NCBI GenBank assembly: GCA_900316355.1
Contig: ONCQ01000024.1
Coordinates: forward strand, 1 to 62,552
Length of the DNA: 62,552 bases
Direction of reading: 5' to 3'
Source of the DNA: an uncultured Prevotellaceae bacterium
GTDB lineage: Bacteria > Bacteroidota > Bacteroidia > Bacteroidales > Bacteroidaceae
The translations under genes and the position numbers were made by a program. Positions 1 to 62,552 of this stretch are shown piece after piece. Position 1 is the stretch's first letter, and each line of letters begins with the position of its first letter. The notes beneath the pieces were generated by a model, which was given only the letters and a program-made list of their open reading frames with translations, did not search any database and was not told where the DNA came from.

Positions 1-3000
1 AAACGCTGCATTGTTGACATGGTAGAAACCGATGCGGTCGCCGTTATTGGCATCCAAGCCCATCACGTAGTTGGTGCCTGTTGCTGCGGTGCAATCGATG
101 GCAGCACCTAAGAATGTACCTGTCAGGACGTTGGTCGTAGCAGGAGCTGAGGCATAGCTGCTGCCGATGGTAGCCGTCACACTTGTTGCGCCCTCCGCAC
201 CAATCAGCAGGACAGGAGTTCCAGCAGTCACCGTCGTAGCGCCCGTGCCAGGAACGATATAATCACTCTCCTTTGTCGGAGCGTATGCCTTCACTTCATT
301 ACCACCGGCACCTGTCAGACCCGTGATTTCAAACGGCACACACAGCGTTGCATACCTGTGAGAGCCCTCGTTGTCGTTAGCAGCATTGAGAGGAATCTCG
401 ACGTTTGTTGCAGCCTCAAGAACCCACTGAGCTTTATTATCAGTATAATCAGAACCTGCTATTACGGCATTATCTTCGGTATCAACCGTATATATACCCT
501 TTGTAAGATAATCTGCATAACCACCTGTACCATTACCAAAGCATATTGCAAATGCAATCTGACCAGCAGAATTGCCAGGGAACCAGTTCACATACTTGTC
601 GGGGGTAGAGGTTATCCAGCCAACATGACCACCATGATTCGTTGCTGTCCAACCAAAGCCATAACCCTGATTGTACATATAGAGTTTGCCGTTACTATCT
701 TTGTCAAAAAGCCTGATAACAGTTGATGCGTCTGTACTGCTTCCATTAGCATAGACCCCTTTTGCTGAGGAATCCCATGCTCCTGTAGCAGTAGCTGTAA
801 GGTACTTATCCGTAGCCACATTCTTCAAACGGTAGAAGCCCTGACCAGGAACTACGCGTACTGAGATATTACCTGCCGAACTTGTTGACTGATCCCAAGA
901 TATATATCGAAGAATATACTCACCGGGAGCCACATCTCTAATAGAATATTCTTTATTTGACTGTGCTCCACCAGAATAGCCATCGTGATAGTCACCCTTA
1001 ACAACATTTCCAGTAGAAGGATCAATGAGGTCAACGCCAGCTACATCGATGCGATAATCACCAGCAGTGTAGGCAAATACAACTTCTACGGAGCTATTGT
1101 AGGTCGTCGCAATGTTAATCCGCTTGGTGTTGTAGCGATACGTTCTGCTGGGATTGTCAATTGCAGCGGGTGCATCATTCAACAAAGACCAAGGAGCAGT
1201 ATCAAAGTTCCATGTATCTGCATAGGGAGCAGCCACGGCCATAGCATAATTGACATAAATGATATCGCCATCAATGGTGACAGTCGGAGTATAACCTGAA
1301 ATTGTTGATACCGTCAAATCGCCTGTTGTCAGAGTTGTTGGAGCAACGAAATCGCTACCATTTGCATAAGCGTTACCGCTGTATGTGACAGTAGGAGCAC
1401 TCCCTTGTGGATAAATGATCTTCACCTTATAGAGCGCGTAACCAGAGCTTTCAACGAACTTGAAGTCGGTAGACCAGCCATTAGCTTGTGTTCTAGATTG
1501 TCCATAATATCCACCTCCTCCTGCAGTACCGAACTGATTACTACCATTGCTGGCGACAAAACGATCTAGTGTGCTGTTATACATTGAAATGTAAGGCCAC
1601 TCTGTTCCTTGGCTAAACGTCCATGTAGAGCCAGAAGCAGCTAACGTGAAACTTGTATAAACAATGTACTTCGTGAGGTCTGCTGCGCTCTGAAGAACAT
1701 AAGTATTACCACTCTTCCGCACAATCCACAAGTTATTCAGGGGTGTTGCAGAAGCATCAGCACCTATGGTCAAAGTGCCATCCTCATTCTTCAGGTAGGT
1801 TGTTTTACTCGGAGATTTTATATAATTCTGAATGGTATAAACCTTCCCTTCAGGAAGAACAACATTCGTCAAGAAACTGTTATATGCCGTATTTAGAGTT
1901 ACAAGGTCTGCAGTTACTTTTGATGAGGCATCAAAAACATCAATGGCAGCCTGCAACCTAGTGCGAGCCGTAGTTGTAGGATAGCCAACTCCCTCTGGTG
2001 CTGTAGAAAGTTTGGTGGTAATTGTGTTATAAGTCTCAGAGTAGTTTATATATACTACCTTGATGATTTTACGGTCGCTGTCAATCGTAACAGAAGGATC
2101 GGTCAAGTAACCATCAACTAGAGGAACTGTGAAGTCGCTAGCGCTTGGAGTAGCACTCAGGACAAACATGCCATTATTGGATTGAGCCGCTGTGCCACCT
2201 GAAATCAAAGCAGAACCATTATAAGTAACGGTGCCGCTTGTTGCCCCAGACATAACTACTTGCCAAGCGGTGTAACCTGTCAACTCATTTACAGCCCAAC
2301 GACAATTCCAATTACCCTTTGCGTCTTTTGGGGCAGGTAATCCATCGTAATTACCAGAATACATATTGACCTTACCATCATCACATTGAGCTACTTGAGC
2401 AGAATAAGGTCGACTACTATTGTCCGTTGCGTTTGGCCACTTTCTAATGAAGTCAAAGTAAGGAGATTCGGCAGGAGTTCCACTATATGTATAATAGCTA
2501 TAGAAAGAAGATGATGAATTCAAGAACAAGTAATTCGTTTCACTTGTTCCGAATGATTGGTAGTTCAGATAATTACCATCAGCTTCAGCTTTCTGAAGTC
2601 GGTAAAGTGCTTCACCGCTGTCGTCTAATCCGTTTTGACGCAAAATGAAATACTGAGGTGTCTGGCCCGAAGTAGCACTATAAACCTTAGCACTACCATT
2701 GCTGTTATACAAAGGATATTCCTTATTATCAGACGGCACATTATACAGTGCCACCACCTTGCGGTCAGCCACAGGTGAGCCACTGCCACCAGCCAACACG
2801 ATTCCCCAGCCAGAGTTGCTATTATCATAATCATAGAAGCCCATGGTGTTTGAAGTATTGGCAGATGTGCCACCATGCCAGTTCCATGACATATTTGCTA
2901 CAGTTTTATCCGTATTGAAGGGGCGAACATCATAGTATTTGCTATCGGTATTGTCAGCTGCGATATTCCAAGGCACAGAAGGTTTATCTGCGACTAAGCT

Positions 3001-3315
3001 AATTTTATTCTTTCCTTCTGAATAGCTTTCCGCCGCGGTGTATGTCACCCATTTCCCTTCGAAGATGCTATAGATATAATAGCCATTGGTGTAGTCACCT
3101 GAATTATCTGCGAAGAAAGCAAAGAGTCCATAATCTGCGCCCGAATTGGTCGCATTGGTCGTATTTCCCAAATAGTAAGTTGAAGCATTACGGCAGAATA
3201 TCTTATACTGATATTCGGCACTGGCACTCTCTGTTGTAGAAACCTTGAGGCCATCTGCCCACGCCCCGCTGATACCTGTCAGCAGGACACAAAATAAAAG
3301 TAAAAGTTTTTTCAT
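1..3315 (-). CDS. Giant secreted multi-repeat surface protein (5' part, runs off window)
   Basis: The frame is open on the - strand from an ATG at 3315 to base 1 without a stop, so at least 1105 codons are visible and the C-terminus is missing. It starts MKKLLLLFCVLLTGISGAWA, a clear Sec signal peptide. The body is rich in Tyr, Ser, Thr, Asn and Gly. It repeats short units such as TVTYNGSAL and TVTYSGNAYANGSDF followed by TVTIDGDIIYVNY. The last visible part (YATLCVPFEITG, then TAGTPVLLIGAEGA) is of a kind I have seen before the sorting tail of large Prevotella exported proteins. I recognise no catalytic motif. An adhesin or extracellular binding role is inference only. A TAAATTTG promoter element lies about 100 bp upstream. 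Confidence 0.85.
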   Translation of the reverse strand, partial: MKKLLLLFCVLLTGISGAWADGLKVSTTESASAEYQYKIFCRNASTYYLGNTTNATNSGADYGLFAFFADNSGDYTNGYYIYSIFEGKWVTYTAAESYSEGKNKISLVADKPSVPWNIAADNTDSKYYDVRPFNTDKTVANMSWNWHGGTSANTSNTMGFYDYDNSNSGWGIVLAGGSGSPVADRKVVALYNVPSDNKEYPLYNSNGSAKVYSATSGQTPQYFILRQNGLDDSGEALYRLQKAEADGNYLNYQSFGTSETNYLFLNSSSSFYSYYTYSGTPAESPYFDFIRKWPNATDNSSRPYSAQVAQCDDGKVNMYSGNYDGLPAPKDAKGNWNCRWAVNELTGYTAWQVVMSGATSGTVTYNGSALISGGTAAQSNNGMFVLSATPSASDFTVPLVDGYLTDPSVTIDSDRKIIKVVYINYSETYNTITTKLSTAPEGVGYPTTTARTRLQAAIDVFDASSKVTADLVTLNTAYNSFLTNVVLPEGKVYTIQNYIKSPSKTTYLKNEDGTLTIGADASATPLNNLWIVRKSGNTYVLQSAADLTKYIVYTSFTLAASGSTWTFSQGTEWPYISMYNSTLDRFVASNGSNQFGTAGGGGYYGQSRTQANGWSTDFKFVESSGYALYKVKIIYPQGSAPTVTYSGNAYANGSDFVAPTTLTTGDLTVSTISGYTPTVTIDGDIIYVNYAMAVAAPYADTWNFDTAPWSLLNDAPAAIDNPSRTYRYNTKRINIATTYNSSVEVVFAYTAGDYRIDVAGVDLIDPSTGNVVKGDYHDGYSGGAQSNKEYSIRDVAPGEYILRYISWDQSTSSAGNISVRVVPGQGFYRLKNVATDKYLTATATGAWDSSAKGVYANGSSTDASTVIRLFDKDSNGKLYMYNQGYGFGWTATNHGGHVGWITSTPDKYVNWFPGNSAGQIAFAICFGNGTGGYADYLTKGIYTVDTEDNAVIAGSDYTDNKAQWVLEAATNVEIPLNAANDNEGSHRYATLCVPFEITGLTGAGGNEVKAYAPTKESDYIVPGTGATTVTAGTPVLLIGAEGATSVTATIGSSYASAPATTNVLTGTFLGAAIDCTAATGTNYVMGLDANNGDRIGFYHVNNAAF

Positions 3316-3413
3316 AAGGTTTTTTATTTAGTAATAGTTTGTAGTTTCGTAAGAGTAGTAATAGTTGTTTGCGTGGTGCATCATGCGCGCGCACGCATGC
3401 CGCATTAGCGGCG

Positions 3414-3421
3414 CAAATTTA
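3414..3421 (-). promoter_or_regulatory. -7 element TAAATTTG for the giant secreted protein
   Basis: Matches the Bacteroidetes -7 consensus TAnnTTTG. It implies a leader of roughly 95 nt before the ATG at 3315. No clear -33 TTTG was seen. Confidence 0.45.
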
Positions 3422-3570
3422 CAGAAAAGGTGGATGCGGAGGCTAAAAAAAGAACAGAAAAGTGCGTATTTCTATGCTTTTTGTTCACAAATGAGTGTAA
3501 CATCGCCACGCAAAACAGGGAAAATGAACTGCTCACTAAAAAGGACAAGAAACGGGCAGGCGATTGGCTT

Positions 3571-3930
3571 TTGGCTCTTTAATCCCTAATCTTTATTTTT
3601 ATCAAGAATTAGAGAATTAGATAATTAGAGAATTATTTGTGCTCGGCAGACGAGATAGAATTGTTGAGAATTGGAGAATCTCGGCGAAGCGCTGCGCGGG
3701 CTTCGAAAGAGAATCTGGTGTACGAGATTACATTCGCGTCAGGCATTTTGGGCATGCATTCTGGATTGCAATCTGAGCATGCATTCGGCACCTGCGCAGC
3801 GTGCCGCACAATTCGTCTAATTCTTATCAAATCTGTTTAATCCGTGTAATCTGTAGCGAAAAACGAATTCGTCTAATTCTTATCAAATTCCCATTGCGAG
3901 AAAAATTCTCTAATTCTTGATAAAAAACAT
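3571..3930. repeat. AT-rich dispersed element with ATCAAGAATTAGAG ends, copy 1
   Basis: This stretch without a gene begins with a 'ggctctttaatccctaatct' block, then ATCAAGAATTAGAGAATTAG. A GC-rich core with CGGCGAAGCGCTGCGCGGG follows, and it ends with TCTAATTCTTGAT. About 130 bp of the left half (3562-3712) recurs in inverted orientation at 5932-6060, differing mainly by one extra AATTAG unit. A second module (GCATTCGGCACCTG, 3780-3806) recurs inverted near 5807. I see no gene in 3316-4201. Confidence 0.8.
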
Positions 3931-3975
3931 TGAGCTCTTGAACTTTTAAGCCGTAAGCTTTTGCATAATAGTTTT

Positions 3976-4073
3976 CCCTAAAATCATCACAATCCTCACA
4001 CAGACACCTTACAAACTCATAATCTTGCAGTTACAGTGTGAGGATTCGTGTGAGGATTGTGAGGATTTTAGGG
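3976..4073. repeat. 26-bp inverted repeat with 46-bp spacer
   Basis: Left arm 3976-4001 begins CCCTAAAATC and ends CCTCACAC. Right arm 4048-4073 is its reverse complement with one mismatch. A third half-copy (GTGTGAGGATT) sits at 4036-4046. There is no T-run after either arm, so a terminator role is not evident. Confidence 0.75.
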
Positions 4074-4142
4074 ACCTAAATTGGACAGACCAAGCGGCAG
4101 AGCCTGCCGATGTGCTCCGCACGAAGTTAAGCTATTTCGAAT

Positions 4143-4160
4143 TTTGCCACTGGTGGCAAA
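4143..4160. repeat. Perfect palindrome TTTGCCACTGGTGGCAAA
   Basis: An 18-bp perfect palindrome just downstream of the DUF3990 cassette. The same core occurs at 5283-5302 and 58972-58991. Confidence 0.8.
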
Positions 4161-4201
4161 TGCTTTAAGACTGCACGAACATCCCGGTCTTTACTTTTTG
4201 T

Positions 4202-4441
4202 TTATTGCCCCTCAATATTCTTAGTTTCCTCTAATTCGCTATCGAGGAAACTATAAACATAACCTGAGCTTTGGAAGTAGAGCCCTGTCTTAGGGTCAGA
4301 GAGTTTCTCAAAGAGGCGTGAGGTATAGACGGCATCGAAGGCCTCCTGCATCGTAAGACCGCGTTCATCTATCAGACGAGCGATGAGATCTTTCACAATC
4401 TCATCTTTCATGTTCTGGAATTCAGCCTGCGATACGTTCAT
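4202..4441 (-). CDS. Small acidic protein of the DUF3990/DUF3791 cassette, function unknown
   Basis: This 79-residue protein starts MNVSQAEFQNMKDEIVKDL and contains a segment reading FEKLSDPKTGLYFQSSGYVY. It is soluble and acidic, with no signal peptide or membrane segment. The start codon overlaps the end of the upstream DUF3990 gene by 4 bp, so translation is probably coupled. In my recollection such small proteins accompany DUF3990 and DUF3791 genes in Bacteroidales and Clostridia. A chaperone or antitoxin-like role is inferred from this arrangement only; no function is shown by the sequence. Confidence 0.75.
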   Translation of the reverse strand: MNVSQAEFQNMKDEIVKDLIARLIDERGLTMQEAFDAVYTSRLFEKLSDPKTGLYFQSSGYVYSFLDSELEETKNIEGQ

Positions 4442-4908
4442 AGCTTTTGGAGTTTGTCAATAGCCCGCTGGGTGCAGAAGGCGTATTGGAAGGTAATACC
4501 TTTGATGTACTGGATGCGGCGCAAAAATTCGTCGAAGGTGATGTAGCCCTGCTTGAATCGGGCGACCTGTGCTCCGACACGGTCGTTGGCGACGGGACCA
4601 TAGACGATGTCGTAGTCGTGGAGCGTCCGTCCGTGCGGTTCGGCGCGGTGGTTATAGACGAAGTGCGCCCACTCCTCGGTGTAGGACTCGAAGCGCTTGC
4701 AACGGAACTTCTGGAAGAGCGCCTCGTCAAACTCATAAACATTAACAACGGGCTCGGCATCTTCAAATTCAGCGCGGAATTGGGCCATCTCCAACGCCTG
4801 CTGTCGGTCATCTGAGAGGTAGAAAGCACGGCCGAAGTCCTTATTAGGTTTCGACAGAGCGAGCTTGATTATCGCAATATCGATGGTGGAGCCGTGATAA
4901 AGTTTCAT
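4438..4908 (-). CDS. DUF3990 domain protein, possible ADP-ribosyltransferase-fold enzyme
   Basis: This 156-residue protein begins MKLYHGSTIDIAIIKLALS. It then shows KPNKDFGRAFYLSDDRQQA, the conserved DUF3990 pattern of an N-terminal LYHGS and a DFGxxFYLS segment. From memory, DUF3990 is placed with the ADP-ribosyl fold families; I could not check this. A central segment, VNVYEFDEALF, is typical of the family. It overlaps the genes on both sides by 4 bp, so three genes form one translation unit. An NAD-dependent toxin or modifying enzyme, with the two small neighbours as partners, is an inference. The cassette is bracketed by inverted copies of a dispersed repeat. Confidence 0.8.
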   Translation of the reverse strand: MKLYHGSTIDIAIIKLALSKPNKDFGRAFYLSDDRQQALEMAQFRAEFEDAEPVVNVYEFDEALFQKFRCKRFESYTEEWAHFVYNHRAEPHGRTLHDYDIVYGPVANDRVGAQVARFKQGYITFDEFLRRIQYIKGITFQYAFCTQRAIDKLQKL

Positions 4909-5126
4909 AGCGTACCTCCTTTCCTCTGGCAGTAGGTTTGCAGCGTCTGTAGATTCTCTTCAAGCGAAAGGGTGTGCATAATGCCATAGTGCTTCTCGCA
5001 GAGAGCCAATGCACCATAGCGGCTGAGATAGCGATAGGCTTCAGCTTCGCTAATCTTGCTATGTGCAGCAAAGGCTGCTACAAGCAAGACGAGGTACTCA
5101 ATCTTATTGAGAATGGATGCTGCCAT
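4905..5126 (-). CDS. DUF3791 family small protein
   Basis: The frame is open from an ATG at 5147, but the TAnnTTTG promoter at 5145-5152 overlaps that codon. I therefore start at MAASILNKIEYLVLLV (5126), giving 73 residues. The pattern EYLVLLVAAFAA, a tyrosine-rich helix (AEAYRYLSRYGAL) and IMHTLSLEENLQTLQTY matches my memory of DUF3791, a helical family often found beside DUF3990. It is the first gene of the three-gene unit and overlaps the next by 4 bp. Function is unknown; a partner role to the DUF3990 protein is inferred from position. Confidence 0.75.
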   Translation of the reverse strand: MAASILNKIEYLVLLVAAFAAHSKISEAEAYRYLSRYGALALCEKHYGIMHTLSLEENLQTLQTYCQRKGGTL

Positions 5127-5144
5127 AGTTTTGGTTTTTCGCCG

Positions 5145-5152
5145 CAAACATA
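5145..5152 (-). promoter_or_regulatory. -7 element TATGTTTG for the DUF3791-DUF3990 unit
   Basis: TAnnTTTG match 19 bp before the preferred ATG at 5126. It overlaps the alternative ATG at 5147, which is why the shorter start was chosen. Confidence 0.5.
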
Positions 5153-5282
5153 CGAAATCTTTTTTAATTATGTTCTCTTTTACCTGTTAAAGATGCAAAA
5201 AGTGGATGATTATGCACCGATTTTGTAACCACGGTCTGCTGAAACGAAGGTGAACAGCTATTATTTTCCATGGAGCAAATCG

Positions 5283-5366
5283 TTTTGCCACTGGTGGCAA
5301 AAGGTTGTCCCATATATGGGACGCGCGTGTCCCATGCATGGGACACGGCTGTACCACCTATGGGAC
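5283..5366. repeat. Cluster of perfect palindromes (GCCACTGGTGGC and GTCCCA/TGGGAC types)
   Basis: Palindromes are TTTTGCCACTGGTGGCAAAA (5283-5302), GTCCCATATATGGGAC (5307-5322) and GTGTCCCATGCATGGGACAC (5327-5346). A degenerate fourth copy (ACCACCTATGGGACAC) ends near 5366. No gene is seen in 5153-6060; short open frames here are artefacts of the repeats. Confidence 0.8.
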
Positions 5367-5590
5367 ACGGCGTCACGACGTATGGTGTCAGTCGTAAGGA
5401 GGCGTCATGCGGCCATCGGTCACCTTTGTTTTTGGCCGTGGCATTTGCTGTACTATGCCATTTTCGGCATGAAACCTACACCTTTTTGGCTAACTGCCAC
5501 CGAAACTGCCACCCATGTTAAGCCCAATGTATCAGCGCCTTATAATACCCTGGTGGCAGTTTTGCAGTTTTTTTGGGGGAAAAATATTGG

Positions 5591-5686
5591 AAGCCCCCGA
5601 GCCCCCTAAAGGGGAGCGTTGAAAGCCCCCGAGCCCCCTAAAGGGGAGCGTTGAAAGCCCCCGAGCCCCCTAAAGGGGAGCGTTGG
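5591..5686. repeat. Three tandem 32-bp GC-rich units
   Basis: Three head-to-tail units beginning AAGCCCCCGAGCCCCCTAAA and ending GGGGAGCGTTGA (5591-5622, 5623-5654, 5655-5686). They differ only at the last base. The C-run/G-run make-up relates them to the GC-rich arms found in the gcv genes. A GTGAAAA heptamer array follows at 5693-5722. Confidence 0.85.
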
Positions 5687-5730
5687 GGGGAGTGAAAAGT
5701 GAAAAATGAAAAGTGAAAAATTCAAGTTTC

Positions 5731-6057
5731 GGATGTAAACAACTTGTTGTCTGTCAAGTATTTTATTTCTATCAAGAATTAGAGAATTAGAGAATTAGAG
5801 AATATTGCGGCACGCTACGCAGGTGCCGAATGCCTACCCCGAATGCCTGTTCCACTCTCGAAGCCCGCGCAACGCTTCGCAGAAAAGAATTCGTGAAATT
5901 CGTCTAATTCGTTGTGAAAAAAATACTTTCCTTCGAAGCCTGCGTAGCGCTTCGCCGAGATTCTCCAATTCTCAACAATTCTATCTCGTCTGCCGAGCAC
6001 AAATAATTCTCTAATTCTTGATAAAAAAAAAGATTAGGGATTAAAGAGCCAAAAGCC
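5731..6057. repeat. AT-rich dispersed element, copy 2 (inverted relative to copy 1)
   Basis: It begins CAAGTTTCGGATGT and carries ATCAAGAATTAGAG repeats near 5770. The GC-rich modules appear in the opposite orientation to copy 1, and it ends CTAATTCTTGATAAAA...GATTAGGG. The left 60 bp recur inverted at 40015-40073. It lies between the palindrome cluster and the S4 gene. Confidence 0.8.
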
Positions 6058-6063
6058 AACAGC

Positions 6064-6618
6064 CTACTCGTCGTCGAGGTCGAAGTCGAAGTCGGCGAAG
6101 AAGGTGGGGGTGTTGGCGGTTTGGGCGTCGAAGTCGTCGAGGGCGCGACGGTCCTTCTTGGTGGGGCGCCCTGTGCCGCGGGCACGTCCGATGAAGCCGC
6201 TGATGCGGTTCATCTCCAGGAGTTCATACTGCTCGGGGGCCGTGACATTCTCCAGTATCTCGGGGATGAGCTTGGCGCCCACGCGGTGCTCGATGGCCTG
6301 GAGGACACGGAAGCTGTAGGTGATGGGCGGCTTGCGGACATCGATGACATCGCCGACCTTCACCATTCGTGAGGGCTTCATCTGCACGCCGCCGATAGCC
6401 ACCTGCCCTTTCTTGCAGGCGGCAGCGGCTATGCTGCGCGTCTTGAAGATGCGGGCGGCCCAGAGGAAACGGTCCAAACGGGCAGACCCTCCCCCGGCAG
6501 ACCCACCCCCAACCCCTCCCGTGAGGGAGGGGAGAGGCTGGCGCGAAGATGATGGGCGCGAAGATGATGAGCGCGAAGATGATGGGCGCGAGGTTTGTTT
6601 ATTGTTATTGTGATACAT
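6064..6618 (-). CDS. S4-domain RNA-binding protein (Hsp15/HslR-like)
   Basis: The conserved S4 domain begins ARLDRFLWAARIFKTRSIAA, continues with CKKGQVAIGG and VKVGDVIDV, and is followed by a basic helix ending GRPTKKDRRAL. Proteins of this type bind structured rRNA; Hsp15 rescues stalled 50S subunits. I start at MYHNNNK (6618) because residues upstream of it are encoded by repeat DNA. The first 45 residues are not S4. They contain an SSSRP tract from a 15-bp tandem repeat (6541-6590) and a Gly-rich stretch, PSLTGGVGGGSAGGGSA, from a GC-rich palindromic arm. It closes the rplY - pth - S4 operon. The acidic tail FADFDFDLDDE is another low-complexity addition. Confidence 0.85.
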   Translation of the reverse strand: MYHNNNKQTSRPSSSRSSSSRPSSSRQPLPSLTGGVGGGSAGGGSARLDRFLWAARIFKTRSIAAAACKKGQVAIGGVQMKPSRMVKVGDVIDVRKPPITYSFRVLQAIEHRVGAKLIPEILENVTAPEQYELLEMNRISGFIGRARGTGRPTKKDRRALDDFDAQTANTPTFFADFDFDLDDE

Positions 6619-6699
6619 TGAGGACTGGAAAGTCTCCCCTTGGGGAGATTTAGAGGGGGGCACTCCCCTCCCTCACGGGAGGGGTTAGGGGTGGGTCTT
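6499..6699. repeat. Inverted pair of GC-rich arms around the S4 gene start
   Basis: Arm 6499-6538 (AGACCCACCCCCAACCCCTC...) lies inside the S4 coding region. Arm 6661-6699 is its near-perfect reverse complement, with the same CGTGAG apex, and contains the pth stop codon. The S4 start codon (6618) lies between them. A second-type copy (GTCTCCCCTTGGGGAGATTT) sits at 6627-6659. Confidence 0.85.
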
Positions 6700-7278
6700 T
6701 CTATTTAGCTGATTCATGGCCATCTGTATGCCGGCGAGGCAGAAGGTCTTGATGGCGGCGGTGGTTTGCTTGGTGCACTCGGGGATGAGGGCTTCCTCCT
6801 CGGGGGGTATCTTGCCGAGGACGAAGTCCACCTGCTGGCCTTTGTAGAAGTCGCTGCCGATGCCAAAACGCAGACGGGCATACTGCTGTGTGCCGAGGAT
6901 CTGGGCGATGTGCTTGAGGCCGTTGTGACCGGCGTCGCTGCCGCCGGGCTTCAGGCGCAGCTGTCCGAAGGGCAGGGCGAGGTCATCGACGCAGATGAGG
7001 AGGTGGTCCAGTTCTATCTTCTCCTGCTGCATCCAGTAGCGCACGGCATTGCCGCTGAGGTTCATGAAGGTGCTGGGCTTGAGGAGGATGAGCTGGCGAC
7101 CCTTGACGCTGATGCGGGTGACGAAGCCGTAGCGCTTGTCCTCCCACACGGTGGGCTTCCCCTTCTCTTCATTGACAGATGCCGCCAGGGCATCTACGAC
7201 GCGGAAGCCGATGTTGTGGCGCGTGCCCTCGTAGTCAGGGCCTATGTTACCGAGGCCGACGATCAAGAATTTTTCCAT
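6685..7278 (-). CDS. pth: Peptidyl-tRNA hydrolase
   Basis: Pth cleaves peptidyl-tRNA released from stalled ribosomes. The sequence [20 protein letters not shown] leads to the catalytic His in TRHNIGF. Asn sites are in [14 protein letters not shown] and AGHNGLKHI, and the active-site Asp is in [10 protein letters not shown]. From MEKF at 7278 the protein is 197 residues, normal for the family. The frame stays open upstream to an ATG at 7359 ([12 protein letters not shown]), adding 27 residues partly encoded by a GC-rich arm at 7281-7320, which ends 2 bp before the ATG at 7278. I prefer the shorter start. The last four residues (KTHP) and the stop codon come from another arm. It lies between rplY and the S4 gene. 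Confidence 0.93.
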
Positions 7279-7280
7279 AG

Positions 7281-7493
7281 GACTCTCCCCCAGCCCCTCC
7301 CTATGTGCAGGGAGGGGAGTATTCACCTTTGCGAAAAGTTTTTTTATGAAGGAGAACATCGTATGGGGGTATTATTGTTTATCGTATTGATTCAATTAAA
7401 TAAAGAACAAAGACGCAAAGTCTTCACATCCCTTGCGCCTTTGTTGTTAGTATAAACTCCCCTCCCTGCTTAGGGAGGGGTTGGGGGTGGGTC
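7281..7493. repeat. Inverted pair of GC-rich arms flanking the rplY-pth gap
   Basis: Arm 7281-7320 abuts the preferred pth start. Arm 7456-7493 abuts the rplY stop codon (7494-7496). They are inverted copies with related apexes (CTATGTGCAG and CTGCTTAG read inverted). The 135 bp between them contain no gene. Confidence 0.8.
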
Positions 7494-8096
7494 TTATGCC
7501 TCAGCCTCCTCTGCGGCAGCAGCACTACGTGCGTTACGGGTCATCTTAACCTGGCAAACGACAACGCTGGGGCTGGTGACGAGTTCGAGACCCTCGAAGC
7601 TGAGCTCGCCGACCTTGATGGTCTTACCGAGTTCGAGGTTGGTGACGTCGATATCCAGACGCTCGGGGATGGCGGTGTGAACAGCCTTCACCTTGAGTTT
7701 GCGGACGCTGGCAGCGAGCTTACCACCGGCCTTGACACCTTCTGCGAGGCCATTGAGCTTGATGGGCACTTCCATCACAATGGGCTTCTTGTCGGTGATC
7801 TGATAGAAGTCAACGTGGAGCACGTTGTCCTTCACGGGGTGGAACTGAGCCTCCTTGAGGATGGCGAGGCACTGCTGGCCATCAACGTCGAGCTTAACGG
7901 TGTAGATGTCGGGAGAATAGAGGAGCTTGCGGAGCTCGGCCTCTGTAGCAGCGAAGGAGAAAGCCTTGGGCAGGCCCTTCTCGTCCTTGAGTTCACCATA
8001 GAGGTTGCAGGGGATAACGCCCTGCTTACGCAGTTGCTTGGCAGCCTTCTTGCCGCCGGCGACACGTGCTGTGCCTTTGATTTCGATTGTCTTCAT
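7494..8096 (-). CDS. rplY: 50S ribosomal protein L25/Ctc, long form
   Basis: This 200-residue protein has the 5S-rRNA-binding L25 domain (MKTIEIKGTARVAGGKKAAK, VIPCNLYGE, VLHVDFYQI) in the first ~95 residues. A TL5/Ctc C-terminal beta domain follows (VPIKLNGLAEGVKAGGKL, VKAVHTAIPERLDIDV). The Ala/Glu-rich tail (SAAAAEEAEA) is common in this family. It is the first gene of the rplY - pth - S4 operon, an order I know from other Bacteroidales. A promoter element lies about 100 bp upstream, and a GC-rich arm begins immediately after the stop codon. Confidence 0.95.
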   Translation of the reverse strand: MKTIEIKGTARVAGGKKAAKQLRKQGVIPCNLYGELKDEKGLPKAFSFAATEAELRKLLYSPDIYTVKLDVDGQQCLAILKEAQFHPVKDNVLHVDFYQITDKKPIVMEVPIKLNGLAEGVKAGGKLAASVRKLKVKAVHTAIPERLDIDVTNLELGKTIKVGELSFEGLELVTSPSVVVCQVKMTRNARSAAAAEEAEA

Positions 8097-8192
8097 TTGT
8101 CTTTAAAAAATTTGTGTTACTCTAAATGAATGTTGCTTCATTCGCCATCACACTTGCTGCCTCTCGACAGGGATGTGCTCCGAAAGCGGGCG

Positions 8193-8200
8193 CAAAGGTA
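8193..8200 (-). promoter_or_regulatory. -7 element TACCTTTG for the rplY operon
   Basis: TAnnTTTG match on the - strand about 97 bp before the rplY ATG. No strict -33 TTTG was found. Confidence 0.55.
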
Positions 8201-8316
8201 GTGAAAAAGTTTAAAGATGATGGTTGAAAGTTGAAAGTTTTTGCTCTTTTGCATCATTTTTTCGTATTTTATGCCCTTTTGTGCCATTTTTTACGCTCGC
8301 AATAAATAATAATGTG

Positions 8317-8324
8317 TACCTTTG
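8317..8324 (+). promoter_or_regulatory. -7 element TACCTTTG upstream of the secreted toroid protein
   Basis: TAnnTTTG match 29 bp before the ATG at 8354; divergent from the rplY promoter. Confidence 0.6.
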
Positions 8325-8353
8325 AGGCCAAAATAGACTACACTAACTAAGAT

Positions 8354-11300
8354 ATGAAACGCTTCTCTCATTTCATCTTCATGGCATTGGGCACCATGCT
8401 GTCCCTGAATGCCTCAGCACAAACCGACGTCACGGCAACCTATCTCACAAATCCGTCGTTCGAGGCGGATGCTGCCAAATGCAACAGCACCACCGAACTC
8501 AAGGAGGGCATGGAAGGGCTGCGCGGCTGGAACCTCAGCAGCATTACGGGGTGGACCACCACAAGCCCCGGCAAGCAGCTGCTCATCTCAGCCGACTGCG
8601 CCACGGACAACAGCTTCGGAAAGACAGCCATCGCCGACGGCACCTATGCCTTCTACCAGCGTTTCGGCTGGGGCTCCGCCACAGGCACGCTGTCACAGAA
8701 GACCACAGCCGCACTGCCGGCAGGCAAGTACCAGATGACCTTCCGCTACAAGGCGTTTGCCGCTAACGGCGCTGCGTCCTCCTGCACGCCGGAGGTGAGG
8801 GCCACGACAACGCTGGGCTCGGAGAGCTATTCCTTTGAAGCCGGCAGCACGGATATCATGGGCACAACGAACTGGAGCACGGGTAAGGTGGTGTTCACGG
8901 TAGCAGCTCCAGAGGCTGTGACGCTCATCATCACCAACACCTTCGGCAACGGCGGCAGCAGCATCGCCATCGATGACGTGCGCCTCATCAGCATCCCCGA
9001 CGACTACGTGGAGCCCACCATCATCGGCGGCAAGGAGACGGATGTGGCGTCGCCCACGGAAGGCGTCATCACGCATGACTTCGTGGGCGAAGCAGCCATG
9101 ATGCAGGATCTGCTGCAGATGCTGACGAACCACCTGCCCTACATGAAGAGCCTTTATACCCCTTGTGTCTCCCCCAACTCAAAGGGCGAGGATTGCGGCT
9201 ACTTCAAGGACACCGAAGGATCGAACAACGATGAGAAAGTCGTGCGTCCTAACGCAGACTTCTCGATGGTCTGCGCCTTCCTCTACAAATACGCCAAAGG
9301 CAAGACAAGCCTGCCCGCCGGCTTCACATGGGACGAGGTGAAGGAGATGGCGCTGAAGAGCCTCATCTGGGGCTACAGCAGCCACAACGCCAACAAGTTC
9401 AAGGTCACCAGTCGCAACGCCTACTGGGGCAGCACCTCCACATCACAGTACACCTGGGAGAGCTCGCTGTGGGCGATGTCACTCTGCTACGCTGCCCATT
9501 TCCTGATGGATGAGCTGACGGCCGACCAGAAGACCTATATATATAATATGGTGAAGGCCGAATGCAACTACGAGCTCGGTCGCAGCATCCCCACGGGCTA
9601 TGCCGGCGACACGAAAGCCGAGGAGAATGGTTGGGAGGCTGACATCCTGGCCTGCGCGCTGGGCCTCTACCCCAACGATGCGCTGGCCAGCCAGTGGTTC
9701 GACCGCCTGCGTGCGTTCGCCATCAACAGCTACTCACAGGTGGATGACGCCAATGACCAGACAGTCATCGACCCCGACTACGACCAGAAGACGGTGGCCA
9801 GCTACTACCGCGGACAGAACCTCTACGACGACTACACACTGCAGAACCACAACCTGTTCCACACCAGCTATCAGAACGTGGTGCAGCAGGAGCTGGGCGA
9901 GGCCCATCTGGCGATGTTGCTGTTCCAAGGCGGCGACCCGAAGTGGAAAACCAATGCGCTGATGCACAACCAGCAGCATGTGCAGAACGACGTGCTGAAC
10001 TGGCTGGCACTGGCCGACGGCGAGCTGGCGATGCCCAACGGCAACGACTGGAGCCTGTTCCTCTTCGACCAGATCACCTCCTACTCCACCATGGCCTGCT
10101 TCCTGCGCGACAAGAACGCCCTGCTGCTGGAGAACATGGCCTATAAGTTCATCAAGGCACGCCAGACGACGACCACCGACGGCTCGTGGCTTCTGCGCTC
10201 CGATGTCGGCAGCCGCCGCATGGGTGTGGAGGCACACCGCGTGATGATGACCTATCTCATGCACTCCGTGGCCTCCACCGCCGACCTGAAGCCCGCCACA
10301 TGGCAGGAGTTCAGCGCCGAGTATCAGGATGCCCACCTCTTCAAGAGCCAGAACATCGTGCGCGCTTCCAGCAAGGACCGCTTCGTCACCTTCTCCTGGA
10401 GCACGGGGCTGAGCAGCTACACCGGCTACTTCACCGACACCACGCCCGACCGCAATAAGATTGTCTGCCCCTACCGCGCCAACAACACGGGTAACTTCCT
10501 GGGATGGTATAACGTCAGCGGCAAGGGCACCAACGCCACGCCCGTCGTGAGCGGTATCTATGACCTGAAGGACAACGCCTTCACGATGAACGGACGCATC
10601 AACACCAACGATGCCACCTTAGAGAACAGCTTCGTGCTGGCAGCCACGCCCGGCAACGCCATTGTCTATATGAACAATGTGAAGGGACTGCAGAGCGGCA
10701 CCATCACAGGTCGCCGCGGCGGCATGCTGGCCATCACCACCGATGAGTTCACACGTCCGCAGCGCACCCTCTACCACGCCGCCGGCCGCGTGCAGACAGA
10801 CGGCAAGCAGATGACACAGTTCGATGCCGACTGGGCCAACATCGACAACAGCATCGGCGTGGTCACCGTGGGCGGCACCGGCAAGATGGCCTTCGGCGAA
10901 CAGGCCAACAACAACAGCATCAACTGCTCGAAGTTCTATCCCATGTACTCCGCAAAGAGCGAGAGCTTCACGAAGGGGAAGGTGGTGGACCGTGCGGCTG
11001 TCATCTATTACAGCCAGGTGGATAGTGCTGTCACTAAGACCTTGGCAGCGCAGGCTACCAGCCTCACCGACGCGCTCCCCAACGGATGGAACGGCCTCGT
11101 CTGCGCCGACCCCGACGGCACCCGCTACCTCATCGTTGCCAACCTCGCAGGCGGCAGCAACAACAAGGCCGAGATGAAGGACGTCACCACCGAATACGGC
11201 GCGCCCGTGCTCACCACAGAGACCTTCATCACCGACAGCAAGGGCTCCAGCATCATCGCCCTCGATGAGAACCACGCACTGATGCAGCCGCTCAAGGTGT

Positions 11301-12388
11301 TCATCAAGGGCAGCGGCGTCGCCGTCAAGGGTTTCAACCCCTACGATGACCTGCAGTTCTACGTCCGCACACTCGGCAACGAGCCGGAGACCATTACCAT
11401 TACAGCTTTCGTGGATGGCAAGACCATCTCCACGACCGAGACCATTGAGGGCACCGTGGTGGTTCGTCTAGACGGCGAACAGATTCATGCCTACACCGAG
11501 GAGTTAGAGCCCTTCTACTATGAGGACATCACCGAGAACTACATCGCAAACCCGAGCTTCGAGGAGGACATCACGTGGGGCACGACAGGCAACATCACCC
11601 TGAACAACGTAACCTATAACCCCTGCTACACGCAGTCGGTGAGTGCCGCCAGCAACGACTTCCCGCAGGTGCTGCCCGTGAAGGGGTGGAAAGCGGAGTC
11701 CAACCTTTCTCCTGCCAGCAAATATTGCCTCCTCTACTCCATGCCCTACAGCTTCACACAATACTGTGTCTCGCCCTCGAACATCGGCAACAGCGCCAGC
11801 ATCATGGCTGTGCCTGCTGCGTTTGAAGAGGAAGTGGGCGCTCGCTGCCTCAGCATCCTCAACTCCTGGACAATAGGCACAAATGCCATCAGCCAGACCA
11901 TCCAGATACCTCAGAGCGGCAGCTTCGCCTTGACCTTTGACCTGCGCTATGACTGCGCCAATGAGAGTCGTCGCACGGCTCCCAACGTGGTTGCCACCAC
12001 CGGAGGTAATGTCAACACCCTGCTCTGTGGCGTGGTGGCAGAAGGTAAGGAATACTACGCCCCTTTTCCCGCTGCGGCCGGCACATGGGAGCAGATGACC
12101 GTGCCCTTTGAGCTGTCCACTACAGCTGATGTCAAGACCGTCACCCTGCGCCTCGGCCTTCAAACAACAGCCAACCAAGGTGCTGCCAACCAGACACGCG
12201 TCTATATTGACAATGTGCGACTGTGGCAAAAGAAGGAGACAGTGCCGGTGGGCATCGGACTCACCCCCGCCCCCTCTCTTTCAAAGGGGGGAGAGGCTGG
12301 CGCGGTGTATGACCTCAGTGGACGCCGATTGTCCCAGGTGCCACAGAAGTGCATCTTCATCCGCAATGGCCAGAAGCTCATGCGCTGA
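8354..12388 (+). CDS. Large secreted carbohydrate-active protein: CBM-like ends around an alpha/alpha-toroid lyase-like core
   Basis: The 1344-residue protein has a signal peptide (MKRFSHFIFMALGTMLSLNA). A first jelly-roll module opens with YLTNPSFEADAA (about 30-215) and a second with NYIANPSFEEDI (about 1060-1290); both resemble carbohydrate-binding folds. The centre (about 240-720) is helical, with TKAEENGWEADILACALGLY, HNLFHTSYQNVVQQELGE and MPNGNDWSLFLFDQITSYS. A beta-rich part with WSTGLSSYTGYFTD follows. This order fits polysaccharide-lyase/heparinase-like toroid enzymes, but I cannot assign a family or name catalytic residues. The C-terminus (VYDLSGRRLSQV...) looks like a Bacteroidetes sorting tail. 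A GC-rich arm (12260-12299) encodes LTPAPSLSKGGEAGA just before that tail. Confidence 0.75.
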   Translation: MKRFSHFIFMALGTMLSLNASAQTDVTATYLTNPSFEADAAKCNSTTELKEGMEGLRGWNLSSITGWTTTSPGKQLLISADCATDNSFGKTAIADGTYAFYQRFGWGSATGTLSQKTTAALPAGKYQMTFRYKAFAANGAASSCTPEVRATTTLGSESYSFEAGSTDIMGTTNWSTGKVVFTVAAPEAVTLIITNTFGNGGSSIAIDDVRLISIPDDYVEPTIIGGKETDVASPTEGVITHDFVGEAAMMQDLLQMLTNHLPYMKSLYTPCVSPNSKGEDCGYFKDTEGSNNDEKVVRPNADFSMVCAFLYKYAKGKTSLPAGFTWDEVKEMALKSLIWGYSSHNANKFKVTSRNAYWGSTSTSQYTWESSLWAMSLCYAAHFLMDELTADQKTYIYNMVKAECNYELGRSIPTGYAGDTKAEENGWEADILACALGLYPNDALASQWFDRLRAFAINSYSQVDDANDQTVIDPDYDQKTVASYYRGQNLYDDYTLQNHNLFHTSYQNVVQQELGEAHLAMLLFQGGDPKWKTNALMHNQQHVQNDVLNWLALADGELAMPNGNDWSLFLFDQITSYSTMACFLRDKNALLLENMAYKFIKARQTTTTDGSWLLRSDVGSRRMGVEAHRVMMTYLMHSVASTADLKPATWQEFSAEYQDAHLFKSQNIVRASSKDRFVTFSWSTGLSSYTGYFTDTTPDRNKIVCPYRANNTGNFLGWYNVSGKGTNATPVVSGIYDLKDNAFTMNGRINTNDATLENSFVLAATPGNAIVYMNNVKGLQSGTITGRRGGMLAITTDEFTRPQRTLYHAAGRVQTDGKQMTQFDADWANIDNSIGVVTVGGTGKMAFGEQANNNSINCSKFYPMYSAKSESFTKGKVVDRAAVIYYSQVDSAVTKTLAAQATSLTDALPNGWNGLVCADPDGTRYLIVANLAGGSNNKAEMKDVTTEYGAPVLTTETFITDSKGSSIIALDENHALMQPLKVFIKGSGVAVKGFNPYDDLQFYVRTLGNEPETITITAFVDGKTISTTETIEGTVVVRLDGEQIHAYTEELEPFYYEDITENYIANPSFEEDITWGTTGNITLNNVTYNPCYTQSVSAASNDFPQVLPVKGWKAESNLSPASKYCLLYSMPYSFTQYCVSPSNIGNSASIMAVPAAFEEEVGARCLSILNSWTIGTNAISQTIQIPQSGSFALTFDLRYDCANESRRTAPNVVATTGGNVNTLLCGVVAEGKEYYAPFPAAAGTWEQMTVPFELSTTADVKTVTLRLGLQTTANQGAANQTRVYIDNVRLWQKKETVPVGIGLTPAPSLSKGGEAGAVYDLSGRRLSQVPQKCIFIRNGQKLMR
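12260..12299. repeat. Single GC-rich arm inside the secreted protein's linker
   Basis: CTCACCCCCGCCCCCTCTCT followed by GGGGGGAGAG. It lies in frame between the second carbohydrate-binding-like module and the C-terminal tail. The same type is at 19992-20028 in lpd. Confidence 0.75.
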
Positions 12389-12393
12389 CAAAA

Positions 12394-12484
12394 CCTGAAA
12401 CCTGAAACCTGAAACTTTAAACCTTAAACTTTAAACCTTAAACTTTAAACCTTAAACTTTAAACCTTAAACTTTAAACTTTAAA
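12394..12484. repeat. Array of 13 heptamers (CCTGAAA, then CTTTAAA/CCTTAAA)
   Basis: Thirteen consecutive 7-bp units with unbroken period: three CCTGAAA, then alternating CTTTAAA and CCTTAAA. It fills almost the whole gap between the secreted protein and the asparaginase start (TTG at 12494). Confidence 0.9.
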
Positions 12485-12493
12485 CTAAACACC

Positions 12494-13540
12494 TTGCCCC
12501 GCACAGGTCGCGTACTTCTCATCTACACCGGCGGCACCATCGGCATGGGCCGCAACCCCGCCACTGATGCGTTGGAGCCTCTTGACTTCAACCATCTCGT
12601 GCAGCGTATGCCTGAGTTGCAGGCCATCCCTGTCGGCATCGATGTCTATCAGTTCCCTGAGCCCATCGACAGCAGCGACATGAGTCCGCGGCTATGGGCC
12701 CGCATCGTGGAGATCATCGTGGGCGGCTATGACCGCTACGACGGCTTCGTCATCCTCCACGGCACCGACACGATGGCCTTCACGGCCTCGGCGCTCAGCT
12801 TCATGCTGGAGAACCTGACGAAGCCCGTCATCCTGACCGGTTCGCAGTTGCCCATCAACCAGTTGCGCACCGACGGCAAGGAGAACCTCATCACCAGTAT
12901 CGAGATAGCTGCTGCACACCACACCGACGGCACGCCGCGCGTTCCGGAGGTCTGCATCTATTTCAGCGGCAAGTTGCTACGCGGCAACCGTAGCACGAAA
13001 ATCAACAGCGAGGGCTTCAATGCCTTCGACAGCTTTAACTTCCCGCCTCTGGCGGAAGCTGGCGTCAGCATCCACTACCGCGACGACCTCATCCTGCACC
13101 CCGACTACAGCCGGCCCATGACGCCACACTTCGTCATGGACACCAATGTCGTGGTCTTCACCCTCTTCCCCGGCATTCAGGAAGAGATGGTGCGCCACCT
13201 GCTGGAAGCGCCCCATCTGCGAGGCATCGTCATGCGCACCTACGGCAGCGGCAACGCCCCCCAACAGCCATGGCTCATGCAGGCTCTTACGGAAGCCACG
13301 AGGCGCGGCATCGTCATCATCAACATCACCCAATGTGCCGCAGGTCCCGTTGAGATGGCCCGTTATAGCGGCGGCTATCTGCTGAAGAACGCGGGCGTCA
13401 TCAGCGGCTACGACGGTACCGTCGAGTGCGCCATCGCCAAACTCATGCACCTGCTGGGCCACACCACCGACACCGACCTCATCCGCGAACGCATGAACCG
13501 TCCGCTTCGCGGCGAGATTACCTGTGGGGCGCAGTCATAA
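12494..13540 (+). CDS. ansA: L-asparaginase, type I (cytoplasmic)
   Basis: It hydrolyses asparagine to aspartate and ammonia. The 348-residue sequence has the first catalytic Thr in LLIYTGGTIGMG and the second signature in VILHGTDTMAFTASALSFM. TGSQLPINQLRTDGKENL carries the conserved Lys region. The C-terminal domain (GIVMRTYGSGNAPQQ, GIVIINITQCAAG) is typical of type I enzymes. No signal peptide is present, so it acts in the cytoplasm. I see no ATG; the start is TTG at 12494, giving MPRTGRVLLIY, 9 bp after a 13-unit heptamer array that may set leader length. It may feed aspartate and ammonia to the glutamate dehydrogenase also found in this window. Confidence 0.93.
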   Translation: MPRTGRVLLIYTGGTIGMGRNPATDALEPLDFNHLVQRMPELQAIPVGIDVYQFPEPIDSSDMSPRLWARIVEIIVGGYDRYDGFVILHGTDTMAFTASALSFMLENLTKPVILTGSQLPINQLRTDGKENLITSIEIAAAHHTDGTPRVPEVCIYFSGKLLRGNRSTKINSEGFNAFDSFNFPPLAEAGVSIHYRDDLILHPDYSRPMTPHFVMDTNVVVFTLFPGIQEEMVRHLLEAPHLRGIVMRTYGSGNAPQQPWLMQALTEATRRGIVIINITQCAAGPVEMARYSGGYLLKNAGVISGYDGTVECAIAKLMHLLGHTTDTDLIRERMNRPLRGEITCGAQS

Positions 13541-13634
13541 GAGGATATTCACTTGTGGCCTGTCGTTTTGAGTGTTCTTAAACAAGCCTTTTTTGCTAAA
13601 ATTTGTAGTTTCCGAACATTATTCCTGTTATTCT

Positions 13635-13665
13635 TTTGAGGTTCGGAAACATTCTACTATCTTTG
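13635..13665 (+). promoter_or_regulatory. Promoter TTTG-N19-TATCTTTG before the lipoate ligase/gcv genes
   Basis: -33 TTTG at 13635-13638 and -7 TATCTTTG at 13658-13665 with a 19-bp spacer, 31 bp before the ATG at 13697. I see no other TAnnTTTG between here and lpd, which supports one operon. Confidence 0.75.
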
Positions 13666-13696
13666 CCGACGCTACGTAAGACATACGACCCCTCTG

Positions 13697-14407
13697 ATGA
13701 CCCATCTCTCACTACTCTCTGATGAGACGCGTCGCCTCTCCTTCTATCTGGCAATGGAAGAATGGGCGGCACGGCAGTTGTGCCTTGAAGATGATGTCTT
13801 CTTCCTGTGGCAGGTGCAGCCATCGGTCATCTTCGGCCGCAATCAGGTCATCGAGAACGAAGTCAACATCGACTACTGCCGCGAGCATGGCATCCAGCTC
13901 TATCGCCGCAAGAGCGGAGGCGGCTGTGTCTATGCAGACATGTCGAATGTGATGATGAGTTACATCACCCGTTCCGATGAGGTCGTCACGACCTTCGCCC
14001 GCTATATGGAGATGGTATGCCAGATGCTTCGCGAGCTCGGCCTCTCCGCCACGTCCACCGAGAACAACGATGTCCTCATTGACGGCCGTAAGGTGTCGGG
14101 CAATGCCTTCTACCACATACCCGGACACAGCATCGTGCATGGCACCCTGCTCTTCGACACGGACATGGAGTACATGCTCCACGCCATCACACCGCCACAG
14201 GTGAAGCTCTCGAAGCACGGCGTGCAGAGCGTGCGTCAGCGCATCACCCTGCTGAAGGAGCATACCGACATCTCCATCGAAGACTTCAAGCACTTCGCCA
14301 TCCAACGGCTCTGCGACCAGGAACTGCAGCTTACCGAGTCAGACGTAGCAGCCATCGAAAGATTGGAACAAGAGTACCTGAGTCATGAGTTTATATATGG
14401 GAAATAA
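13697..14407 (+). CDS. lplA: Lipoate-protein ligase family protein
   Basis: The protein has 236 residues. Its RRKSGGGCVYAD motif is the ligase signature (RRxSGGGxV). NNDVLIDGRKVSGNAFYH carries the lipoyl-AMP-binding Lys, and HGTLLFDTDME completes the pattern. Such enzymes attach lipoate to carrier lysines, here most likely GcvH encoded two genes downstream. It is shorter than E. coli LplA and lacks its C-terminal accessory domain, so it could need a partner or act as an amidotransferase. The gap to gcvT is only 72 bp and has no promoter motif. Confidence 0.88.
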   Translation: MTHLSLLSDETRRLSFYLAMEEWAARQLCLEDDVFFLWQVQPSVIFGRNQVIENEVNIDYCREHGIQLYRRKSGGGCVYADMSNVMMSYITRSDEVVTTFARYMEMVCQMLRELGLSATSTENNDVLIDGRKVSGNAFYHIPGHSIVHGTLLFDTDMEYMLHAITPPQVKLSKHGVQSVRQRITLLKEHTDISIEDFKHFAIQRLCDQELQLTESDVAAIERLEQEYLSHEFIYGK

Positions 14408-14442
14408 ACCCAAGAAATGAATCCCTTAAACAAAACCTGATT

Positions 14443-14479
14443 AGTAATAAATCGTAAATCGTAAATAATTCAATCGTAA
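14443..14479. repeat. Heptamer array (AATCGTA) running into the gcvT start codon
   Basis: Units AGTAATA, AATCGTA, AATCGTA, an 8-base AATAATTC and AATCGTA, followed directly by AATG, so the start codon continues the unit. No purine-rich ribosome-binding site is seen. Confidence 0.75.
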
Positions 14480-15583
14480 ATGAAAAAAACCTGTCTCTAT
14501 GACCGCCATGTGGCACTCGGCGCACTGATGTCGCCCTTCGGCGGATTCATCATGCCCATTCAGTACTCGAACATCACCGATGAGCACAACGCCGTGCGCC
14601 AGCACTGCGGTGTCTTCGATGTCTCGCACATGGGCGAAGTGCGCATCACAGGGCCCGATGCAGAGCGCTACGTGCAGCACATCTTCACCAATGATGTCAC
14701 CAATGCGCCCGTCGGACAAATCTACTATGGGATGATGTGCTACCCCAACGGCGGCACGGTCGATGACCTGCTCGTCTATAAGATGGGCGACAACGACTTC
14801 TTCCTCGTCATCAATGCCGCCAATATCGACAAGGATGTCGAGTGGATGCAACAGCAGATGCAGGGCTTCAATATCCACTTCGAACACCAGAGCGACTACT
14901 ATGGCCAGCTCGCCGTGCAAGGTCCCGAGGCTCAGGCTGTCGTCGAGGAAGTCCTCGGTCTGCCCTGCGCAGAGCTGAAGTTCTACACGGCAAAAGTAGC
15001 CCCCTCGGGGGCAGTAGGGGGGGCCAGCTCTTCCATCATCATCTCCCGCACCGGCTATACTGGCGAGGATGGTTTCGAGATCTACGGCTCCCACGAGTTC
15101 ACGCAGCAGGCATGGGATAAGCTCATGGAGAGCGGACGCTGCAAGCCCTGCGGCCTCGGCTGCCGCGACACACTGCGCTTCGAGGTGGGTCTGCCGCTCT
15201 ACGGTGATGAACTCAGCGCCGACATCAGCCCCATCATGGCAGGTCTGGGCATCTTCGTGAAGCTCGACAAACCCGAGTTTATCGGCAAGGAAGCCCTCGC
15301 CGACCAGAAAGCCAACGGCGTGGCACAGAAGCTCGTAGGCATAGAGCTCGCCGACAAGGCCATCCCCCGCCACGGCTACCCTGTCCTCACACCCGAAGGC
15401 GAAGCCGTGGGTGAAGTCACCACGGGATATCACTGCCTCAGCGTCGATAAGAGCGTCTGCATGGCGCTCGTCAAAACCGACTATGCCAAGCTCGGCACCC
15501 CCTTGCAGGTACAGATCCGCAAGAAGGTGTTCCCCGGCGTGGTGGTGAAGAAGCAATTCTATAACAAGAGTTATAAGAAATAA
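14480..15583 (+). CDS. gcvT: Glycine cleavage system T protein (aminomethyltransferase)
   Basis: It transfers the methylene group from aminomethyl-lipoyl GcvH to tetrahydrofolate and releases ammonia. In 367 residues it shows [30 protein letters not shown], the folate-site Asp region ([19 protein letters not shown]) and [15 protein letters not shown]-rich arm at 14998-15025 inserts [14 protein letters not shown] between FYTA and [10 protein letters not shown], a surface loop before the second domain. The frame is intact and all motifs are present, so the protein is probably active. The GC-rich pair at 15584 starts right after the stop codon. Confidence 0.95.
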
Positions 15584-15752
15584 AGACCCACCCCCTGCCC
15601 CTCCCGTCAGGGAGGGGAGAGCCTGCGGGTAGTCAACATTATTATCCTTTGCATTTCATAAACATTAATAATATCTTAAAGAATGACCCTATAACCTCTG
15701 CCGCTCAAATACATTCTACTCTCCCCCTACAAGGGGGAGCGGGGAGGGGGTC
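15584..15752. repeat. GC-rich arms flanking the gcvT-gcvH gap
   Basis: Arm 15584-15622 begins one base after the gcvT stop codon. Arm 15718-15752 ends 8 bp before the gcvH ATG. They are inverted but match less well than other pairs (apexes CGTCAG and CTACAAG). The ~95 bp between them are AT-rich with no gene. Confidence 0.75.
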
Positions 15753-15760
15753 CGTTACTT

Positions 15761-16138
15761 ATGGCAAACTTTGAATCAGGACTCTACTACAGTGAGTCAC
15801 ACGAGTACGTTCGCGTAGAAGGCGAATTTGGTTACATTGGTATTTCTGACTATGCTCAGCACGCACTGGGCAATGTCGTATATGTCGATATGCCCGAGGT
15901 GGATGACGAAGTCACCGCAGGCGAAGAGTTCGGCGCCGTGGAGAGCGTGAAGGCCGCCAGCGACCTGATTGCTCCCGTCAGCGGCACCGTCGTGGAAATC
16001 AACGAAGCTCTCGAGGACGAGCCCGAACTCCTCAACAAGGACGCTTTCGGCAACTGGATCATCAAGGTTCAGCTCTCCGACCCGTCCGAGCTCGACAACC
16101 TCATGGATGTGGAGGCATATAAGAAGCATTGCGAATAA
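15761..16138 (+). CDS. gcvH: Glycine cleavage system H protein
   Basis: This 125-residue lipoyl carrier shuttles the aminomethyl group between the P and T proteins. The lipoylated Lys is K64 in GAVESVKAASDL. YSESHEYVRVEGEFGYIGIS and YAQHALGNVVYVDMPEV are typical of GcvH. No repeat arm lies inside this small gene, although arms flank it on both sides (15718-15752 and 16141-16178). The adjacent lipoate ligase gene is its probable modifying enzyme. Confidence 0.97.
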   Translation: MANFESGLYYSESHEYVRVEGEFGYIGISDYAQHALGNVVYVDMPEVDDEVTAGEEFGAVESVKAASDLIAPVSGTVVEINEALEDEPELLNKDAFGNWIIKVQLSDPSELDNLMDVEAYKKHCE

Positions 16139-16140
16139 GA

Positions 16141-16270
16141 AGACCCACCCCTCACCCTCCCTTGTAGGGAGGGAGTGGTTACCTTTTAAAAACAGTATTC
16201 TTTTATGAGTACACCCAGTCAAAAACTATCTACTCCCCTCCCTACAAGGGAGGGGCAGGGGGGAGGGTCT
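16141..16270. repeat. Inverted pair of GC-rich arms enclosing the gcvPA start codon
   Basis: Arm 16141-16178 starts 2 bp after the gcvH stop. Arm 16230-16270 is inside gcvPA. They share the apex TTGTAGGGAGGG. The gcvPA ATG at 16205 lies in the 51-bp loop. Confidence 0.85.
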
Positions 16271-17629
16271 GCATTTAAGTACTTTCCCCATACCGAGGAA
16301 GACCTGCAGGAGATGCTGAAGGTGACAGGCGTTTCGTCTGTCCACGACCTCTTCGCCGACGTGCCCGAGGCAGCACGCTTCAAGCGTGACTACAACCTGC
16401 CCGATGCACTCTCCGAGACCGACCTGCGCCTCTTCTTCGAGCAACTGACACACCCATTGAACACCCAACAGCTCATCTGCTTTGCCGGTGCCGGGTGCTA
16501 CGACCACTACGCTCCCAGCGTGGTGCAGAACATCATCCAGCGCTCCGAGTTCCTGACCTCCTACACACCATATCAGGCTGAGATCTCTCAGGGCACGCTG
16601 CACTACATCTTCGAATATCAGTCGATGGTTGCCGAACTCACCGGCATGGACATCTCCAACGCCTCGATGTACGACGGTGCCACCGCCACTGCCGAGGCCA
16701 TGATGATGGCATGGGGTAATGCCAAGAAGGCCACGCGCGTGCTCATCAGCGAGACCCTCGACCCGAAGGTGCGACGCGTCGTTGATACCTACGCTCACTT
16801 CCACGGTGTGCCCCTCCAACTCATCCCGGCCAAGAACGGCGCCCTCGACCGCGAGGCGCTCGACAAGGAGCTGGCCGGAGGCGGCGTGGCAGGTGTCATC
16901 GTGCAACAGCCAAACTACTATGGCATCGTGGAAGACTACACAGGCATCGCCGATGCCGTACATGAGCAGAAGGGCATCTTCGTCGTCAACGCCAACCCCA
17001 GCGACCTGGCCATCCTGAAGACACCGGGTGAGTGGGGTGCTGACGTGGCTGTCGGCGAAGGCCAGAGCCTCGGCATCCCCATGACCTTCGGCGGTCCGGG
17101 CGTAGGCTTCATGGCTTGCACCGAGAAACTCATCCGCAAGATGCCCGGGCGTATCGTAGGGCAAACCCTCGACAACCGCGGCCAGCGCGCCTTTGTGCTC
17201 ACCTTGCAAGCCCGCGAACAGCATATCCGTCGCCAGAAGGCGACCTCTAATATCTGTTCCAACCAGAGTCTCATGGCACTCTACGTGACCATCTACCTCT
17301 CGCTCATGGGCAAGGAAGGTCTGCGCGAGGTGGCTGAGATGAGCTATGCCAACGCCCACAGTCTCCATGACAAGCTCCTGGCCACGGGTAAGTTCAAAGA
17401 CACCTTCCCCGGCCAGCCCTTCTTCAACGAGTTCTGCCTCGACTACGACGGCGACCTCGATGCCCTCCTGGCCGAAGCCACCGAATGCGGCTACCTCGCA
17501 GGTGTGAAAGTAGGCGAGAAGACGCTTATGCTGGCCGTCACCGAGCAGCGCACACCCGAAGAGATTGACGAGTTAGTGGAAATCCTAAAGACCCTCCCCC
17601 CAGCCCCTCCCTTGCAGGGCGGGGAGTAA
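16205..17629 (+). CDS. gcvPA: Glycine dehydrogenase (decarboxylating) subunit 1
   Basis: This is the N-terminal half of the P protein, which decarboxylates glycine with PLP; the partner is GcvPB. From FKYFPHTEEDLQEMLKVTGV on it is a normal GcvPA, with YTPYQAEISQGTLHYIFEYQ, GMDISNASMYDGATA, CSNQSL-type motifs and GGPGVGFMACTEK. The first ~20 residues (STPLPTREGQGGGS) come from a GC-rich arm inserted just after the start. The last ten (PPAPPLQGGE) and the stop codon come from another arm. The 474-residue length exceeds the usual ~440 by about these additions. It is followed 47 bp later by gcvPB. Confidence 0.95.
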   Translation: MSTPSQKLSTPLPTREGQGGGSAFKYFPHTEEDLQEMLKVTGVSSVHDLFADVPEAARFKRDYNLPDALSETDLRLFFEQLTHPLNTQQLICFAGAGCYDHYAPSVVQNIIQRSEFLTSYTPYQAEISQGTLHYIFEYQSMVAELTGMDISNASMYDGATATAEAMMMAWGNAKKATRVLISETLDPKVRRVVDTYAHFHGVPLQLIPAKNGALDREALDKELAGGGVAGVIVQQPNYYGIVEDYTGIADAVHEQKGIFVVNANPSDLAILKTPGEWGADVAVGEGQSLGIPMTFGGPGVGFMACTEKLIRKMPGRIVGQTLDNRGQRAFVLTLQAREQHIRRQKATSNICSNQSLMALYVTIYLSLMGKEGLREVAEMSYANAHSLHDKLLATGKFKDTFPGQPFFNEFCLDYDGDLDALLAEATECGYLAGVKVGEKTLMLAVTEQRTPEEIDELVEILKTLPPAPPLQGGE

Positions 17630-17748
17630 ATTCCATCAAGAACAGACTCCTTTAATTATTTAATTTGATCAATACAATGGAACAAAATACAAATAGTCAA
17701 ATACAAACTACTCCCCGCCCTGCAAGGGAGGGGCAGGGGGGAGGGTCT
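17589..17748. repeat. Inverted pair of GC-rich arms spanning the gcvPA stop and gcvPB start
   Basis: Arm 17589-17629 encodes the gcvPA C-terminus and its stop. Arm 17708-17748 encodes the gcvPB N-terminus. They are 41-bp reverse complements with about two mismatches and share an apex variant (TTGCAGGGCGGGGAG) not seen in other pairs. The gcvPB ATG (17677) lies between them. Confidence 0.9.
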
Positions 17749-19362
17749 GTGGGCAGACGTCTCTATGGCAACCTCATCTTTGAACTCTCAAAGAAAGGTC
17801 GCAAAGGTTACTCCCTGCCTCAGGACTACGACCGCTCGCACAGCACTTCCGAGCTGCCCGAGGCGCTGCGCCGCAAGGAGGCTGCCCGTTTGCCGGAGTG
17901 CGACGAGCTGACCGTGGTGCGTCACTACACGAACCTCAGCCATAACAACTTCGGCGTCAACGACGGCTTCTACCCTCTCGGCTCCTGCACGATGAAGTAC
18001 AACCCCGTCATCAACGAGGAGATAGCTGCCATGAAGGCCTTTGCCGGCCTGCATCCCCTGCAGCCCGCCGAGACCTGCCAAGGAGCGCTCGAAGTTTATT
18101 ACAACCTCCAGCAATCCCTCGCCGAGCTGGCTGGCCTCAGCGAGTTCACCCTGAATCCCTGCGCCGGTGCCCACGGCGAGCTGACCGGCCTGATGGTCAT
18201 CCGCGCCTATCATGAGGCGGCCCCCCATTCAGCCCCCGAGGGGGCTACGGATGTAAAATCCGCTGATAGCAAAACAACAGAAGCCCCCTCGGGGGCCGTA
18301 GGGGGGGCCAGCTCCCGAACCAAGGTCCTCATTCCCGACTCTGCCCACGGCACCAACCCCGCCTCCGCAGCAGTCTGCGGCCTTGAGGTGGTGGAGGTGA
18401 AGAGCCTCGCCGACGGCACTGTCGATGTCGATCACCTGCGTCAGCTCCTCGATGAGATGGGTGACCAGGTGGCAGCAATGATGATGACCAACCCCAACAC
18501 CCTTGGCATCTTCGAGCCGCACGTGCTGGAGATTACCGAGATGGTTCACAAGGCCGGCGGCCTGATGTACTACGACGGCGCCAACCTCAACGCCCTCCTC
18601 GGCGAATGCCGCCCGGGCGACATGGGTTTCGACGTCATGCACATTAACCTCCACAAGACGTTCTCCACTCCTCACGGTGGTGGAGGCCCCGGCAGCGGTC
18701 CCGTCGGTGTACGTAAGGGTTTGGAGCAGTTCCTGCCTTATCCACGCGTCAAGATGGAGGCCCCCCTTTCGTCCCCCGAGGGGGACACGGCACCGGCGTT
18801 CTCTATTGACTGGGGTAAAGAAGCCCCCTCGGGGGCAGTAGGGGGGGCTGGCACTTCTTCTGTCGGCAGCTTCTTTGGCAACTACGGCGTGATGCTGAAG
18901 GCCTACGCTTACATCCTCAGCCTCGGTCGTGAGAACGTGAAGATGGTAGGACCGTTGGCCACGCTCAACGCTAATTATATTAAGGAACGCCTGCGCGATG
19001 ACTACCTTCTCCCCATCGAGGGCCTGTGCAAGCACGAATGCGTCTTCGACGGTCTCGTAGATAAGAGCACGGGCGTCACCACGATGGACGTTGCCAAGCG
19101 CCTCCTCGACTACGGCTACCATGCTCCCACCATCTACTTCCCCCTCCTCTTCCATGAGAGCCTCATGATAGAGCCCACGGAGAACGAGAGCAAGGAGACC
19201 ATTGATGCCTTCATCGACGTGATGCACAAGATAGCCGCCGAGGCCAAGAGCGACCCCGAATTGGTCAAGAGCGCTCCCCACAACACGCCCATCGGCCGTG
19301 TGGATGACGTACTCGCTGCCAAGCAACCCGTAACAACGTATTGGAAAAGCATAGAAGCATGA
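17677..19362 (+). CDS. gcvPB: Glycine dehydrogenase (decarboxylating) subunit 2 with in-frame repeat insertions
   Basis: This is the PLP-bearing half of the P protein. MHINLHKTFSTPHGGGGPGS carries the PLP Lys; YPLGSCTMKYNPVINEE, PDSAHGTNPASAAVCG and HECVFDG are conserved. ATG at 17677 is chosen over an in-frame TTG at 17665. Three additions lengthen it to 561 residues versus roughly 480 in relatives: an N-terminal arm (PRPAREGQGGGS), a paired insertion between YHEA and RTKVLIPD (APHSAPEGATDVK, then [13 protein letters not shown]), and a paired insertion around FSIDW (MEAPLSSPEGDT, then [12 protein letters not shown]). All keep the frame and lie in predicted surface loops. It ends in an ATGA overlap with lpd. 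Confidence 0.95.
   Translation: MEQNTNSQIQTTPRPAREGQGGGSVGRRLYGNLIFELSKKGRKGYSLPQDYDRSHSTSELPEALRRKEAARLPECDELTVVRHYTNLSHNNFGVNDGFYPLGSCTMKYNPVINEEIAAMKAFAGLHPLQPAETCQGALEVYYNLQQSLAELAGLSEFTLNPCAGAHGELTGLMVIRAYHEAAPHSAPEGATDVKSADSKTTEAPSGAVGGASSRTKVLIPDSAHGTNPASAAVCGLEVVEVKSLADGTVDVDHLRQLLDEMGDQVAAMMMTNPNTLGIFEPHVLEITEMVHKAGGLMYYDGANLNALLGECRPGDMGFDVMHINLHKTFSTPHGGGGPGSGPVGVRKGLEQFLPYPRVKMEAPLSSPEGDTAPAFSIDWGKEAPSGAVGGAGTSSVGSFFGNYGVMLKAYAYILSLGRENVKMVGPLATLNANYIKERLRDDYLLPIEGLCKHECVFDGLVDKSTGVTTMDVAKRLLDYGYHAPTIYFPLLFHESLMIEPTENESKETIDAFIDVMHKIAAEAKSDPELVKSAPHNTPIGRVDDVLAAKQPVTTYWKSIEA
18219..18309. repeat. Inverted GC-rich arm pair inside gcvPB, first
   Basis: Arms 18219-18246 (GGCCCCCCATTCAGCCCCCG...) and 18282-18309 (AGCCCCCTCGGGGGCCGTAG...) are 28-bp reverse complements with few mismatches. 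Thirty-five bp lie between them. Confidence 0.88.
18758..18849. repeat. Inverted GC-rich arm pair inside gcvPB, second
   Basis: Arms 18758-18785 and 18822-18849 are of the same type and size as the first pair, but the 36-bp middle is unrelated and includes apparent native codons (FSIDW). The right arm is nearly identical to the single arm in gcvT (14998-15025). Confidence 0.88.
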
Positions 19363-20693
19363 CTGATCTCCTTATCATCGGCGCAGGCCCGGGTGGCTAT
19401 AAAACCGCCCTCCACGCCGCCAAGCACGGGCTCAAGGTGACCATCTTTGAGGCGGCACACGTAGGTGGTACCTGCCTCAACGTGGGCTGCATCCCCACGA
19501 AGACATACGTGCATTCCACCTCTTTTGCCGAAGCCATCGAGCGCCAGCCGCAAGTGGTGGAGCAGCTTCGCGGTGGCATCGAAACCTTGCTCGCGCATCC
19601 CAATATTACATTGGTACACGAGAAAGCGAAGTTTGTAGATGCCCATACCATCCAAGCCTCCTCGGGGGAGGTCTGGAAGGGGACTAACATCATCATCGCC
19701 ACAGGTTCCGACAGCAAGCTCATCCCCGTGCCTGGCATTGACAGCCCCAACGTCGTTGACTCCACCGGCCTCCTTCAGCTCGGCACCCTCCCCAAGCGCC
19801 TCTGCATCATCGGTGCAGGCGTTATCGGTATGGAGTTTGCCAGCGTTTTCAACCGCTTTGGGTCTGAAGTCACGGTCATAGAGTTCCTCAAGGAATGTCT
19901 GCCTGCCCTCGACAGCGATATCGCCAAGCGGCTGCGTAAGCAGTTGGAGAAGCAAGGTATCAAGTTCTATATGGGAGCAGGGGTGAAAGGCCTCACCCCC
20001 GCCCCCTCTCCCATGGGCGAGGGGAGTGTAGTCCTTTTCGAGCAGAAAGGCAAGGAGCTCTCAGTTGAGGCAGATGTTGTACTGGTAGCCACGGGCCGCA
20101 AGCCCCGTACCGAGGGTTTGAACCTCGAAGCCCTCGGCATCACCCTGGAACGCAACGGTGCCATCCCCGTTGATGAACATTTCAGAGTTCTCTGCGATGG
20201 GGGGAAAGAAAGCCTCCCCCTACGGGGAGGTTTGGAGGGGGCTTTATTTGCCATCGGCGATGTCAACGGTCGTCAGATGCTCGCTCACGCCGCCGAATAC
20301 CAAGGCCACCACGTCGTGAACCGCATCCTCGGCATCGAGGATCATATCCGCTTCGACGTGATGCCCGCCGCCATCTTCACCATACCCGAAGCCGCCTGCG
20401 TAGGCCCCAGCGAGGACCAGCTGAAGGAACAGGGCACACCCTATGAGTGTCACAAATCCTTCTACCGCGCCAATGGCAAGGCTTTGGCGATGAACGAGAC
20501 AGAGGGCATGGTCAAGCTGTGCACCGAACCCGGTGAGGGCCGCATCCTCAGCGCCCACATCTTCGGAGCCCATGCCGCAGACCTCGTGCAGGAGGTGACC
20601 GCCTACATCACCCTCGGCGCCACCCTGCGCCAACTCCGCGAGACGGTGCACATCCACCCCACCCTCTCCGAAGTACTCATCGAGGTCAACTAA
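19359..20693 (+). CDS. lpd: Dihydrolipoyl dehydrogenase (glycine cleavage L protein)
   Basis: It reoxidises dihydrolipoyl-GcvH with FAD and NAD+. It shows the FAD motif LLIIGAGPGGYKTALHAAKH, the redox disulphide GGTCLNVGCIPTK, the NAD motif CIIGAGVIGMEFAS, FAIGDVNGRQMLAH and the C-terminal catalytic His in IHPTLSEVL. The ATG at 19359 overlaps the gcvPB stop (ATGA), so translation is coupled; an in-frame TTG at 19341 is rejected. Two repeat arms add GLTPAPSPMGEGSV (19992-20028) and KESLPLRGGLEGA (20207-20244), the second just before the FAD-binding GD motif. The frame is intact. The 444-residue length is near normal, so some native residues may have been replaced. Confidence 0.95.
   Translation: MTDLLIIGAGPGGYKTALHAAKHGLKVTIFEAAHVGGTCLNVGCIPTKTYVHSTSFAEAIERQPQVVEQLRGGIETLLAHPNITLVHEKAKFVDAHTIQASSGEVWKGTNIIIATGSDSKLIPVPGIDSPNVVDSTGLLQLGTLPKRLCIIGAGVIGMEFASVFNRFGSEVTVIEFLKECLPALDSDIAKRLRKQLEKQGIKFYMGAGVKGLTPAPSPMGEGSVVLFEQKGKELSVEADVVLVATGRKPRTEGLNLEALGITLERNGAIPVDEHFRVLCDGGKESLPLRGGLEGALFAIGDVNGRQMLAHAAEYQGHHVVNRILGIEDHIRFDVMPAAIFTIPEAACVGPSEDQLKEQGTPYECHKSFYRANGKALAMNETEGMVKLCTEPGEGRILSAHIFGAHAADLVQEVTAYITLGATLRQLRETVHIHPTLSEVLIEVN
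19992..20244. repeat. Two GC-rich arms inside lpd (two subfamilies)
   Basis: 19992-20028 is the CTCACCCCCGCCCCCTCT type also seen at 12260. 20207-20244 is the CCTCCCCCTACGGGGAGG type also seen at 6627-6659. They are not partners of each other. Confidence 0.75.
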
Positions 20694-20713
20694 CCGCACG
20701 TTCCTCCCCACTT

Positions 20714-20749
20714 CCGATGTCAGGGAAAATTTTCCCCGACATCGGTTTC
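20714..20749 (+). terminator. Probable intrinsic terminator after lpd
   Basis: CCGATGTC pairs with GACATCGG around an inner GGGAAAATTTTCCC hairpin, followed by TTTCTTA. It lies 20 bp after the lpd stop, between convergent genes, and could act on both strands. Confidence 0.6.
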
Positions 20750-20790
20750 TTATATTCAGCTGCACGACCAACCTCTGTGCGCCGGAAGGC

Positions 20791-21633
20791 CTAACGGCAG
20801 CGAAGGGAATACTCAAAATAAAGAACACCTGTTACTGTCTTTTCACCTCTGATGATTTCCTGCGTTTCAGAAACAATACGCCCGTCTTGATAAAGATAGC
20901 TAAAGTGGTCAAGAGTCCTGTCCCGCTCCTGTGTTTGCTGTAAGTATATGGGCTTACGGCCAAACCATTGCAGGAGAGGAATCCAATCGTTCCACACAAG
21001 ATTACTGCGTGCATCAATGTACAAGTCGTTCGGCAAGTTTGTATAAGTGTAGGTAATGTCTGGCTGACCACCTGGTTGTGCGTACTTCATAACACATCCA
21101 TCTTGCCACACCAGTGTTCCCCGCCTTTGCCATTGGCTCCACCTCCCCGTTCCCTGACTTGATTTCATGCTTAGCTCTGTCAGTTGTCCATCGTCATCAT
21201 ACTTATACCAAAGCACAAACCACTGTTGAATATGGCCATCTGCTATCAAATGACGATGGATGCTATCTACCCTTTGTTGCTTGTTCAAGAACAAGGTGTC
21301 CCTATAATCCAGTTCTCTGTTATTCGTTCCCCATTCCCCCTCACGATGATACACACTCCGAGAGAAAATTAACCCATCCGTCAGCACATAGGAATAATCC
21401 CGTTCCACATTGTACCGGGTGTTCTCCGACAGTGTGTCCTTCTCTTCACTATGAGAGACTTGCCCTTGTTCGTTATAAGTAAAATGAAGACTTTGCTTAT
21501 CCGTCAATATGGCTGCCAGCTGGTAAGATTGTTCAACTACAGAAGGTTCTTCCTTTTCGCTGTCGTCTGTCTTACTGCAGGAACAAGCGAAGGTCAAAAC
21601 GAACAGGAGGCAAAGAACTTGAGGCGTTTTCAT
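20791..21633 (-). CDS. Exported lipoprotein of unknown function (YD-repeat-like, DUF4595-type)
   Basis: This 280-residue protein starts MKTPQVLCLLFVLTFACSCS, with a lipobox ending in Cys, so it is probably anchored to a membrane. The body carries short Tyr/Asp strands (LHFTYNEQGQVSHSEE, VLWYKYDDDGQLTELSM, HFSYLYQDGRIVSE). These resemble the beta-repeats of DUF4595-like Bacteroidetes lipoproteins and YD repeats. YTYTNLPNDLYIDA fits that group. I see no catalytic motif. It converges with the gcv operon. No TAnnTTTG element was found upstream. Confidence 0.75.
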   Translation of the reverse strand: MKTPQVLCLLFVLTFACSCSKTDDSEKEEPSVVEQSYQLAAILTDKQSLHFTYNEQGQVSHSEEKDTLSENTRYNVERDYSYVLTDGLIFSRSVYHREGEWGTNNRELDYRDTLFLNKQQRVDSIHRHLIADGHIQQWFVLWYKYDDDGQLTELSMKSSQGTGRWSQWQRRGTLVWQDGCVMKYAQPGGQPDITYTYTNLPNDLYIDARSNLVWNDWIPLLQWFGRKPIYLQQTQERDRTLDHFSYLYQDGRIVSETQEIIRGEKTVTGVLYFEYSLRCR

Positions 21634-21718
21634 ACTGCTGCACGATTTATTGTTTCCTTATTATCTAACGAGTCAGCTCGCATTTTATTATTAGCCATAC
21701 GCCATAAAAAGAAAGAAG

Positions 21719-22021
21719 ATGGGGAAAACGATGCGATGGTCCTGGAACGTACAGGGAAGTCCTTTGCGGAGTGTGCAGGGTGTGGCTGCTGCGAGCACGT
21801 CTTTCGACGACACCACCGACCCGTGGAAGGACTATGACTGTTCGGTGGTCTGCTCGGCAGGCGGTGCTCCTCCTACGGAAATCGGCGGTGCCAACGCGCG
21901 CATGGTGCGCGCCTGCTTGGACTGGCAGCTGAAGGGCAAGAGCGAACCCGAAGCCCTCTTCCTCAAAAGCGAGTTGACGGGCTATGACCAGTGGACCATC
22001 AAGCACAAGAACTTCAAGTAA
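21719..22021 (+). pseudogene. C-terminal remnant of an alpha/beta-hydrolase-type enzyme
   Basis: The last ~45 codons (GGANARMVRACLDWQLKGKS...LTGYDQWTIKHKNFK) resemble the C-terminal helix of secreted Bacteroidetes alpha/beta hydrolases, where a final WLxWQLKGD helix precedes a WxVxxKN end. The preceding ~50 codons (PWKDYDCSVVCSAGGAPPTE) do not form a recognisable hydrolase: no nucleophile elbow and no signal peptide. At 100 codons it is too short for the fold. It is most simply the 3' end of a deleted gene; a short real protein cannot be excluded. Confidence 0.5.
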
Positions 22022-22046
22022 TCAGGGCTACAGCATCTGCAAGAAC

Positions 22047-22084
22047 GCACCTGCCACGTTCATTGGTGACAGGTGCGCTTTTTT
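22047..22084 (+). terminator. Intrinsic terminator
   Basis: GCACCTGCCAC pairs with GTGACAGGTGC (one mismatch), followed by GCTTTTTTTG. It follows the hydrolase remnant and supports a former functional gene there. Confidence 0.75.
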
Positions 22085-22145
22085 GTGTAAACCAATAGAT
22101 TATATCAAGATTACAACATGGTAAAAAGCATATTTACAGATAATC

Positions 22146-23291
22146 TCATGGAAGCTCAGTGGTCCAAGGGATGACCGGAACGCCCTCATCATCAAACTGA
22201 ATAGGCAGCCAGAGGTGGAGGCTGCGCGCCAGATGACGAGGGTTCCAGATATCGGCCATGAAGATATAGGTGGTGTCCTTCTTGAAGATATAGGTGCCTT
22301 GGGCACCGAAGGTCTTGTTAGCCGGCATCTCGCGGTAGCCGGTGGCGATGCCTGTGAAGGGTGAGGGCAGCTGCGTCCACGGTCCCCAGATGCTTTTGGC
22401 ATGGAACATACGTGCCTCATTGGGCGCCCATCCCGTACAACCTGAGCAGATAAGCCAGTAGTCCTCACCACGACGGAAGATGCAAGGTGCTTCGTTCTGC
22501 CCGCCAGGAGCTACCATATTATATTTACCTGTGAAATCGAGGAAATCGTCCGTCAGCTCACTCACGAGGAGGGTCAGGTTCTCCTGCGATGAAGTGATGT
22601 GATAGGCGCGGCCGTCGTCGTCCACGAAGACCGTCATATCACGACTCATCTGTCCTCCTTCAAAGTCACGCCATAGGTACATCCCCTTCTGCACTTCACT
22701 CATCCACTGCGGTGTCCACCACTGGTGCCATGCCGCTGCATCTGTCTGCTTCGCGGCCTCGATGTCCTTTTCCGTCATGTCGAAAGGCCAGCGTCCTGCA
22801 TGCAGACGTGTGCTACGAATGAAGCGGAAAGGTCCAGTAGGCCGTTCGCTCACAGCGAAGCCGACGCGGGCGGCCTCATAGCCACGGCCCTTCAGTTCCA
22901 GATGAAAGAGCATCACGAAGCGCTGCGTCTTTTCATTCCATATCACCTTCGGGCGTTCCATGATACAGCCGCGCTCGATGTCGCTGCCTGGCTCCGCACT
23001 GAGCTGCAGCGCCAGTCCTTCATTCTTCCAATGCTGTAAATCTGTGGAGGAATATACCGCGATGCCACCGTCCATCGTGTAGCCGCGGTCGGGGCGTTGC
23101 TCACCATACCAATAATAGACATCGTCGAACTCAAGGATATTCCCGCCATGGGCGTTGATATGATGGCCCTCCGTGTCGGGCCAAAGCTGTCCATTCCTGA
23201 GGATGGTGTCCTGCGCGAACATCGGTGTCACAACCAGCCATAGCCATGCCATGAGCATCGCCATTCCCTTGTTCCATGCATACTGTTTCAT
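22146..23291 (-). CDS. Glycoside hydrolase family 43-like exported enzyme
   Basis: It starts at MKQYAWNKGMAMLMAWLWLV (23291), a signal peptide ending near PMFAQ; an earlier in-frame ATG at 23378 precedes the promoter element and is rejected. The mature 350-residue domain shows five-blade-propeller features of GH43: AHGGNILEFDDVYYWYGEQR near the N-terminus, RDMTVFVDDDGRAYHITS in the middle and APCIFRRGEDYWLICSGCTG later. The HINAHGG pattern suggests a galactan- or arabinan-active subfamily (24 or 34), but I cannot fix the specificity. It is divergent from brkB and the GH127 gene, so side-chain removal from plant polysaccharide is the likely context. Confidence 0.85.
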   Translation of the reverse strand: MKQYAWNKGMAMLMAWLWLVVTPMFAQDTILRNGQLWPDTEGHHINAHGGNILEFDDVYYWYGEQRPDRGYTMDGGIAVYSSTDLQHWKNEGLALQLSAEPGSDIERGCIMERPKVIWNEKTQRFVMLFHLELKGRGYEAARVGFAVSERPTGPFRFIRSTRLHAGRWPFDMTEKDIEAAKQTDAAAWHQWWTPQWMSEVQKGMYLWRDFEGGQMSRDMTVFVDDDGRAYHITSSQENLTLLVSELTDDFLDFTGKYNMVAPGGQNEAPCIFRRGEDYWLICSGCTGWAPNEARMFHAKSIWGPWTQLPSPFTGIATGYREMPANKTFGAQGTYIFKKDTTYIFMADIWNPRHLARSLHLWLPIQFDDEGVPVIPWTTELP

Positions 23292-23336
23292 TCGTGTTTG
23301 TCCGTTAAAAACCGTGTTATAGAAATGATGTCGGTG

Positions 23337-23344
23337 CAAAAGTA
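23337..23344 (-). promoter_or_regulatory. -7 element TACTTTTG for the GH43 gene
   Basis: TAnnTTTG match 45 bp before the chosen ATG at 23291. Confidence 0.5.
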
Positions 23345-23387
23345 TAAAAAATACGACAATGTGATGCGCAGTAAGCAATAAAATCTA

Positions 23388-23395
23388 TATCTTTG
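23388..23395 (+). promoter_or_regulatory. -7 element TATCTTTG for brkB-GH127
   Basis: TAnnTTTG match 23 bp before the ATG at 23419; divergent from the GH43 promoter. Confidence 0.6.
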
Positions 23396-23418
23396 CACAC
23401 AAAATCGGACACGAGCCA

Positions 23419-24411
23419 ATGAAACACCTCATCGAATTCTTCCGACAAGGCCGACTGTGGCACGAGGCTGGCAAGGATTGGCACTGGCTGACGCGCGCCG
23501 TCTTCCATGCCCTGCGCCGCTGCATCCTTGCGGTGGAGCTCTTTCTCGATCGCAACCTCACCGGTCATGCTGCCGCCCTCACCTACTCCAGCATCCTTGG
23601 CGCCGTGCCTATCCTGGCCATCGTCTTCGCCATCGCCCGCGGCTTCGGCTTCGAGCAGCTCATAGAGGAAAAGCTGACATCGAATGTTCGCTTCACACCT
23701 GAGATGACAGCCACTATCATGGACTTCGTCAACTCCTATCTGGAGCGCGCCCGCGGCGGTGTGTTCATCGGCGTGGGCCTGCTAATGCTACTCTACACCC
23801 TGTACAGCCTCACCAGCTATATCGAGAATGCCTTCAACAGCATCTGGCGTGTGAGGGAATCCCGCGAGCTCTATCGCAGTGCTGTCAACTACATCAGCGT
23901 ATTCTTCCTGCTGCCCATCGTCATCGTTGTCACATCTGGTCTGCAGCTATTCCTCACGGGTATCGGACATTTCTTCCCCAACTTCACCTTCGTGAATGCG
24001 GGTATCGAGTTTCTGGTGCAGCTCTCACCCTATGTCCTCGCCTGCATCGCCTTCATCCTGCTTTACAAGTTGATGCCCAACACCCATGTATGCTGGCGCG
24101 CCACGTTGCTGCCGGGCCTGCTGGCAGGCATCTCCTTCCACGGGCTGCAGTGGTTCTACATCCACTCTCAGGTGTGGCTCTCCAGCTACAACGCCATCTA
24201 TGGTTCCTTCGCTGCCATCCCGCTGTTCATGCTGTTCATCCAGTTCTCGTGGTATATCTGTCTCTTCTGTGCCGGCCTCAGCTACACCCATCAAAACGAG
24301 GATGCGCTGGCTGCCGAGAAGCGACACGCCACCGAAGATAAGCGCCCCAGCGCCGAGGAAACGCTCGACCGCATCAACGACCTCATCCAGCAATATCATC
24401 ATCCATCATAA
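23419..24411 (+). CDS. YihY/BrkB family inner-membrane protein
   Basis: This 330-residue protein has about six hydrophobic segments (for example GVFIGVGLLMLLYTLYSLT, YISVFFLLPIVIVVTSGLQL and PYVLACIAFILLYKLMPN). It carries the family signatures AAALTYSSILGAVPILAIVF and FNSIWRV. The cytoplasmic tail is charged (AEKRHATEDKRPSAEETLD). YihY/BrkB proteins are widespread; their transport or envelope role is not settled. The GH127 ATG follows 3 bp after the stop, so the two are co-transcribed, probably by chance of gene order. Confidence 0.9.
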   Translation: MKHLIEFFRQGRLWHEAGKDWHWLTRAVFHALRRCILAVELFLDRNLTGHAAALTYSSILGAVPILAIVFAIARGFGFEQLIEEKLTSNVRFTPEMTATIMDFVNSYLERARGGVFIGVGLLMLLYTLYSLTSYIENAFNSIWRVRESRELYRSAVNYISVFFLLPIVIVVTSGLQLFLTGIGHFFPNFTFVNAGIEFLVQLSPYVLACIAFILLYKLMPNTHVCWRATLLPGLLAGISFHGLQWFYIHSQVWLSSYNAIYGSFAAIPLFMLFIQFSWYICLFCAGLSYTHQNEDALAAEKRHATEDKRPSAEETLDRINDLIQQYHHPS

Positions 24412-24414
24412 GTC

Positions 24415-27400
24415 ATGCAAACACTACGTAAAGCCCTGCTCCTGATGGCACTGCTGCCAAGCCTGAGCCAAGCCCAAAGCGAACTCTATCCTCAACATTT
24501 CGACCTCGAAGAGGTGACACTGCTCGACAGCCCGCTGAAGGCTGCCATGGACGGCAATGCACAGCTCCTGCTGCAGTACGATGCCGACCGCCTGTTAGCC
24601 CCCTTCATCCGCCAAGCCGATCTGCACACGAAGAGCGGTAGCAAATACTACGGCTGGCTCACGAAGCACCCCTCCTTCACCAACTGGGGACTCAGCGACT
24701 GGAGCCTTGAAGGCCACGTGGGCGGCCACTACCTTACTGCTCTCTCGCTGGCATACGCCGCCGTGAAAGACGAGGCCCTGCGCGCTCAGCTCAAGACACG
24801 TCTGGACTACTGCATCGATGTCCTCAAGGATTGTCAGGATGCCTTCGCCACCAACACACAGGGACTGAAAGGCTTCATCGGCGGACAGCCCATCAACCAG
24901 GTATGGACGGGGCTCTACGCCAACAATCTCACGGAGTTCCGTAAGTACGGCGGCTGGGTACCTTTCTACTGCGAGCACAAAGTGCTGGCAGGCTTGCGCG
25001 ATGCGTGGATCTACACGGACAATGAGACCGCCCGCGACCTGTTCCGCAGTCTCTCCGACTGGGCTGTTGCCGTCATCTCCAACCTTTCCGATGCTGACAT
25101 GCAGACCGTGCTGGGGTGGGAACATGGTGGCATGAACGAGACGCTGGCTGATGCCTTCGCTCTCTTCGGCGACATGAAATACCTGGAGGCGGCGAAGCGC
25201 TACAGCCATCAATATGAGATCAATGGGATGCAGGGCAACCCCTACAACCCGCACTTCCTTGACAACCAGCACGCCAACACGCAGGTGCCTAAGTATATCG
25301 GTTTCGAGCGCGTGTGGAAGCAATATGCTAAGAGTAATGATGTCTCTAACTATCGCACGGCGGTCCTCAACTTCTGGGACGACGTGGTCGCTCATCGCAC
25401 CGTCTGCATCGGTGGCAACAGCACCTCGGAGCATTTCTTTGACCCGGCCAACGGCCAGCGCTACATCAACGACCTCGACGGTCCCGAGTCGTGCAACAGC
25501 AACAACATGCTGAAGCTGTCGGAGATGCTCTTCGATGACGGCCACGATGCCCGCTATGCCGACTTCTATGAGAGCACGATGTTCAACCATATCCTCTCCA
25601 CACGCGACCCGCAAACAGGCGGCTACGTTTATTTCACTACCCTGCGCCCACAGGGCTACCGCATCTACTCCACGGTCAACGAATCGATGTGGTGCTGCGT
25701 GGGCACGGGTATGGAGAACCACTCCAAATATGGGCATTTCATCTACACCCACGAGGGCAGCACGCTCTACGTGAACCTCTTCGTGGCCAGCGAACTCAAC
25801 AATGAGACCTTCGGCATCCGCCAGGAGACGACATTCCCCTACCCACCCGCCAACGCGGAGACCGCACAGACGGATCTCATCATCACGCGCGCAGGTACCT
25901 ATACCATATCTATCCGTCATCCGGAATGGGCCACAAAGTTATATGACATCACCATTAACAACGAGAAGCAACATATCACTGCCACCGCAGGCACCGCATC
26001 CTACATCCCCATCACTCGCACGTGGGCTGTCGGCGACCGCATTCACGTGAGCCTGCCCATGTCATTACGTCTTGAAGAATGTCCCGGATTGAGCGACTAT
26101 GTGGCCTTCAAGTACGGCCCCATCCTCATGGCAGCTAAGACAACGGTCTCCAGCGAGGAAGAGGCCCGAGCCACCGGTCTCGACGTCGAAGCCCTGCAGA
26201 ATGAGTATGGCCACGAAGGACGCATGGACCACGCTCCCGGCAGCCGTGCCAGTGTGAAGGATCTGTCGAGCGCGCCGCTACTCATTGATGCCGACCGCCA
26301 GAAGACCCTGCAGCGCGTCAGCCTTGACCAGCCCGACCAACTGCACTTCAGCATTGATGCTGCCAGCGAGCAGTCGCGCGGCGAGTGGGGCACGCTCACG
26401 CTCGAACCTTTTTTCGGCATCCACCACGGGCGCTATATGTGCTACTGGTACAGCGCCACACCCGAAGCTTATGCCCAGAGCGAATGGGGACGTGCAGATG
26501 CCGAACGCGCAGCACTCAATGCCCGCACCCTGGACTTCGTGGCAACGGGCGAACAGCAGAGCGAGGCCGGTCACCACTATCAATATAGCACAGACTCCAG
26601 CGTGGGCAACTACAACGGTGAGACCTATCGCGATGCCAAGGCCAACGGCTACATCCAATACAGCCTGGCGAACCCTGAAGGCATCACAGAGGGAGTGGCC
26701 CTCATGCTGCGCCTCACCACAGCCGACAAGGGGCGCATGGGCACCGTCACCATCGACGGCAAGAAGTTAGCGGACATCACCGTGGCTGCCAGTGTGAAGA
26801 CTGCTGACAGCAAGGGCTTCTACAATCTGGAACTTCCTATCCCCGCCGACATGCTGAAGAATGCCGACGGAAGCGTGAAATCCGAGATTACCTTCCGCCT
26901 CACAGCCTCGGCTACGACCCTCATCCCGGGCCTCTACTACGTGCGTCTAGTGAAGGACTACACAGGTAACGACTACGTCTTTCATGCCCGCGACTGGGTG
27001 ACAGGCGATGCGGGGCGTATCAGCCAGAACAATATCAGCTACGACGATGCCTCGAACACCCTCACTGCCAAGGCCACCGGCAATAACGACGTGGCTCTCT
27101 TGCTGGACTGGGAGCATCACGACTACGAGATCAACGCTGCTCAGCAATACCTCATCGTCAAGGGCTCTAATCTCTCACGCGCCAGCGGTGCCAGCTACCT
27201 GTGGTGGCTCAACGGTATCAACAAAAGTTCCCAAGTAGCCCCCACTACGACCAAGCAAGCCGTCGATGGCGATGTCATCATTGCATGGAACATGACAGCC
27301 AGCGGCCTCAACGGCAACAACACCGGCGACCGCTTCAGCATCTGCAAAGGAAAGACCATCTTCGGCCTCACCAGCACCACAGGCACAAGCGTCATCCGCC

Positions 27401-27567
27401 ACATCGGGTTCTATGAGAGTATTGTTGACTTCGAGGCCGCTACACCAGTTGTCGCCGTGGCAGCCTCTTCGCCCCGCCACAGCATCTACAACCTCAGCGG
27501 TCAACGTTTGCCCCAACTCATTAGCGGCCCTCAAATCATAGATGGCCGCACCGTTTATAAGCGATAG
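24415..27567 (+). CDS. GH127 beta-L-arabinofuranosidase, multidomain, exported
   Basis: The 1050-residue protein begins with a signal peptide (MQTLRKALLLMALLPSLSQA). The GH127 domain follows: FDLEEVTLLDSPLKAAMDGN, LSDWSLEGHVGGHYLTALSL, WEHGGMNETLADAF, and the Cys-rich metal/nucleophile region MWCCVGTGMENHSKYGHF near residue 427. FFGIHHGRYMCYWYS and a later beta module (NGYIQYSLANPEG) resemble the C-terminal accessory domains of Bacteroidetes GH127 proteins. A further module (about 860-1000) and a sorting-like tail (IYNLSGQRLPQL) end it. The likely action is release of L-arabinofuranose from plant glycans. Substrate linkage is not shown by sequence. Confidence 0.92.
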   Translation: MQTLRKALLLMALLPSLSQAQSELYPQHFDLEEVTLLDSPLKAAMDGNAQLLLQYDADRLLAPFIRQADLHTKSGSKYYGWLTKHPSFTNWGLSDWSLEGHVGGHYLTALSLAYAAVKDEALRAQLKTRLDYCIDVLKDCQDAFATNTQGLKGFIGGQPINQVWTGLYANNLTEFRKYGGWVPFYCEHKVLAGLRDAWIYTDNETARDLFRSLSDWAVAVISNLSDADMQTVLGWEHGGMNETLADAFALFGDMKYLEAAKRYSHQYEINGMQGNPYNPHFLDNQHANTQVPKYIGFERVWKQYAKSNDVSNYRTAVLNFWDDVVAHRTVCIGGNSTSEHFFDPANGQRYINDLDGPESCNSNNMLKLSEMLFDDGHDARYADFYESTMFNHILSTRDPQTGGYVYFTTLRPQGYRIYSTVNESMWCCVGTGMENHSKYGHFIYTHEGSTLYVNLFVASELNNETFGIRQETTFPYPPANAETAQTDLIITRAGTYTISIRHPEWATKLYDITINNEKQHITATAGTASYIPITRTWAVGDRIHVSLPMSLRLEECPGLSDYVAFKYGPILMAAKTTVSSEEEARATGLDVEALQNEYGHEGRMDHAPGSRASVKDLSSAPLLIDADRQKTLQRVSLDQPDQLHFSIDAASEQSRGEWGTLTLEPFFGIHHGRYMCYWYSATPEAYAQSEWGRADAERAALNARTLDFVATGEQQSEAGHHYQYSTDSSVGNYNGETYRDAKANGYIQYSLANPEGITEGVALMLRLTTADKGRMGTVTIDGKKLADITVAASVKTADSKGFYNLELPIPADMLKNADGSVKSEITFRLTASATTLIPGLYYVRLVKDYTGNDYVFHARDWVTGDAGRISQNNISYDDASNTLTAKATGNNDVALLLDWEHHDYEINAAQQYLIVKGSNLSRASGASYLWWLNGINKSSQVAPTTTKQAVDGDVIIAWNMTASGLNGNNTGDRFSICKGKTIFGLTSTTGTSVIRHIGFYESIVDFEAATPVVAVAASSPRHSIYNLSGQRLPQLISGPQIIDGRTVYKR

Positions 27568-27573
27568 TCATTC

Positions 27574-28134
27574 TTATCGGACGCCCACCAGCTCCACATC
27601 GAAAATCAAGGTGGAATAAGGCGGGACGACTCCAGGCGCACCTTCGGCACCATAAGCCAAGTGATAAGGAATGAAGAAGCGGTACTTCGCTCCCACCTTC
27701 ATGAGTTGCAAGCCTTCTGCCCATCCCGCGATGACACGGTCGAGGGAAAAGGTAAGGGGGCCTTCGCCGTGGCGATAGCTGCTGTCAAAAACATCGCCGG
27801 AGATGAAGCGCCCTTCGTAGTAACAGGACACACGTTCCGTGGCCTTCGGCCTGCGCCCTGTGCCCTCCTTCAACACTTCATACTGCAAGCCGCTGGCTGT
27901 CAGTCTGACGCCAGTCCGTTTGGCGTTCTCTGCAAGGAAACGCTCGCCCTCTTCCCTCGATGGAATCGATGGAAATTGATCCTCATTTGCTTGCGCAGCC
28001 CCTGCCGAAGCGGTGGTTTCTGCGGCTTGTTCTCGCGTTGCTGCAGCCTGACTTGAGTCCACATTTTTCTTGACACGCTCGCCACATCCCGCAACCATCA
28101 TCGTTGCCAAGAATGCAATATATACTCTTTTCAT
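27574..28134 (-). CDS. FKBP-type peptidyl-prolyl cis-trans isomerase lipoprotein
   Basis: I start at MKRVYIAFLATMMVAGCGER (28134), which gives a lipobox with Cys after VAG; a longer frame to 28401 crosses the promoter and is rejected. A linker rich in Ala/Thr/Gln follows, then the FKBP domain: VSCYYEGRFISGDVFDSS, GEGPLTFSLDRVIAGWAEGL, VGAKYRFFIPYHLAYG and STLIFDVELVGV. It should speed proline isomerisation in folding of exported proteins, anchored at a membrane. It converges with the GH127 gene with 6 bp between stop codons. Confidence 0.92.
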   Translation of the reverse strand: MKRVYIAFLATMMVAGCGERVKKNVDSSQAAATREQAAETTASAGAAQANEDQFPSIPSREEGERFLAENAKRTGVRLTASGLQYEVLKEGTGRRPKATERVSCYYEGRFISGDVFDSSYRHGEGPLTFSLDRVIAGWAEGLQLMKVGAKYRFFIPYHLAYGAEGAPGVVPPYSTLIFDVELVGVR

Positions 28135-28159
28135 ACCTATAGAATTGGTGTTTCTGCCG

Positions 28160-28191
28160 CAAAGATACGGTGTAGTATGCGAACCTCCAAA
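28160..28191 (-). promoter_or_regulatory. Promoter TTTG-N20-TATCTTTG for the FKBP gene
   Basis: On the - strand: -33 TTTG at 28191-28188 and -7 TATCTTTG at 28167-28160, spacer 20 bp. It is 26 bp before the ATG at 28134. Confidence 0.75.
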
Positions 28192-28307
28192 TTTATTCCG
28201 AGTTTTTCCAACTTGAGCCTCTTCGACCTTGCTTTTTGAAGAGTTCATGCCCCACCATTTTGCAAAGGTAAAAAAACGTGAAATGAAAAAAAGAAGGAAG
28301 GAATAAA

Positions 28308-28339
28308 TTGGCAAAAAAGGGAAAAGTTTTGTAGCTTTG
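28308..28339 (+). promoter_or_regulatory. Promoter TTG-N21-TAGCTTTG for nrdJ
   Basis: TTG at 28308-28310 and TAGCTTTG at 28332-28339, 80 bp before the GTG start. I looked for a cobalamin riboswitch in the leader and saw none. Confidence 0.6.
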
Positions 28340-28419
28340 CGCCGCAAAAAGTTGTCCGAGACGGAAAACTTTGCGTTGCAACAGCGATAACATCTATTCA
28401 CTATTTACCATAACCATCA

Positions 28420-31014
28420 GTGGAACAGAAGACTTACACTTATGACGAGGCTTTCGCAGCCTCACTTGAGTATTTTGCCGGCGATGAGCTGGCAGCCCGC
28501 GTATGGGTTAACAAATACGCGATGAAGGATTCCTTCGGGAACATCTACGAGCAGAGTCCGACAGACATGCACTGGCGCATCGCCAACGAGGTAGCCCGCA
28601 TCGAGCAGAAGTACAAGAATCCGATGACAGCGCAGGAGATTTTCGACCTCTTGGACCACTTCCGCTACATCATCCCGGCAGGCTCGCCCATGACAGGCAT
28701 CGGCAACCACTATCAGGTAGCCTCCCTGAGCAACTGCTTCGTAGTCGGGCTTGACGGCGACAGCGACTCCTACGGCGCCATCATCCGCATCGACGAGGAG
28801 CAAGTGCAGCTGATGAAGCGCCGCGGCGGCGTGGGACACGACCTCTCGATGCTGCGTCCGACCGGCTCACCGGTGAAGAACTCGGCTCTCACGAGCACGG
28901 GCCTTGTGCCGTTCATGGAACGATATAGTAATAGTACGCGTGAGGTGGCACAGGACGGTCGCCGCGGAGCACTGATGCTGAGCGTCAGCATCAAGCACCC
29001 CGATGCCGAGGCATTCATCGATGCCAAGATGACAGAGGGCAAGGTGACGGGCGCCAACGTGAGCGTGAAGATCGACGATGCCTTCATGCAGGCTGCTGCC
29101 GAGGGGAAACCCTACACACAACAGTTCCCCATTGACAGCACTGACCCCATGGTCACAAAGGAGATTGATGCCAGCGCGCTGTGGAAGAAGATTGTGCACA
29201 ACGCATGGCAGAGCGCCGAGCCCGGCGTGCTGTTCTGGGACACTATCCTACGCGAGAGCGTGCCTGACTGCTATGCCGACCTGGGCTTCCGCACCGTCAG
29301 CACCAATCCCTGCGGCGAGATACCCCTCTGCCCCTACGACAGCTGCCGCCTGCTGGCCATCAACCTCTACGAGTATGTGGAGAACCCCTTCACGGCCAAT
29401 GCCAAGTTCAACTTCGACAAGTTCCGCGAGCATGTGCGCAAGGCACAGCGCATCATGGACGATATCATCGACCTGGAATTGGAGAAGATTGAGCTGATCT
29501 TAGACAAGATTGAATCCGACCCGCAGAACGAGGAGGTGAAGTTCGCCGAGCGCAACCTGTGGCAGAAGATACAGCGCAAGAGCAGCATGGGACGCCGCAC
29601 CGGCGTGGGCATCACTGCCGAAGGCGATATGCTGGCAGCTCTGGGCTTGCGTTATGGCACGCAGGAGGCTACGGACTTCGCCGTCGAGGTGCAGAAGACA
29701 GTATGTCTGAGTGCTTATGCCAGCAGCGTGGAGATGGCCCGCGAGCGTGGTGCCTTTGAGATGTACGATGCCAAGCGCGAGGAGAAGAACCCCTTCATTC
29801 TGCGCATCAAGGCCGCCGACCCAAAGCTCTATGAGGAGATGACGAAGTATGGTCGCCGCAACGTGGCGTGCCTGACCATCGCACCCACCGGCACCACCTC
29901 GCTGATGACGCAGACCACCAGCGGCATCGAGCCCGTCTTCATGCCCGTGTATAAGCGTCGCCGCAAGGTGAACCCCAATGACCCCGAGGTGCACGTGGAC
30001 TTCATCGACGACGTAGGCGATGCCTTCGAGGAGTATATCGTCTATCACCATAAGTTCCTCACGTGGATGAAGACCTGCGGCCTCGACACCGAGCGCCGCT
30101 ACACGCAGGAGGAAATCGACGAGCTAGTGGAGCAGTCACCCTACTACAAAGCTACGGCCAACGATGTGGATTGGCTGATGAAGGTGCGCATGCAGGGTGC
30201 CATCCAGAAGTGGGTGGACCACAGCATCAGCGTCACCGTGAACCTGCCGAACAACGTCGATGAGCAACTCGTCAACGACCTCTACATGGAGGCGTGGCGC
30301 AGCGGCTGCAAGGGCTGCACCATCTATCGCGACGGCTCGCGCAGCGGCGTGATGATTAGCGTCAGCAAAAAGAAGGAGAAGAAAGCCGAGAACGACGAAC
30401 AGCAGGAAACGCCGGCACTGGAGACTGGCGGCGAACCGCACGCCCACGAATGCCGCCCGCCCGAAGTGGTGGAGAAGCGCCCCGATGTGCTGGAGTGCGA
30501 CGTGGTGCGCTTCCAGAACAACAAGGAGAAATGGGTGGCCTTCGTAGGACTCCTCAACGGCTACCCCTATGAGATATTCACGGGTCTGCAGGATGACGAG
30601 GAGGGCATCATGCTGCCCAAGACCGTCACCAAGGGACGCATCATCAAGCAGATGAACCCCGACGGCAGCAAGCGCTACGACTTCCAGTTTGAGAACAAGC
30701 GCGGCTACAAGACCACCGTCGAAGGCCTCAGCGAGAAGTTCAACCCCGAGTACTGGAACTACGCCAAGCTCATCTCAGGCGTGCTGCGCTACCGCATGCC
30801 CCTCGACCATGTCATCCGCCTCGTGGATCAGCTGCAGCTCAACAGCGAGAGCATCAACACATGGAAGAACGGTGTGGAGCGTGCGCTGAAGAAGTACATC
30901 CAGGACGGCACCGCAGCGCGCGGCGTCACCTGCCCGAACTGCGGCCAGGAATCACTGGTCTATCAGGAAGGATGCCTCATCTGCACCAACTGCGGCGCCA
31001 GCCGCTGTGGCTAA
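28420..31014 (+). CDS. nrdJ: Class II (adenosylcobalamin-dependent) ribonucleotide reductase
   Basis: It makes deoxynucleotides in an oxygen-independent way using B12. In 864 residues: SLSNCFVVGLDGDSDSYGAI (first active-site Cys), KRRGGVGHDLSMLRPTGSPV, STNPCGEIPLCPYDSCRLLA (radical Cys region) and CLTIAPTGTTSLMTQTTSG. A C-terminal zinc ribbon (CPNCGQESLVYQEG, CTNCGASRCG) ends it. These match the vitamin-B12-dependent NrdJ type rather than NrdA or NrdD. A Lys/Glu-rich linker (SKKKEKKAENDEQQE) separates the barrel from the tail. The start is GTG at 28420 (MEQKTYTYDEAF). The stop overlaps the folB start by one base (TAATG). Confidence 0.95.
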   Translation: MEQKTYTYDEAFAASLEYFAGDELAARVWVNKYAMKDSFGNIYEQSPTDMHWRIANEVARIEQKYKNPMTAQEIFDLLDHFRYIIPAGSPMTGIGNHYQVASLSNCFVVGLDGDSDSYGAIIRIDEEQVQLMKRRGGVGHDLSMLRPTGSPVKNSALTSTGLVPFMERYSNSTREVAQDGRRGALMLSVSIKHPDAEAFIDAKMTEGKVTGANVSVKIDDAFMQAAAEGKPYTQQFPIDSTDPMVTKEIDASALWKKIVHNAWQSAEPGVLFWDTILRESVPDCYADLGFRTVSTNPCGEIPLCPYDSCRLLAINLYEYVENPFTANAKFNFDKFREHVRKAQRIMDDIIDLELEKIELILDKIESDPQNEEVKFAERNLWQKIQRKSSMGRRTGVGITAEGDMLAALGLRYGTQEATDFAVEVQKTVCLSAYASSVEMARERGAFEMYDAKREEKNPFILRIKAADPKLYEEMTKYGRRNVACLTIAPTGTTSLMTQTTSGIEPVFMPVYKRRRKVNPNDPEVHVDFIDDVGDAFEEYIVYHHKFLTWMKTCGLDTERRYTQEEIDELVEQSPYYKATANDVDWLMKVRMQGAIQKWVDHSISVTVNLPNNVDEQLVNDLYMEAWRSGCKGCTIYRDGSRSGVMISVSKKKEKKAENDEQQETPALETGGEPHAHECRPPEVVEKRPDVLECDVVRFQNNKEKWVAFVGLLNGYPYEIFTGLQDDEEGIMLPKTVTKGRIIKQMNPDGSKRYDFQFENKRGYKTTVEGLSEKFNPEYWNYAKLISGVLRYRMPLDHVIRLVDQLQLNSESINTWKNGVERALKKYIQDGTAARGVTCPNCGQESLVYQEGCLICTNCGASRCG

Positions 31015-31427
31015 TGGCGAGTGTAAAGGTTAAAGGTCAAAGGTCAATGTTCAAAGTTCAAAGTTCAAAGGTCCTGCTGAAGGACATCAAGATTTATGCC
31101 TACCACGGCGTGCTCCCGCAGGAGCGTGTCGTGGGGGCTAACTTTATCCTTAGCATCACCATTGACACGGATTTCTCCAAGGCCATGGAGATGGACGACC
31201 TGGAGGGTACGATTTCCTACGCCGACGTCTATGATGTCGTGAAGGCAGAGATGGCGGTGCCGTCGAAGCTCCTGGAGCATGTCGCCGGCCGCATCTGCCA
31301 AGCCCTACTCCACCGCTTCCCCACAGCCCAGGCGATTCACTTGGAGTTACTAAAAGAAAACCCGCCCATGGGCGCGGATTGTGCCGGGGCGGGGGTCTAT
31401 GTGGAGGTTAACAGGTTAACACGTTAA
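31014..31427 (+). CDS. folB: Dihydroneopterin aldolase (folate synthesis)
   Basis: The enzyme part starts at VLLKDIKIYAYHGVLPQERV with the conserved YHG and the catalytic Glu. It continues with GTISYADVYDVVKAEM, LLEHVAGRICQALL and the catalytic Lys region LLKENPPMGADCAGAGVYVE. Two starts are possible: ATG at 31014, overlapping the nrdJ stop, or ATG at 31047 inside a heptamer array; the array is read in frame either way (MFKVQSSK). The last codons (VNRLTR) and the stop lie in a GTTAAC octamer array that also ends the convergent gph gene; the two genes overlap by 4 bp. Confidence 0.9.
   Translation: MASVKVKGQRSMFKVQSSKVLLKDIKIYAYHGVLPQERVVGANFILSITIDTDFSKAMEMDDLEGTISYADVYDVVKAEMAVPSKLLEHVAGRICQALLHRFPTAQAIHLELLKENPPMGADCAGAGVYVEVNRLTR
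31025..31073. repeat. Seven heptamers (AAAGGTC/AAAGTTC) forming the folB N-terminus
   Basis: Seven consecutive 7-bp units. The candidate ATG at 31047 is made by a variant unit, AATGTTC. Confidence 0.85.
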
Positions 31428-31446
31428 CACGTTAACAGGTTAACAA
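31407..31446. repeat. Five GTTAACNN octamers at the folB/gph convergent junction
   Basis: GTTAACAG, GTTAACAC, GTTAACAC, GTTAACAG, GTTAACAA. Both convergent genes take their TAA stop from this array. Confidence 0.9.
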
Positions 31447-32074
31447 GGTCGGAGGGAGATGCGATGAGGGTGCTGGCACCATGTTCAAGGAGGAAGTCTT
31501 TGTCGCGGAAGCCCCAGAGGACGCTGATGCAGGGGAGGCCACTGTTGCGAGCGGTCTGTAAATCCACATCCGAGTCGCCGACATAGACAGCCTCCTCCTT
31601 CGTAACCCCCAACGCTTGCAAAGCCAGCTCCACCATATCTGGGGCTGGCTTTCGCTGTATCTCAGGGCGCTCGCCGACAGCCACGGCCACCGTGTCTTTA
31701 AAATAGCGCTCGTAGAGTTCATCGACACCCGCCTGCAGCTTGTTGCTGACGATGGCCAGCTTGAAGCCACGTTCCTTCAAGGCGCGCAGCATCTCGGCGA
31801 CGCCATCATAGAGGCTGGTTTTGTCCTGGCAATGCTCGACATAGTAGCGTTTGAAATCTTCGAACGTCTGCTCAAACAGCGGATTCGCCTCGCCCTCCGG
31901 CACCGCACGCTCAATGAGCTTGCGGACACCGTTGCCCACAAACTGCCGCACCTCGGCCAACGCACGCTCCGGCATCCCATTCTTGCGCAATGCCCAGTTC
32001 GTCGCATCGGCCAAGTCCTCCAACGTGTTGAGGAGCGTGCCGTCAAGATCAAAAACTACAACTTTGACCCCCAT
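31424..32074 (-). CDS. gph: HAD-superfamily phosphatase, phosphoglycolate phosphatase-like
   Basis: This 216-residue protein has all HAD motifs: VVFDLDGTLLNTLEDLADA (nucleophile Asp), the Thr/Ser motif in LAIVSNK, a Lys in RKPAPDMVELAL and the acidic motif VYVGDSDVDLQTARNSG. The helical cap lies between residues 15 and 85. The best family match is phosphoglycolate phosphatase; the substrate remains inferred. The start ATG (32074) directly abuts four heptamers that make up the entire gap to the M48 gene. The C-terminus (LVNLLTC) is encoded by the GTTAAC array. Confidence 0.88.
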   Translation of the reverse strand: MGVKVVVFDLDGTLLNTLEDLADATNWALRKNGMPERALAEVRQFVGNGVRKLIERAVPEGEANPLFEQTFEDFKRYYVEHCQDKTSLYDGVAEMLRALKERGFKLAIVSNKLQAGVDELYERYFKDTVAVAVGERPEIQRKPAPDMVELALQALGVTKEEAVYVGDSDVDLQTARNSGLPCISVLWGFRDKDFLLEHGASTLIASPSDLVNLLTC

Positions 32075-32102
32075 CTTTAAACTATAAACCTTAAACTTTA
32101 AA
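32075..32102. repeat. Four heptamers filling the whole M48-gph intergenic gap
   Basis: CTTTAAA, CTATAAA, CCTTAAA, CTTTAAA (as read on +). The array starts next to the gph ATG and ends next to the stop codon of the upstream M48 gene. Confidence 0.9.
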
Positions 32103-32912
32103 CTACTTCACCCCCAGCTGCTTCTTCACTTCAGGGATGCTCTTCTGCAACTCGCTGATACGTGTGGTGCTACTGGGGTGTGTGCTCATGAACTCAGACG
32201 TTGTGCTCTGACTGGCCGCGCTCATCTTCTCCCACAGCGTGATGGCAGCATTCGCCTCGTAGCCGGCAAGTGTAGCCAGCACGATGCCGATATAGTCGGC
32301 TTCCAGCTCCTGCTTACGTGAGAACGGCAAGAGGGCACCATACTGCGCACCCAGACCGTAGGCCACGGCCACGGCCTGCTGTGTCTTCTCGCTCTTGTTG
32401 GCCACTGCAGCACCCAGCACAGAGCTGCCCAGCTGTGCCAGCAGCTGCTGGCTGGCGCGCTCGTTGCCGTGTTTGGCAATGGCATGTCCCACCTCATGGC
32501 CGATGACCGCCGCCAGCATGTCATCGCGGTCCTTGCCGTTGCCAATGAGATTCAGCATACCCGTATAGACCACAATCTTGCCGCCGGGCATGCAGAAAGC
32601 ATTCAGCTGCTTGTCATCCACCAGGTTGAACTCCCATGAGTAGTTCTGCAGGTCGGCGGTCTGTCCGGATGTCTTCAGGTAAGCCTCCGCAGCACCCGCG
32701 ATGCGCTGCGCCACGTTCTTCACGACGGCCGTGGCGTTCTTGTCGCTCGACACCTTGGCAGATTTCATATACGACTGGTACTCCGTCAGACTGGCAGAGA
32801 GGATTTCAGACTCCGAGACGAGATTCAGCTGCTTACGTCCCGTCATGCTCACAGTGCTGCATGCGGCCAACACAACCACGGCCGCCAATGCCAACAATAC
32901 TTTTGTCTTCAT
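32103..32912 (-). CDS. M48 family metallopeptidase, lipoprotein (LoiP/YggG-like)
   Basis: It starts at MKTKVLLALAAVVVLAACST (32912), giving a signal peptide with a lipobox Cys. The zinc site is AAVIGHEVGHAIAKHGNERA (HExxH), and the third ligand Glu is in KQELEADYIGIVL. NAFCMPGGKIVVYTGML is conserved in this group. Such enzymes act in the periplasm in envelope quality control. The 269-residue length is normal for LoiP/YggG. It is followed by gph on the same strand. Confidence 0.93.
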   Translation of the reverse strand: MKTKVLLALAAVVVLAACSTVSMTGRKQLNLVSESEILSASLTEYQSYMKSAKVSSDKNATAVVKNVAQRIAGAAEAYLKTSGQTADLQNYSWEFNLVDDKQLNAFCMPGGKIVVYTGMLNLIGNGKDRDDMLAAVIGHEVGHAIAKHGNERASQQLLAQLGSSVLGAAVANKSEKTQQAVAVAYGLGAQYGALLPFSRKQELEADYIGIVLATLAGYEANAAITLWEKMSAASQSTTSEFMSTHPSSTTRISELQKSIPEVKKQLGVK

Positions 32913-32948
32913 ATTACTTTTCTTTATTTGTCTATTCTTTTTCGTCCA

Positions 32949-32956
32949 CAAAGGTA
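32949..32956 (-). promoter_or_regulatory. -7 element TACCTTTG for the M48 gene
   Basis: TAnnTTTG match 36 bp before the ATG at 32912. Confidence 0.6.
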
Positions 32957-33028
32957 GCTATAAATCACGACTTACAATGGATGATTGATGATTTTTCTCG
33001 TATTTGAGAATTATTTTTGTCGAAAACA

Positions 33029-33784
33029 CTACGAACATTGCGCAAGCACGTAAACACGATGGCTGCCGCGACCTCGGGCGGCGATGCCAGAGTGCGTAAG
33101 GGTAGCGGCCAGACGCAGCTCGCGCTGAGCTGTTGTATAGGAAAGGCCCGTCAGCTCTGCATAGTCAGCAATGCGCATGAAAGGGTGCTCTTTCAGATAC
33201 GCTTGCGCAGCAGCAAAACGCTCACGTCGGCGGGCGATAGTGGGTTCATAGAGAGGCACATAGCCAAAGTAGCGAGACTGCTGGAACTTACCCTTCCCTG
33301 ACAGCCGGCTGCGAACATCCTTGAGGAGTTCTTTGTGGCAACGGAAATTGATGCGCCCCACTTCCAGACTGCGGGCATTGATCTGATGGTTGTCAGCTTC
33401 CGAGTTTGTTTCGCCGTCGCCTTCGCCTGTGCCCTCAGCCGTCTGTTCTGTACCGCTGAGAGGCTGACCTGTGGCAGTCATGCTCACTCCTTGTTCCGTC
33501 AGACCTTTCTCCTTCCCCTTCTTGGGACGTATGCCCACGCTGAAGGTGCCTATGCCGGGCAGCGTGACGCTTCCGTTGCGCGCCAGCAGTTCCCCAAGGA
33601 ATTCCGCTATCGTGATGCACGCCATCTGTGTCTCGCCTGCCGAGAGTGAGGAGTGACGGGTCACATAATCCATGAAATACTCAGCATCGACACTTTTGTT
33701 CATCAGCACCTTATATACTTCGCGCATCTTGCCGGATTCCGGGTCTCGCAAGTCACGCATTTCCTGTTTGTAGTATTCAAGCAT
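33029..33784 (-). CDS. HU-HIG family DNA-binding protein with extra C-terminal domain
   Basis: This 251-residue protein has an N-terminal HU-like domain (MLEYYKQEMRDLRDPESGKM, VLMNKSVDAEYFMDYVTRHS, SVTLPGIGTFSVGIRPKKG). A low-complexity acidic spacer (TEQTAEGTGEGDGETNSEAD) follows. The C-terminal part, RIADYAELTGLSYTTAQREL, looks like a helix-turn-helix unit. HU-HIG proteins are a Bacteroidetes-specific HU branch, usually shorter. In Bacteroidales such genes often lie beside a VapE-like gene, as here (divergent, 34235). The amidase and 'smalltalk' genes usually expected are absent. Target DNA is unknown. Confidence 0.85.
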   Translation of the reverse strand: MLEYYKQEMRDLRDPESGKMREVYKVLMNKSVDAEYFMDYVTRHSSLSAGETQMACITIAEFLGELLARNGSVTLPGIGTFSVGIRPKKGKEKGLTEQGVSMTATGQPLSGTEQTAEGTGEGDGETNSEADNHQINARSLEVGRINFRCHKELLKDVRSRLSGKGKFQQSRYFGYVPLYEPTIARRRERFAAAQAYLKEHPFMRIADYAELTGLSYTTAQRELRLAATLTHSGIAARGRGSHRVYVLAQCS

Positions 33785-33856
33785 CGTTTCTTATCATTTT
33801 AGGATTGAATTTGGCGTTTTTGATGGCGCCTAATGGTATTGTTGTTTTCTTCGCGG

Positions 33857-33864
33857 CAAATTTA
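33857..33864 (-). promoter_or_regulatory. -7 element TAAATTTG for the HU-HIG gene
   Basis: TAnnTTTG match 72 bp before the ATG at 33784. The stretch 33865-34139 holds no gene that I can see. It has AT-rich DNA with short loose repeats (AAAGCGCGATGCG, ATAAAGCACAACGC). Confidence 0.45.
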
Positions 33865-34139
33865 CTTCATCTCCACGAAGCATACAAATTATGCAGCTTA
33901 ATGTTTGTTAAAATCTACATTGCGATATGAACAAACCGCATTGTGCTTTCTGTAAAGCGCGATGCGATGTGCATAAAGCACAACGCAACAACACATATAA
34001 AGCATGGTCTTCACGGATATGGATAGCGTTCCTGAAGCGTTTACACTATGGAGTTGACAGCTATGGTATGGGGCGCATAAGGCGATAAATATTGGAGCGT
34101 AAGCCGTTGATTCATGGAGTGTTGGATTTTCAGAAAAAC

Positions 34140-34170
34140 TTGACAAAGGCCCAAAAATTTTGTATCTTTG
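34140..34170 (+). promoter_or_regulatory. Promoter TTG-N20-TATCTTTG for the VapE-like gene
   Basis: TTG at 34140-34142, TATCTTTG at 34163-34170, spacer 20 bp; 64 bp before the preferred ATG at 34235. Confidence 0.75.
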
Positions 34171-34234
34171 CAGCCGAATTGCAATTCAACGAGATCATTC
34201 ACTCATTAACTCACATTTCGACAAAAAAACATTT

Positions 34235-35548
34235 ATGGAGAAAAAAGACCTTTCCAACCTGATCGATGCGAAGCACAGTAACATCATCAACAACGAGAAC
34301 GACACAAATGTCATCAACAACGAGAACGAGGTAACCACCTCGAACAACGAGAACGTCATGAACGGCACAACCGCCATCGACGAAGTAGATAACCATGCAC
34401 AGGAGCCTGAGCTGCCTGTCGAGTTCTTCCTGAAGGAGAACTATGAGTTCCGCTACAATGTGCTCTCTGATAAGACAGAGGTACGCGGGCGTGGGCAGCA
34501 GGAGTGGCACCATCTGGACAAGAAACGGCTGAACAGCATCGCGGTGGCGGCTTACAAGGCAATGCCCGACGAGAGCGGCTTGAAGACGCTGCTCACGGAC
34601 ATCATCTACAGCGAGGCCACCCCCGCGTGGAATCCTGTAGAAGAGTGGCTGGCCAGCCTGCCCGAATGGGATCGCAAGGATCGCGTCAGCTACCTCTTCG
34701 GCCTCATCCCCGGCCTCACCTCCGAGCAGCGCTACTGGCTCTCGGTGTGGCTGCGCTCTATGGTGGCGCATTGGCGCCAGATGGACGGGCTGCACGGCAA
34801 CGAGAGTGTGCCCACGCTCATCGGCGAGCAGGGTTGTGGCAAGAGTACATTCTGCCAGCGCCTGCTGCCTGAGCACCTGCGCGAATACTACCTTGACCAC
34901 GTGAACCTCGGCAACAAGTTCGACAAGGAGATGGCGCTAACGAACAACCTCATCGTCAACCTGGACGAAATGGACCAGATCCGTGCCTCTCAGCAGGCAG
35001 AGCTGAAGCAGATGCTGTCCAAGGTGCGCGTGAACGGGCGTCCCATCTACGGGCGTGAGCAGAGCGACCGCCTACGCTTCGCCAGCTTCGTGGCCACCAC
35101 GAACAACCGTCATCCCCTGCGCGACCGCACGGGTAGCCGTCGCTTCATCTGCATCGAAGTGCCTCATGGTCAGGAAATTGGCAACAGCGTGGAGATCGAC
35201 TACGAACAGCTCTACGCGCAGGTGCTACACGAGTTGGAGCGTGGCGAGCGCTACTGGTTCACCAGCGAGGAGACGCGCGCCATCCAGCGCGCCAACACCC
35301 GCTACCAGAGCGCCCTCGACCTGGACACGATGGTCGAAACCTGCTTCCGCCAGCCCAATGAGGGTGAGTTCGTAAAGCCCATGACAGCACCTGAGATGCT
35401 AAGCATCATCGCCGAGGAGTATCCCACCGTACACACGAGCCATCAGACGTGCATCCGTCTCGGCCTGGCCCTCCAGCGTCTGGGCTTCCGCCGCCATGAC
35501 GGTCGCACCTACCGCACCTACTACGCAGTCCCCACGCGGGCTGCGTAG
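34235..35548 (+). CDS. VapE-like P-loop ATPase (virulence-associated E family helicase domain)
   Basis: The 437-residue protein starts MEKKDLSNLIDAKHSNIINN; an ATG at 34160 is rejected because it precedes the end of the promoter. Residues ~15-45 are an Asn/Glu tract built on NNEN repeats (INNENDTNVINNENE). The ATPase part has Walker A (TLIGEQGCGKSTF), Walker B (NNLIVNLDEMDQI), a sensor Asn in FVATTNNRHPLRD and an Arg finger-like GSRRFICIEV. VapE proteins are superfamily 3-like helicases of phage or mobile origin. The N-terminal primase-like domain often fused in Bacteroidales is absent here. No integrase or phage structural gene is nearby, so it may be a domesticated gene. Confidence 0.85.
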   Translation: MEKKDLSNLIDAKHSNIINNENDTNVINNENEVTTSNNENVMNGTTAIDEVDNHAQEPELPVEFFLKENYEFRYNVLSDKTEVRGRGQQEWHHLDKKRLNSIAVAAYKAMPDESGLKTLLTDIIYSEATPAWNPVEEWLASLPEWDRKDRVSYLFGLIPGLTSEQRYWLSVWLRSMVAHWRQMDGLHGNESVPTLIGEQGCGKSTFCQRLLPEHLREYYLDHVNLGNKFDKEMALTNNLIVNLDEMDQIRASQQAELKQMLSKVRVNGRPIYGREQSDRLRFASFVATTNNRHPLRDRTGSRRFICIEVPHGQEIGNSVEIDYEQLYAQVLHELERGERYWFTSEETRAIQRANTRYQSALDLDTMVETCFRQPNEGEFVKPMTAPEMLSIIAEEYPTVHTSHQTCIRLGLALQRLGFRRHDGRTYRTYYAVPTRAA

Positions 35549-35585
35549 TGTTCGTAGTGTTTTCAACAAAAATTTGTTCTATTCC

Positions 35586-35616
35586 TTGTGTGAGTCTCTG
35601 AAAACAGCTACCTTTG
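35586..35616 (+). promoter_or_regulatory. Promoter TTG-N20-TACCTTTG
   Basis: TTG at 35586-35588, TACCTTTG at 35609-35616, 34 bp before the ATG at 35650. It would serve the EEP remnant and ridA. Confidence 0.7.
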
Positions 35617-35649
35617 CATCATGAAAAGACAATAACCATTAACTTTATC

Positions 35650-36084
35650 ATGCGTATGAAACAACTCTACCTGAAACTCTGTTCCGTTTTGATTGCTGTT
35701 CTCTGTGCCACGACTGCGATGGCACAGAGTGGACAACTATTCACCGTCACCACGCTCAACGTGGATGGTCTGCCTGCCAAAATCCTGTTTCTTTCCATCA
35801 ATGAGGAGGGACCGGGCGAGAAGTACACGAAGGTCATCAGCCAGTACCTCACCGACCACCCCGCAGACTTCATCGGTGTGCAGGAGAACTTCAACTTCAA
35901 CAATGAGCTGAACTCCGTGACCAGCACCGTGTATGCACGCGACGAGTTCAGCGGCGAAGTGGGGGCCAGCACCTTCGACTTCACTTCCCTCAAAACGCCC
36001 GATGGCCGCAAGCACGCTACCCTGCAGCGCGGCATCAACATCGTTCGCTGGAGCGACGGTACCACCCGCAGGATTCTCAAATAA
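35650..36084 (+). pseudogene. Truncated secreted EEP-family nuclease/phosphatase joined to a C-terminal tail
   Basis: It starts MRMKQLYLKLCSVLIAVLCA, a signal peptide. The first strand and helix of an endonuclease/exonuclease/phosphatase domain follow: FTVTTLNVDGLPAKI, the Asn/Glu metal site, and FIGVQENFNFNNELN. The protein then jumps to LKTPDGRKHATLQRGINIVR and ends WSDGTTRRILK, which resembles the final tail of Prevotella exported proteins. A full EEP domain needs about 250 residues; the His and second Asp of the active site are missing. A deletion that fused the two ends in frame explains this best. The promoter and reading frame are intact, so a short product may still be made. Confidence 0.65.
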
Positions 36085-36104
36085 AACCTAAAAAAGACAT
36101 CACA

Positions 36105-36482
36105 ATGAAAGTCATCAGCACCAGCCAGGCACCCGCTGCCATCGGCCCCTACAGCCAGGCCATCCACGTCGGCAACCTCATCTACACCTCCGGTCAGCTC
36201 CCTCTGAACCCTGCCACAGGCGCATTCCCCGAAGGGGGCATCAAGGCGCAGACGCGCCAGTCGCTGACCAATGTCAAGGCTATTCTTGAAGCTGCAGGCA
36301 CGGACATGAGCCATGTCGTGAAGACCACCGTCTTCATGGCCGACATGAACGATTTCGCCGACATGAACGCCGTCTATGCAGAGTTCTTCACCGAACCCTT
36401 CCCTGCCCGCTCGGCCGTGGCCGTGAAGACATTGCCGAAGGGCGCGCTGGTGGAGATTGAGGCCGTGGCCGAAGCGGTGTAA
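36105..36482 (+). CDS. ridA: RidA family enamine/imine deaminase
   Basis: This 125-residue protein opens MKVISTSQAPAAIGPYSQAI, followed by GNLIYTSGQLPLNPATG, LTNVKAILEAAGTDMSHVVK and the catalytic Arg region in PARSAVAVKTLPKGALVEIE. RidA hydrolyses reactive enamines and imines formed by PLP enzymes, fitting a cell with active amino-acid catabolism. It lies 20 bp after the EEP remnant on the same transcript and converges with the GH3 gene, leaving 6 bp between stops. Confidence 0.95.
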   Translation: MKVISTSQAPAAIGPYSQAIHVGNLIYTSGQLPLNPATGAFPEGGIKAQTRQSLTNVKAILEAAGTDMSHVVKTTVFMADMNDFADMNAVYAEFFTEPFPARSAVAVKTLPKGALVEIEAVAEAV

Positions 36483-36488
36483 GGAGGC

Positions 36489-39173
36489 CTACTTCAACTC
36501 TACTTCCAGCCGTTGCAAGTCCTCGCTACGCGAGCTGGTGCCGTAGAGCAGTTCATAGCGTCCTGAATGCGCATGAACGGTGTTCGTGGAGAGATCGAAG
36601 AGTTCGAAGGTCTTAGCGGTGATGGGCAGCACAGCCGTCACCGTCTGACCGGCCTTCACAGCCACGCGCTGGAAGCCGCGCAGTGACTTCAGCGGACCTT
36701 CGCTGTCGTTGAGGTCACGGACATACAGCTGCACCACTTCGGTGCCGTCGCGTCGGCCAGTGTTCGTCACAGGCACCAGCAGCTGTGCATTCAGTTGAGA
36801 CAGCGAAAGAGACAGAGGAGCACCTGCTTCCGGGGAAGACGACTCCACGGCATTGGCAGCGTGCTCCTCATCATTTATCCGTATCTTCGCATTGGTGATG
36901 GAAAAAGCGGTATAGCTCAAGCCATAGCCGAAGGCGTAGAGCGGGTCATCGAAGTAGCGATAGGTGCGGCCTTTCATGGAATAGTCCTCATAGTCGGGCA
37001 GTTGCTCGCTGGAGCGATAGAAGGTCACTGGCAGCTTGCCGCAGGGGTTGACCTTGCCGAAGAGCACGTCGGCCACAGCCTTTCCGCCCTCCTGTCCGGC
37101 ATACCATGCTTGCACGATGGCGTCGCACGACTCCGTCTCGGGCGTCAGCGCGATGGCAGAGCCTGAACAGCAGACAAAGACCACCCGCTTACCGCCAGCC
37201 TTCAGCGCCTTCAGGAAATCACGCTGCACGCGAGGCAGCTCGATGTCCGTACGGTCGCCGCCGCGGAAGCCCTCGACATTCACAGGCATCTCCTCGCCCT
37301 CCAAGGCGGGCGAGATACCACCCACGAAGACCACCGTCTGCACGCCCTTCAAGCGGCCGATGAGCGTCTGGTAGTTGATGACTTCTTCCTTGGCAACGTT
37401 GATCTTCAGGTCTGCGCCCCAGCCCGGCACGAAGGCGTAGCGCACCTCTATCTGGTAGGGTGTGCCGGCTTCAGCCTGCAGCACGGTGCGCGTTGGCGTC
37501 GTGCGCCACGTGTGCTGACGCTGTTTCTGCTCGCCGTTGATGAACACCTCGAAATGACCTGTACCCTCCACATTCACCACATATTCGCCGGTCTGGCTGG
37601 GCGTGAACGTGGTCTCATAGCGGGCAGAGAAATCCGTGATGCCCACATTGGGCGCGAAGTTGTGGAAGCCCGCCGTGGTCACCGCCACCGGTGCTGTGTA
37701 GTACTGCGTTGTCACAGGCTTACCCTCCATCCGCGTGTTGTTCCAGAAGGTGCCGCGCAAGCCCTTGCGCCCGCCCTGCTGGCACTCGCTGTCCATCAGC
37801 CCGTCCATCACCTTGTCATTGACGAGGTCGCAGCCCGGCAGATAGGTCAGCCTACCCCCATCAATTTCTATTTTCTCCTTTTTAATCTTTAGTGCGTCAC
37901 AGACTCCGTCCAGGATGGTGACGGTGTGGTTCGGGGTACCGTTGTAGTTGCCCCACATCATCATGCGGTTGTCGGCATTGGGTCCGATGACGGCGATGCG
38001 CTCCTTGCCGGCTTTCAGCGGCAGGATGTTGTTGTCGTTCTTCAGCAGCACGATGCTCTGCCGCGCCATGTCGAGCGCCTTCTGTGCGCTCTCCTGTGTG
38101 GACATCGCAGAATAGGGAATCTTCGACCATTCCACCAGCGACGGGTCATCCATCTCGCCCAGGTCGAAACGCCCCTCCAGCAAACGGATGACATGGTTAT
38201 CCACATCCGCCTCGGAGATGAAACCGCGACGCACAGCCTCCGGGATGCTGCGATAGACATAGTCCCATCCGCACTCCACATCCGTGCCAGCCAGCGCGCC
38301 GACCTTTGCGGCGTGCACCTTGTCGGAGCTCGTCTTGTGGTTCTGATGGAAGTCGCTGATGGCACCGCAGTCACTCACCACCAGATACTGGAAGCCCCAC
38401 TCATCGCGCAGGATCTGCTGCAGCAGCCGTGTGTTGCCGCAGCAGGGTTCATCGTCCAGACGCTGATAGGCGCACATCACCTCGCGCACCTTGGCATCCT
38501 CTACCAGCGTCTTGAAGGCCGGCAGGTACGTCTCCCACAGGTCGCGCACGCTGACATCGTTCAGGTTGGCCGTGTGGCGCGTATATTCAGGTCCGCTGTG
38601 CACGGCATAGTGCTTGGCGCACGCCCACAGCTTGCGGTACTTGGCCGTCTCGGGACCTTGCAGGCCGCGCACCACCTGTGTGCCCATGACGCTCGTCAGA
38701 TACGGGTCCTCGCCATAGGTCTCCTGACCGCGTCCCCATCTCGGGTCACGGAAGATGTTCACGTTGGGCGTCCACACGCTCAGGCTGTGAAATTTCTCGT
38801 CCTGGCCGCCGTTCAGCATGCGCCTGTTGTACTGCGCACGGAACTCTGTGCTGGCCACGTCGAACACCTTATATAATAGGTCGGGGTTCCAGGATGCCGC
38901 CATCGCGATGGGTTCGGGGAACACCGTGACATTGCCTTGGTTGGCAGCGCCATGCAGCGCCTCGCTCCACCAATAGAACTTCTTGATGCCCAGACGGGGA
39001 ATGGCAGGACTCTCGTCGAGCATCAGCTGTGCTTTCTCCTCCAAGGTCAGGCGCGAACATAAGTCGATGGCCCGCTCGCGGGCGCTCAGCGAAGGGTTCT
39101 GGTACGGGTAATTCTGCGCATTGGCAAGAAGTGCCGTGAAGGTCAACACGGCAAAGATGAATAACTTTTTCAT
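36489..39173 (-). CDS. GH3 beta-xylosidase/glucosidase with inserted PA14 domain
   Basis: This 894-residue exported enzyme (signal MKKLFIFAVLTFTALLANAQ) has the GH3 barrel in the first ~390 residues. Examples are FYWWSEALHGAANQG, PRWGRGQETYGEDP and the catalytic nucleophile Asp268 in YLVVSDCGAISDF. The second domain starts SIVLLKNDNNILPL and is interrupted by a PA14-like domain (about 455-610, GEYVVNVEGTGHFEVFING). A fibronectin-III-like domain ends it (VPVTNTGRRDGTEVVQLYVR). The WWSEALHG pattern fits Bacteroidetes xylosidases such as Xyl3A. It likely trims xylo-oligosaccharides in the periplasm. No SusC/D genes are adjacent. Confidence 0.92.
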   Translation of the reverse strand: MKKLFIFAVLTFTALLANAQNYPYQNPSLSARERAIDLCSRLTLEEKAQLMLDESPAIPRLGIKKFYWWSEALHGAANQGNVTVFPEPIAMAASWNPDLLYKVFDVASTEFRAQYNRRMLNGGQDEKFHSLSVWTPNVNIFRDPRWGRGQETYGEDPYLTSVMGTQVVRGLQGPETAKYRKLWACAKHYAVHSGPEYTRHTANLNDVSVRDLWETYLPAFKTLVEDAKVREVMCAYQRLDDEPCCGNTRLLQQILRDEWGFQYLVVSDCGAISDFHQNHKTSSDKVHAAKVGALAGTDVECGWDYVYRSIPEAVRRGFISEADVDNHVIRLLEGRFDLGEMDDPSLVEWSKIPYSAMSTQESAQKALDMARQSIVLLKNDNNILPLKAGKERIAVIGPNADNRMMMWGNYNGTPNHTVTILDGVCDALKIKKEKIEIDGGRLTYLPGCDLVNDKVMDGLMDSECQQGGRKGLRGTFWNNTRMEGKPVTTQYYTAPVAVTTAGFHNFAPNVGITDFSARYETTFTPSQTGEYVVNVEGTGHFEVFINGEQKQRQHTWRTTPTRTVLQAEAGTPYQIEVRYAFVPGWGADLKINVAKEEVINYQTLIGRLKGVQTVVFVGGISPALEGEEMPVNVEGFRGGDRTDIELPRVQRDFLKALKAGGKRVVFVCCSGSAIALTPETESCDAIVQAWYAGQEGGKAVADVLFGKVNPCGKLPVTFYRSSEQLPDYEDYSMKGRTYRYFDDPLYAFGYGLSYTAFSITNAKIRINDEEHAANAVESSSPEAGAPLSLSLSQLNAQLLVPVTNTGRRDGTEVVQLYVRDLNDSEGPLKSLRGFQRVAVKAGQTVTAVLPITAKTFELFDLSTNTVHAHSGRYELLYGTSSRSEDLQRLEVELK

Positions 39174-39247
39174 GATGAACTATCTTTTTTGTTTGCTATC
39201 ATCCGAAACTTCAAATCTTTCATATTTCTATTCTCTCAATCCGGCGA

Positions 39248-39255
39248 CAAAATTA
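39248..39255 (-). promoter_or_regulatory. -7 element TAATTTTG for the GH3 gene
   Basis: TAnnTTTG match on the - strand, 75 bp before the ATG at 39173; a TTTG lies 22 bp further upstream. Confidence 0.5.
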
Positions 39256-39329
39256 CACAAAAACATGGAAAAACATTCAAAACTGGAGTGAAGATGTGTT
39301 ATTTTGGCAATTATCTGATGATAATTAAG

Positions 39330-39337
39330 TATTTTTG
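39330..39337 (+). promoter_or_regulatory. -7 element TATTTTTG for the carbonic anhydrase gene
   Basis: TAnnTTTG match 25 bp before the ATG at 39363; TTTG at 39303-39306 gives a 23-bp spacer. Confidence 0.5.
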
Positions 39338-39362
39338 TAGCCGATTTGAAAATTGAAACAAT

Positions 39363-39905
39363 ATGATAGACCAGATTATTGACTTCAACAGGACTTTCGT
39401 AGAGCAGAAAGGCTACGAGAAGTATATCACAGATAAGTACCCAGACAAAAAGCTAGCTGTACTGTCATGTATGGACACCAGATTAACCGAACTGCTCCCT
39501 GCTGCTTTGGGCTTGAAGAATGGTGATGCCAAGATTATCAAGAACGCAGGAGGCTTGGTTATCTCCGCTTTTGATTCAGCCATGCGCAGCCTAATTGTAG
39601 CCATCTATGAGCTGGGCGTGCAGGAGATTATGGTTGTCGCTCATTCTCATTGTGGAGCCTGTCACATGAGCTATGACCATTTCCACCACGAAATGATTGC
39701 CCGTGGCGTGACGGATGAAACGCTCGACACTATCCGCAAGTGTGGCATCGACCTTGACCAGTGGTTAGAGGGATTCAAGGACACTCCGACCTCAGTAAGA
39801 AAGACCGTCGAGACTATTAAGACCCACCCACTTGTTCCAAAGGATATTGTGGTCAGGGGCTTCATTATTGATTCAGAAACAGGGGCTTTGGAAGAAGTAA
39901 GATGA
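39363..39905 (+). CDS. Beta-class carbonic anhydrase
   Basis: This 180-residue protein interconverts CO2 and bicarbonate. Zinc ligands are C36 in LAVLSCMDTRL and H93 and C96 in MVVAHSHCGACH; the D38-R40 dyad is present. KIIKNAGGLVIS is conserved in the short, 'yeast-plant minor' beta enzymes. No signal peptide is present. It is the first gene after the GH3 locus and is separated from the next genes by a dispersed AT-rich element, so it may have arrived with the accessory cluster. Confidence 0.92.
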   Translation: MIDQIIDFNRTFVEQKGYEKYITDKYPDKKLAVLSCMDTRLTELLPAALGLKNGDAKIIKNAGGLVISAFDSAMRSLIVAIYELGVQEIMVVAHSHCGACHMSYDHFHHEMIARGVTDETLDTIRKCGIDLDQWLEGFKDTPTSVRKTVETIKTHPLVPKDIVVRGFIIDSETGALEEVR

Positions 39906-39910
39906 CTGAA

Positions 39911-40073
39911 CTTTCGGATGTGTTTTTTATTGATCAAGAATTAGAGAATTAGAGAATTTTCTATCTTTTGCAAAGCAAAAGACATTCTATTCATTCTCAT
40001 CAACTCTAATTCTTGATAGAAATAAATTACTTGACTGACAACAAGTTGTTTACATCCGAAACTTGAATTACTT
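39911..40073. repeat. Compact AT-rich element with inverted ends, copy 3
   Basis: It begins CTTTCGGATGT and ATCAAGAATTAGAGAATTAG, has a central TTTTGCAAAGCAAAAG palindrome, and ends TCTAATTCTTGATAG...ACATCCGAAACTTG. The two ends are inverted repeats of each other, and the right end matches 5731-5790 inverted. No coding capacity is seen. Confidence 0.8.
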
Positions 40074-40085
40074 AGATAAGGACTG

Positions 40086-40292
40086 ATGGACTACCTACCC
40101 AAAGACCCTGCAATACTGGTTTCAAGCGTCAACATGCTTCTGAGGGACGAAGAGTTTGACACGCTGGAATCATTGTGCTACAACTTCGGGACAGAACCAA
40201 AGGATATAAAGAATTACCTATACGGACATGGATTCGTTTACAACGACAAGCAAAAACAGTTCCGTCCGATTGGATATGACAAGAAAGAATGA
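40086..40292 (+). CDS. DUF4250 domain protein
   Basis: This 68-residue protein, MDYLPKDPAILVSSVNMLLR, has the LPKDPxxLxSxxNxxLRD opening of DUF4250. It goes on with SLCYNFGTEPKDIKNYLYGH and an end reading VYNDKQKQFRPIG. It is small, soluble and probably helical; the function of the family is unknown. Its stop overlaps the next start (ATGATAA), so the two are translated together. Confidence 0.88.
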   Translation: MDYLPKDPAILVSSVNMLLRDEEFDTLESLCYNFGTEPKDIKNYLYGHGFVYNDKQKQFRPIGYDKKE

Positions 40293-40534
40293 TAACGAAA
40301 GACAGTATAGAGACAGCCTATAGTTTCTTGCATCAAAAGCAGAGAATCTATGTTCATTCGACGCTCGACTGGCAGAAAGATGACATTGAGATTGCTATTG
40401 CCTCGTATGCAGATGAAATGAGCCAGGAACTACTTGATTTTATTTCTGGTGGCAGGGCTGACTTCCTGAGAGACCACAAACGGTTTAAAGAGGACATCAC
40501 CAAGGCTGTTGAGATACTGGAAAATATGCTATAA
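40289..40534 (+). CDS. Hypothetical protein, 81 residues
   Basis: I do not recognise the family. The sequence MITKDSIETAYSFLHQKQRI continues with VHSTLDWQKDDIEIAIASYA and ends in a charged helix (FKEDITKAVEILENML). It is soluble, without signal or membrane segment. It overlaps the DUF4250 gene by 4 bp and ends 2 bp before the next gene, so it is part of a compact operon. Confidence 0.7.
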   Translation: MITKDSIETAYSFLHQKQRIYVHSTLDWQKDDIEIAIASYADEMSQELLDFISGGRADFLRDHKRFKEDITKAVEILENML

Positions 40535-40536
40535 CG

Positions 40537-41070
40537 ATGATAGATAAATTTGAAGAGCAACTACACAAGGACTTACACCAGTTCCTTCAGTCAATGAAGG
40601 AGATTGATGCTCGTCTGCCTGAGTGTCCCGACGTTGAAGAAAAGTGGGAGCAGATAGCCAAAGCCTACATTCCCGACGGCATCAGGGAGTTCAACGACTT
40701 CCCCTCCGCATCACTCGGTTGGATGATGTATATTGGAATGGCCGTCGCTAAGTTTTGGGATGCTGAATGGGCAATCTACTCTAAGATTGATGACCTCTAT
40801 GCCTACATGAGAGACAAGAGGGGCTACGACTCGATGGATGAATATATCCGTGAAGATGTACTGTTGCTGAGAGGCGTTGACTATACCGTGTTGGAGAAAC
40901 TGGTTGGTGAATGTGCCTCTCGTGTCTATAATGCCCTACGTCACCAGAACATCGAGCCGGGAACAAAAGAGGCTTTCAATGCCTACGTTTCCTGTCTGCA
41001 TCAACTCTACATGTTTGGAGCCGCTATGCAGTTGAACAGGATGGGCTATCACATGACTAAGATGGGATAA
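40537..41070 (+). CDS. Hypothetical helical protein, 177 residues
   Basis: I do not recognise a named domain. The protein is largely alpha-helical, with conserved-looking aromatic segments (SLGWMMYIGMAVAKFWDAEW, IYSKIDDLYAYMRDKRGYDS). It has no export signal or catalytic pattern. From memory, similar unannotated proteins occur next to DUF4250 genes in Bacteroidales. It lies third in the compact accessory operon. Confidence 0.75.
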   Translation: MIDKFEEQLHKDLHQFLQSMKEIDARLPECPDVEEKWEQIAKAYIPDGIREFNDFPSASLGWMMYIGMAVAKFWDAEWAIYSKIDDLYAYMRDKRGYDSMDEYIREDVLLLRGVDYTVLEKLVGECASRVYNALRHQNIEPGTKEAFNAYVSCLHQLYMFGAAMQLNRMGYHMTKMG

Positions 41071-41087
41071 TTGTGCTGAATGGTTGA

Positions 41088-41249
41088 GGATATATCATAT
41101 ACGATTGGCGTCCGTCATTAGAGGCCATCGGATTTAACATAAGCAAGACCGCAAAGGATTTGTTGGGTCTTGAAATAAAATGGAGTCAGGACGGGTTTAT
41201 ACCTGAATACCTGACGTTGGTTTGTGGAATCTTTTATAAGAAACATTGA
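41088..41249 (+). pseudogene. C-terminal remnant of an unknown gene
   Basis: An open stretch of 53 codons reads IYDWRPSLEAIGFNISKTAK, then LLGLEIKWSQDGFIPEYLTL and ends GIFYKKH. It has no start codon and follows an in-frame stop. The stop (41247-41249) directly abuts the next gene's ATG, the spacing of an intact operon. It is probably the 3' end of a deleted gene. Confidence 0.5.
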
Positions 41250-42182
41250 ATGAACGACCACAGCCTCCTTCATATCGCCCTAATCTACCTCGCTGTCATC
41301 AACGTGGTAACTTTCTTTATATACGGAATCGACAAGTGGAAAGCCAAGAAGTCCAAGTGGCGTATTAGAGAGACTTCATTATTAGGACTGGCTGTACTTG
41401 GTGGAAGTATCGGTGCATGGTTAGGAATGAAGGTTTGGCATCACAAGACTCAGCATAAGAAGTTCAGGTATGGTGTTCCACTTATCCTGATTGCTCAAAT
41501 AGCCTTGTTCCTCTTTTGCTCATGCCGGACAGCTTCATTACCAGCAAGCCCTTCAAGCCAGATAGAGCAAAGCAACATATCACAAGTTGCCGACAAGATC
41601 TGGGCTTTCAGTCAGAGCCATCCTAACGGATTTACGCTTGACATTCTGACAATGAAAGAGCCAACGGAGGGTATCGCTGTCAGTTATGCAGCAACACAGA
41701 ACAGCCATTCCCGTAACCAACTTGACAAGGTGATTAACCATGCTTTGCAAAATGGTGGGTATGTTGGTGGTTGGTATAACAAGGATAATGGCCTTTACTA
41801 TTTTGACAGTACCCGATTGTTCCCAGAAGATTCTCTTCAAGCTGCTATCCGATTCGGAAAAGAGAACGGTCAGCACTCAGTTTTCGTTATATCTTCATCG
41901 ACAGAGATTCCCATTATGCTAGAACACGCTCCCAACGTATTCTTGGTAATGTACGATGTAGAGATAGGGAAAGAACCTCTGTTAAAAGCCATCGAGGACT
42001 ACAAATGTGAGATAAAATATGACTTCAGCATAATCAACGGCATGGCATTGAAGAAACCTGATAATAGAACACTTGAAGAGACCATGCAATATTTCAAGAA
42101 GGTCAAAGGCGTAACAAATGTTGAATACGACCACGTTTATAGATTGACGGATCCAGTAAAACCAAGATTAGAGATAAAATGA
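41250..42182 (+). CDS. DUF1294 membrane domain fused to a soluble two-part domain
   Basis: Residues 1-95 are a DUF1294 unit: a helix (IALIYLAVINVVTFFIYGID), KWKAKKSKWRIRETSLLGLA, GGSIGAWLGMKVWHHKTQHK and another membrane helix. After a linker with a lipobox-like FLFCSCRTA comes a domain with FTLDILTMKEPTEGIAVSYA, GGYVGGWYNKDNGLYYFDST and FPEDSLQAAIRFGKENGQHS. A final domain (VFLVMYDVEIGKEPLLKAIE, VKGVTNVEYDHVYRL) recalls a small alpha/beta, inhibitor-I9-like fold. DUF1294 is normally a stand-alone ~90-residue protein, so this is a fusion; alternatively two genes merged by a lost stop. It overlaps the next remnant by 4 bp. Confidence 0.7.
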   Translation: MNDHSLLHIALIYLAVINVVTFFIYGIDKWKAKKSKWRIRETSLLGLAVLGGSIGAWLGMKVWHHKTQHKKFRYGVPLILIAQIALFLFCSCRTASLPASPSSQIEQSNISQVADKIWAFSQSHPNGFTLDILTMKEPTEGIAVSYAATQNSHSRNQLDKVINHALQNGGYVGGWYNKDNGLYYFDSTRLFPEDSLQAAIRFGKENGQHSVFVISSSTEIPIMLEHAPNVFLVMYDVEIGKEPLLKAIEDYKCEIKYDFSIINGMALKKPDNRTLEETMQYFKKVKGVTNVEYDHVYRLTDPVKPRLEIK

Positions 42183-42349
42183 AGAAGATAATAAACCCTT
42201 GGCGCCGCTCGGCCGAAGGACGCTTGCAAAGCAAGAACCATCCCGAATACAACTGTTTCGGCTGTTGCCCTGAGAATCCCATCGGACTTCACATGGAGTT
42301 CTATGAGGATGGTGACTATATCGTGAGTACCTGGCATCCTGACCGATGA
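42179..42349 (+). pseudogene. 5' fragment of a PaaI-type hotdog thioesterase
   Basis: The 56 codons read MKKIINPWRRSAEGRLQSKN, then YNCFGCCPENPIGLHMEFYE and end STWHPDR before a TGA. This is the N-terminal part of a small hotdog thioesterase (usual length about 140-160). The catalytic helix is missing. The ATGA overlap with the previous gene shows it was part of the operon. Confidence 0.75.
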
Positions 42350-42356
42350 CCCAGAA

Positions 42357-42455
42357 ATGGTTGATGCAGCCATTGAGCAGTTCGATAATGTGTGGATAGG
42401 CAAGTTCTGCAAGGATTGTGGCCGTAGAGAGTATTGTACTGATCCAATAAAGTAA
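42357..42455 (+). pseudogene. Short remnant ending in a Cys pair motif
   Basis: An open stretch of 32 codons, MVDAAIEQFDNVWIGKFCKD followed by CGRREYCTDPIK, remains in a frame different from the thioesterase. It looks like the end of another gene joined by a deletion. CKDCGRREYC may have been a zinc-binding end. Confidence 0.4.
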
Positions 42456-42459
42456 AAAT

Positions 42460-42780
42460 ATGGCAAGAATTCTATAATCTGATCATTTGGCAAAGTATCT
42501 GAAGGGCGGTGCTTATTATGACTTCCTCCAGTATGTAAAGTCCGAAAAAGAGTTGGCCTTTGAAATCAGAGTGAAGGATGAAGTAATGATATATTGTCAG
42601 AAGAGCATACGAAGAACTTCTGACGGATAAGGGCAGAGAGACTTTTCACGCTATCACCTATGAAGCATTTTTCGATGTGTTAAAGAAACATTACAAGAGC
42701 GATAGGAATGTATCGTGGCTGGATTATCTGGTGTCCTCTCCACGCGCTGTCATTTGTATATCGGACCCCCAAAAAGGGGA
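42460..42780 (+). pseudogene. Frameshifted remnant gene
   Basis: Two pieces in different frames make one coherent protein. The first is LAKYLKGGAYYDFLQYVKSE, with FEIRVKDEVMIYCQ. After a frameshift near 42603 it reads RRAYEELLTDKGRETFHAIT, then FFDVLKKHYKSDRNVSWLDY. The 5' end (MARIL then stop) is also broken. The family is not recognised. It ends at the terminator-like hairpin beside tRNA-Ser. Confidence 0.55.
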
Positions 42781-42788
42781 AAGAAATC

Positions 42789-42815
42789 GAAGCCCGCTGA
42801 AAATCAGCGGGCTTC
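42789..42815 (-). terminator. Hairpin terminator downstream of tRNA-Ser
   Basis: Twelve-base perfect stem GAAGCCCGCTGA / TCAGCGGGCTTC with a 3-base loop. It begins 14 bp after the tRNA 3' end on the - strand and is followed there by a moderately T-rich stretch (GATTTCTTT). Confidence 0.7.
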
Positions 42816-42828
42816 AATTTGATTAAGC

Positions 42829-42915
42829 GGAGAGAGAGGGATTCAAACCCCCGGAACGGACGAGCCGTTCACCGGATTTCGAGTCCGGCCCAATCGGTCA
42901 CTCTGGCATCTCTCC
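42829..42915 (-). tRNA. tRNA-Ser, anticodon CGA
   Basis: The 87-base sequence on the - strand has acceptor arms GGAGAGA and TCTCTCC. The anticodon stem-loop CCGGA-CTCGAAA-TCCGG places CGA at the anticodon. There is a long variable arm (TGAACGGCTCGTCCGTTC) as expected for serine and a T arm with GGTTTGAATCC. It reads UCG codons. CCA is not encoded. A decayed accessory operon ends about 50 bp away. Confidence 0.97.
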
Positions 42916-42960
42916 AAGAGGTGCTTCCTTGCGAAAGCGGCTGCAAAGGTAAGGATTTAA

Positions 42961-42988
42961 GTGAAAAGTGAAAAATGAAAAGTGAAAA
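42961..42988. repeat. GTGAAAA heptamer array
   Basis: Units GTGAAAA, GTGAAAA, ATGAAAA, GTGAAAA. An identical array lies at 5693-5722. Confidence 0.8.
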
Positions 42989-43087
42989 ATTAGCTCTTCA
43001 TTGAACAATTTTTTCTTCTACACCACTAATTTTCTTCTTTTTCTTGGCAAAACAGCACTTTGCAACCTGGTTGCATAGACTTCTCCG

Positions 43088-43095
43088 TACCTTTG
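43088..43095 (+). promoter_or_regulatory. -7 element TACCTTTG for the metal permease
   Basis: TAnnTTTG match 70 bp before the ATG at 43166. The leader between them is mostly a heptamer array. Confidence 0.6.
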
Positions 43096-43108
43096 CAGCG
43101 TGAAAGAT

Positions 43109-43143
43109 GAATGATGAGTGACGAATGACGAATGGCGAATGAT
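43109..43143. repeat. Five GAATGAT/GAATGAC heptamers in the permease leader
   Basis: Units GAATGAT, GAGTGAC, GAATGAC, GAATGGC and GAATGAT, followed by GAAATAA. They end 22 bp before the start codon. Confidence 0.85.
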
Positions 43144-43165
43144 GAAATAACTAAAATATAGAATT

Positions 43166-44599
43166 ATGGTACTGAATTGGATTGAGAGTTACTGGGACGC
43201 GCTGGTCATGATGACGGCGGAAATGGCTCCCTACCTGCTACTGGGTTTCTTCATCGCAGGTCTGTTGCACACATTTGTCCCGCGTACATTGTATTCTAAA
43301 CATCTGGCTCCGCGCAACATGAAGAGCGTGGTGAAGGCTGCAGCTATAGGTGTTCCTCTGCCATTGTGCTCCTGCGGTGTGATTCCGACAACGGTGTCAC
43401 TACGCAAGGAGGGTGCCAGTCACGGTGCCTGCACCAGCTTCTTGATTGCCACGCCGCAGACGGGTGTTGATAGCATCGCCGCCACCTACTCGCTCATGGG
43501 ACTGCCCTTCGCTGTTATACGGCCGTTGGCAGCGCTGTTTACGGCGATGTTCGGCGGGTGGCTGGTGAATAGGTTTGGAAGACCCACCCCCGACCCCTCC
43601 CGTGAGGGAGGGGAGACCTGCGGAGAGAAGCATTGCTGCTGTCACCATGAGGAGGAGGAGCATGAAGAGCATTGCTGCTGCCACGAGCATGAGGAGCCTG
43701 CTCCCCGCCCTCACGGGAGGGGATGGGGGGAGGGTCTTCTCGAAGCCTTCGACTACGCTTTTGTAGATATGATGCAGGATGTGGGGAAGTGGCTTGTGGT
43801 TGGTTTGCTCATCGCTGCGCTGATCACGGTGGCTGTGCCCAGCGAATGGTTGGCAGCGCTGCACGACTACAAGTTGCTGAACATGCTGATTGTCCTGGCG
43901 GTGGCCATTCCCATGTACGTCTGCGCCACGGGATCTATTCCTATCGCGGTGTCGCTGATGGCAAAGGGATTGACACCCGGTGCCGCACTGGTGCTGTTGA
44001 TGGCAGGACCGGCCGTGAACTCCGCATCGATATTGGTCATCGGAAAGGTCTTCGGCAAGCGCACGCTGTGGTTGTACCTGCTCTCCATCATCATCGGCGC
44101 CATCCTCTTCGGCCTGGGCATCGACTACTTGCTGCCGCAGGACTGGTTTGCCGTGCAGGCGGGCTTCGCCAATGGCGAACATTGTGCGCACGGATTGTCT
44201 GTCATGGATTGGGTGTGGGTGGCTGCCCTCGTGCTGTTGCTCATCAATGCCTTCTGGCAGATGCACCGCCACGGCCATTCCTGTGAATGCTGCCATGATC
44301 ATGACCACAACCATGAAGCCCACGAATATGAGGCACACTGCCACGAGCACCAGTCTCACGAGCATACTGCCCACGAGCACGCCAGCGCTGAAGTGACCAG
44401 CTACACAATTTCCGGCATGAGCTGCAACCATTGCAAAGCCAACGTGGAGCGCGCCATCCGCAGCGTGGAAGGTGTGGAGGATGTGGATGTGAATCTGGCG
44501 ACAGGAATCGCCACGGTCACAGGACATCACGACCCGGAGCAAGTCCTGCGGCGCGTCGATGAATTTGGCTATAGCGCAACGATAATTAGCGAGAATTAA
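43166..44599 (+). CDS. SO_0444-type Cu/Zn efflux permease with C-terminal heavy-metal-binding domain
   Basis: This 477-residue protein has two permease halves. The first shows YLLLGFFIAGLLHTFVPRTL, GVPLPLCSCGVIPTTVSLRK and SFLIATPQTGVDSIAATYSL; the second VGLLIAALITVAVPSEWLAA and AIPMYVCATGSIPIAVSLMA. The paired CSCG and CATGS sites are family hallmarks. A His-rich segment and a heavy-metal-associated domain (YTISGMSCNHCKANVERAIR) follow, suggesting metal export, probably copper or zinc. The linker between the halves carries CCCHHEEEEHEEHCCCHEHE, flanked by an inverted pair of GC-rich arms encoding PTPDPSREGGE and PAPRPHGRGWGEG. Confidence 0.88.
   Translation: MVLNWIESYWDALVMMTAEMAPYLLLGFFIAGLLHTFVPRTLYSKHLAPRNMKSVVKAAAIGVPLPLCSCGVIPTTVSLRKEGASHGACTSFLIATPQTGVDSIAATYSLMGLPFAVIRPLAALFTAMFGGWLVNRFGRPTPDPSREGGETCGEKHCCCHHEEEEHEEHCCCHEHEEPAPRPHGRGWGEGLLEAFDYAFVDMMQDVGKWLVVGLLIAALITVAVPSEWLAALHDYKLLNMLIVLAVAIPMYVCATGSIPIAVSLMAKGLTPGAALVLLMAGPAVNSASILVIGKVFGKRTLWLYLLSIIIGAILFGLGIDYLLPQDWFAVQAGFANGEHCAHGLSVMDWVWVAALVLLLINAFWQMHRHGHSCECCHDHDHNHEAHEYEAHCHEHQSHEHTAHEHASAEVTSYTISGMSCNHCKANVERAIRSVEGVEDVDVNLATGIATVTGHHDPEQVLRRVDEFGYSATIISEN
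43580..43738. repeat. Inverted GC-rich arms bracketing the permease His/Cys-rich linker
   Basis: Arm 43580-43617 and arm 43699-43738 are reverse complements sharing the CGTGAGGG apex. The 81 bp between them encode the Cys/His/Glu-rich segment and keep the frame. Confidence 0.88.
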
Positions 44600-44621
44600 G
44601 CGCTGTATCACAAAAAATGCC

Positions 44622-44629
44622 TATCTTTG
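44622..44629 (+). promoter_or_regulatory. -7 element TATCTTTG for the second GH127-type gene
   Basis: TAnnTTTG match 28 bp before the preferred ATG at 44657. An earlier in-frame start at 44627 would overlap the element. Confidence 0.6.
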
Positions 44630-44656
44630 TCGGCAGAAAATCTATTTCTTCCGACA

Positions 44657-46882
44657 ATGAAGGCATTTTTTTCATCTCTCTTCCTTCTCTCCTGTGCCAC
44701 TTGCTTTGCGCAGGAGTCTGCCACCGGCAAGCGTATCTCCGCCGTTGAGGCAGTACGTGTCTCAACGCCTGTGGGGACGGCCCCTCGCCTACCCTATCAG
44801 CTATGGGTGGAGTATGCCGACGGTCATAAAGCCTACCGCCAAGTGCGCTGGTCTAATTCCGCGCTAACCACCGAACAAGAGCAAGCTGCTCAGCCCGTGG
44901 GCACAAGCTATCAGGTGGAGGGCTACATCGTGGGTGATGACAGCACACCACAAGGTCTGCCCATCACAGCTAACGTACAGGTCGTAGCAAGCGGCTACGC
45001 CACGCCCGCTGCGATGCCCGTCGCCCAGCCGCTGCCGCTGAGCGACGTACAGCTGACAGGAGACAACCGCCTCACGCGCAACCGTGATATCGACATCGAC
45101 CATCTGCTCACGCTCGATGTGCGGCAGCAGCTGTACAACTACCGCGACACCTACGGTCTGCCCACCGACGGCTACCCCGTGTCCGATGGCTGGGACTCTC
45201 CCACCACTAAGCTCAAGGGACATGGCAGCGGGCATTATATGAGCGCGCTGTCGCTGGCCTATGCCAGTTGCGCAGACCCTGTCAAGCGGCAACAGCTGAA
45301 GGCGAACCTGCGCACGATGGTGGATGAGCTGCGACGCTGTCAGGAGCGCACCTTCGTCTATGACCACACGTTGGGTCGCTATCGCGAAGCCCGCGACCTG
45401 GCCCCCGAGACGGAGCTGCGTGAGCTGCAGGGCACATGGGATGCTTTCGACCGCTACAAGCAGGACTACGCCCACTACGGCTACGGCTACCTTAATGCCA
45501 TCCCCGCCCTGCACTGCGCCCTGGTGGAGATGTACCGCCCCTACGACAACGAAAAATGGGTGTGGGCCCCCTACTACACCATCCACAAGCAACTCTCCGG
45601 CCTCATCGACATCGCCACCTACGTGGATGACCGCGCTTTGGCCAAGAAGGCATTGCTGATAGCCAAGGACATGGGACTGTGGGTGTGGAACCGCCTGCAC
45701 TACCGCACCTTCGTGGATGCAGCCGGCACGCAGGAAGACCGCCGCAGCCGACCGGGCAACCGCTATGAGATGTGGAACATGTACATCGCCGGCGAAGTGG
45801 GCGGTATGGCAGAAGTGCTGGCACGCCTGTCCACGATGGTGAATGATAAAGAGGAACGTGCGCGCCTGCGCGAGGCTGCCACCTACTTCGACAGTCCCGC
45901 CTTCTTCGACCCTCTGAAGCACAACATCGATGCCATCCGCAACCGCCACGCCAACCAGCACATCCCGATGGTCACGGGTGCCCTGGCCCTCTTCCGTGCA
46001 GGCGGCGACAGCAGCTACCTGCCCTTGGCCGAGAACTTTTGGTCACACATCCAAGGACGCTACCGCTACGCGATGGGCGGCGTGGGTGATGACGAGAAGT
46101 TCCGCGAGCCTTACACACAGATGCAGTCCATGTGCGCTGCCAAAGAGCCCATGATGAACGAAACCTGCTGCGCCTACAACCTGGCCAAACTCACACGCGA
46201 CCTCAACGGCTACCACCCCAACGATGCCCGCTACATGGACTACTACGAGCGCGTGCTCTACAATCAGATCATCGGCTCGCTGCGCCCGGAGCCTTATGCC
46301 GTGGTCTATCAGTATGCCGTGGGACGAGATGCCTCCAAGCCATGGGGCAACGAGACGCCGCAGGAGAGCTGCTGTGGCGGCACGGGCGCCGAGAACCATG
46401 TGAAATACCAGGAAGCGGCCTACTTCGTGGGCGGCGACACGCTGTGGGTAGCCCTCTATCTGCCCACAACAGCCCGATGGAAGAGCCATGGCGTTGCCAT
46501 CCGTCAGGATTGCCAGTGGCCTGCTGAGCGCACCGTCATCACTTTCCCCGAAGCCAAGCAACCTTTTACGCTTAAACTCCGCGTGCCCTACTGGGCCACA
46601 GAAGGCTTCGAGGTCCGCATGAACGGACAGCGTATCACGCAACATGCCACGCCGTGCAGCTACTTGACAATACAATCGCGCAACTGGTCTGCCAGTGACA
46701 CCCTCGAAGTCGTGATGCCCTACACACCGCACACCGACTACGGTCCTGACAAGGTGAACGGCGAATGGCTAGGAGCCCGTATGAGCGGTCCCCTCGTGCT
46801 CTGCACCGACAGCACCGGCACCGTCATCCCCGACTACGCTGCCGACCGGCACATCACGCACTACTTCCCGAAAGGGAAATAA
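44657..46882 (+). CDS. GH127/GH146-like exported arabinosidase with N-terminal Ig-like domain
   Basis: From MKAFFSSLFLLSCATCFAQE (signal peptide) the protein has 741 residues. An Ig-like strand domain (LPYQLWVEYADGHKAYRQVR) precedes the toroid: PLPLSDVQLTGDNRLTRNRD, KLKGHGSGHYMSALSLAYAS, APYYTIHKQLSGLIDIATYV, ETCCAYNLAKLTRDLNGYHP and the Cys/Glu site ESCCGGTGAENHVKY near residue 571. The C-terminal beta domain has LKLRVPYWATEGFEVRMNG. It belongs to the DUF1680 clan, closer to the GH146 branch than to the enzyme at 24415 in my judgement. It probably releases arabinose; linkage unproven. Confidence 0.9.
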   Translation: MKAFFSSLFLLSCATCFAQESATGKRISAVEAVRVSTPVGTAPRLPYQLWVEYADGHKAYRQVRWSNSALTTEQEQAAQPVGTSYQVEGYIVGDDSTPQGLPITANVQVVASGYATPAAMPVAQPLPLSDVQLTGDNRLTRNRDIDIDHLLTLDVRQQLYNYRDTYGLPTDGYPVSDGWDSPTTKLKGHGSGHYMSALSLAYASCADPVKRQQLKANLRTMVDELRRCQERTFVYDHTLGRYREARDLAPETELRELQGTWDAFDRYKQDYAHYGYGYLNAIPALHCALVEMYRPYDNEKWVWAPYYTIHKQLSGLIDIATYVDDRALAKKALLIAKDMGLWVWNRLHYRTFVDAAGTQEDRRSRPGNRYEMWNMYIAGEVGGMAEVLARLSTMVNDKEERARLREAATYFDSPAFFDPLKHNIDAIRNRHANQHIPMVTGALALFRAGGDSSYLPLAENFWSHIQGRYRYAMGGVGDDEKFREPYTQMQSMCAAKEPMMNETCCAYNLAKLTRDLNGYHPNDARYMDYYERVLYNQIIGSLRPEPYAVVYQYAVGRDASKPWGNETPQESCCGGTGAENHVKYQEAAYFVGGDTLWVALYLPTTARWKSHGVAIRQDCQWPAERTVITFPEAKQPFTLKLRVPYWATEGFEVRMNGQRITQHATPCSYLTIQSRNWSASDTLEVVMPYTPHTDYGPDKVNGEWLGARMSGPLVLCTDSTGTVIPDYAADRHITHYFPKGK

Positions 46883-46890
46883 AAGAAAGT

Positions 46891-46917
46891 GGCTGTGTCA
46901 AAATGAACGACACAGCC
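46891..46917. terminator. Bidirectional hairpin terminator
   Basis: GGCTGTGTC pairs with GACACAGCC around a 9-base loop. T-rich sequence follows on the + side (GTTTCGTTTT) and on the - side (CTTTCTTTTATTT). It lies between two convergent genes. Confidence 0.8.
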
Positions 46918-46943
46918 CCAGTTTCGTTTTATTGAGATGATGT

Positions 46944-48350
46944 TCAGAACAGGAACTTCACGGCATCGTTGAAGAGTGCCAGCGCCATGAGGGCGAAGAG
47001 CAACGCCATGCCCACATACTGTGCGCGCTCCATGAACTTATCAGAGGGCGGACGCCGTGTGATGGCTTCGACAAGCAGGAAGAAGATGTGACCACCGTCC
47101 AAGCCCGGGATGGGCAGGATGTTCATCACGGCCAGGATGATGGAGATGAAGGCGGTGATGTTCCAGAACGACTGCCAGTCCCAAACTGCTGGGAAGAGGT
47201 TACCGATGGTGCCGAAGGAGCCTACGCTCTGCGCGCCCTTCTTGCTGAAGAGGTATTTCAGGTCACTCACGTAACCCTTCAGCGTTTCCCAACCATAGGC
47301 GATGCCGGCGGGGATGCTCTCCCAGAAACCGTAGTCGCGATGGACATACTCATCCTTATAGTAGATGGGGTAGAAGGACTTGACGATACCCATCATATAC
47401 TGCTCGGTGAGCTGAATGACGGCGGTGTCGGGGGCTGCGTTCTCGTTGGCGAAGACGATGGGGAGTGTGCGCAGTCGTACGCTGTCCTCGTGGCTGCAGC
47501 CTGCCGCCAATACGTCGGCCTTGCGGGCCATCACGGCATCAAACTCGTGCCACCATTCGATGTCCTTGCCATCGACAGCCAGCAGACGTGCACCGGGCTT
47601 CATGCCAGCCAGCGCGGCGGGCGAGTCGGCCATGACGCTATCTACACGTGACGGCACGCGGATGGTGAGGAAGCGCGGATCCTGCTCAATCATCTCCAGT
47701 AGGTTCACGCCCTCGGCGGGCATCGCAATCTGCACCTCAGCGCCGTTGCGTAGGACGGTGACCGTCTGGGCCTCGGAGATGGCGCGAAAGACGCTGCCAT
47801 CCCAGGCTTCGAGGGCCTCGCCATCGACCTTCACGGGGATGTCACCGTCGCGGAAGCCCAGATCTTGAGCCATCTCGTTGTAGGCGAAGCCGTAGCGGAT
47901 GTGCTGCATGGGCAGTGTGTCGCTGCCCCAGGCAAACAGGATCATGGCATAGATGAAAAGCGCCAGCACGAAGTTGACGAGCACGCCGCCGACCATGATG
48001 AAAAAGCGCTGCCACACGGGCTTGGCGCGGAACTCATCGGGTTGTACGGGCTGCTTCATCTGTTCCATGTCTAGGCTCTCGTCCACCATGCCTGCAATCT
48101 TGACGTAGCCGCCAAGGGGAATCCAGCCGATGCCGTACTCGGTTACGTTGTCCTTGAGTTTGGGGAAGAGGCGTGTGATCCATTTGTCCTTCGTAGAGAA
48201 AAGATGGAACTTCCAGTCAAAAAACATATAGAACTTCTCCACCTTTACCCCGAAGAGCTTGGCGAAGAAGAAGTGCCCGCCCTCATGCAATACGATGAGG
48301 ATGGCAAAACAGAGAATCAATTGAAAAGTTTTAATCCAGAAGATGCTCAT
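46944..48350 (-). CDS. rseP: RIP site-2 metalloprotease (RseP family)
   Basis: This 468-residue membrane protease has the zinc motif in LHEGGHFFFAKLFGVKVEKF (HExxH form HEGGH). GIGWIPLGGYVKIAGM, a PDZ domain (GFRDGDIPVKVDGEALEAWD) and a second PDZ-like part (SPAALAGMKPGARLLAVDGK) follow. The third zinc ligand Asp is in NILPIPGLDGGHIFFLL. It cuts membrane-anchored regulators inside the bilayer. It is the last gene of the tsaB-to-rseP operon; the 31-bp gap to dxr contains CGAAATAA octamers. Confidence 0.95.
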   Translation of the reverse strand: MSIFWIKTFQLILCFAILIVLHEGGHFFFAKLFGVKVEKFYMFFDWKFHLFSTKDKWITRLFPKLKDNVTEYGIGWIPLGGYVKIAGMVDESLDMEQMKQPVQPDEFRAKPVWQRFFIMVGGVLVNFVLALFIYAMILFAWGSDTLPMQHIRYGFAYNEMAQDLGFRDGDIPVKVDGEALEAWDGSVFRAISEAQTVTVLRNGAEVQIAMPAEGVNLLEMIEQDPRFLTIRVPSRVDSVMADSPAALAGMKPGARLLAVDGKDIEWWHEFDAVMARKADVLAAGCSHEDSVRLRTLPIVFANENAAPDTAVIQLTEQYMMGIVKSFYPIYYKDEYVHRDYGFWESIPAGIAYGWETLKGYVSDLKYLFSKKGAQSVGSFGTIGNLFPAVWDWQSFWNITAFISIILAVMNILPIPGLDGGHIFFLLVEAITRRPPSDKFMERAQYVGMALLFALMALALFNDAVKFLF

Positions 48351-48359
48351 ATATAATCC

Positions 48360-48384
48360 GTTTAACGTTAACGTTATTTCGTTA
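48360..48384. repeat. Octamer array between dxr and rseP
   Basis: Read on the - strand: CGAAATAA, CGAAATAA, CGTTAACG, TTAAACGG-like units. The dxr stop codon lies in the first unit, and the rseP ATG follows 10 bp after the array. Confidence 0.6.
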
Positions 48385-49602
48385 TTTCGAGGGGAGAATT
48401 AGTTCGGCCGCAATGCGTCTGGCTTCGGCGTCGGTGGCGAGGTAGTCCTCGTAGGACGGGGTTTTGATGAAAGGTGTGCGCTGCATGGTCTGTTCGATGA
48501 TATCGGGCATTTCCAGGAAGCGGCAGCGGCCGTCGAGGAAGGCGCGGTTGACAATCTCGTTGGCGGCATTCACGATACACGGCATATTGCCACCTTGGCG
48601 CAGGCTCTCGTAGGCGAGCGCGAGGCAGCGGAAGCGGTCGGTGTCGGGACGCTCGAAGGTCAGGTCATGCATGGCATACCAGTCCAGGCGGTCGAAGGTG
48701 CTCTGCAGACGTTCGGGGAACGAGAAGGCCAGCTGAATGGGCACGCGCATATCGGGCACGCCGAGCTGCGCCTTCACTGCACCGTCGGCAAACTGCACGG
48801 CGCTGTGCACGACGCTCTGCGGATGCACGACCACTTGGATTCTGTCAGGCTCCACGCCGAAGAGCCACTTGGCCTCGATGACCTCGAAGCCTTTATTCAT
48901 CATGGATGCGGAGTCGATGGTGATCTTGGCGCCCATGTCCCAGTTGGGATGCTTCAGCGCCATAGCGGGTGTCACTGTCTCCAGCTGTTCGCGCGTGAAC
49001 GTGCGGAAGGGACCTCCGGAGGCTGTCAGGATGATCTTCTCTATCGGAGACACCTCGCCCATAATGCTCTGGAAGATGGCGCTATGCTCGCTATCGACGG
49101 GCAGGATGGGCACCTGGTACTGTCGGCAGAGGCCGTTGATGAGCTCACCGGCCACGACCATCGTCTCCTTGTTGGCCAAGGCGATGGGCTTGCCAGCGCG
49201 TATGGCCGCAATCGTGGGGGGCAGGCCTGCGAAGCCTACCATTGCCGTGAGCACGATGTCTATCTCATCGCCTTCCACCACCTGGCAGAGCGCCTCGGCA
49301 CCTGCATAGACGGCGATGGGCAGGTCGGCGAGGGCGTCGCGCACGGCGGGGTAGTAGGTGTCATTGGCAATCACCACGGCGGCGGGCTTGAAGGTCCGTG
49401 CCTGCTCGACGAGCAGCTCCCAGCGGTTGTTGGCCGTGAGCACGCGGGCCTCGAAGCGGTCGGGGTGCTCGGCGATGACCTGCAGGGCCTGTGTGCCAAT
49501 GCTGCCGGTGGAACCGAGGATGGCGATTTGTTTAGCCTCTCCCCCTGCCCCTCCCCTGTTAGGGAGGGGAGTAGATGCCTTGGGCTGTTGAGTATATTCC
49601 AT
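48382..49602 (-). CDS. dxr: 1-Deoxy-D-xylulose-5-phosphate reductoisomerase
   Basis: Second step of the MEP isoprenoid pathway. The NADPH motif is IAILGSTGSIGTQALQVI. ALANKETMVVAGEL, PVDSEHSAIFQ, LTASGGPFR and NWDMGAKITIDSASMMNKGF give the metal and substrate sites, and VVHPQSVVHSAVQFADGAVK the C-terminal core. The 406 residues include about 20 N-terminal extras (ASTPLPNRGGAGGEAK) from a GC-rich arm at 49534-49574 inserted right after the start; Dxr proper begins at QIAILGS. rimM lies 5 bp upstream. Confidence 0.96.
   Translation of the reverse strand: MEYTQQPKASTPLPNRGGAGGEAKQIAILGSTGSIGTQALQVIAEHPDRFEARVLTANNRWELLVEQARTFKPAAVVIANDTYYPAVRDALADLPIAVYAGAEALCQVVEGDEIDIVLTAMVGFAGLPPTIAAIRAGKPIALANKETMVVAGELINGLCRQYQVPILPVDSEHSAIFQSIMGEVSPIEKIILTASGGPFRTFTREQLETVTPAMALKHPNWDMGAKITIDSASMMNKGFEVIEAKWLFGVEPDRIQVVVHPQSVVHSAVQFADGAVKAQLGVPDMRVPIQLAFSFPERLQSTFDRLDWYAMHDLTFERPDTDRFRCLALAYESLRQGGNMPCIVNAANEIVNRAFLDGRCRFLEMPDIIEQTMQRTPFIKTPSYEDYLATDAEARRIAAELILPSK
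49534..49574. repeat. Single GC-rich arm at the dxr 5' end
   Basis: CTCTCCCCCTGCCCCTCCCC with apex TGTTAG and GGGAGGGGAGTAG. No partner arm was found within about 200 bp, though rimM 49781-49818 has a loose CTCGGGAG/CCCGAGGG relative encoding SGSPEGAPES. Confidence 0.8.
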
Positions 49603-49607
49603 ATGGA

Positions 49608-50162
49608 TCAGCTATTCAAAGTTAAGAGTTCTTCGGGGACATCGACATAGAGGCGACGCTCGCGGTGGTCGGCGCGCAGTATGAAGTCCTCATGGGCGGG
49701 AATCAAGATGCTGCGGCCGTCGGGCGTGGTGACTTCCAGGAGGATGTTGGCGGTCTGGTCATAGACGGCGGTGACGGTGCCGAGGGGACTCTCGGGAGCG
49801 CCCTCGGGAGAACCCGAGGGAACGATGATGACCTCGAAGCCCGTGAACATTTGCCAGGTCAGGTCCTCGTCATCGGGCTCCGTGGGCGTCAGCGCCTTGG
49901 GGAAGAAGACCTCAGCGCCTACGAGGCGTGTGGCGGCGTTGACATCGTCGATGTCCTCGAACTTCACGAGGGCGGTGGTGTCAGAGCGGAAGCGCCATTC
50001 CTCAAGGAAGAAGGGCACAAGCAAACCGTCGAGACGCAGGAACAGATAGTCAGCCTCCACACGGTCCCAGACATCATCCGTGAACTGGAAGGTCACATCC
50101 CCACGCACGCCATGCGTCCGTGTGAGGTTCCCTATCTTATAGACGTCATTCTCCTGTATCAT
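49608..50162 (-). CDS. rimM: 16S rRNA processing protein RimM
   Basis: It assists maturation of the 30S head through ribosomal protein S19. The N-terminal domain shows DVYKIGNLTRTHGVRGDVTF and TALVKFEDIDDVNAATRLVG. The PRC-barrel C-terminal domain has LGTVTAVYDQTANILLEV, LIPAHEDFILRADHRERRLY and DVPEELLTL. A loop (VPSGSPEGAPESPLG) before the PRC barrel may derive from a GC-rich repeat arm (49781-49818), less certain than elsewhere. The gene is 5 bp before dxr and 5 bp after murA, in a tight operon. Confidence 0.93.
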   Translation of the reverse strand: MIQENDVYKIGNLTRTHGVRGDVTFQFTDDVWDRVEADYLFLRLDGLLVPFFLEEWRFRSDTTALVKFEDIDDVNAATRLVGAEVFFPKALTPTEPDDEDLTWQMFTGFEVIIVPSGSPEGAPESPLGTVTAVYDQTANILLEVTTPDGRSILIPAHEDFILRADHRERRLYVDVPEELLTLNS

Positions 50163-50167
50163 GCCGC

Positions 50168-51478
50168 TCAGTCATTGATTCTCTTAATGACCGCACCGAG
50201 GTTGTTCAGGCGTGCTTCGATGTCCTCGTAGCCACGGTCGATTTGCTGGATATTGCTGATGGTGCTGACGCCCTCGGCACTCATCGCGGCGATGAGCAGG
50301 GCGATGCCGGCACGGATGTCAGGCGATGTCATGCGGCCTCCGCGCAGGCGCATCTGATGGTCGTGGCCCACGACGACGGCGCGGTGTGGGTCGCACAGGA
50401 TAATCTGAGCGCCCATATCAATGAGCTTATCGACGAAGAACAAGCGGCTCTCAAACATCTTCTGATGGATGAGCACAGAGCCTTTGGCCTGTGTGGCCAC
50501 CACCAGCAGCACGCTCAGCAGGTCCGGGGTCAAGCCAGGCCAGGGCGCATCGCTGAAAGTCATGAAGGAACCGTCGATGAAGGATTCTATCTCATAGTGG
50601 TCGTGACACGGCACATAGATGTCATCGTCCTGACGCTGCACATTGATGCCCAGTCGGCGGAAGGTGTAGGGGATGATGCCCAGGTCATCATAGCTGACAT
50701 CCTTGATGCGGATGCCATCGCCGCACATGGCAGCCATGCCTATGAACGACCCCACCTCAATCATGTCGGGCAGGATGCGGTGATTGGTGCCGTGGAGCGA
50801 GGTCACGCCGTGGATGGTGAGCAGGTTCGAGGCGATGCCCTCGATATGTGCGCCCATGGCGTTCAACATCTTACAGAGCTGTTGGATATAGGGCTCGCAG
50901 GCAGCGTTATAGATGGTCGTGGTGCCCTCAGCCAGCACAGCAGCCATGATGATGTTGGCGGTACCTGTGACCGATGCCTCGTCCAGCAACATGTAGGCTC
51001 CTTGCAGCTTGTCGGCCGTAATCTCAAAGAGGCCGCGGTCGGCATCGTAGCTGAAGTGTGCACCAAGTTTCTCCATGCCCAGGAAATGGGTGTCCACGCG
51101 GCGACGGCCGATTTTGTCGCCACCGGGTTTCGACACCAGTGCACGGCCAAAGCGTGTCAGCAGCGGACCCACGAGCATGATGCTGCCGCGCAGACGTGCC
51201 GAGCGCTCCAGGAACTCATCACTGGCAAGGAAATCGAGGTTCACGACATTGGCAACAAATGTGTAGTCGCCCTTGGCATTCTCCGTAACCTGCACGCCGA
51301 TATCGCGCAACAGCTGTATCTGGTTGTTGACATCAGCGATATCAGGGATGTTATGAATACGCACGGGCTCACTCGTGAGCAGTGTGGCACAGAGCACCTG
51401 CAGCGCCTCGTTCTTGGCGCCCTGGGGAGTGATAACTCCTGAGAGGCGATGACCGCCTTCGATTTTGAATGAGCTCAT
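50168..51478 (-). CDS. murA: UDP-N-acetylglucosamine 1-carboxyvinyltransferase, Asp-type active site
   Basis: First committed step of peptidoglycan synthesis. It has the catalytic Lys22 in ITPQGAKNEALQVLCATLL and a full-length EPT fold (436 residues). The usual active-site Cys (PGGCxxGxRPxDxH) is Asp121 here: VSKPGGDKIGRRRVDTHFLG. Cys-to-Asp MurA enzymes, known from mycobacteria and chlamydiae, are active but insensitive to fosfomycin; that applies here by homology. Downstream motifs (MIEVGSFIGMAAMCGDGI, RAGIALLIAAMSAEG) are conserved. Confidence 0.96.
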   Translation of the reverse strand: MSSFKIEGGHRLSGVITPQGAKNEALQVLCATLLTSEPVRIHNIPDIADVNNQIQLLRDIGVQVTENAKGDYTFVANVVNLDFLASDEFLERSARLRGSIMLVGPLLTRFGRALVSKPGGDKIGRRRVDTHFLGMEKLGAHFSYDADRGLFEITADKLQGAYMLLDEASVTGTANIIMAAVLAEGTTTIYNAACEPYIQQLCKMLNAMGAHIEGIASNLLTIHGVTSLHGTNHRILPDMIEVGSFIGMAAMCGDGIRIKDVSYDDLGIIPYTFRRLGINVQRQDDDIYVPCHDHYEIESFIDGSFMTFSDAPWPGLTPDLLSVLLVVATQAKGSVLIHQKMFESRLFFVDKLIDMGAQIILCDPHRAVVVGHDHQMRLRGGRMTSPDIRAGIALLIAAMSAEGVSTISNIQQIDRGYEDIEARLNNLGAVIKRIND

Positions 51479-51507
51479 TTCCGATATACGATTATGGGGT
51501 TGAGGGC

Positions 51508-52098
51508 TTAGCGCTTTCTTTTCTTCTTGCTGGCGTTGCTGCCGGGGAGATGGCCATTGCTGACCGAGGCGAAGTGGAAATCTTCAGACAAGGCGGCCTG
51601 TCCATCGGTGTAGCTGCTGAGGTCTGCGGCCACCTTGCGCTCGTCCATGGCATCACGGTTCCAGTTGTAGAGGCTGCGCTTCATGAAGTTAGCCATCATG
51701 CTTGTCAGTCGCTCGCGGTCTTCGCCCTCTGGCATCTCCTTCAGTTCCTTCATGAAAGCCTCGGTGAGATGGCCGTAGTGGCGGTAGCGGATGCGCTGCA
51801 TTGGATATTTCAGGGGCTTTGGGCGCTCAGCAATCTCCTCTGCTTTCAGCACTTCGTAGGGGTAGTCGATGTCCAACTTGTAGTTGGAGAGGATGGCGAG
51901 CTGGTCCCAGAGCTTCTGCTCGTAGTCGGGCTGTTGCCTGACGCTGGGATTCATCGTGACCATGATGGCTATGATGCTCTCGGCACACTGCTGACGCTGT
52001 GCGCGGTCCTCAATGCTCATGCAGATATCCACCATCTCCTGGATGGTGCGCCCGTATTCGGGCAGTATGAGTTTCTCGCGTTGGGTGTTGTATGTCAT
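51508..52098 (-). CDS. DUF4290 family protein
   Basis: This 196-residue protein is specific to Bacteroidetes. It shows MTYNTQREKLILPEYGRTIQ, CAESIIAIMVTMNPSVRQQP, KLWDQLAILSNYKLDIDYPY and RYRHYGHLTEAF, matching DUF4290. The C-terminus is basic (ASKKKRKR), suggesting RNA or nucleic-acid contact, which is inference. It overlaps the tsaB stop by 4 bp and sits directly before murA, an order I associate with many Bacteroidales. Function unknown. Confidence 0.88.
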   Translation of the reverse strand: MTYNTQREKLILPEYGRTIQEMVDICMSIEDRAQRQQCAESIIAIMVTMNPSVRQQPDYEQKLWDQLAILSNYKLDIDYPYEVLKAEEIAERPKPLKYPMQRIRYRHYGHLTEAFMKELKEMPEGEDRERLTSMMANFMKRSLYNWNRDAMDERKVAADLSSYTDGQAALSEDFHFASVSNGHLPGSNASKKKRKR

Positions 52099-52787
52099 AA
52101 CAGGTTCTTTGGTTTCGTGGCAATGAAGTCCTTGAGATAGAAGGGTTCGAAGTAGGCGACATCCACCGTCTCATTCTTGGACAGGGCGCGCGCTGCCAGC
52201 GGGTACATGTGCTTGGCCAGGGGCTGGATGCCGTCGATGAAGTGAGCATTGGGATGTGTGATGACCTCCTTGCACTTGGCGGCACCGTCGCCGAAGAAAT
52301 AGACAGGCGCACGGTCCAGCCATTCCTTGTAGGTGTCAGCCTCCACGATGTCGGCCTGCACGGGGCGCAGGGGCTTCAGCGCGCGGTCATAGACGGCGGC
52401 ATAGACTTCCATGCGGCGGGCATCTATCATCGGCACGAAGAGTGCCTCATCGGGGATGTCCTCGCGATAGAGGAGCACCGGCACACACAGCAGTTCCAGC
52501 GTGGGCACTGCCACGAGGGGCACGCCGCGCCCGTAGGCCACGCCCTTAGCCATCGACACGCCGATGCGCAAACCCGTGTAGCTGCCGGGGCCTTGGCTGA
52601 CGGCTACGGCATCCAGGGGTATGGCATGACTCTCGGCAAAGCTCAGTGCCTCCTCGACAAACACGCCGCACTTCGTGGCATGGTTAGGCCCCTCGGCATC
52701 CGTCTGTTCGAAGATGACATGCGCATCCTCCGTCACTGCCACGGAACACACCTTGGTGCTGGTCTCAATATGTAATATACAAGCCAA
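52095..52787 (-). CDS. tsaB: tRNA threonylcarbamoyladenosine biosynthesis protein TsaB
   Basis: The protein has an ASKHA fold and supports TsaD in making the t6A modification at A37 of ANN-decoding tRNAs. In 230 residues: ACILHIETSTKVCSVAVTED, the YeaZ signature DAVAVSQGPGSYTGLRIGVS with MAKGVAYG, and a C-terminal half with FVPMIDARRMEVYAAVY. It is the first gene of the - strand operon and shares a divergent regulatory region with yicC. The leader 52788-52836 contains loose TTTACAA-type heptamers. Confidence 0.94.
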   Translation of the reverse strand: MACILHIETSTKVCSVAVTEDAHVIFEQTDAEGPNHATKCGVFVEEALSFAESHAIPLDAVAVSQGPGSYTGLRIGVSMAKGVAYGRGVPLVAVPTLELLCVPVLLYREDIPDEALFVPMIDARRMEVYAAVYDRALKPLRPVQADIVEADTYKEWLDRAPVYFFGDGAAKCKEVITHPNAHFIDGIQPLAKHMYPLAARALSKNETVDVAYFEPFYLKDFIATKPKNLL

Positions 52788-52839
52788 GATTATTTACGAT
52801 TTTAGGATTTACAATCTACAATTCATCCATTTTAGGGCG

Positions 52840-52847
52840 CAAAGATA
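52840..52847 (-). promoter_or_regulatory. -7 element TATCTTTG for the tsaB operon
   Basis: TAnnTTTG match 52 bp before the tsaB ATG; divergent with the yicC element. Confidence 0.6.
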
Positions 52848-52889
52848 CACATTATTTATGATTCAAACTGCCGTTTTACGTTTTTTTAC

Positions 52890-52897
52890 TACCTTTG
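52890..52897 (+). promoter_or_regulatory. -7 element TACCTTTG for yicC-gmk-nadD
   Basis: TAnnTTTG match 97 bp before the yicC ATG. Confidence 0.6.
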
Positions 52898-52957
52898 CGG
52901 CGGAAATAACAATCATTGATGACAGAATCATCTCATCGTATATTGTAATTCTTCCAT

Positions 52958-52989
52958 ATTGTCAAATTGTAAATTGTCAAATTGTAAAT
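52958..52989. repeat. Heptamer array (ATTGTCA/AATTGTA) before yicC
   Basis: Units ATTGTCA, AATTGTA, AATTGTC and AAATTGTA end 4 bp before the ATG at 52994. Confidence 0.75.
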
Positions 52990-52993
52990 CGCT

Positions 52994-53872
52994 ATGATTC
53001 TCTCTATGACAGGCTACGGCAAGGCTTCGGCCGAGTTCGGTGGCAAGAAGATAACCGCAGAGATTAAATCCGTCAACAGCAAGGCCCTCGACCTGCAGAC
53101 GCGCATCGCCCCCATCTACCGCGAGAAGGAGATGGAGCTGCGCGCACTCATCAGTGCGCAGCTGGAGCGCGGCAAGGTGGACTTCAGCCTTTACATCGAG
53201 CGCGACGACAACAATGCCGCCACACCCATCAACCGCCCCATCCTGAAATCCTATATCGACCAGATCCGCAGCATCATCAGCGACTACGACCTCGACGAGC
53301 CCGAGGGGCGCTGGATATCCACGCTTCTGCGCCTGCCCGACGTGCTGTCGCGCAGCGAGACTGTGGAGCTCACCGATGAGGAGTGGGCCGTAGCCTCCGG
53401 CGTGGCACACCGCGCCATCGAAGCCCTCATGGACTTCCGCCGCCAGGAGGGCACCTCGCTGCAACGTAAGTTCGAGGAGAAGATTGCCAACATAGGCACC
53501 CTGCTCGCAGAGATAGAACCCTTTGAGACGGCCCGCGTGGAGAAGATACGCGCCCGCATCATCGACGGCCTCAACTCCATCCCCGAAGTGCAGGTGGACC
53601 GCAACCGCCTCGAGCAGGAGATGATCTACTACATCGAGAAGCTCGACATCAACGAGGAGAAACAGCGCCTCGCCAACCACCTACGCTACTTCACCGAGAC
53701 GATGGAGAACGGCCACGGACAAGGCAAGAAGCTCGGTTTCATTGCTCAGGAAATGGGGCGCGAGATAAACACCACCGGCAGCAAGTCCAACATCGCTGAG
53801 ATGCAGAACATCGTGGTGAAAATGAAGGATGAGCTGGAACAGATAAAGGAACAGGTCTTAAATGTGATGTAG
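52994..53872 (+). CDS. yicC: YicC family endoribonuclease
   Basis: This 292-residue protein has the YicC N-terminal domain (MILSMTGYGKASAEFGGKKI, EIKSVNSKALDLQTRIAPIY, ERGKVDFSLYIERDD). The DUF1732 C-terminal domain contains NEEKQRLANHLRYFTETMEN and GHGQGKKLGFIAQEMGREIN. Members have been reported as RNA-cleaving proteins in other bacteria. The gmk start follows 1 bp after the stop, forming the conserved yicC - gmk pair. Confidence 0.94.
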   Translation: MILSMTGYGKASAEFGGKKITAEIKSVNSKALDLQTRIAPIYREKEMELRALISAQLERGKVDFSLYIERDDNNAATPINRPILKSYIDQIRSIISDYDLDEPEGRWISTLLRLPDVLSRSETVELTDEEWAVASGVAHRAIEALMDFRRQEGTSLQRKFEEKIANIGTLLAEIEPFETARVEKIRARIIDGLNSIPEVQVDRNRLEQEMIYYIEKLDINEEKQRLANHLRYFTETMENGHGQGKKLGFIAQEMGREINTTGSKSNIAEMQNIVVKMKDELEQIKEQVLNVM

Positions 53873-53873
53873 T

Positions 53874-54446
53874 ATGGGTAAAGTAATTATCTTCTGTGCC
53901 CCCAGCGGCAGCGGCAAAAGCACTATCATCAGCAGCCTCATGCCCCGCAAGGAGCTGAATCTCTTCTTCTCTGTCTCCGCCACCACGCGTCCGCCGCGCG
54001 GTCAGGAGCGCAACGGTGTGGAGTACCTTTTCATGACACCCGAGGAGTTCCGCAAGCACATCGCCGCCAACGACTTCATAGAGTACGAGGAGGTCTATAC
54101 CGACCGCTTCTATGGCACCCTCAAGTCACAGGTTGACAACCAGCTGGCCGAAGGGCAGAACGTGGTCTTCGATGTGGATGTCCACGGCGGTATGCGCCTC
54201 AAGGAGTGTTTCGGCAGCCACGCTCTCAGCCTCTTCATCCAGCCTCCCAGCATCGATGTGCTGCGCCAGCGCCTTGAAGGCCGCGGCACCGACAGCCCCG
54301 AGGTCATCCAGCAGCGCCTCGACCGTGCCGAGTACGAGCTCTCCTTCGCGCCCTACTTCGACCACATCGTCATCAACGACGACCTCGACGCCGCCAAAGC
54401 CGATGCCTACAAGGCAATTCGTGATTTTCTCTCAGAAACCCTATAA
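53874..54446 (+). CDS. gmk: Guanylate kinase
   Basis: It phosphorylates GMP to GDP. The P-loop is IIFCAPSGSGKSTIISSLMP. The GMP site is SVSATTRPPRGQERNGVEYL with FIEYEEVYTDRFYGT, and FDVDVHGGMRLKECFG carries the Walker B Asp. The lid region has RGTDSPEVIQQRLDRAEYEL. The length of 190 residues is normal. A heptamer array separates it from nadD. Confidence 0.96.
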   Translation: MGKVIIFCAPSGSGKSTIISSLMPRKELNLFFSVSATTRPPRGQERNGVEYLFMTPEEFRKHIAANDFIEYEEVYTDRFYGTLKSQVDNQLAEGQNVVFDVDVHGGMRLKECFGSHALSLFIQPPSIDVLRQRLEGRGTDSPEVIQQRLDRAEYELSFAPYFDHIVINDDLDAAKADAYKAIRDFLSETL

Positions 54447-54462
54447 GCCCCAGAGGACTCAT

Positions 54463-54494
54463 CCTTAAACTTTAAACCTTAAACCTTAAACTTT
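54463..54494. repeat. Heptamer array (CCTTAAA/CTTTAAA) before nadD
   Basis: CCTTAAA, CTTTAAA, CCTTAAA, CCTTAAA, CTTTA, ending 7 bp before the nadD ATG. Same units as at 12394 and 32075. Confidence 0.9.
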
Positions 54495-54501
54495 ACTCCC
54501 C

Positions 54502-55086
54502 ATGACCACCGGTCTCTACGGCGGCAGCTTCAACCCCATCCACGAAGGCCACTTGGCTCTCGGACGCCACCTCGTCCAGCATGGTGAGGTGGATGAGTTG
54601 TGGTTCCTCGTGTCGCCGCAGAACCCGCTGAAACCTGCTGAAGGACTGCTGGACGATGCTGCGCGCCTGCATCTGGCACGCCTGGCTGTGGGCAGGAAGA
54701 AAGGGCTACGTGTCAGCGACTTCGAGTGCCACCTCCCCCGTCCTTCCTATATGGTGCACACCCTCGAAGCGCTGCACTCTGCCTATCCCGACCGCGACTT
54801 CGTCCTCGTCATCGGTGCCGACAACTGGCATCGTTTTCCCCAGTGGTATCAGGCCGACGAGATTCTGCGCCACCACCGCATCCTCATCTACCCGCGCCCC
54901 GGCTTCCCCATTGATGAAGCCATGCTCCCTGCCGGCGTCACCCTCGTTAGCACTCCCCTCTACGACATTTCCTCCACGCAGATTCGCGAGGCCATTGCCC
55001 ATGACCCCGCCTACAACGGCTTTGGCCTTGACTCCCGCGTCTGGGCAGAAATCAAGGCCAAAAAGTATTACTCGCTATCTCGTTAA
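54502..55086 (+). CDS. nadD: Nicotinate-nucleotide adenylyltransferase
   Basis: It joins nicotinate mononucleotide with AMP in NAD synthesis. The nucleotidyltransferase motif is TGLYGGSFNPIHEGHLALGR (GGxFxPxHxGH); the second is YDISSTQIREAIAH (ISSTxIR). VIGADNWHRFPQWYQADEIL is typical. The protein has 194 residues. Its stop codon is the TAA of the first GTTAAC unit of an octamer array. It completes the yicC - gmk - nadD operon. Confidence 0.95.
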   Translation: MTTGLYGGSFNPIHEGHLALGRHLVQHGEVDELWFLVSPQNPLKPAEGLLDDAARLHLARLAVGRKKGLRVSDFECHLPRPSYMVHTLEALHSAYPDRDFVLVIGADNWHRFPQWYQADEILRHHRILIYPRPGFPIDEAMLPAGVTLVSTPLYDISSTQIREAIAHDPAYNGFGLDSRVWAEIKAKKYYSLSR

Positions 55087-55141
55087 CCTGTTAACCTGTT
55101 AACGTGTTAACGTGTTAATGTGTTAACCTGTTAACTTGTTA
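55082..55141. repeat. GTTAACNN octamer array at the nadD/gdhA convergent junction
   Basis: Units GTTAACCT, GTTAACCT, GTTAACGT, GTTAACGT, GTTAATGT, GTTAACCT, GTTAACTT and a degraded GTTATCAC. It fills the whole gap between the nadD and gdhA stop codons. Confidence 0.9.
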
Positions 55142-56479
55142 TCACACAATTCCCTGTGCCATCATCGCTTTGGCGACCTTCATGAAGCCGGCGATGTTGG
55201 CGCCTTTGACGTAGTTGACATAGCCGTCGGGCTCGGTGCCGTACTTGACGCACTGGGCGTGGATGGCGTGCATGATACCATGGAGACGCTTATCGACTTC
55301 CTCGGCGCTCCAGCTGATATGCATGGCGTTCTGGCTCATCTCCAGTCCGCTGGTGGCCACGCCGCCTGCGTTGACAGCCTTGCCGGGAGCGAAGATCATC
55401 TTGGCATCGATGAAGGCATCGATGGCTTCAGGCGTGCAACCCATATTGGAGATTTCACCCACACATTGCACGCCGTTGGCGATGAGCTGACGGGCATCGT
55501 CGCCGTTGAGCTCGTTCTGCGTGGCACAGGGCAGCGCGATATCGCACTTCTGTTCCCACGGTTTCTTGCCCTCGAAGAAGGTGGCTTCGGGGAACTCCTC
55601 GGCATAGGGGGCGCAGATGTCGTTGCCGCTGGCACGCAACTCCAGCAAGTAGTCGATCTTCTCACCGCTGATGCCGGTGGGGTCATAGATGTAGCCATCG
55701 GGACCGCTGATGGTGATGACCTTGGCGCCGAGCTGTGTGGCCTTGGTGGCAGCGCCCCAGGCGACATTGCCGAAGCCGCTGATGGCCACGGTCTTGCCCT
55801 TGATGTCCTTGCCGTGGGTGTTGAGCATCTCGTTGACGAAGTAGAGACCGCCGAAGCCAGTAGCCTCCGGGCGCACGAGAGAGCCGCCATATTCGAGGCC
55901 CTTGCCGGTGAGCACGCCGCTCCAGTCGCGCGTGAGCTTCTTGTACTGTCCGAAGAGGTAGCCAATCTCGCGGGCACCTACACCGATATCACCGGCAGGC
56001 ACGTCGATTTCAGGACCGATGTAGCGGTAGAGCTCGCTCATGAAGGCCTGGCAGAAGCGCATGACCTCGGCATCGCTCTTGCCGCGGATGCTGAAGTCGC
56101 TGCCGCCTTTGCCGCCGCCCATGGGCAGCGTGGTGAGGGCATTCTTGAAGGTCTGCTCGAAGCCTAAGAACTTCAGGATGCTAAGGTTCACGCTGGCGTG
56201 GAAGCGCAGGCCGCCCTTGTACGGGCCGATGGCGCTGTTGAACTGCACGCGGTAGCCGAGGTTCACCTGCACCTCGCCCTTGTCATCGACCCAGGGCACG
56301 CGGAAGGTGATGATGCGCTCGGGCTCCACAAGGCGCTCGATGAGCTTGGCCTTCTCGAACTCGGGGTGCTGGTTATAAACGTCTTCGATACTCATGAGCA
56401 CCTCGCGCACGGCCTGCAGGTACTCTTTCTCCCCTGGATGTTTGGCCTCCAGGTTGGCCATGATGGTTTCAATTTTCAT
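55142..56479 (-). CDS. gdhA: Glutamate dehydrogenase, hexameric NADP-type
   Basis: It interconverts glutamate with 2-oxoglutarate and ammonia. It shows ALTTLPMGGGKGGSDFSIRG (catalytic Lys region), PAGDIGVGAREIGYLFGQYK, the nucleotide fold VAISGFGNVAWGAATKATQL and AGGVATSGLEMSQNAMHISW. At 445 residues it is the small-subunit class. It is probably the main ammonia-assimilating enzyme in such anaerobes; ammonia would come from asparaginase and glycine cleavage. Promoter TTTG-N19-TATTTTTG lies upstream. The 3' end meets a GTTAAC octamer array. Confidence 0.96.
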   Translation of the reverse strand: MKIETIMANLEAKHPGEKEYLQAVREVLMSIEDVYNQHPEFEKAKLIERLVEPERIITFRVPWVDDKGEVQVNLGYRVQFNSAIGPYKGGLRFHASVNLSILKFLGFEQTFKNALTTLPMGGGKGGSDFSIRGKSDAEVMRFCQAFMSELYRYIGPEIDVPAGDIGVGAREIGYLFGQYKKLTRDWSGVLTGKGLEYGGSLVRPEATGFGGLYFVNEMLNTHGKDIKGKTVAISGFGNVAWGAATKATQLGAKVITISGPDGYIYDPTGISGEKIDYLLELRASGNDICAPYAEEFPEATFFEGKKPWEQKCDIALPCATQNELNGDDARQLIANGVQCVGEISNMGCTPEAIDAFIDAKMIFAPGKAVNAGGVATSGLEMSQNAMHISWSAEEVDKRLHGIMHAIHAQCVKYGTEPDGYVNYVKGANIAGFMKVAKAMMAQGIV

Positions 56480-56517
56480 GATAGGTTAGTAAGTTGATTG
56501 GTTCGTCAATTGCACGA

Positions 56518-56548
56518 CAAAAATAGCTCTTTCTGCTGAAGCGACAAA
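56518..56548 (-). promoter_or_regulatory. Promoter TTTG-N19-TATTTTTG for gdhA
   Basis: On the - strand: TTTG at 56548-56545 and TATTTTTG at 56525-56518, 38 bp before the gdhA ATG. Confidence 0.7.
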
Positions 56549-56620
56549 GGAAAAACAAGAAAAAGAGTCCACAGGACAAAGAATTTACGGGTTGAGAATA
56601 GCAAAACCGCAAATTATTAC

Positions 56621-56628
56621 TACCTTTG
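56621..56628 (+). promoter_or_regulatory. -7 element TACCTTTG for the dipeptidyl peptidase gene
   Basis: TAnnTTTG match 38 bp before the preferred ATG at 56667. The earlier in-frame ATG at 56592 lies upstream of it and is rejected. Confidence 0.65.
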
Positions 56629-56666
56629 CCATCGACAAATGCCTAAACGCTAAACAAACCTACGAT

Positions 56667-58883
56667 ATGAAACGACTAACTCTCATTCTCGTGACTCTGT
56701 GTGTTTGCCTGCTGCCGACACTGGCAGGCGAGCTGACTCTCAAGGACCTCACCAGCGGCGCCTATGCGGCCAAAGGCATCTATGGCGTGCGCCCCCTCAA
56801 CGACGGCGAGCGCTACAGCCAGCTGTCGGCTGACGGATGCCAGATCATCGCTCGCTCCTTCAAGACGGGCGAGCAGACGGCCGTACTCTTCGATGTGGCC
56901 ACCGCGCGTGGCGTGCGCCTCAGCAGCATCGACGGCTACATCATGAGCCCCGACGAGCAGACCATCCTCATCCAGACGGCCACAAACCGCATCTATCGTC
57001 ACTCCTTCACAGCCGTGTATTATATATATAATGTGAAGAACCGCACGCTGGAACGCCTCAGCGACGGCGGCCCACAGGAGGTGCCCGCCTTCTCGCCCGA
57101 CGGCACGATGGTGGCCTTCGTGCGCGATAACAACCTGTTCCTCGTCAAGTTGCTCTTCGGCAATGCCGAGAGCCAGGTGACGAAGGACGGCGAGTTCAAC
57201 AAAGTCATCAACGGCAAGCCCGACTGGGTCAACGAGGAGGAGTTCTCCTTCTCGCGCGCCTTCGACTTCAATGCCGACGGCACCATGCTGGCATGGATAC
57301 GCTACGACGAGAGCGCCGTCGAGCAGTTCTCCTTCCCGCTCTACGAGGGCATGAGCCCCGCCATGGAGCAGTATGCCGACTATCCAGGCGCCTACACCTA
57401 CAAGTACCCCATTGCCGGCGAGAAGAACGCCAAGGTCACCGTGCACAGCTACGACATCAAGAGCCACCGCATCCAGCAGATGAAGCTGCCCCTCGATGCC
57501 GACGGCTACGTGCCCCGCATCCGCTTCACCAGCGACCCCGAGAAGCTGCTGGTGCTCACCCTGAACCGCCATCAGGACCGCCTCGACATCTACGCCGCCA
57601 ACCCGCGCTCCACAGAGTGCAAGCTCATCGTGCGCGACCAGGTGGACAAGTACATCACCGAGGAACCCTTCAAGAACCTGCAGGTATTCCCCGGCGGCTT
57701 CGTCCTCACCAGCGAGCGCAGCGGATATAACCATCTCTATCTCTACGACCTCAACGGCACCCTACAGCGCCAGCTCACCAAGGGCGACTTCGTGGTCAAA
57801 GCCTTCTACGGCTACAACCCGCAGACGGGCGACTGCTACTACGCTGCCAACCCCGAAGGGCCTCAGTATCAGGCCGTCTATCGCGCCGATGCCAAGGGCA
57901 ACGTCACCTGCCTCAGTCAGGAGAAGGGCACCAACGGCGCCACCTTCGCCAAGACCTTCAAGTACTTCATGAATATCTATTCCAACATCACCACCCCGCC
58001 CGTGACCACCCTCAACGACGCCAAGGGCAAAGTGCTGGCGACGCTGGAAGACAATGCCTCTCTCAACTCTAAACTCTCAACGCTCAACTTATCTAAGCCC
58101 GAGTTCTTCACCTTCAAGACCAGCGAGGGTGTGGAGCTCCACGGCTACATGATCAAACCCGCCTCCATAAACTCTCAACCCTCAACCCTCAACCCTCAGA
58201 AATATCCCGTCGTCATGTACCAGTACAGCGGCCCCGGCTCGCAGCAGGTCCTCGACTCCTGGTGGGTTGGCAACATGGGCGGCTGCCTCTATGAGCACTA
58301 CCTCGCCCAGCAGGGCTATATCTGCGTCTGCGTGGACGGTCGCGGCACAGGCGGTCGCGGCGCACAGTTCGAGAAGCAGACCTATCAGAACCTCGGTCTG
58401 CTCGAAGCCAAGGACCAGGTGGAGACCGCCCTCTATCTCGCCTCCCTACCCTATGTCGATAAGGACCGCATCGGCATCTGGGGCTGGAGCTACGGCGGCT
58501 TCAACACGCTGATGTCCATGACCGAGGGCCGCGGCGTCTTCGCTGCCGGCGTGGCCGTGGCACCCGTCACCAACTACCGCTACTACGACACTGTCTATAC
58601 CGAGCGCTATATGCGCACGCCCAAGGAAAACCCCACGGGCTACGACCGCAACCCGATGACGCGCGCCAAGAAGCTCCACGGTGCCCTCCTCATCTGCCAC
58701 GGCACAGCCGATGACAATGTGCACTACCGCAATACCGCCGAGTTCACCGAAGCCCTCGTGCAAGCCGACATCCCCTTCATGCAGCTCGTCTATACCAACC
58801 GCAACCACTTCATCCAGGGCGGCAACACCCGCCAGCACCTCTACGGCAGCATCACCCGCTGGTTCGACGAGCATCTGAAATAA
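56667..58883 (+). CDS. S9 family dipeptidyl peptidase IV-like exported peptidase
   Basis: The 738-residue protein starts MKRLTLILVTLCVCLLPTLA (signal peptide). The N-terminal half is a beta-propeller (GERYSQLSADGCQIIARSFK, FSPDGTMVAFVRDNNLFLVK, and the Glu motif DWVNEEEFSFSRAFDF that binds substrate N-termini). The C-terminal alpha/beta hydrolase has the Ser in GIWGWSYGGFNTLMSMTEG, Asp in CHGTADDNVHYRN and His in TNRNHFIQGGNTRQHLYG. It should release X-Pro or X-Ala dipeptides in the periplasm. Two heptamer tracts within the coding region give SLNSKLSTLNLS (about residue 465) and SINSQPSTLNPQ (about 502), both near the start of the hydrolase domain. Confidence 0.94.
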   Translation: MKRLTLILVTLCVCLLPTLAGELTLKDLTSGAYAAKGIYGVRPLNDGERYSQLSADGCQIIARSFKTGEQTAVLFDVATARGVRLSSIDGYIMSPDEQTILIQTATNRIYRHSFTAVYYIYNVKNRTLERLSDGGPQEVPAFSPDGTMVAFVRDNNLFLVKLLFGNAESQVTKDGEFNKVINGKPDWVNEEEFSFSRAFDFNADGTMLAWIRYDESAVEQFSFPLYEGMSPAMEQYADYPGAYTYKYPIAGEKNAKVTVHSYDIKSHRIQQMKLPLDADGYVPRIRFTSDPEKLLVLTLNRHQDRLDIYAANPRSTECKLIVRDQVDKYITEEPFKNLQVFPGGFVLTSERSGYNHLYLYDLNGTLQRQLTKGDFVVKAFYGYNPQTGDCYYAANPEGPQYQAVYRADAKGNVTCLSQEKGTNGATFAKTFKYFMNIYSNITTPPVTTLNDAKGKVLATLEDNASLNSKLSTLNLSKPEFFTFKTSEGVELHGYMIKPASINSQPSTLNPQKYPVVMYQYSGPGSQQVLDSWWVGNMGGCLYEHYLAQQGYICVCVDGRGTGGRGAQFEKQTYQNLGLLEAKDQVETALYLASLPYVDKDRIGIWGWSYGGFNTLMSMTEGRGVFAAGVAVAPVTNYRYYDTVYTERYMRTPKENPTGYDRNPMTRAKKLHGALLICHGTADDNVHYRNTAEFTEALVQADIPFMQLVYTNRNHFIQGGNTRQHLYGSITRWFDEHLK
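58059..58090. repeat. In-gene heptamer array (CTCTCAA/CTCTAAA)
   Basis: Units CTCTCAA, CTCTAAA, CTCTCAA, CGCTCAA, CTTA inside the dipeptidyl peptidase gene. Confidence 0.8.
58170..58198. repeat. In-gene heptamer array (CCCTCAA)
   Basis: Units A-CTCTCAA, CCCTCAA, CCCTCAA, CCCTCAG in the same gene, 80 bp after the first array. Confidence 0.85.
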
Positions 58884-58927
58884 GCGCAGACAATATACCC
58901 AACCCTGTAAGACCATGCTCTCCCAAC

Positions 58928-58991
58928 GTGTCCCACCAGTGGGACACGACGAAAGACCATGCTCTTCCGGCTTTTGCCACTGGTGGCAAAA
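58928..58991. repeat. Palindrome cluster after the peptidase gene
   Basis: GTGTCCCACCAGTGGGACAC (58928-58947; 8-bp arms with a CCAG centre) and TTTTGCCACTGGTGGCAAAA (58972-58991). Two AAGGTCACGTCCTT copies follow at 59020-59054. Same types as at 5283-5366. Confidence 0.8.
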
Positions 58992-59175
58992 CCTTTTATC
59001 ACGCGTGGGAAAAGCATCAAGGTCACGTCCTTCTGCCTGTAAGGTCACGTCCTTATGGTCTGAAGGACGCATCCTTTTTTCAGCTGTCTTCCAAGACAAA
59101 AAATGCTGAATCACACAAAAACCCCACACCTCGCGCAAAACCTTCATAACCCCAATGAAAAACAATCCGTTATCG

Positions 59176-59406
59176 CTGCGCAACCCCTACGCAACCCCTA
59201 CGCAACCTTGCGCAACCCTACACGCTACCCTACACGCTACCAACACGCTACCAACACGCTACCAACACAAGGATTTCGCCAACATGGCATGCAAGATTTC
59301 TCAGACATGGCGAGCAGGAATTTGCAGACATGGCGCGTAGGAAGTTGCAGACATGGCGCGTAGGGTTGCGCGAGGTTGCGTAGGGGTTGCGTAGGGGTTC
59401 GCGCGC
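59176..59406. repeat. Compound repeat: inverted GCAACCCCTAC arms around two tandem arrays
   Basis: Left arm 59179-59222 has CGCAACCCCTA units. Right arm 59359-59402 is its reverse complement with few changes. Between them lie about four ACGCTACCAAC units (59220-59267) and three 23-bp CAGACATGGCG... units (59302-59367). No convincing gene: open frames here are repeat artefacts. Confidence 0.8.
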
Positions 59407-59530
59407 CACAATCCATTGTACAACAATCACTTGCCGTCATTTTGCGCGAGGTGTAGGCTTTTAAGCCATTTCGTAAATATTTTTTCGCAACAGACTGCCT
59501 CTACCCCCTACACGACAGACACTACTACTC

Positions 59531-59658
59531 CCTCGCCTTACCCTCTATAGAGGGTGCGCGCAGACACCGTAGAGGGTAAGCTTAGAGACCATAGAGGGGT
59601 AAGGCAGCGCGGTGCATCAACTAACGCAGCAGGCTGCATCGTGCGATGCAGCCTGCTG
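59531..59658. repeat. Nested hairpins in non-coding DNA
   Basis: ACCCTCTATAGAGGGT is a perfect palindrome (59540-59555). GCCTTACCCTCTAT pairs with ATAGAGGGGTAAGGC further on. CAGCAGGCTGCATCG (59627-59641) pairs perfectly with 59644-59658. A T-rich stretch begins about 25 bp later, so a terminator role for the last hairpin is possible but weak. I see no gene in 58884-59763. Confidence 0.7.
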
Positions 59659-59763
59659 GATGAATCATTGTGCGGTGTGCGGACTTTTTTTAAGAAATAT
59701 TTATTTTTTTGAGCAGCCTTGTAGCAATCGATTTTATTGCATTAGCAGTTCAGAGGAATCACC

Positions 59764-60525
59764 CTATGACACAGGCTCTAAACATGAGTCCAAAGACTTT
59801 TTCTCTAATATGGTCTTTACTTTTTCTGCTACCAGCAGGAATCTCCGTCTGTCCTCAAATGAGAACTCCGTTCGAGTGCTTCTGCTGATTTCCTCCATAT
59901 CTTGGATGAATTCCTTCTTATCTTCTTCGCTAATAATATCATTTACGGTCAGATGATTCTCTATATCTTTTGCCCTGGTGTCTATTGCATTTTCCATCAT
60001 TTCCAACAGAACCTGAATGTTGTGTCTTATATCGGATGGGAAATGTTTACATTGCAACAATGCTAATAAGGCTGTTTGGTAATGCATGTATCGTTGTAGA
60101 TAGTCTTTTGCTCCATCCAACGTACCTACTTGGCCTTGAATAGCATTGAACAGCATGATATATGCTTGTTCTGCACTTTCCGCCCGTTCTTTTATTTGAT
60201 TAATCTGTTCAGAAGTTGAAGCTTGATAATCCGCAATCATGGATTTGACCTCATTTTTTAAGTCATTAAAGGCTCTGTCCTTATCTATGTCATGTTTTTC
60301 CTGTTTCGACAGTGCTTCGGTAACCCTCTGCTCTACCCCTATCGCGTTATAGATATTCCAAGCTAGCAGCAAAGTCACTAATAAAGCCAGAATGCCTATA
60401 ATAACGCCTTGATAGTCTAATGTCACCTCAGTAGAGGGAAACTCATTACAAAGGAGATAAATAGCTGTGAAACATCCAAACAGGCCAGCTAAATGAGATA
60501 TGACTCTTGAGATTTTATAATACAT
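59764..60525 (-). CDS. Membrane-anchored coiled-coil protein, function unknown
   Basis: This 253-residue protein has two N-terminal membrane segments (ISHLAGLFGCFTAIYLLCNE and GVIIGILALLVTLLLAWNIY). A long charged helical region follows (VTEALSKQEKHDIDKDRAFN, EQINQIKERAESAEQAYIML) that should form a coiled coil. The C-terminal part (HFPSDIRHNIQVLLEMMENA, IISEEDKKEFIQDMEEISRS) is also helical. I recognise no named domain. No TAnnTTTG promoter was seen just upstream, and it lies 40 bp after the BspA-like gene on the same strand, so co-transcription is possible. Confidence 0.8.
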   Translation of the reverse strand: MYYKISRVISHLAGLFGCFTAIYLLCNEFPSTEVTLDYQGVIIGILALLVTLLLAWNIYNAIGVEQRVTEALSKQEKHDIDKDRAFNDLKNEVKSMIADYQASTSEQINQIKERAESAEQAYIMLFNAIQGQVGTLDGAKDYLQRYMHYQTALLALLQCKHFPSDIRHNIQVLLEMMENAIDTRAKDIENHLTVNDIISEEDKKEFIQDMEEISRSTRTEFSFEDRRRFLLVAEKVKTILEKKSLDSCLEPVS

Positions 60526-60566
60526 ATTGAATAATTGATATTGAATATTATTATGTACAAGATTAA

Positions 60567-62426
60567 TTATTTATTCACGACCTTCACACTCTTATCGCCG
60601 ACCTTCACAATCAGTATCTTTTCGCCAGATGGAACGACGAGCTTTGTTGTGCCAGTTGCCGCGGCCTTCGTCTGACCGATGAGACGGCCATTGAGGTCAT
60701 AGACCTGAATGAGAGTGTCACCATCAGCGCCTTGTACCGAGATAGAACCATTGTTGAACAGAACTTGGCTGCCCGATTCTCCTGCGACACTATTCACACA
60801 TGTTTGCTCATCTCCCAACTCCTCAATGTTGAGGAAATACATGCTCCATCCTCTTTCGACATACTTCTGTCGAGCTCCTGCAGGTACATATAATGTGCCC
60901 TCGGACTTAAACTGAGTTGGGAAAATCGCTTTGTCTAAGATAAAAGGAGATGCTGACATATAGGTGATTGTTCCCATATTACTACAGCCCGAAAAAGCAT
61001 CGCTTCCGATGCTTGTCACACTCTCGGGGATGGTGACGGTGGTCAGGCCGCTGCAATTATAGAAGCAATAATCGCTTATGGAGGTGACAGTGCTCGGAAT
61101 CACGAGTTCCTTAATATCCGATTCGTCCAAGATTAAATGTTGTGCATAGTAAAGAGGATTTGACATGTTGTTGTCAAAGGAAATATTATACCACGGCTCA
61201 ATATCAGAAATAGTGACTGAAGTCAGGCATTGGCAGTCTTTGAAAGCGTCACTACCAATGCTCGTCACACCCTTACCTATAATGACCGAGGTTACTCCAC
61301 TGCAGCCTAAGAACGCGCTACTTCCAATAGAAGTTACGCTGTTCGGAATTGTAATGGAGGTCAGACCGCTACAACCAGAGAACGCTTGAGATCCAATGCT
61401 CGTTACGCTCTCAGGGATGCTGAAGGAGGGCAGGTCGCCACAACCAGAGAAAGCGTAATCACCAATACTTTTCACCTTATCACTTAAAACATATTCTGTT
61501 ACTTGACTGCCAAATATATTATTAAAGGAAAAACTTGAGCTGTAAGCCTTTGATACAACGGCATTGCTATTTAATTCAACTTTTGTTAGATTAGGACAAA
61601 GATAGAATGACTGATAACCTATACTCATCACGCTCTCTGGAATAGTGATGGAGGTCAGACCACTACATCTATTGAACGCACTATTTCCAATACTTGTTAC
61701 GCTCTCAGGAATGGTGATGGAGGTCAGACCACTACATCTATTGAACGCACTATTTCCAATACTTGTTACGCTCTCAGGAATGGTGATGGAGGTCAGACCA
61801 TTGCAATTATCGAACGTCCCAGTTCCAATACTCGTCACACTGCTAGGGATGGTAATGGATGTTAGAGCGTGACAACCAAGGAAAGCTTCATCTCCGATGC
61901 TTGTCACGCTCTCGGGAATGATGATGGAGGTCAAGCCATTGCAACCTGAGAACGCTTGATTCCCGATGCTTGTTACGCTCTCAGGAATGGTGAAAGAGGT
62001 CAGGCTGCTGCAACCAGAGAAAGCGTAATTACCGATACTTTTCACCTCATCACTTAAAACATATTCTGTTACTTGACTGCCAAATATATTTTTCAAGGAT
62101 GAAGTTGATTTGTAAGCTTTTGACGCTATCGTGTTGCTCTTTAATTCAACTTTTGAAAGGGCGATGCATCCGTTGAACGCATTAATTCCAATGCTCGTCA
62201 CACTCTCGGGGATTATAATGGAAGTCAGGCTGCTGCAACAGGTGAACGCAAATTTGTCAATGCTCTTCACGCCCTCGGGTATGGTAACGGATTGAAGACC
62301 GCTGCAACTATCGAACACATTGCTTGGGATGTCGGTCACACTCTTGGGTATGGTAACGGAAGCCAGGCTGCTGCAACAACTGAACGCATATTTGCCAATA
62401 GTTGTTACGGGGAAAATTATAACTCT
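60567..62426 (-). CDS. BspA-like leucine-rich-repeat protein lacking its 5' end
   Basis: About 20 LRR units of the BspA/TpLRR type (CSGLTSITIPESVTSIGNSA) fill residues up to ~480. A tail follows with VYDLNGRLIGQTKAAATGTT and LVVPSGEKILIVKVGDKSVK, a Bacteroidetes surface-sorting-like end. The first possible start codon is GTG at 62339, in the middle of a repeat unit. The frame stays open upstream to a TAA at 62427-62429, still in repeat-like sequence (VTTIGKYAFSCCSSLASVTI), with no ATG and no signal peptide in any frame. Either the 5' end was deleted or a frameshift lies near 62430. Two 69-bp units (61655-61792) are identical tandem copies. Relatives act as adhesins. Confidence 0.75.
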   Translation of the reverse strand, partial: RVIIFPVTTIGKYAFSCCSSLASVTIPKSVTDIPSNVFDSCSGLQSVTIPEGVKSIDKFAFTCCSSLTSIIIPESVTSIGINAFNGCIALSKVELKSNTIASKAYKSTSSLKNIFGSQVTEYVLSDEVKSIGNYAFSGCSSLTSFTIPESVTSIGNQAFSGCNGLTSIIIPESVTSIGDEAFLGCHALTSITIPSSVTSIGTGTFDNCNGLTSITIPESVTSIGNSAFNRCSGLTSITIPESVTSIGNSAFNRCSGLTSITIPESVMSIGYQSFYLCPNLTKVELNSNAVVSKAYSSSFSFNNIFGSQVTEYVLSDKVKSIGDYAFSGCGDLPSFSIPESVTSIGSQAFSGCSGLTSITIPNSVTSIGSSAFLGCSGVTSVIIGKGVTSIGSDAFKDCQCLTSVTISDIEPWYNISFDNNMSNPLYYAQHLILDESDIKELVIPSTVTSISDYCFYNCSGLTTVTIPESVTSIGSDAFSGCSNMGTITYMSASPFILDKAIFPTQFKSEGTLYVPAGARQKYVERGWSMYFLNIEELGDEQTCVNSVAGESGSQVLFNNGSISVQGADGDTLIQVYDLNGRLIGQTKAAATGTTKLVVPSGEKILIVKVGDKSVKVVNK

Positions 62427-62543
62427 TTAGAAATCATTTTGTTACCTCGCTTCGAATGGTAATTAGGTAACGATTTAGAAACGAGCTGAATTACATATTC
62501 TGTCTCGTTATACACATTTCCAAAGAACGCTTCTTAGTGAGTG

Positions 62544-62551
62544 CAAAGATA
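62544..62551 (-). promoter_or_regulatory. -7 element TATCTTTG upstream of the BspA-like gene
   Basis: TAnnTTTG match at the window edge, about 120 bp before the open LRR frame. Only tiny open frames (MCITRQNM, MISKEL) lie between. Confidence 0.5.
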
Positions 62552-62552
62552 A

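Follow-up and report, generated by a model that had tools for sequence, protein, structure and literature searches.

The window analysed here, a 62,552-nt stretch from an uncultured Prevotellaceae bacterium, carries short GC-rich hairpins (arms) in its housekeeping genes, many of them as inverted pairs, which raises the question of what spreads them. Arms were located with a scripted hairpin-plus-tail finder, adopted because MAFFT shifted the loops; its blind spot is low-C tails, as in the arms at 18218 and 20208, and very GC-rich DNA makes it noisy (3 arms in a Deinococcus stretch versus 10 in the reversed sequence). The finder returned 20 arms in the window; the controls gave 1 (reversed window) and 0, 0 and 2 (three dinucleotide shuffles). 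Sixteen of the 20 lie in 6.5-20.2 kb and three in 43.6-49.6 kb; the last, at 59.5 kb, is weak and probably due to chance. Three arms added by hand (6629, -; 18218, +; 20208, -) bring the first region to 19, so the presence of arms there agrees with an earlier, sequence-only reading but its count of about 22 does not; the copies that it placed at 43.6 and 49.5 kb were recovered. An arm-like stretch at 19655 is probably native, as judged from a same-length segment in the relatives G016 and G003. The window holds eight inverted pairs (Table 1). Tails read GACCC, GACTC, GGCCCC and GCCTC, and an Rfam scan of the window matched one tRNA and none of the arms. As had been claimed, the host frames are open in gcvT, gcvPA, gcvPB, lpd, dxr and the genes for an S4 protein and an ArsP-type permease.

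Table 1. Arms and associated features in the window.
Position	Strand	Feature	Context	Remark
6499..6534	+	Pair 1 left arm; tail GACCC, hairpin CCCCTCCC-GTGA-GGGAGGGG	C-terminal end of S4 gene
6629..6662	-	Single arm, other subtype	Nested inside pair 1	By hand, missed by finder
6663..6698	-	Pair 1 right arm		97% complementary to left arm
7280..7319	+	Pair 2 left arm, GGACTC subtype		Finder
7455..7494	-	Pair 2 right arm		Finder
12257..12296	+	Single arm	Near 3' end of 1344-codon ORF	Finder
14993..15026	-	Single type-B arm	Within gcvT, in frame
15584..15619	+	Pair 3 left arm	Immediately 3' of gcvT stop
15715..15753	-	Pair 3 right arm
16141..16177	+	Pair 4 left arm	3' of gcvH stop	gcvH named from context
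16205..16207	+	ATG, inferred gcvPA start	Pair 4 spacer	Native ATG position reads GCA
16231..16270	-	Pair 4 right arm	gcvPA N-terminus	Same insertion in G016
17589..17626	+	Pair 5 left arm	gcvPA C-terminus
17709..17748	-	Pair 5 right arm	Upstream of gcvPB native start position	ATG to GTG at that position
18218..18247	+	Pair 6 (type B) left arm	gcvPB, in frame	By hand, missed by finder
18278..18310	-	Pair 6 (type B) right arm	gcvPB
18758..18787	+	Pair 7 (type B) left arm	gcvPB, in frame
18817..18851	-	Pair 7 (type B) right arm		Spacer resembles loop found in relatives
19989..20026	+	Single arm	Within lpd, in frame	Finder and relatives
20208..20243	-	Single arm	Within lpd, in frame	By hand
43580..43615	+	Pair 8 left arm	ArsP-type permease	Finder
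43700..43736	-	Pair 8 right arm		Finder
49534..49571	+	Single arm	N-terminal end of dxr	Finder

Across an 854,794-bp sample of the genome, the finder detected 173 arms versus 13 in the reversed control. Sixty neighbours lie at most 300 bp apart, and 54 of them are arranged '+-', with the tails outward (three are '-+', two '--' and one '++'), which bears out the claim that most arms form inverted pairs. The two hairpins of a pair are identical in 12 of the 54 cases, against a mean of 1.8 and a maximum of 7 in 2000 unstratified permutations; permuted within coarse classes, the mean is 6.1 and 6 of 5000 permutations reach 12. Within class A, which is still a mixture of subtypes, 14 of 29 pairs share the same apex, against a permuted mean of 3.1 and a maximum of 9 in 5000 permutations. 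The within-pair match noticed from the sequence is therefore a real excess above permutation. The DNA between the arms is mostly unrelated, also as proposed: an all-against-all comparison of the 54 spacers gave 24 matches at E<=0.01, 20 of them only 14-36 nt long and the longest 93% over 86 nt. With respect to ORFs, 27 pairs lie wholly inside, 23 partly inside and four between, while 47 of 65 other arms lie inside and 18 between; we rejected an enrichment in genes, since the same greedy ORF calling places 90% of the sample in ORFs. We likewise rejected the idea that arms are specially stop-free DNA (4.7 of 6 frames open per arm versus 4.4 in random DNA; 1.6 versus 1.9 for whole elements). No target-site duplication was detected in the 53 of 54 pairs used (mean best repeat 1.19 versus 1.03 permuted, a value reached by 48 of 300 permutations).

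Aligning the host genes with those of relatives revealed gcv sites that are short or empty in sister species. The pair 3 site measures 176 bp here, 6 bp in G012, G024 and G013, and 26 bp in G005, and is filled with other sequence (80-479 bp) in eight relatives. The pair 6 site spans 100 bp here and 16-19 bp in 10 of 13 relatives, the other three holding different inverted inserts of 97-121 bp. At the single-arm gcvT site, 51 bp here correspond to 24-57 bp in 12 relatives, and G015 holds a different GC arm. The first lpd arm (19989..20026) is extra sequence compared with G003, G012, G005, G008 and G024, with another segment in its place in G016; the second lpd site varies in length among relatives. 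In-frame insertion into protein genes, relative to these genomes, is seen for gcvPB, lpd and gcvPA. Five gcv sites were compared; at four of them relatives lack the spacer and show short gaps instead. The suggestion that native host codons lie between the arms thus fails at these four and applies at most to the fifth (18758-18851), while a start codon does lie between arms, the inferred gcvPA ATG in the pair 4 spacer. Since sister species lack the arm pairs at the same gcv sites, two arms and their spacer entered jointly as one unit; this supports joint insertion, one of the two routes originally envisaged, while arm-to-arm copying may also occur but is not required by the data. Alternatively, arms could arise and multiply through quasi-palindrome replication errors (template switching), without an enzyme of their own, inverted-repeat correction making the pairs alike. 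This would account for the matching apices and for the varied, mostly unrelated spacers, but it fails to explain why particular arm subtypes recur, dispersed over unrelated sites, why some sites are empty, and why the arms are linked to a nuclease gene described below; we regard it as very improbable.

The lack of a target-site duplication would also fit a RAYT (TnpA-REP) transposase, in which case the arm pairs would be ordinary REPINs and the nuclease gene incidental. Two ORFs of this genome fit REP_Tyr_transpos better than IS200, RAYT-like proteins are present in 38 of 61 genomes of the genus, and one RAYT of this genome (L002) has, by eye, an arm-like stretch directly 3' of its stop. However, both REP_Tyr_transpos matches score under the NCBIfam cut-off, and the arm tails differ from GTAG or CGTC. 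Moreover, arms flank none of 30 RAYT loci on both sides and a single one on one side (some loci being centred on a partial match; one of 31, L107, was dropped), and 35 whole RAYT loci (141,112 bp) contain 18 finder arms, a density no higher than in the genome overall. The association between RAYTs and arms across genomes is weak (27/10/11/13; odds ratio 3.2, p=0.057). The search for a RAYT-like partner thus came out negative at these loci; we rejected RAYT as the gene linked to the arms and consider the REPIN explanation unlikely.

The gene that does accompany the arms encodes DUF559, a family of small Vsr-like PD-(D/E)XK nucleases. It was assigned by a Pfam match above cut-off (PF04480), and D, E, D and H are invariant in 45 of 45 domains; the nearest solved chain is the endonuclease-like 3hrl (1.2e-16). 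Of 27 usable loci in the genus (three of 30, L171, L185 and L190, were dropped because the match lies close to the end of a contig; L183, although truncated, was retained), 25 are accompanied by at least one outward arm at a distance of up to 250 bp; 17 are flanked on both sides, and two have no arm within that distance. The same test applied to random blocks of this genome gave at least one arm in 1113 of 20000 (5.6%) and both in 41 of 20000 (0.2%); comparison loci gave 2/22 and 0/22 for gcvPB, and 0/8 and 0/8 for the S23 genes of this genome (one of nine, L157, dropped). S23 four-helix proteins were rejected on this count (0/8 loci) as partner of the GC arms. Some S23 proteins accompany AT-rich arms. 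Removing identical domains from 51 DUF559 records left 45, of which 42 had an arm within 260 bp and 34 had arms on both sides; in 10 of these 34 two-armed elements the left hairpin is identical to the right one, versus 0.5% between elements. Arm type tracks nuclease type to a modest degree (Mantel r 0.30, reached by 0 of 5000 permutations), and arms and DUF559 co-occur across 61 genomes (31/6/6/18; odds ratio 15.5, p=8e-6), with Fisher and Mantel values that overstate independence because the genomes share ancestry. Arms without a DUF559 match, and DUF559 without arms, were each found in six of the 61 genomes, in counts that come from incomplete assemblies and an arm pattern covering one group of subtypes.

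DUF559 elements of this genome have arms on both sides on contigs C9, C33 and C34 and on one side on C56. This arm-DUF559-arm form, about 0.4-0.65 kb long, occurs in the genome outside the window, in the genus and across the phylum, and carries arm subtypes similar to those of the short pairs; the abundant TTGTA subtype has no DUF559 with it in this assembly. The spacers, with five short matches from four of the 54, were rejected as deletion remnants of DUF559 elements. The explanation that we favour, with fair confidence, is that the inverted arm pairs represent short, non-autonomous versions of a mobile element that in full consists of arm-DUF559-arm. The nuclease would then drive movement: it would recognize its own arms, either as folded hairpins or as a long inverted repeat, cut or nick there, and allow a copy to be pasted without target duplication, acting in trans on the short pairs. 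Frames would be kept because only in-frame insertions tolerated in loops survive, and the within-pair match would stem from joint insertion of one parent's arms, possibly aided by template switching between inverted repeats.

Full forms also lie in frame with host genes. On contig C34, the DUF559 frame continues into a HAD-like protein (named by eye), and Pfam identified nine chimeric ORFs, with phosphoglycerate mutase, GcpE/IspG, two epimerase-type proteins, guanylate kinase, RNase H, LeuRS, MetH and HsdM, and no intein family in any of the nine. Other Bacteroidota have the domain embedded in frame in leucyl-tRNA synthetase and in MetH, and located terminally in IspG and guanylate kinase. The share of chimeras, counted as the 17 of 45 domains that lie in ORFs of at least 250 codons, is a biased rate because 14 of 17 relatives' stretches were chosen for long frames. 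In six complete genomes, selected for their long DUF559 frames, the leuS chimera is in every case the sole gene above the LeuRS cut-off. DUF559 occupies two sites in leuS, in three genomes each, and each site is empty in the other three. The finder placed arms on both sides of one chimera, on one side of four and on neither side of the sixth, and a blind test added inverted repeats in three; all six have arm-like sequence beside DUF559, and no arm-only state occurs among these genomes. With the nuclease gene in frame within single-copy essential proteins and no splicing domain seen, the chimeras must therefore work, be cut or be skipped; in the guanylate kinase and HAD chimeras, where DUF559 lies at the gene start, translation could restart after it. 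DUF559 might instead be a homing-type nuclease that parks in pre-existing arm pairs as safe sites, the arms having spread otherwise. A weak kinship to homing nucleases points that way (among solved chains, the mobile intron protein 3r3p matches weakly, E 0.072; the PADLOC HEase profile gives 19 bits). Against it stand the leuS sites, either empty or DUF559-filled, and the tracking of nuclease type by arm type, so that we consider parking rather doubtful.

Of the analogues named at the outset, in-frame palindromic elements hold as a likeness of form, while REPIN/RAYT does not, DUF559 being the linked gene instead. Rickettsia palindromic elements are palindromic and lie in frame in housekeeping genes; the elements described here resemble them in this and differ in having an enzyme-bearing full form. 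With REP/REPIN-RAYT systems they share short hairpins, a one-sided tail, inverted pairs, many copies, subfamilies and one linked enzyme gene. However, the enzyme is not an HUH Y1 protein, its gene lies between the two arms of the full form, the tails are unlike the REP tags, and the arms often lie inside genes, whereas REPINs are mainly extragenic. A MITE is a shortened, non-autonomous version of a longer element and keeps inverted ends, as the arm pairs would; unlike DD(E/D)-type MITEs, the pairs show no target-site duplication, have ends that are themselves hairpins and enclose mostly unrelated spacers. Homing endonuclease genes, inteins and Vsr-like (EDxHD) homing nucleases also place a small nuclease within conserved host genes, with a weak sequence match to one, but the elements described here bring palindromic arms of their own, occupy many unrelated sites, also exist as short copies that lack the nuclease, and yielded no Pfam intein family in the nine chimeras. 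Titles and abstract openings of the DUF559 papers searched contain no link to repeats, and an earlier description elsewhere is possible. VsrA of Caulobacter belongs to the same domain family, as a Vsr-like endonuclease tied to DNA damage with a proposed role in mismatch repair (PMC12907096); the main text of that article has no word that begins with 'palindrom'.

It is tempting to speculate, and we lean slightly towards this view, that these elements represent a widespread bacterial class in which the spreading enzyme is a Vsr-like (DUF559) nuclease rather than a transposase. Without splicing, it would carry GC-rich hairpin arms, and itself with them, in frame into essential genes and leave behind swarms of short copies made of arms only; the class would include many enzyme-less REP-like repeats of Bacteroidota and of proteobacterial, cyanobacterial and Deinococcus replicons. 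If true, these elements would form a type of selfish DNA not described before, able in their full form to reside in frame within essential genes; DUF559 would be a candidate enzyme for palindromic repeats that had none, and a second solution, unrelated to RAYT, for what RAYTs do. What spreads such repeats could be tested directly with one small protein and two hairpins. Among 25 usable DUF559 loci of other Bacteroidota (four of 29 dropped: L235, L238, L240 and L245), an inverted repeat flanks 17, and neither repeat nor arm was seen at L233, L246 and L248. Outside the phylum, 12 plasmid-record loci were covered, and the finder placed arms on both sides of just three; hairpins beside plasmid DUF559 recur in a 50 kb control stretch in one of six replicons. 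At least one arm lies within 250 bp in 11 of the 12 loci, and 1-15% of random blocks in six of these plasmid replicons have an arm.

Read in its own direction, an arm runs from a C-rich tail through a short gap into a hairpin; tails take the forms GACCC[AT]CCCCC, GACTC[TA]CCCCC, GGCCCCCC, GCCTCACCCCC and similar, and CCCCTCCC-GTGA-GGGAGGGG is an example of the hairpin. The GC-rich arms that a sequence-only reading had picked out by eye were recovered by a scripted search for hairpin plus tail (20 in the window vs 1 when the window was reversed and 0, 0 and 2 in three shuffles). The window is contig C47 of a 3.16-Mb, 91% complete assembly, and a stringent GACCC-group pattern run across that assembly gave 146 partly overlapping matches (0 in the reversed control). 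Within 854,794 bp of this genome, we counted 173 arms (reversed control, 13), and 54 of 60 neighbors lying at most 300 bp apart were inverted with their tails outward, the pairing which that reading had described. Spacers span 22 to 175 bp (36 to 37 in eight of nine type B pairs) and, again as it had claimed, are mostly unrelated from pair to pair. Its excess of identity within pairs also stood up: hairpins are identical in 12 of 54 pairs against a mean of 6.1 in permutations kept within coarse classes (12 reached by 6 of 5,000), and in the largest class apices are identical in 14 of 29 pairs (permutation mean, 3.1; maximum, 9). Pfam returned the host genes that it had named, namely gcvT, gcvPA, gcvPB, lpd, S4, a permease, and dxr, while the name gcvH rests on gene context. 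The position directly beyond the tail is occupied by A in 41 and 38 of 53, and no target duplication was detectable at arm-pair insertions.

We compared five gcv sites with those of sister species of the same genus (genomes numbered G). Here, 176 bp separate gcvT from gcvH. Three relatives (G012, G024, and G013) have 6 bp in this gap, G005 has 26 bp, and eight further relatives have 80 to 479 bp of other sequence; G016 carries a separate GC-arm pair there and G015 one GC arm. The gcvH-gcvPA gap is 138 bp long in the window, as it is in G016, which has the same insertion; it is 16 to 17 bp in G012, G008, and G024 and consists of 45 to 608 bp of other sequence in seven relatives. The pair 6 site holds 100 bp here. 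Of 13 relatives, 10 have 16 to 19 bp there, and the remaining three have inverted inserts of other kinds, G016 and G003 (AT-rich, 97 bp) and G018 (GTTGACAA type, 121 bp), with the gcvPB frame open (loci L133 to L135). Because these sites are short or otherwise filled in sister species, arm, spacer, and arm entered together as a unit, the joint insertion that had been proposed; the different inserts at the same places in relatives indicate tolerant sites, struck repeatedly. The start codon expected between arms is present as an in-frame ATG in the pair 4 spacer, the native gcvPA start codon reading GCA; the position of the native gcvPB ATG is here GTG. Native host codons between arms, in contrast, are conceivable at pair 7 only, since its spacer (APAFSIDWGK) resembles a loop of relatives (e.g., EGFIIDWGT), so that native sequence may separate these two arms; the other gcv pairs were inserted with their spacers.

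Arms are linked to genes for DUF559, a small Vsr-like nuclease family. A search for wide inverted pairs turned up a pair, 448 bp apart, enclosing a DUF559 gene. Among 61 genomes of the genus, 31 have both DUF559 and arms, 6 arms only, 6 DUF559 only, and 18 neither (odds ratio, 15.5; p = 8e-6, a guide rather than proof since the genomes are related), and among the DUF559-only genomes, G001, G002, and G047 at least bear arms beside the gene, in subtypes invisible to the pattern. An outward arm lies within 250 bp in 25 of 27 usable genus loci, and on both sides in 17, compared with 1,113 and 41 of 20,000 random blocks of the window's genome. A blind inverted-repeat test was positive for 23 of 26 DUF559, 3 of 30 RAYT, and 0 of 22 gcvPB loci and for 3 of 8 S23 loci of that genome. 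Across 45 nonidentical DUF559 domains, left and right hairpins match in 10 of 34 elements vs 0.5% between elements, and arm distance shows a modest correlation with protein distance (Mantel r = 0.30, reached by 0 of 5,000 permutations, again a guide among related genomes). Of the four DUF559 genes in the window's genome, those on contigs C9, C33, and C34 have arms on both sides and that on C56 on one, in subtypes similar to those of the short pairs; a TTGTA-subtype DUF559 element occurs in G016 (L202) and was not found in the window's own assembly. The inverted pairs are thus probably short, nonautonomous copies of a mobile arm-DUF559-arm element.

The suggestion that arms form the ends of a RAYT-like gene failed: of 30 usable RAYT loci, some of them centered on a partial match, 0 were flanked by arms on both sides and 1 on one side at a distance of up to 250 bp. 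The 35 whole loci (141,112 bp) hold only 18 arms, and across the 61 genomes (both in 27, arms alone in 10, RAYT alone in 11, neither in 13) the association is weak (p = 0.057, a guide among related genomes). Two proteins of the window's genome resemble REP-associated tyrosine transposases, both under the curated cutoff. As a side observation, the RAYT-like proteins of L001 and L002 have a long C-terminal extension and in-frame low-complexity repeats separating HUH and Y motifs (by eye), and the L001 gene looks as if inserted together with a promoter-like stretch.

Full elements also reside in frame inside host genes. On C34, the DUF559 frame continues through the right arm into a HAD-like protein (HAD by eye). 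A phylum sample gave DUF559 matches in 78 of 148 genomes; inverted repeats flank 17 of 25 usable loci, one (L250) not GC-arm-like, and L233, L246, and L248 showed neither flanking repeat nor arm. In six of six complete genomes, picked for long DUF559 frames, the only gene passing the LeuRS cutoff is a DUF559 chimera; the insertion therefore interrupts a single-copy, essential gene whose frame stays open throughout. The insertion uses two leuS sites, three genomes each, either site being empty in the other three. The finder placed arms on both sides of DUF559 in one of the six chimeras, on one side in four, and on neither side in the sixth, and the blind test added inverted repeats in three. 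Pfam detected no intein domain in nine chimeras scanned.

Beyond the phylum, DUF559 matches occur in 34 plasmid records. Twelve loci were fetched, with an arm within 250 bp in 11 and on both sides in three; inverted repeats flank DUF559 in the twelfth (L221). Random blocks of six of those replicons contained an arm in 1 to 15%. The arrangement differs, as in Sphingomonas, where a whole pair lies on either side of DUF559, and DUF559-adjoining hairpins recurred in a 50-kb control stretch in Azospirillum only (six replicons).

The four residues expected at a PD-(D/E)XK site, D, E, D, and H, do not vary in any of the 45 DUF559 domains. The nearest solved chain is 3hrl, an endonuclease-like protein (1.2e-16), with a weak match to 3r3p, a mobile intron protein (0.072). 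One report describes VsrA, a Caulobacter DUF559 protein, as a Vsr-like protein that is responsible for a response to DNA damage (PMC12907096). The nuclease would recognize its cognate arms and cut or nick there, the element would be copied to a new place with short pairs served in trans, and the in-frame copies would be those left by selection. We lean slightly toward a widespread element class in which a DUF559 nuclease, not a transposase, spreads the arms and itself in frame without splicing. REPs located within genes were reported earlier (PMC3733652); in the literature searched, with most subscription papers outside its scope, we found no account tying DUF559 to palindromic repeats.

Locations of arm-associated features, of genes carrying DUF559, and of S23-like ORFs
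Feature	Location	Context	Basis
Tandem array GCGCGAAGATGATGG	window 6541-6600	in S4 gene, adjoining arm	
Tandem array AAACCTGAAACC/AAACCTTAAACT	window 12391-12487		
Single type B arm	window 14993	gcvT; a different GC arm at this position in G015 (L148)	
Pair 6 site	window 18216	gcvPB	
Arm-like stretch	window 19655	lpd; looks native	
Single arm	window 19989	lpd; additional peptide vs 5/6 relatives	
Single arm	window 20208	lpd; length differs among relatives	
Direct copies of promoter-like stretch ending TTTGCAG	L001:1137 and 2687	enclose RAYT-like gene	by eye
DUF559 at C-terminal end	genus	phosphoglycerate mutase, IspG	
DUF559 internal	genus	two sugar epimerase-type enzymes	
DUF559 at N-terminal end	genus	guanylate kinase, RNase H	
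DUF559 chimeras	phylum sample	LeuRS, MetH, HsdM	Pfam
DUF559 chimeras	phylum sample	HsdR, other methylases	by eye
S23-like ORFs	L134 (G003), L135 (G018), L139 (G008)	gcvT-gcvH gap	by eye
S23-like ORFs	L136 (G010), L138 (G005)	gcvH-gcvPA gap	by eye
S23 loci with flanking inverted repeats	L156, L158, L161 (3/8)	window's genome	PF05635

Another observation was that AT-rich or GTTAAC-type inverted arms enclose small ORFs resembling S23 four-helix bundles (by eye) in the same gcv gaps that GC arms occupy in the window's genome, and that inverted repeats of this kind also flank 3 of 8 S23 loci of that genome; this looks like a second, parallel family of elements that has a protein of its own.
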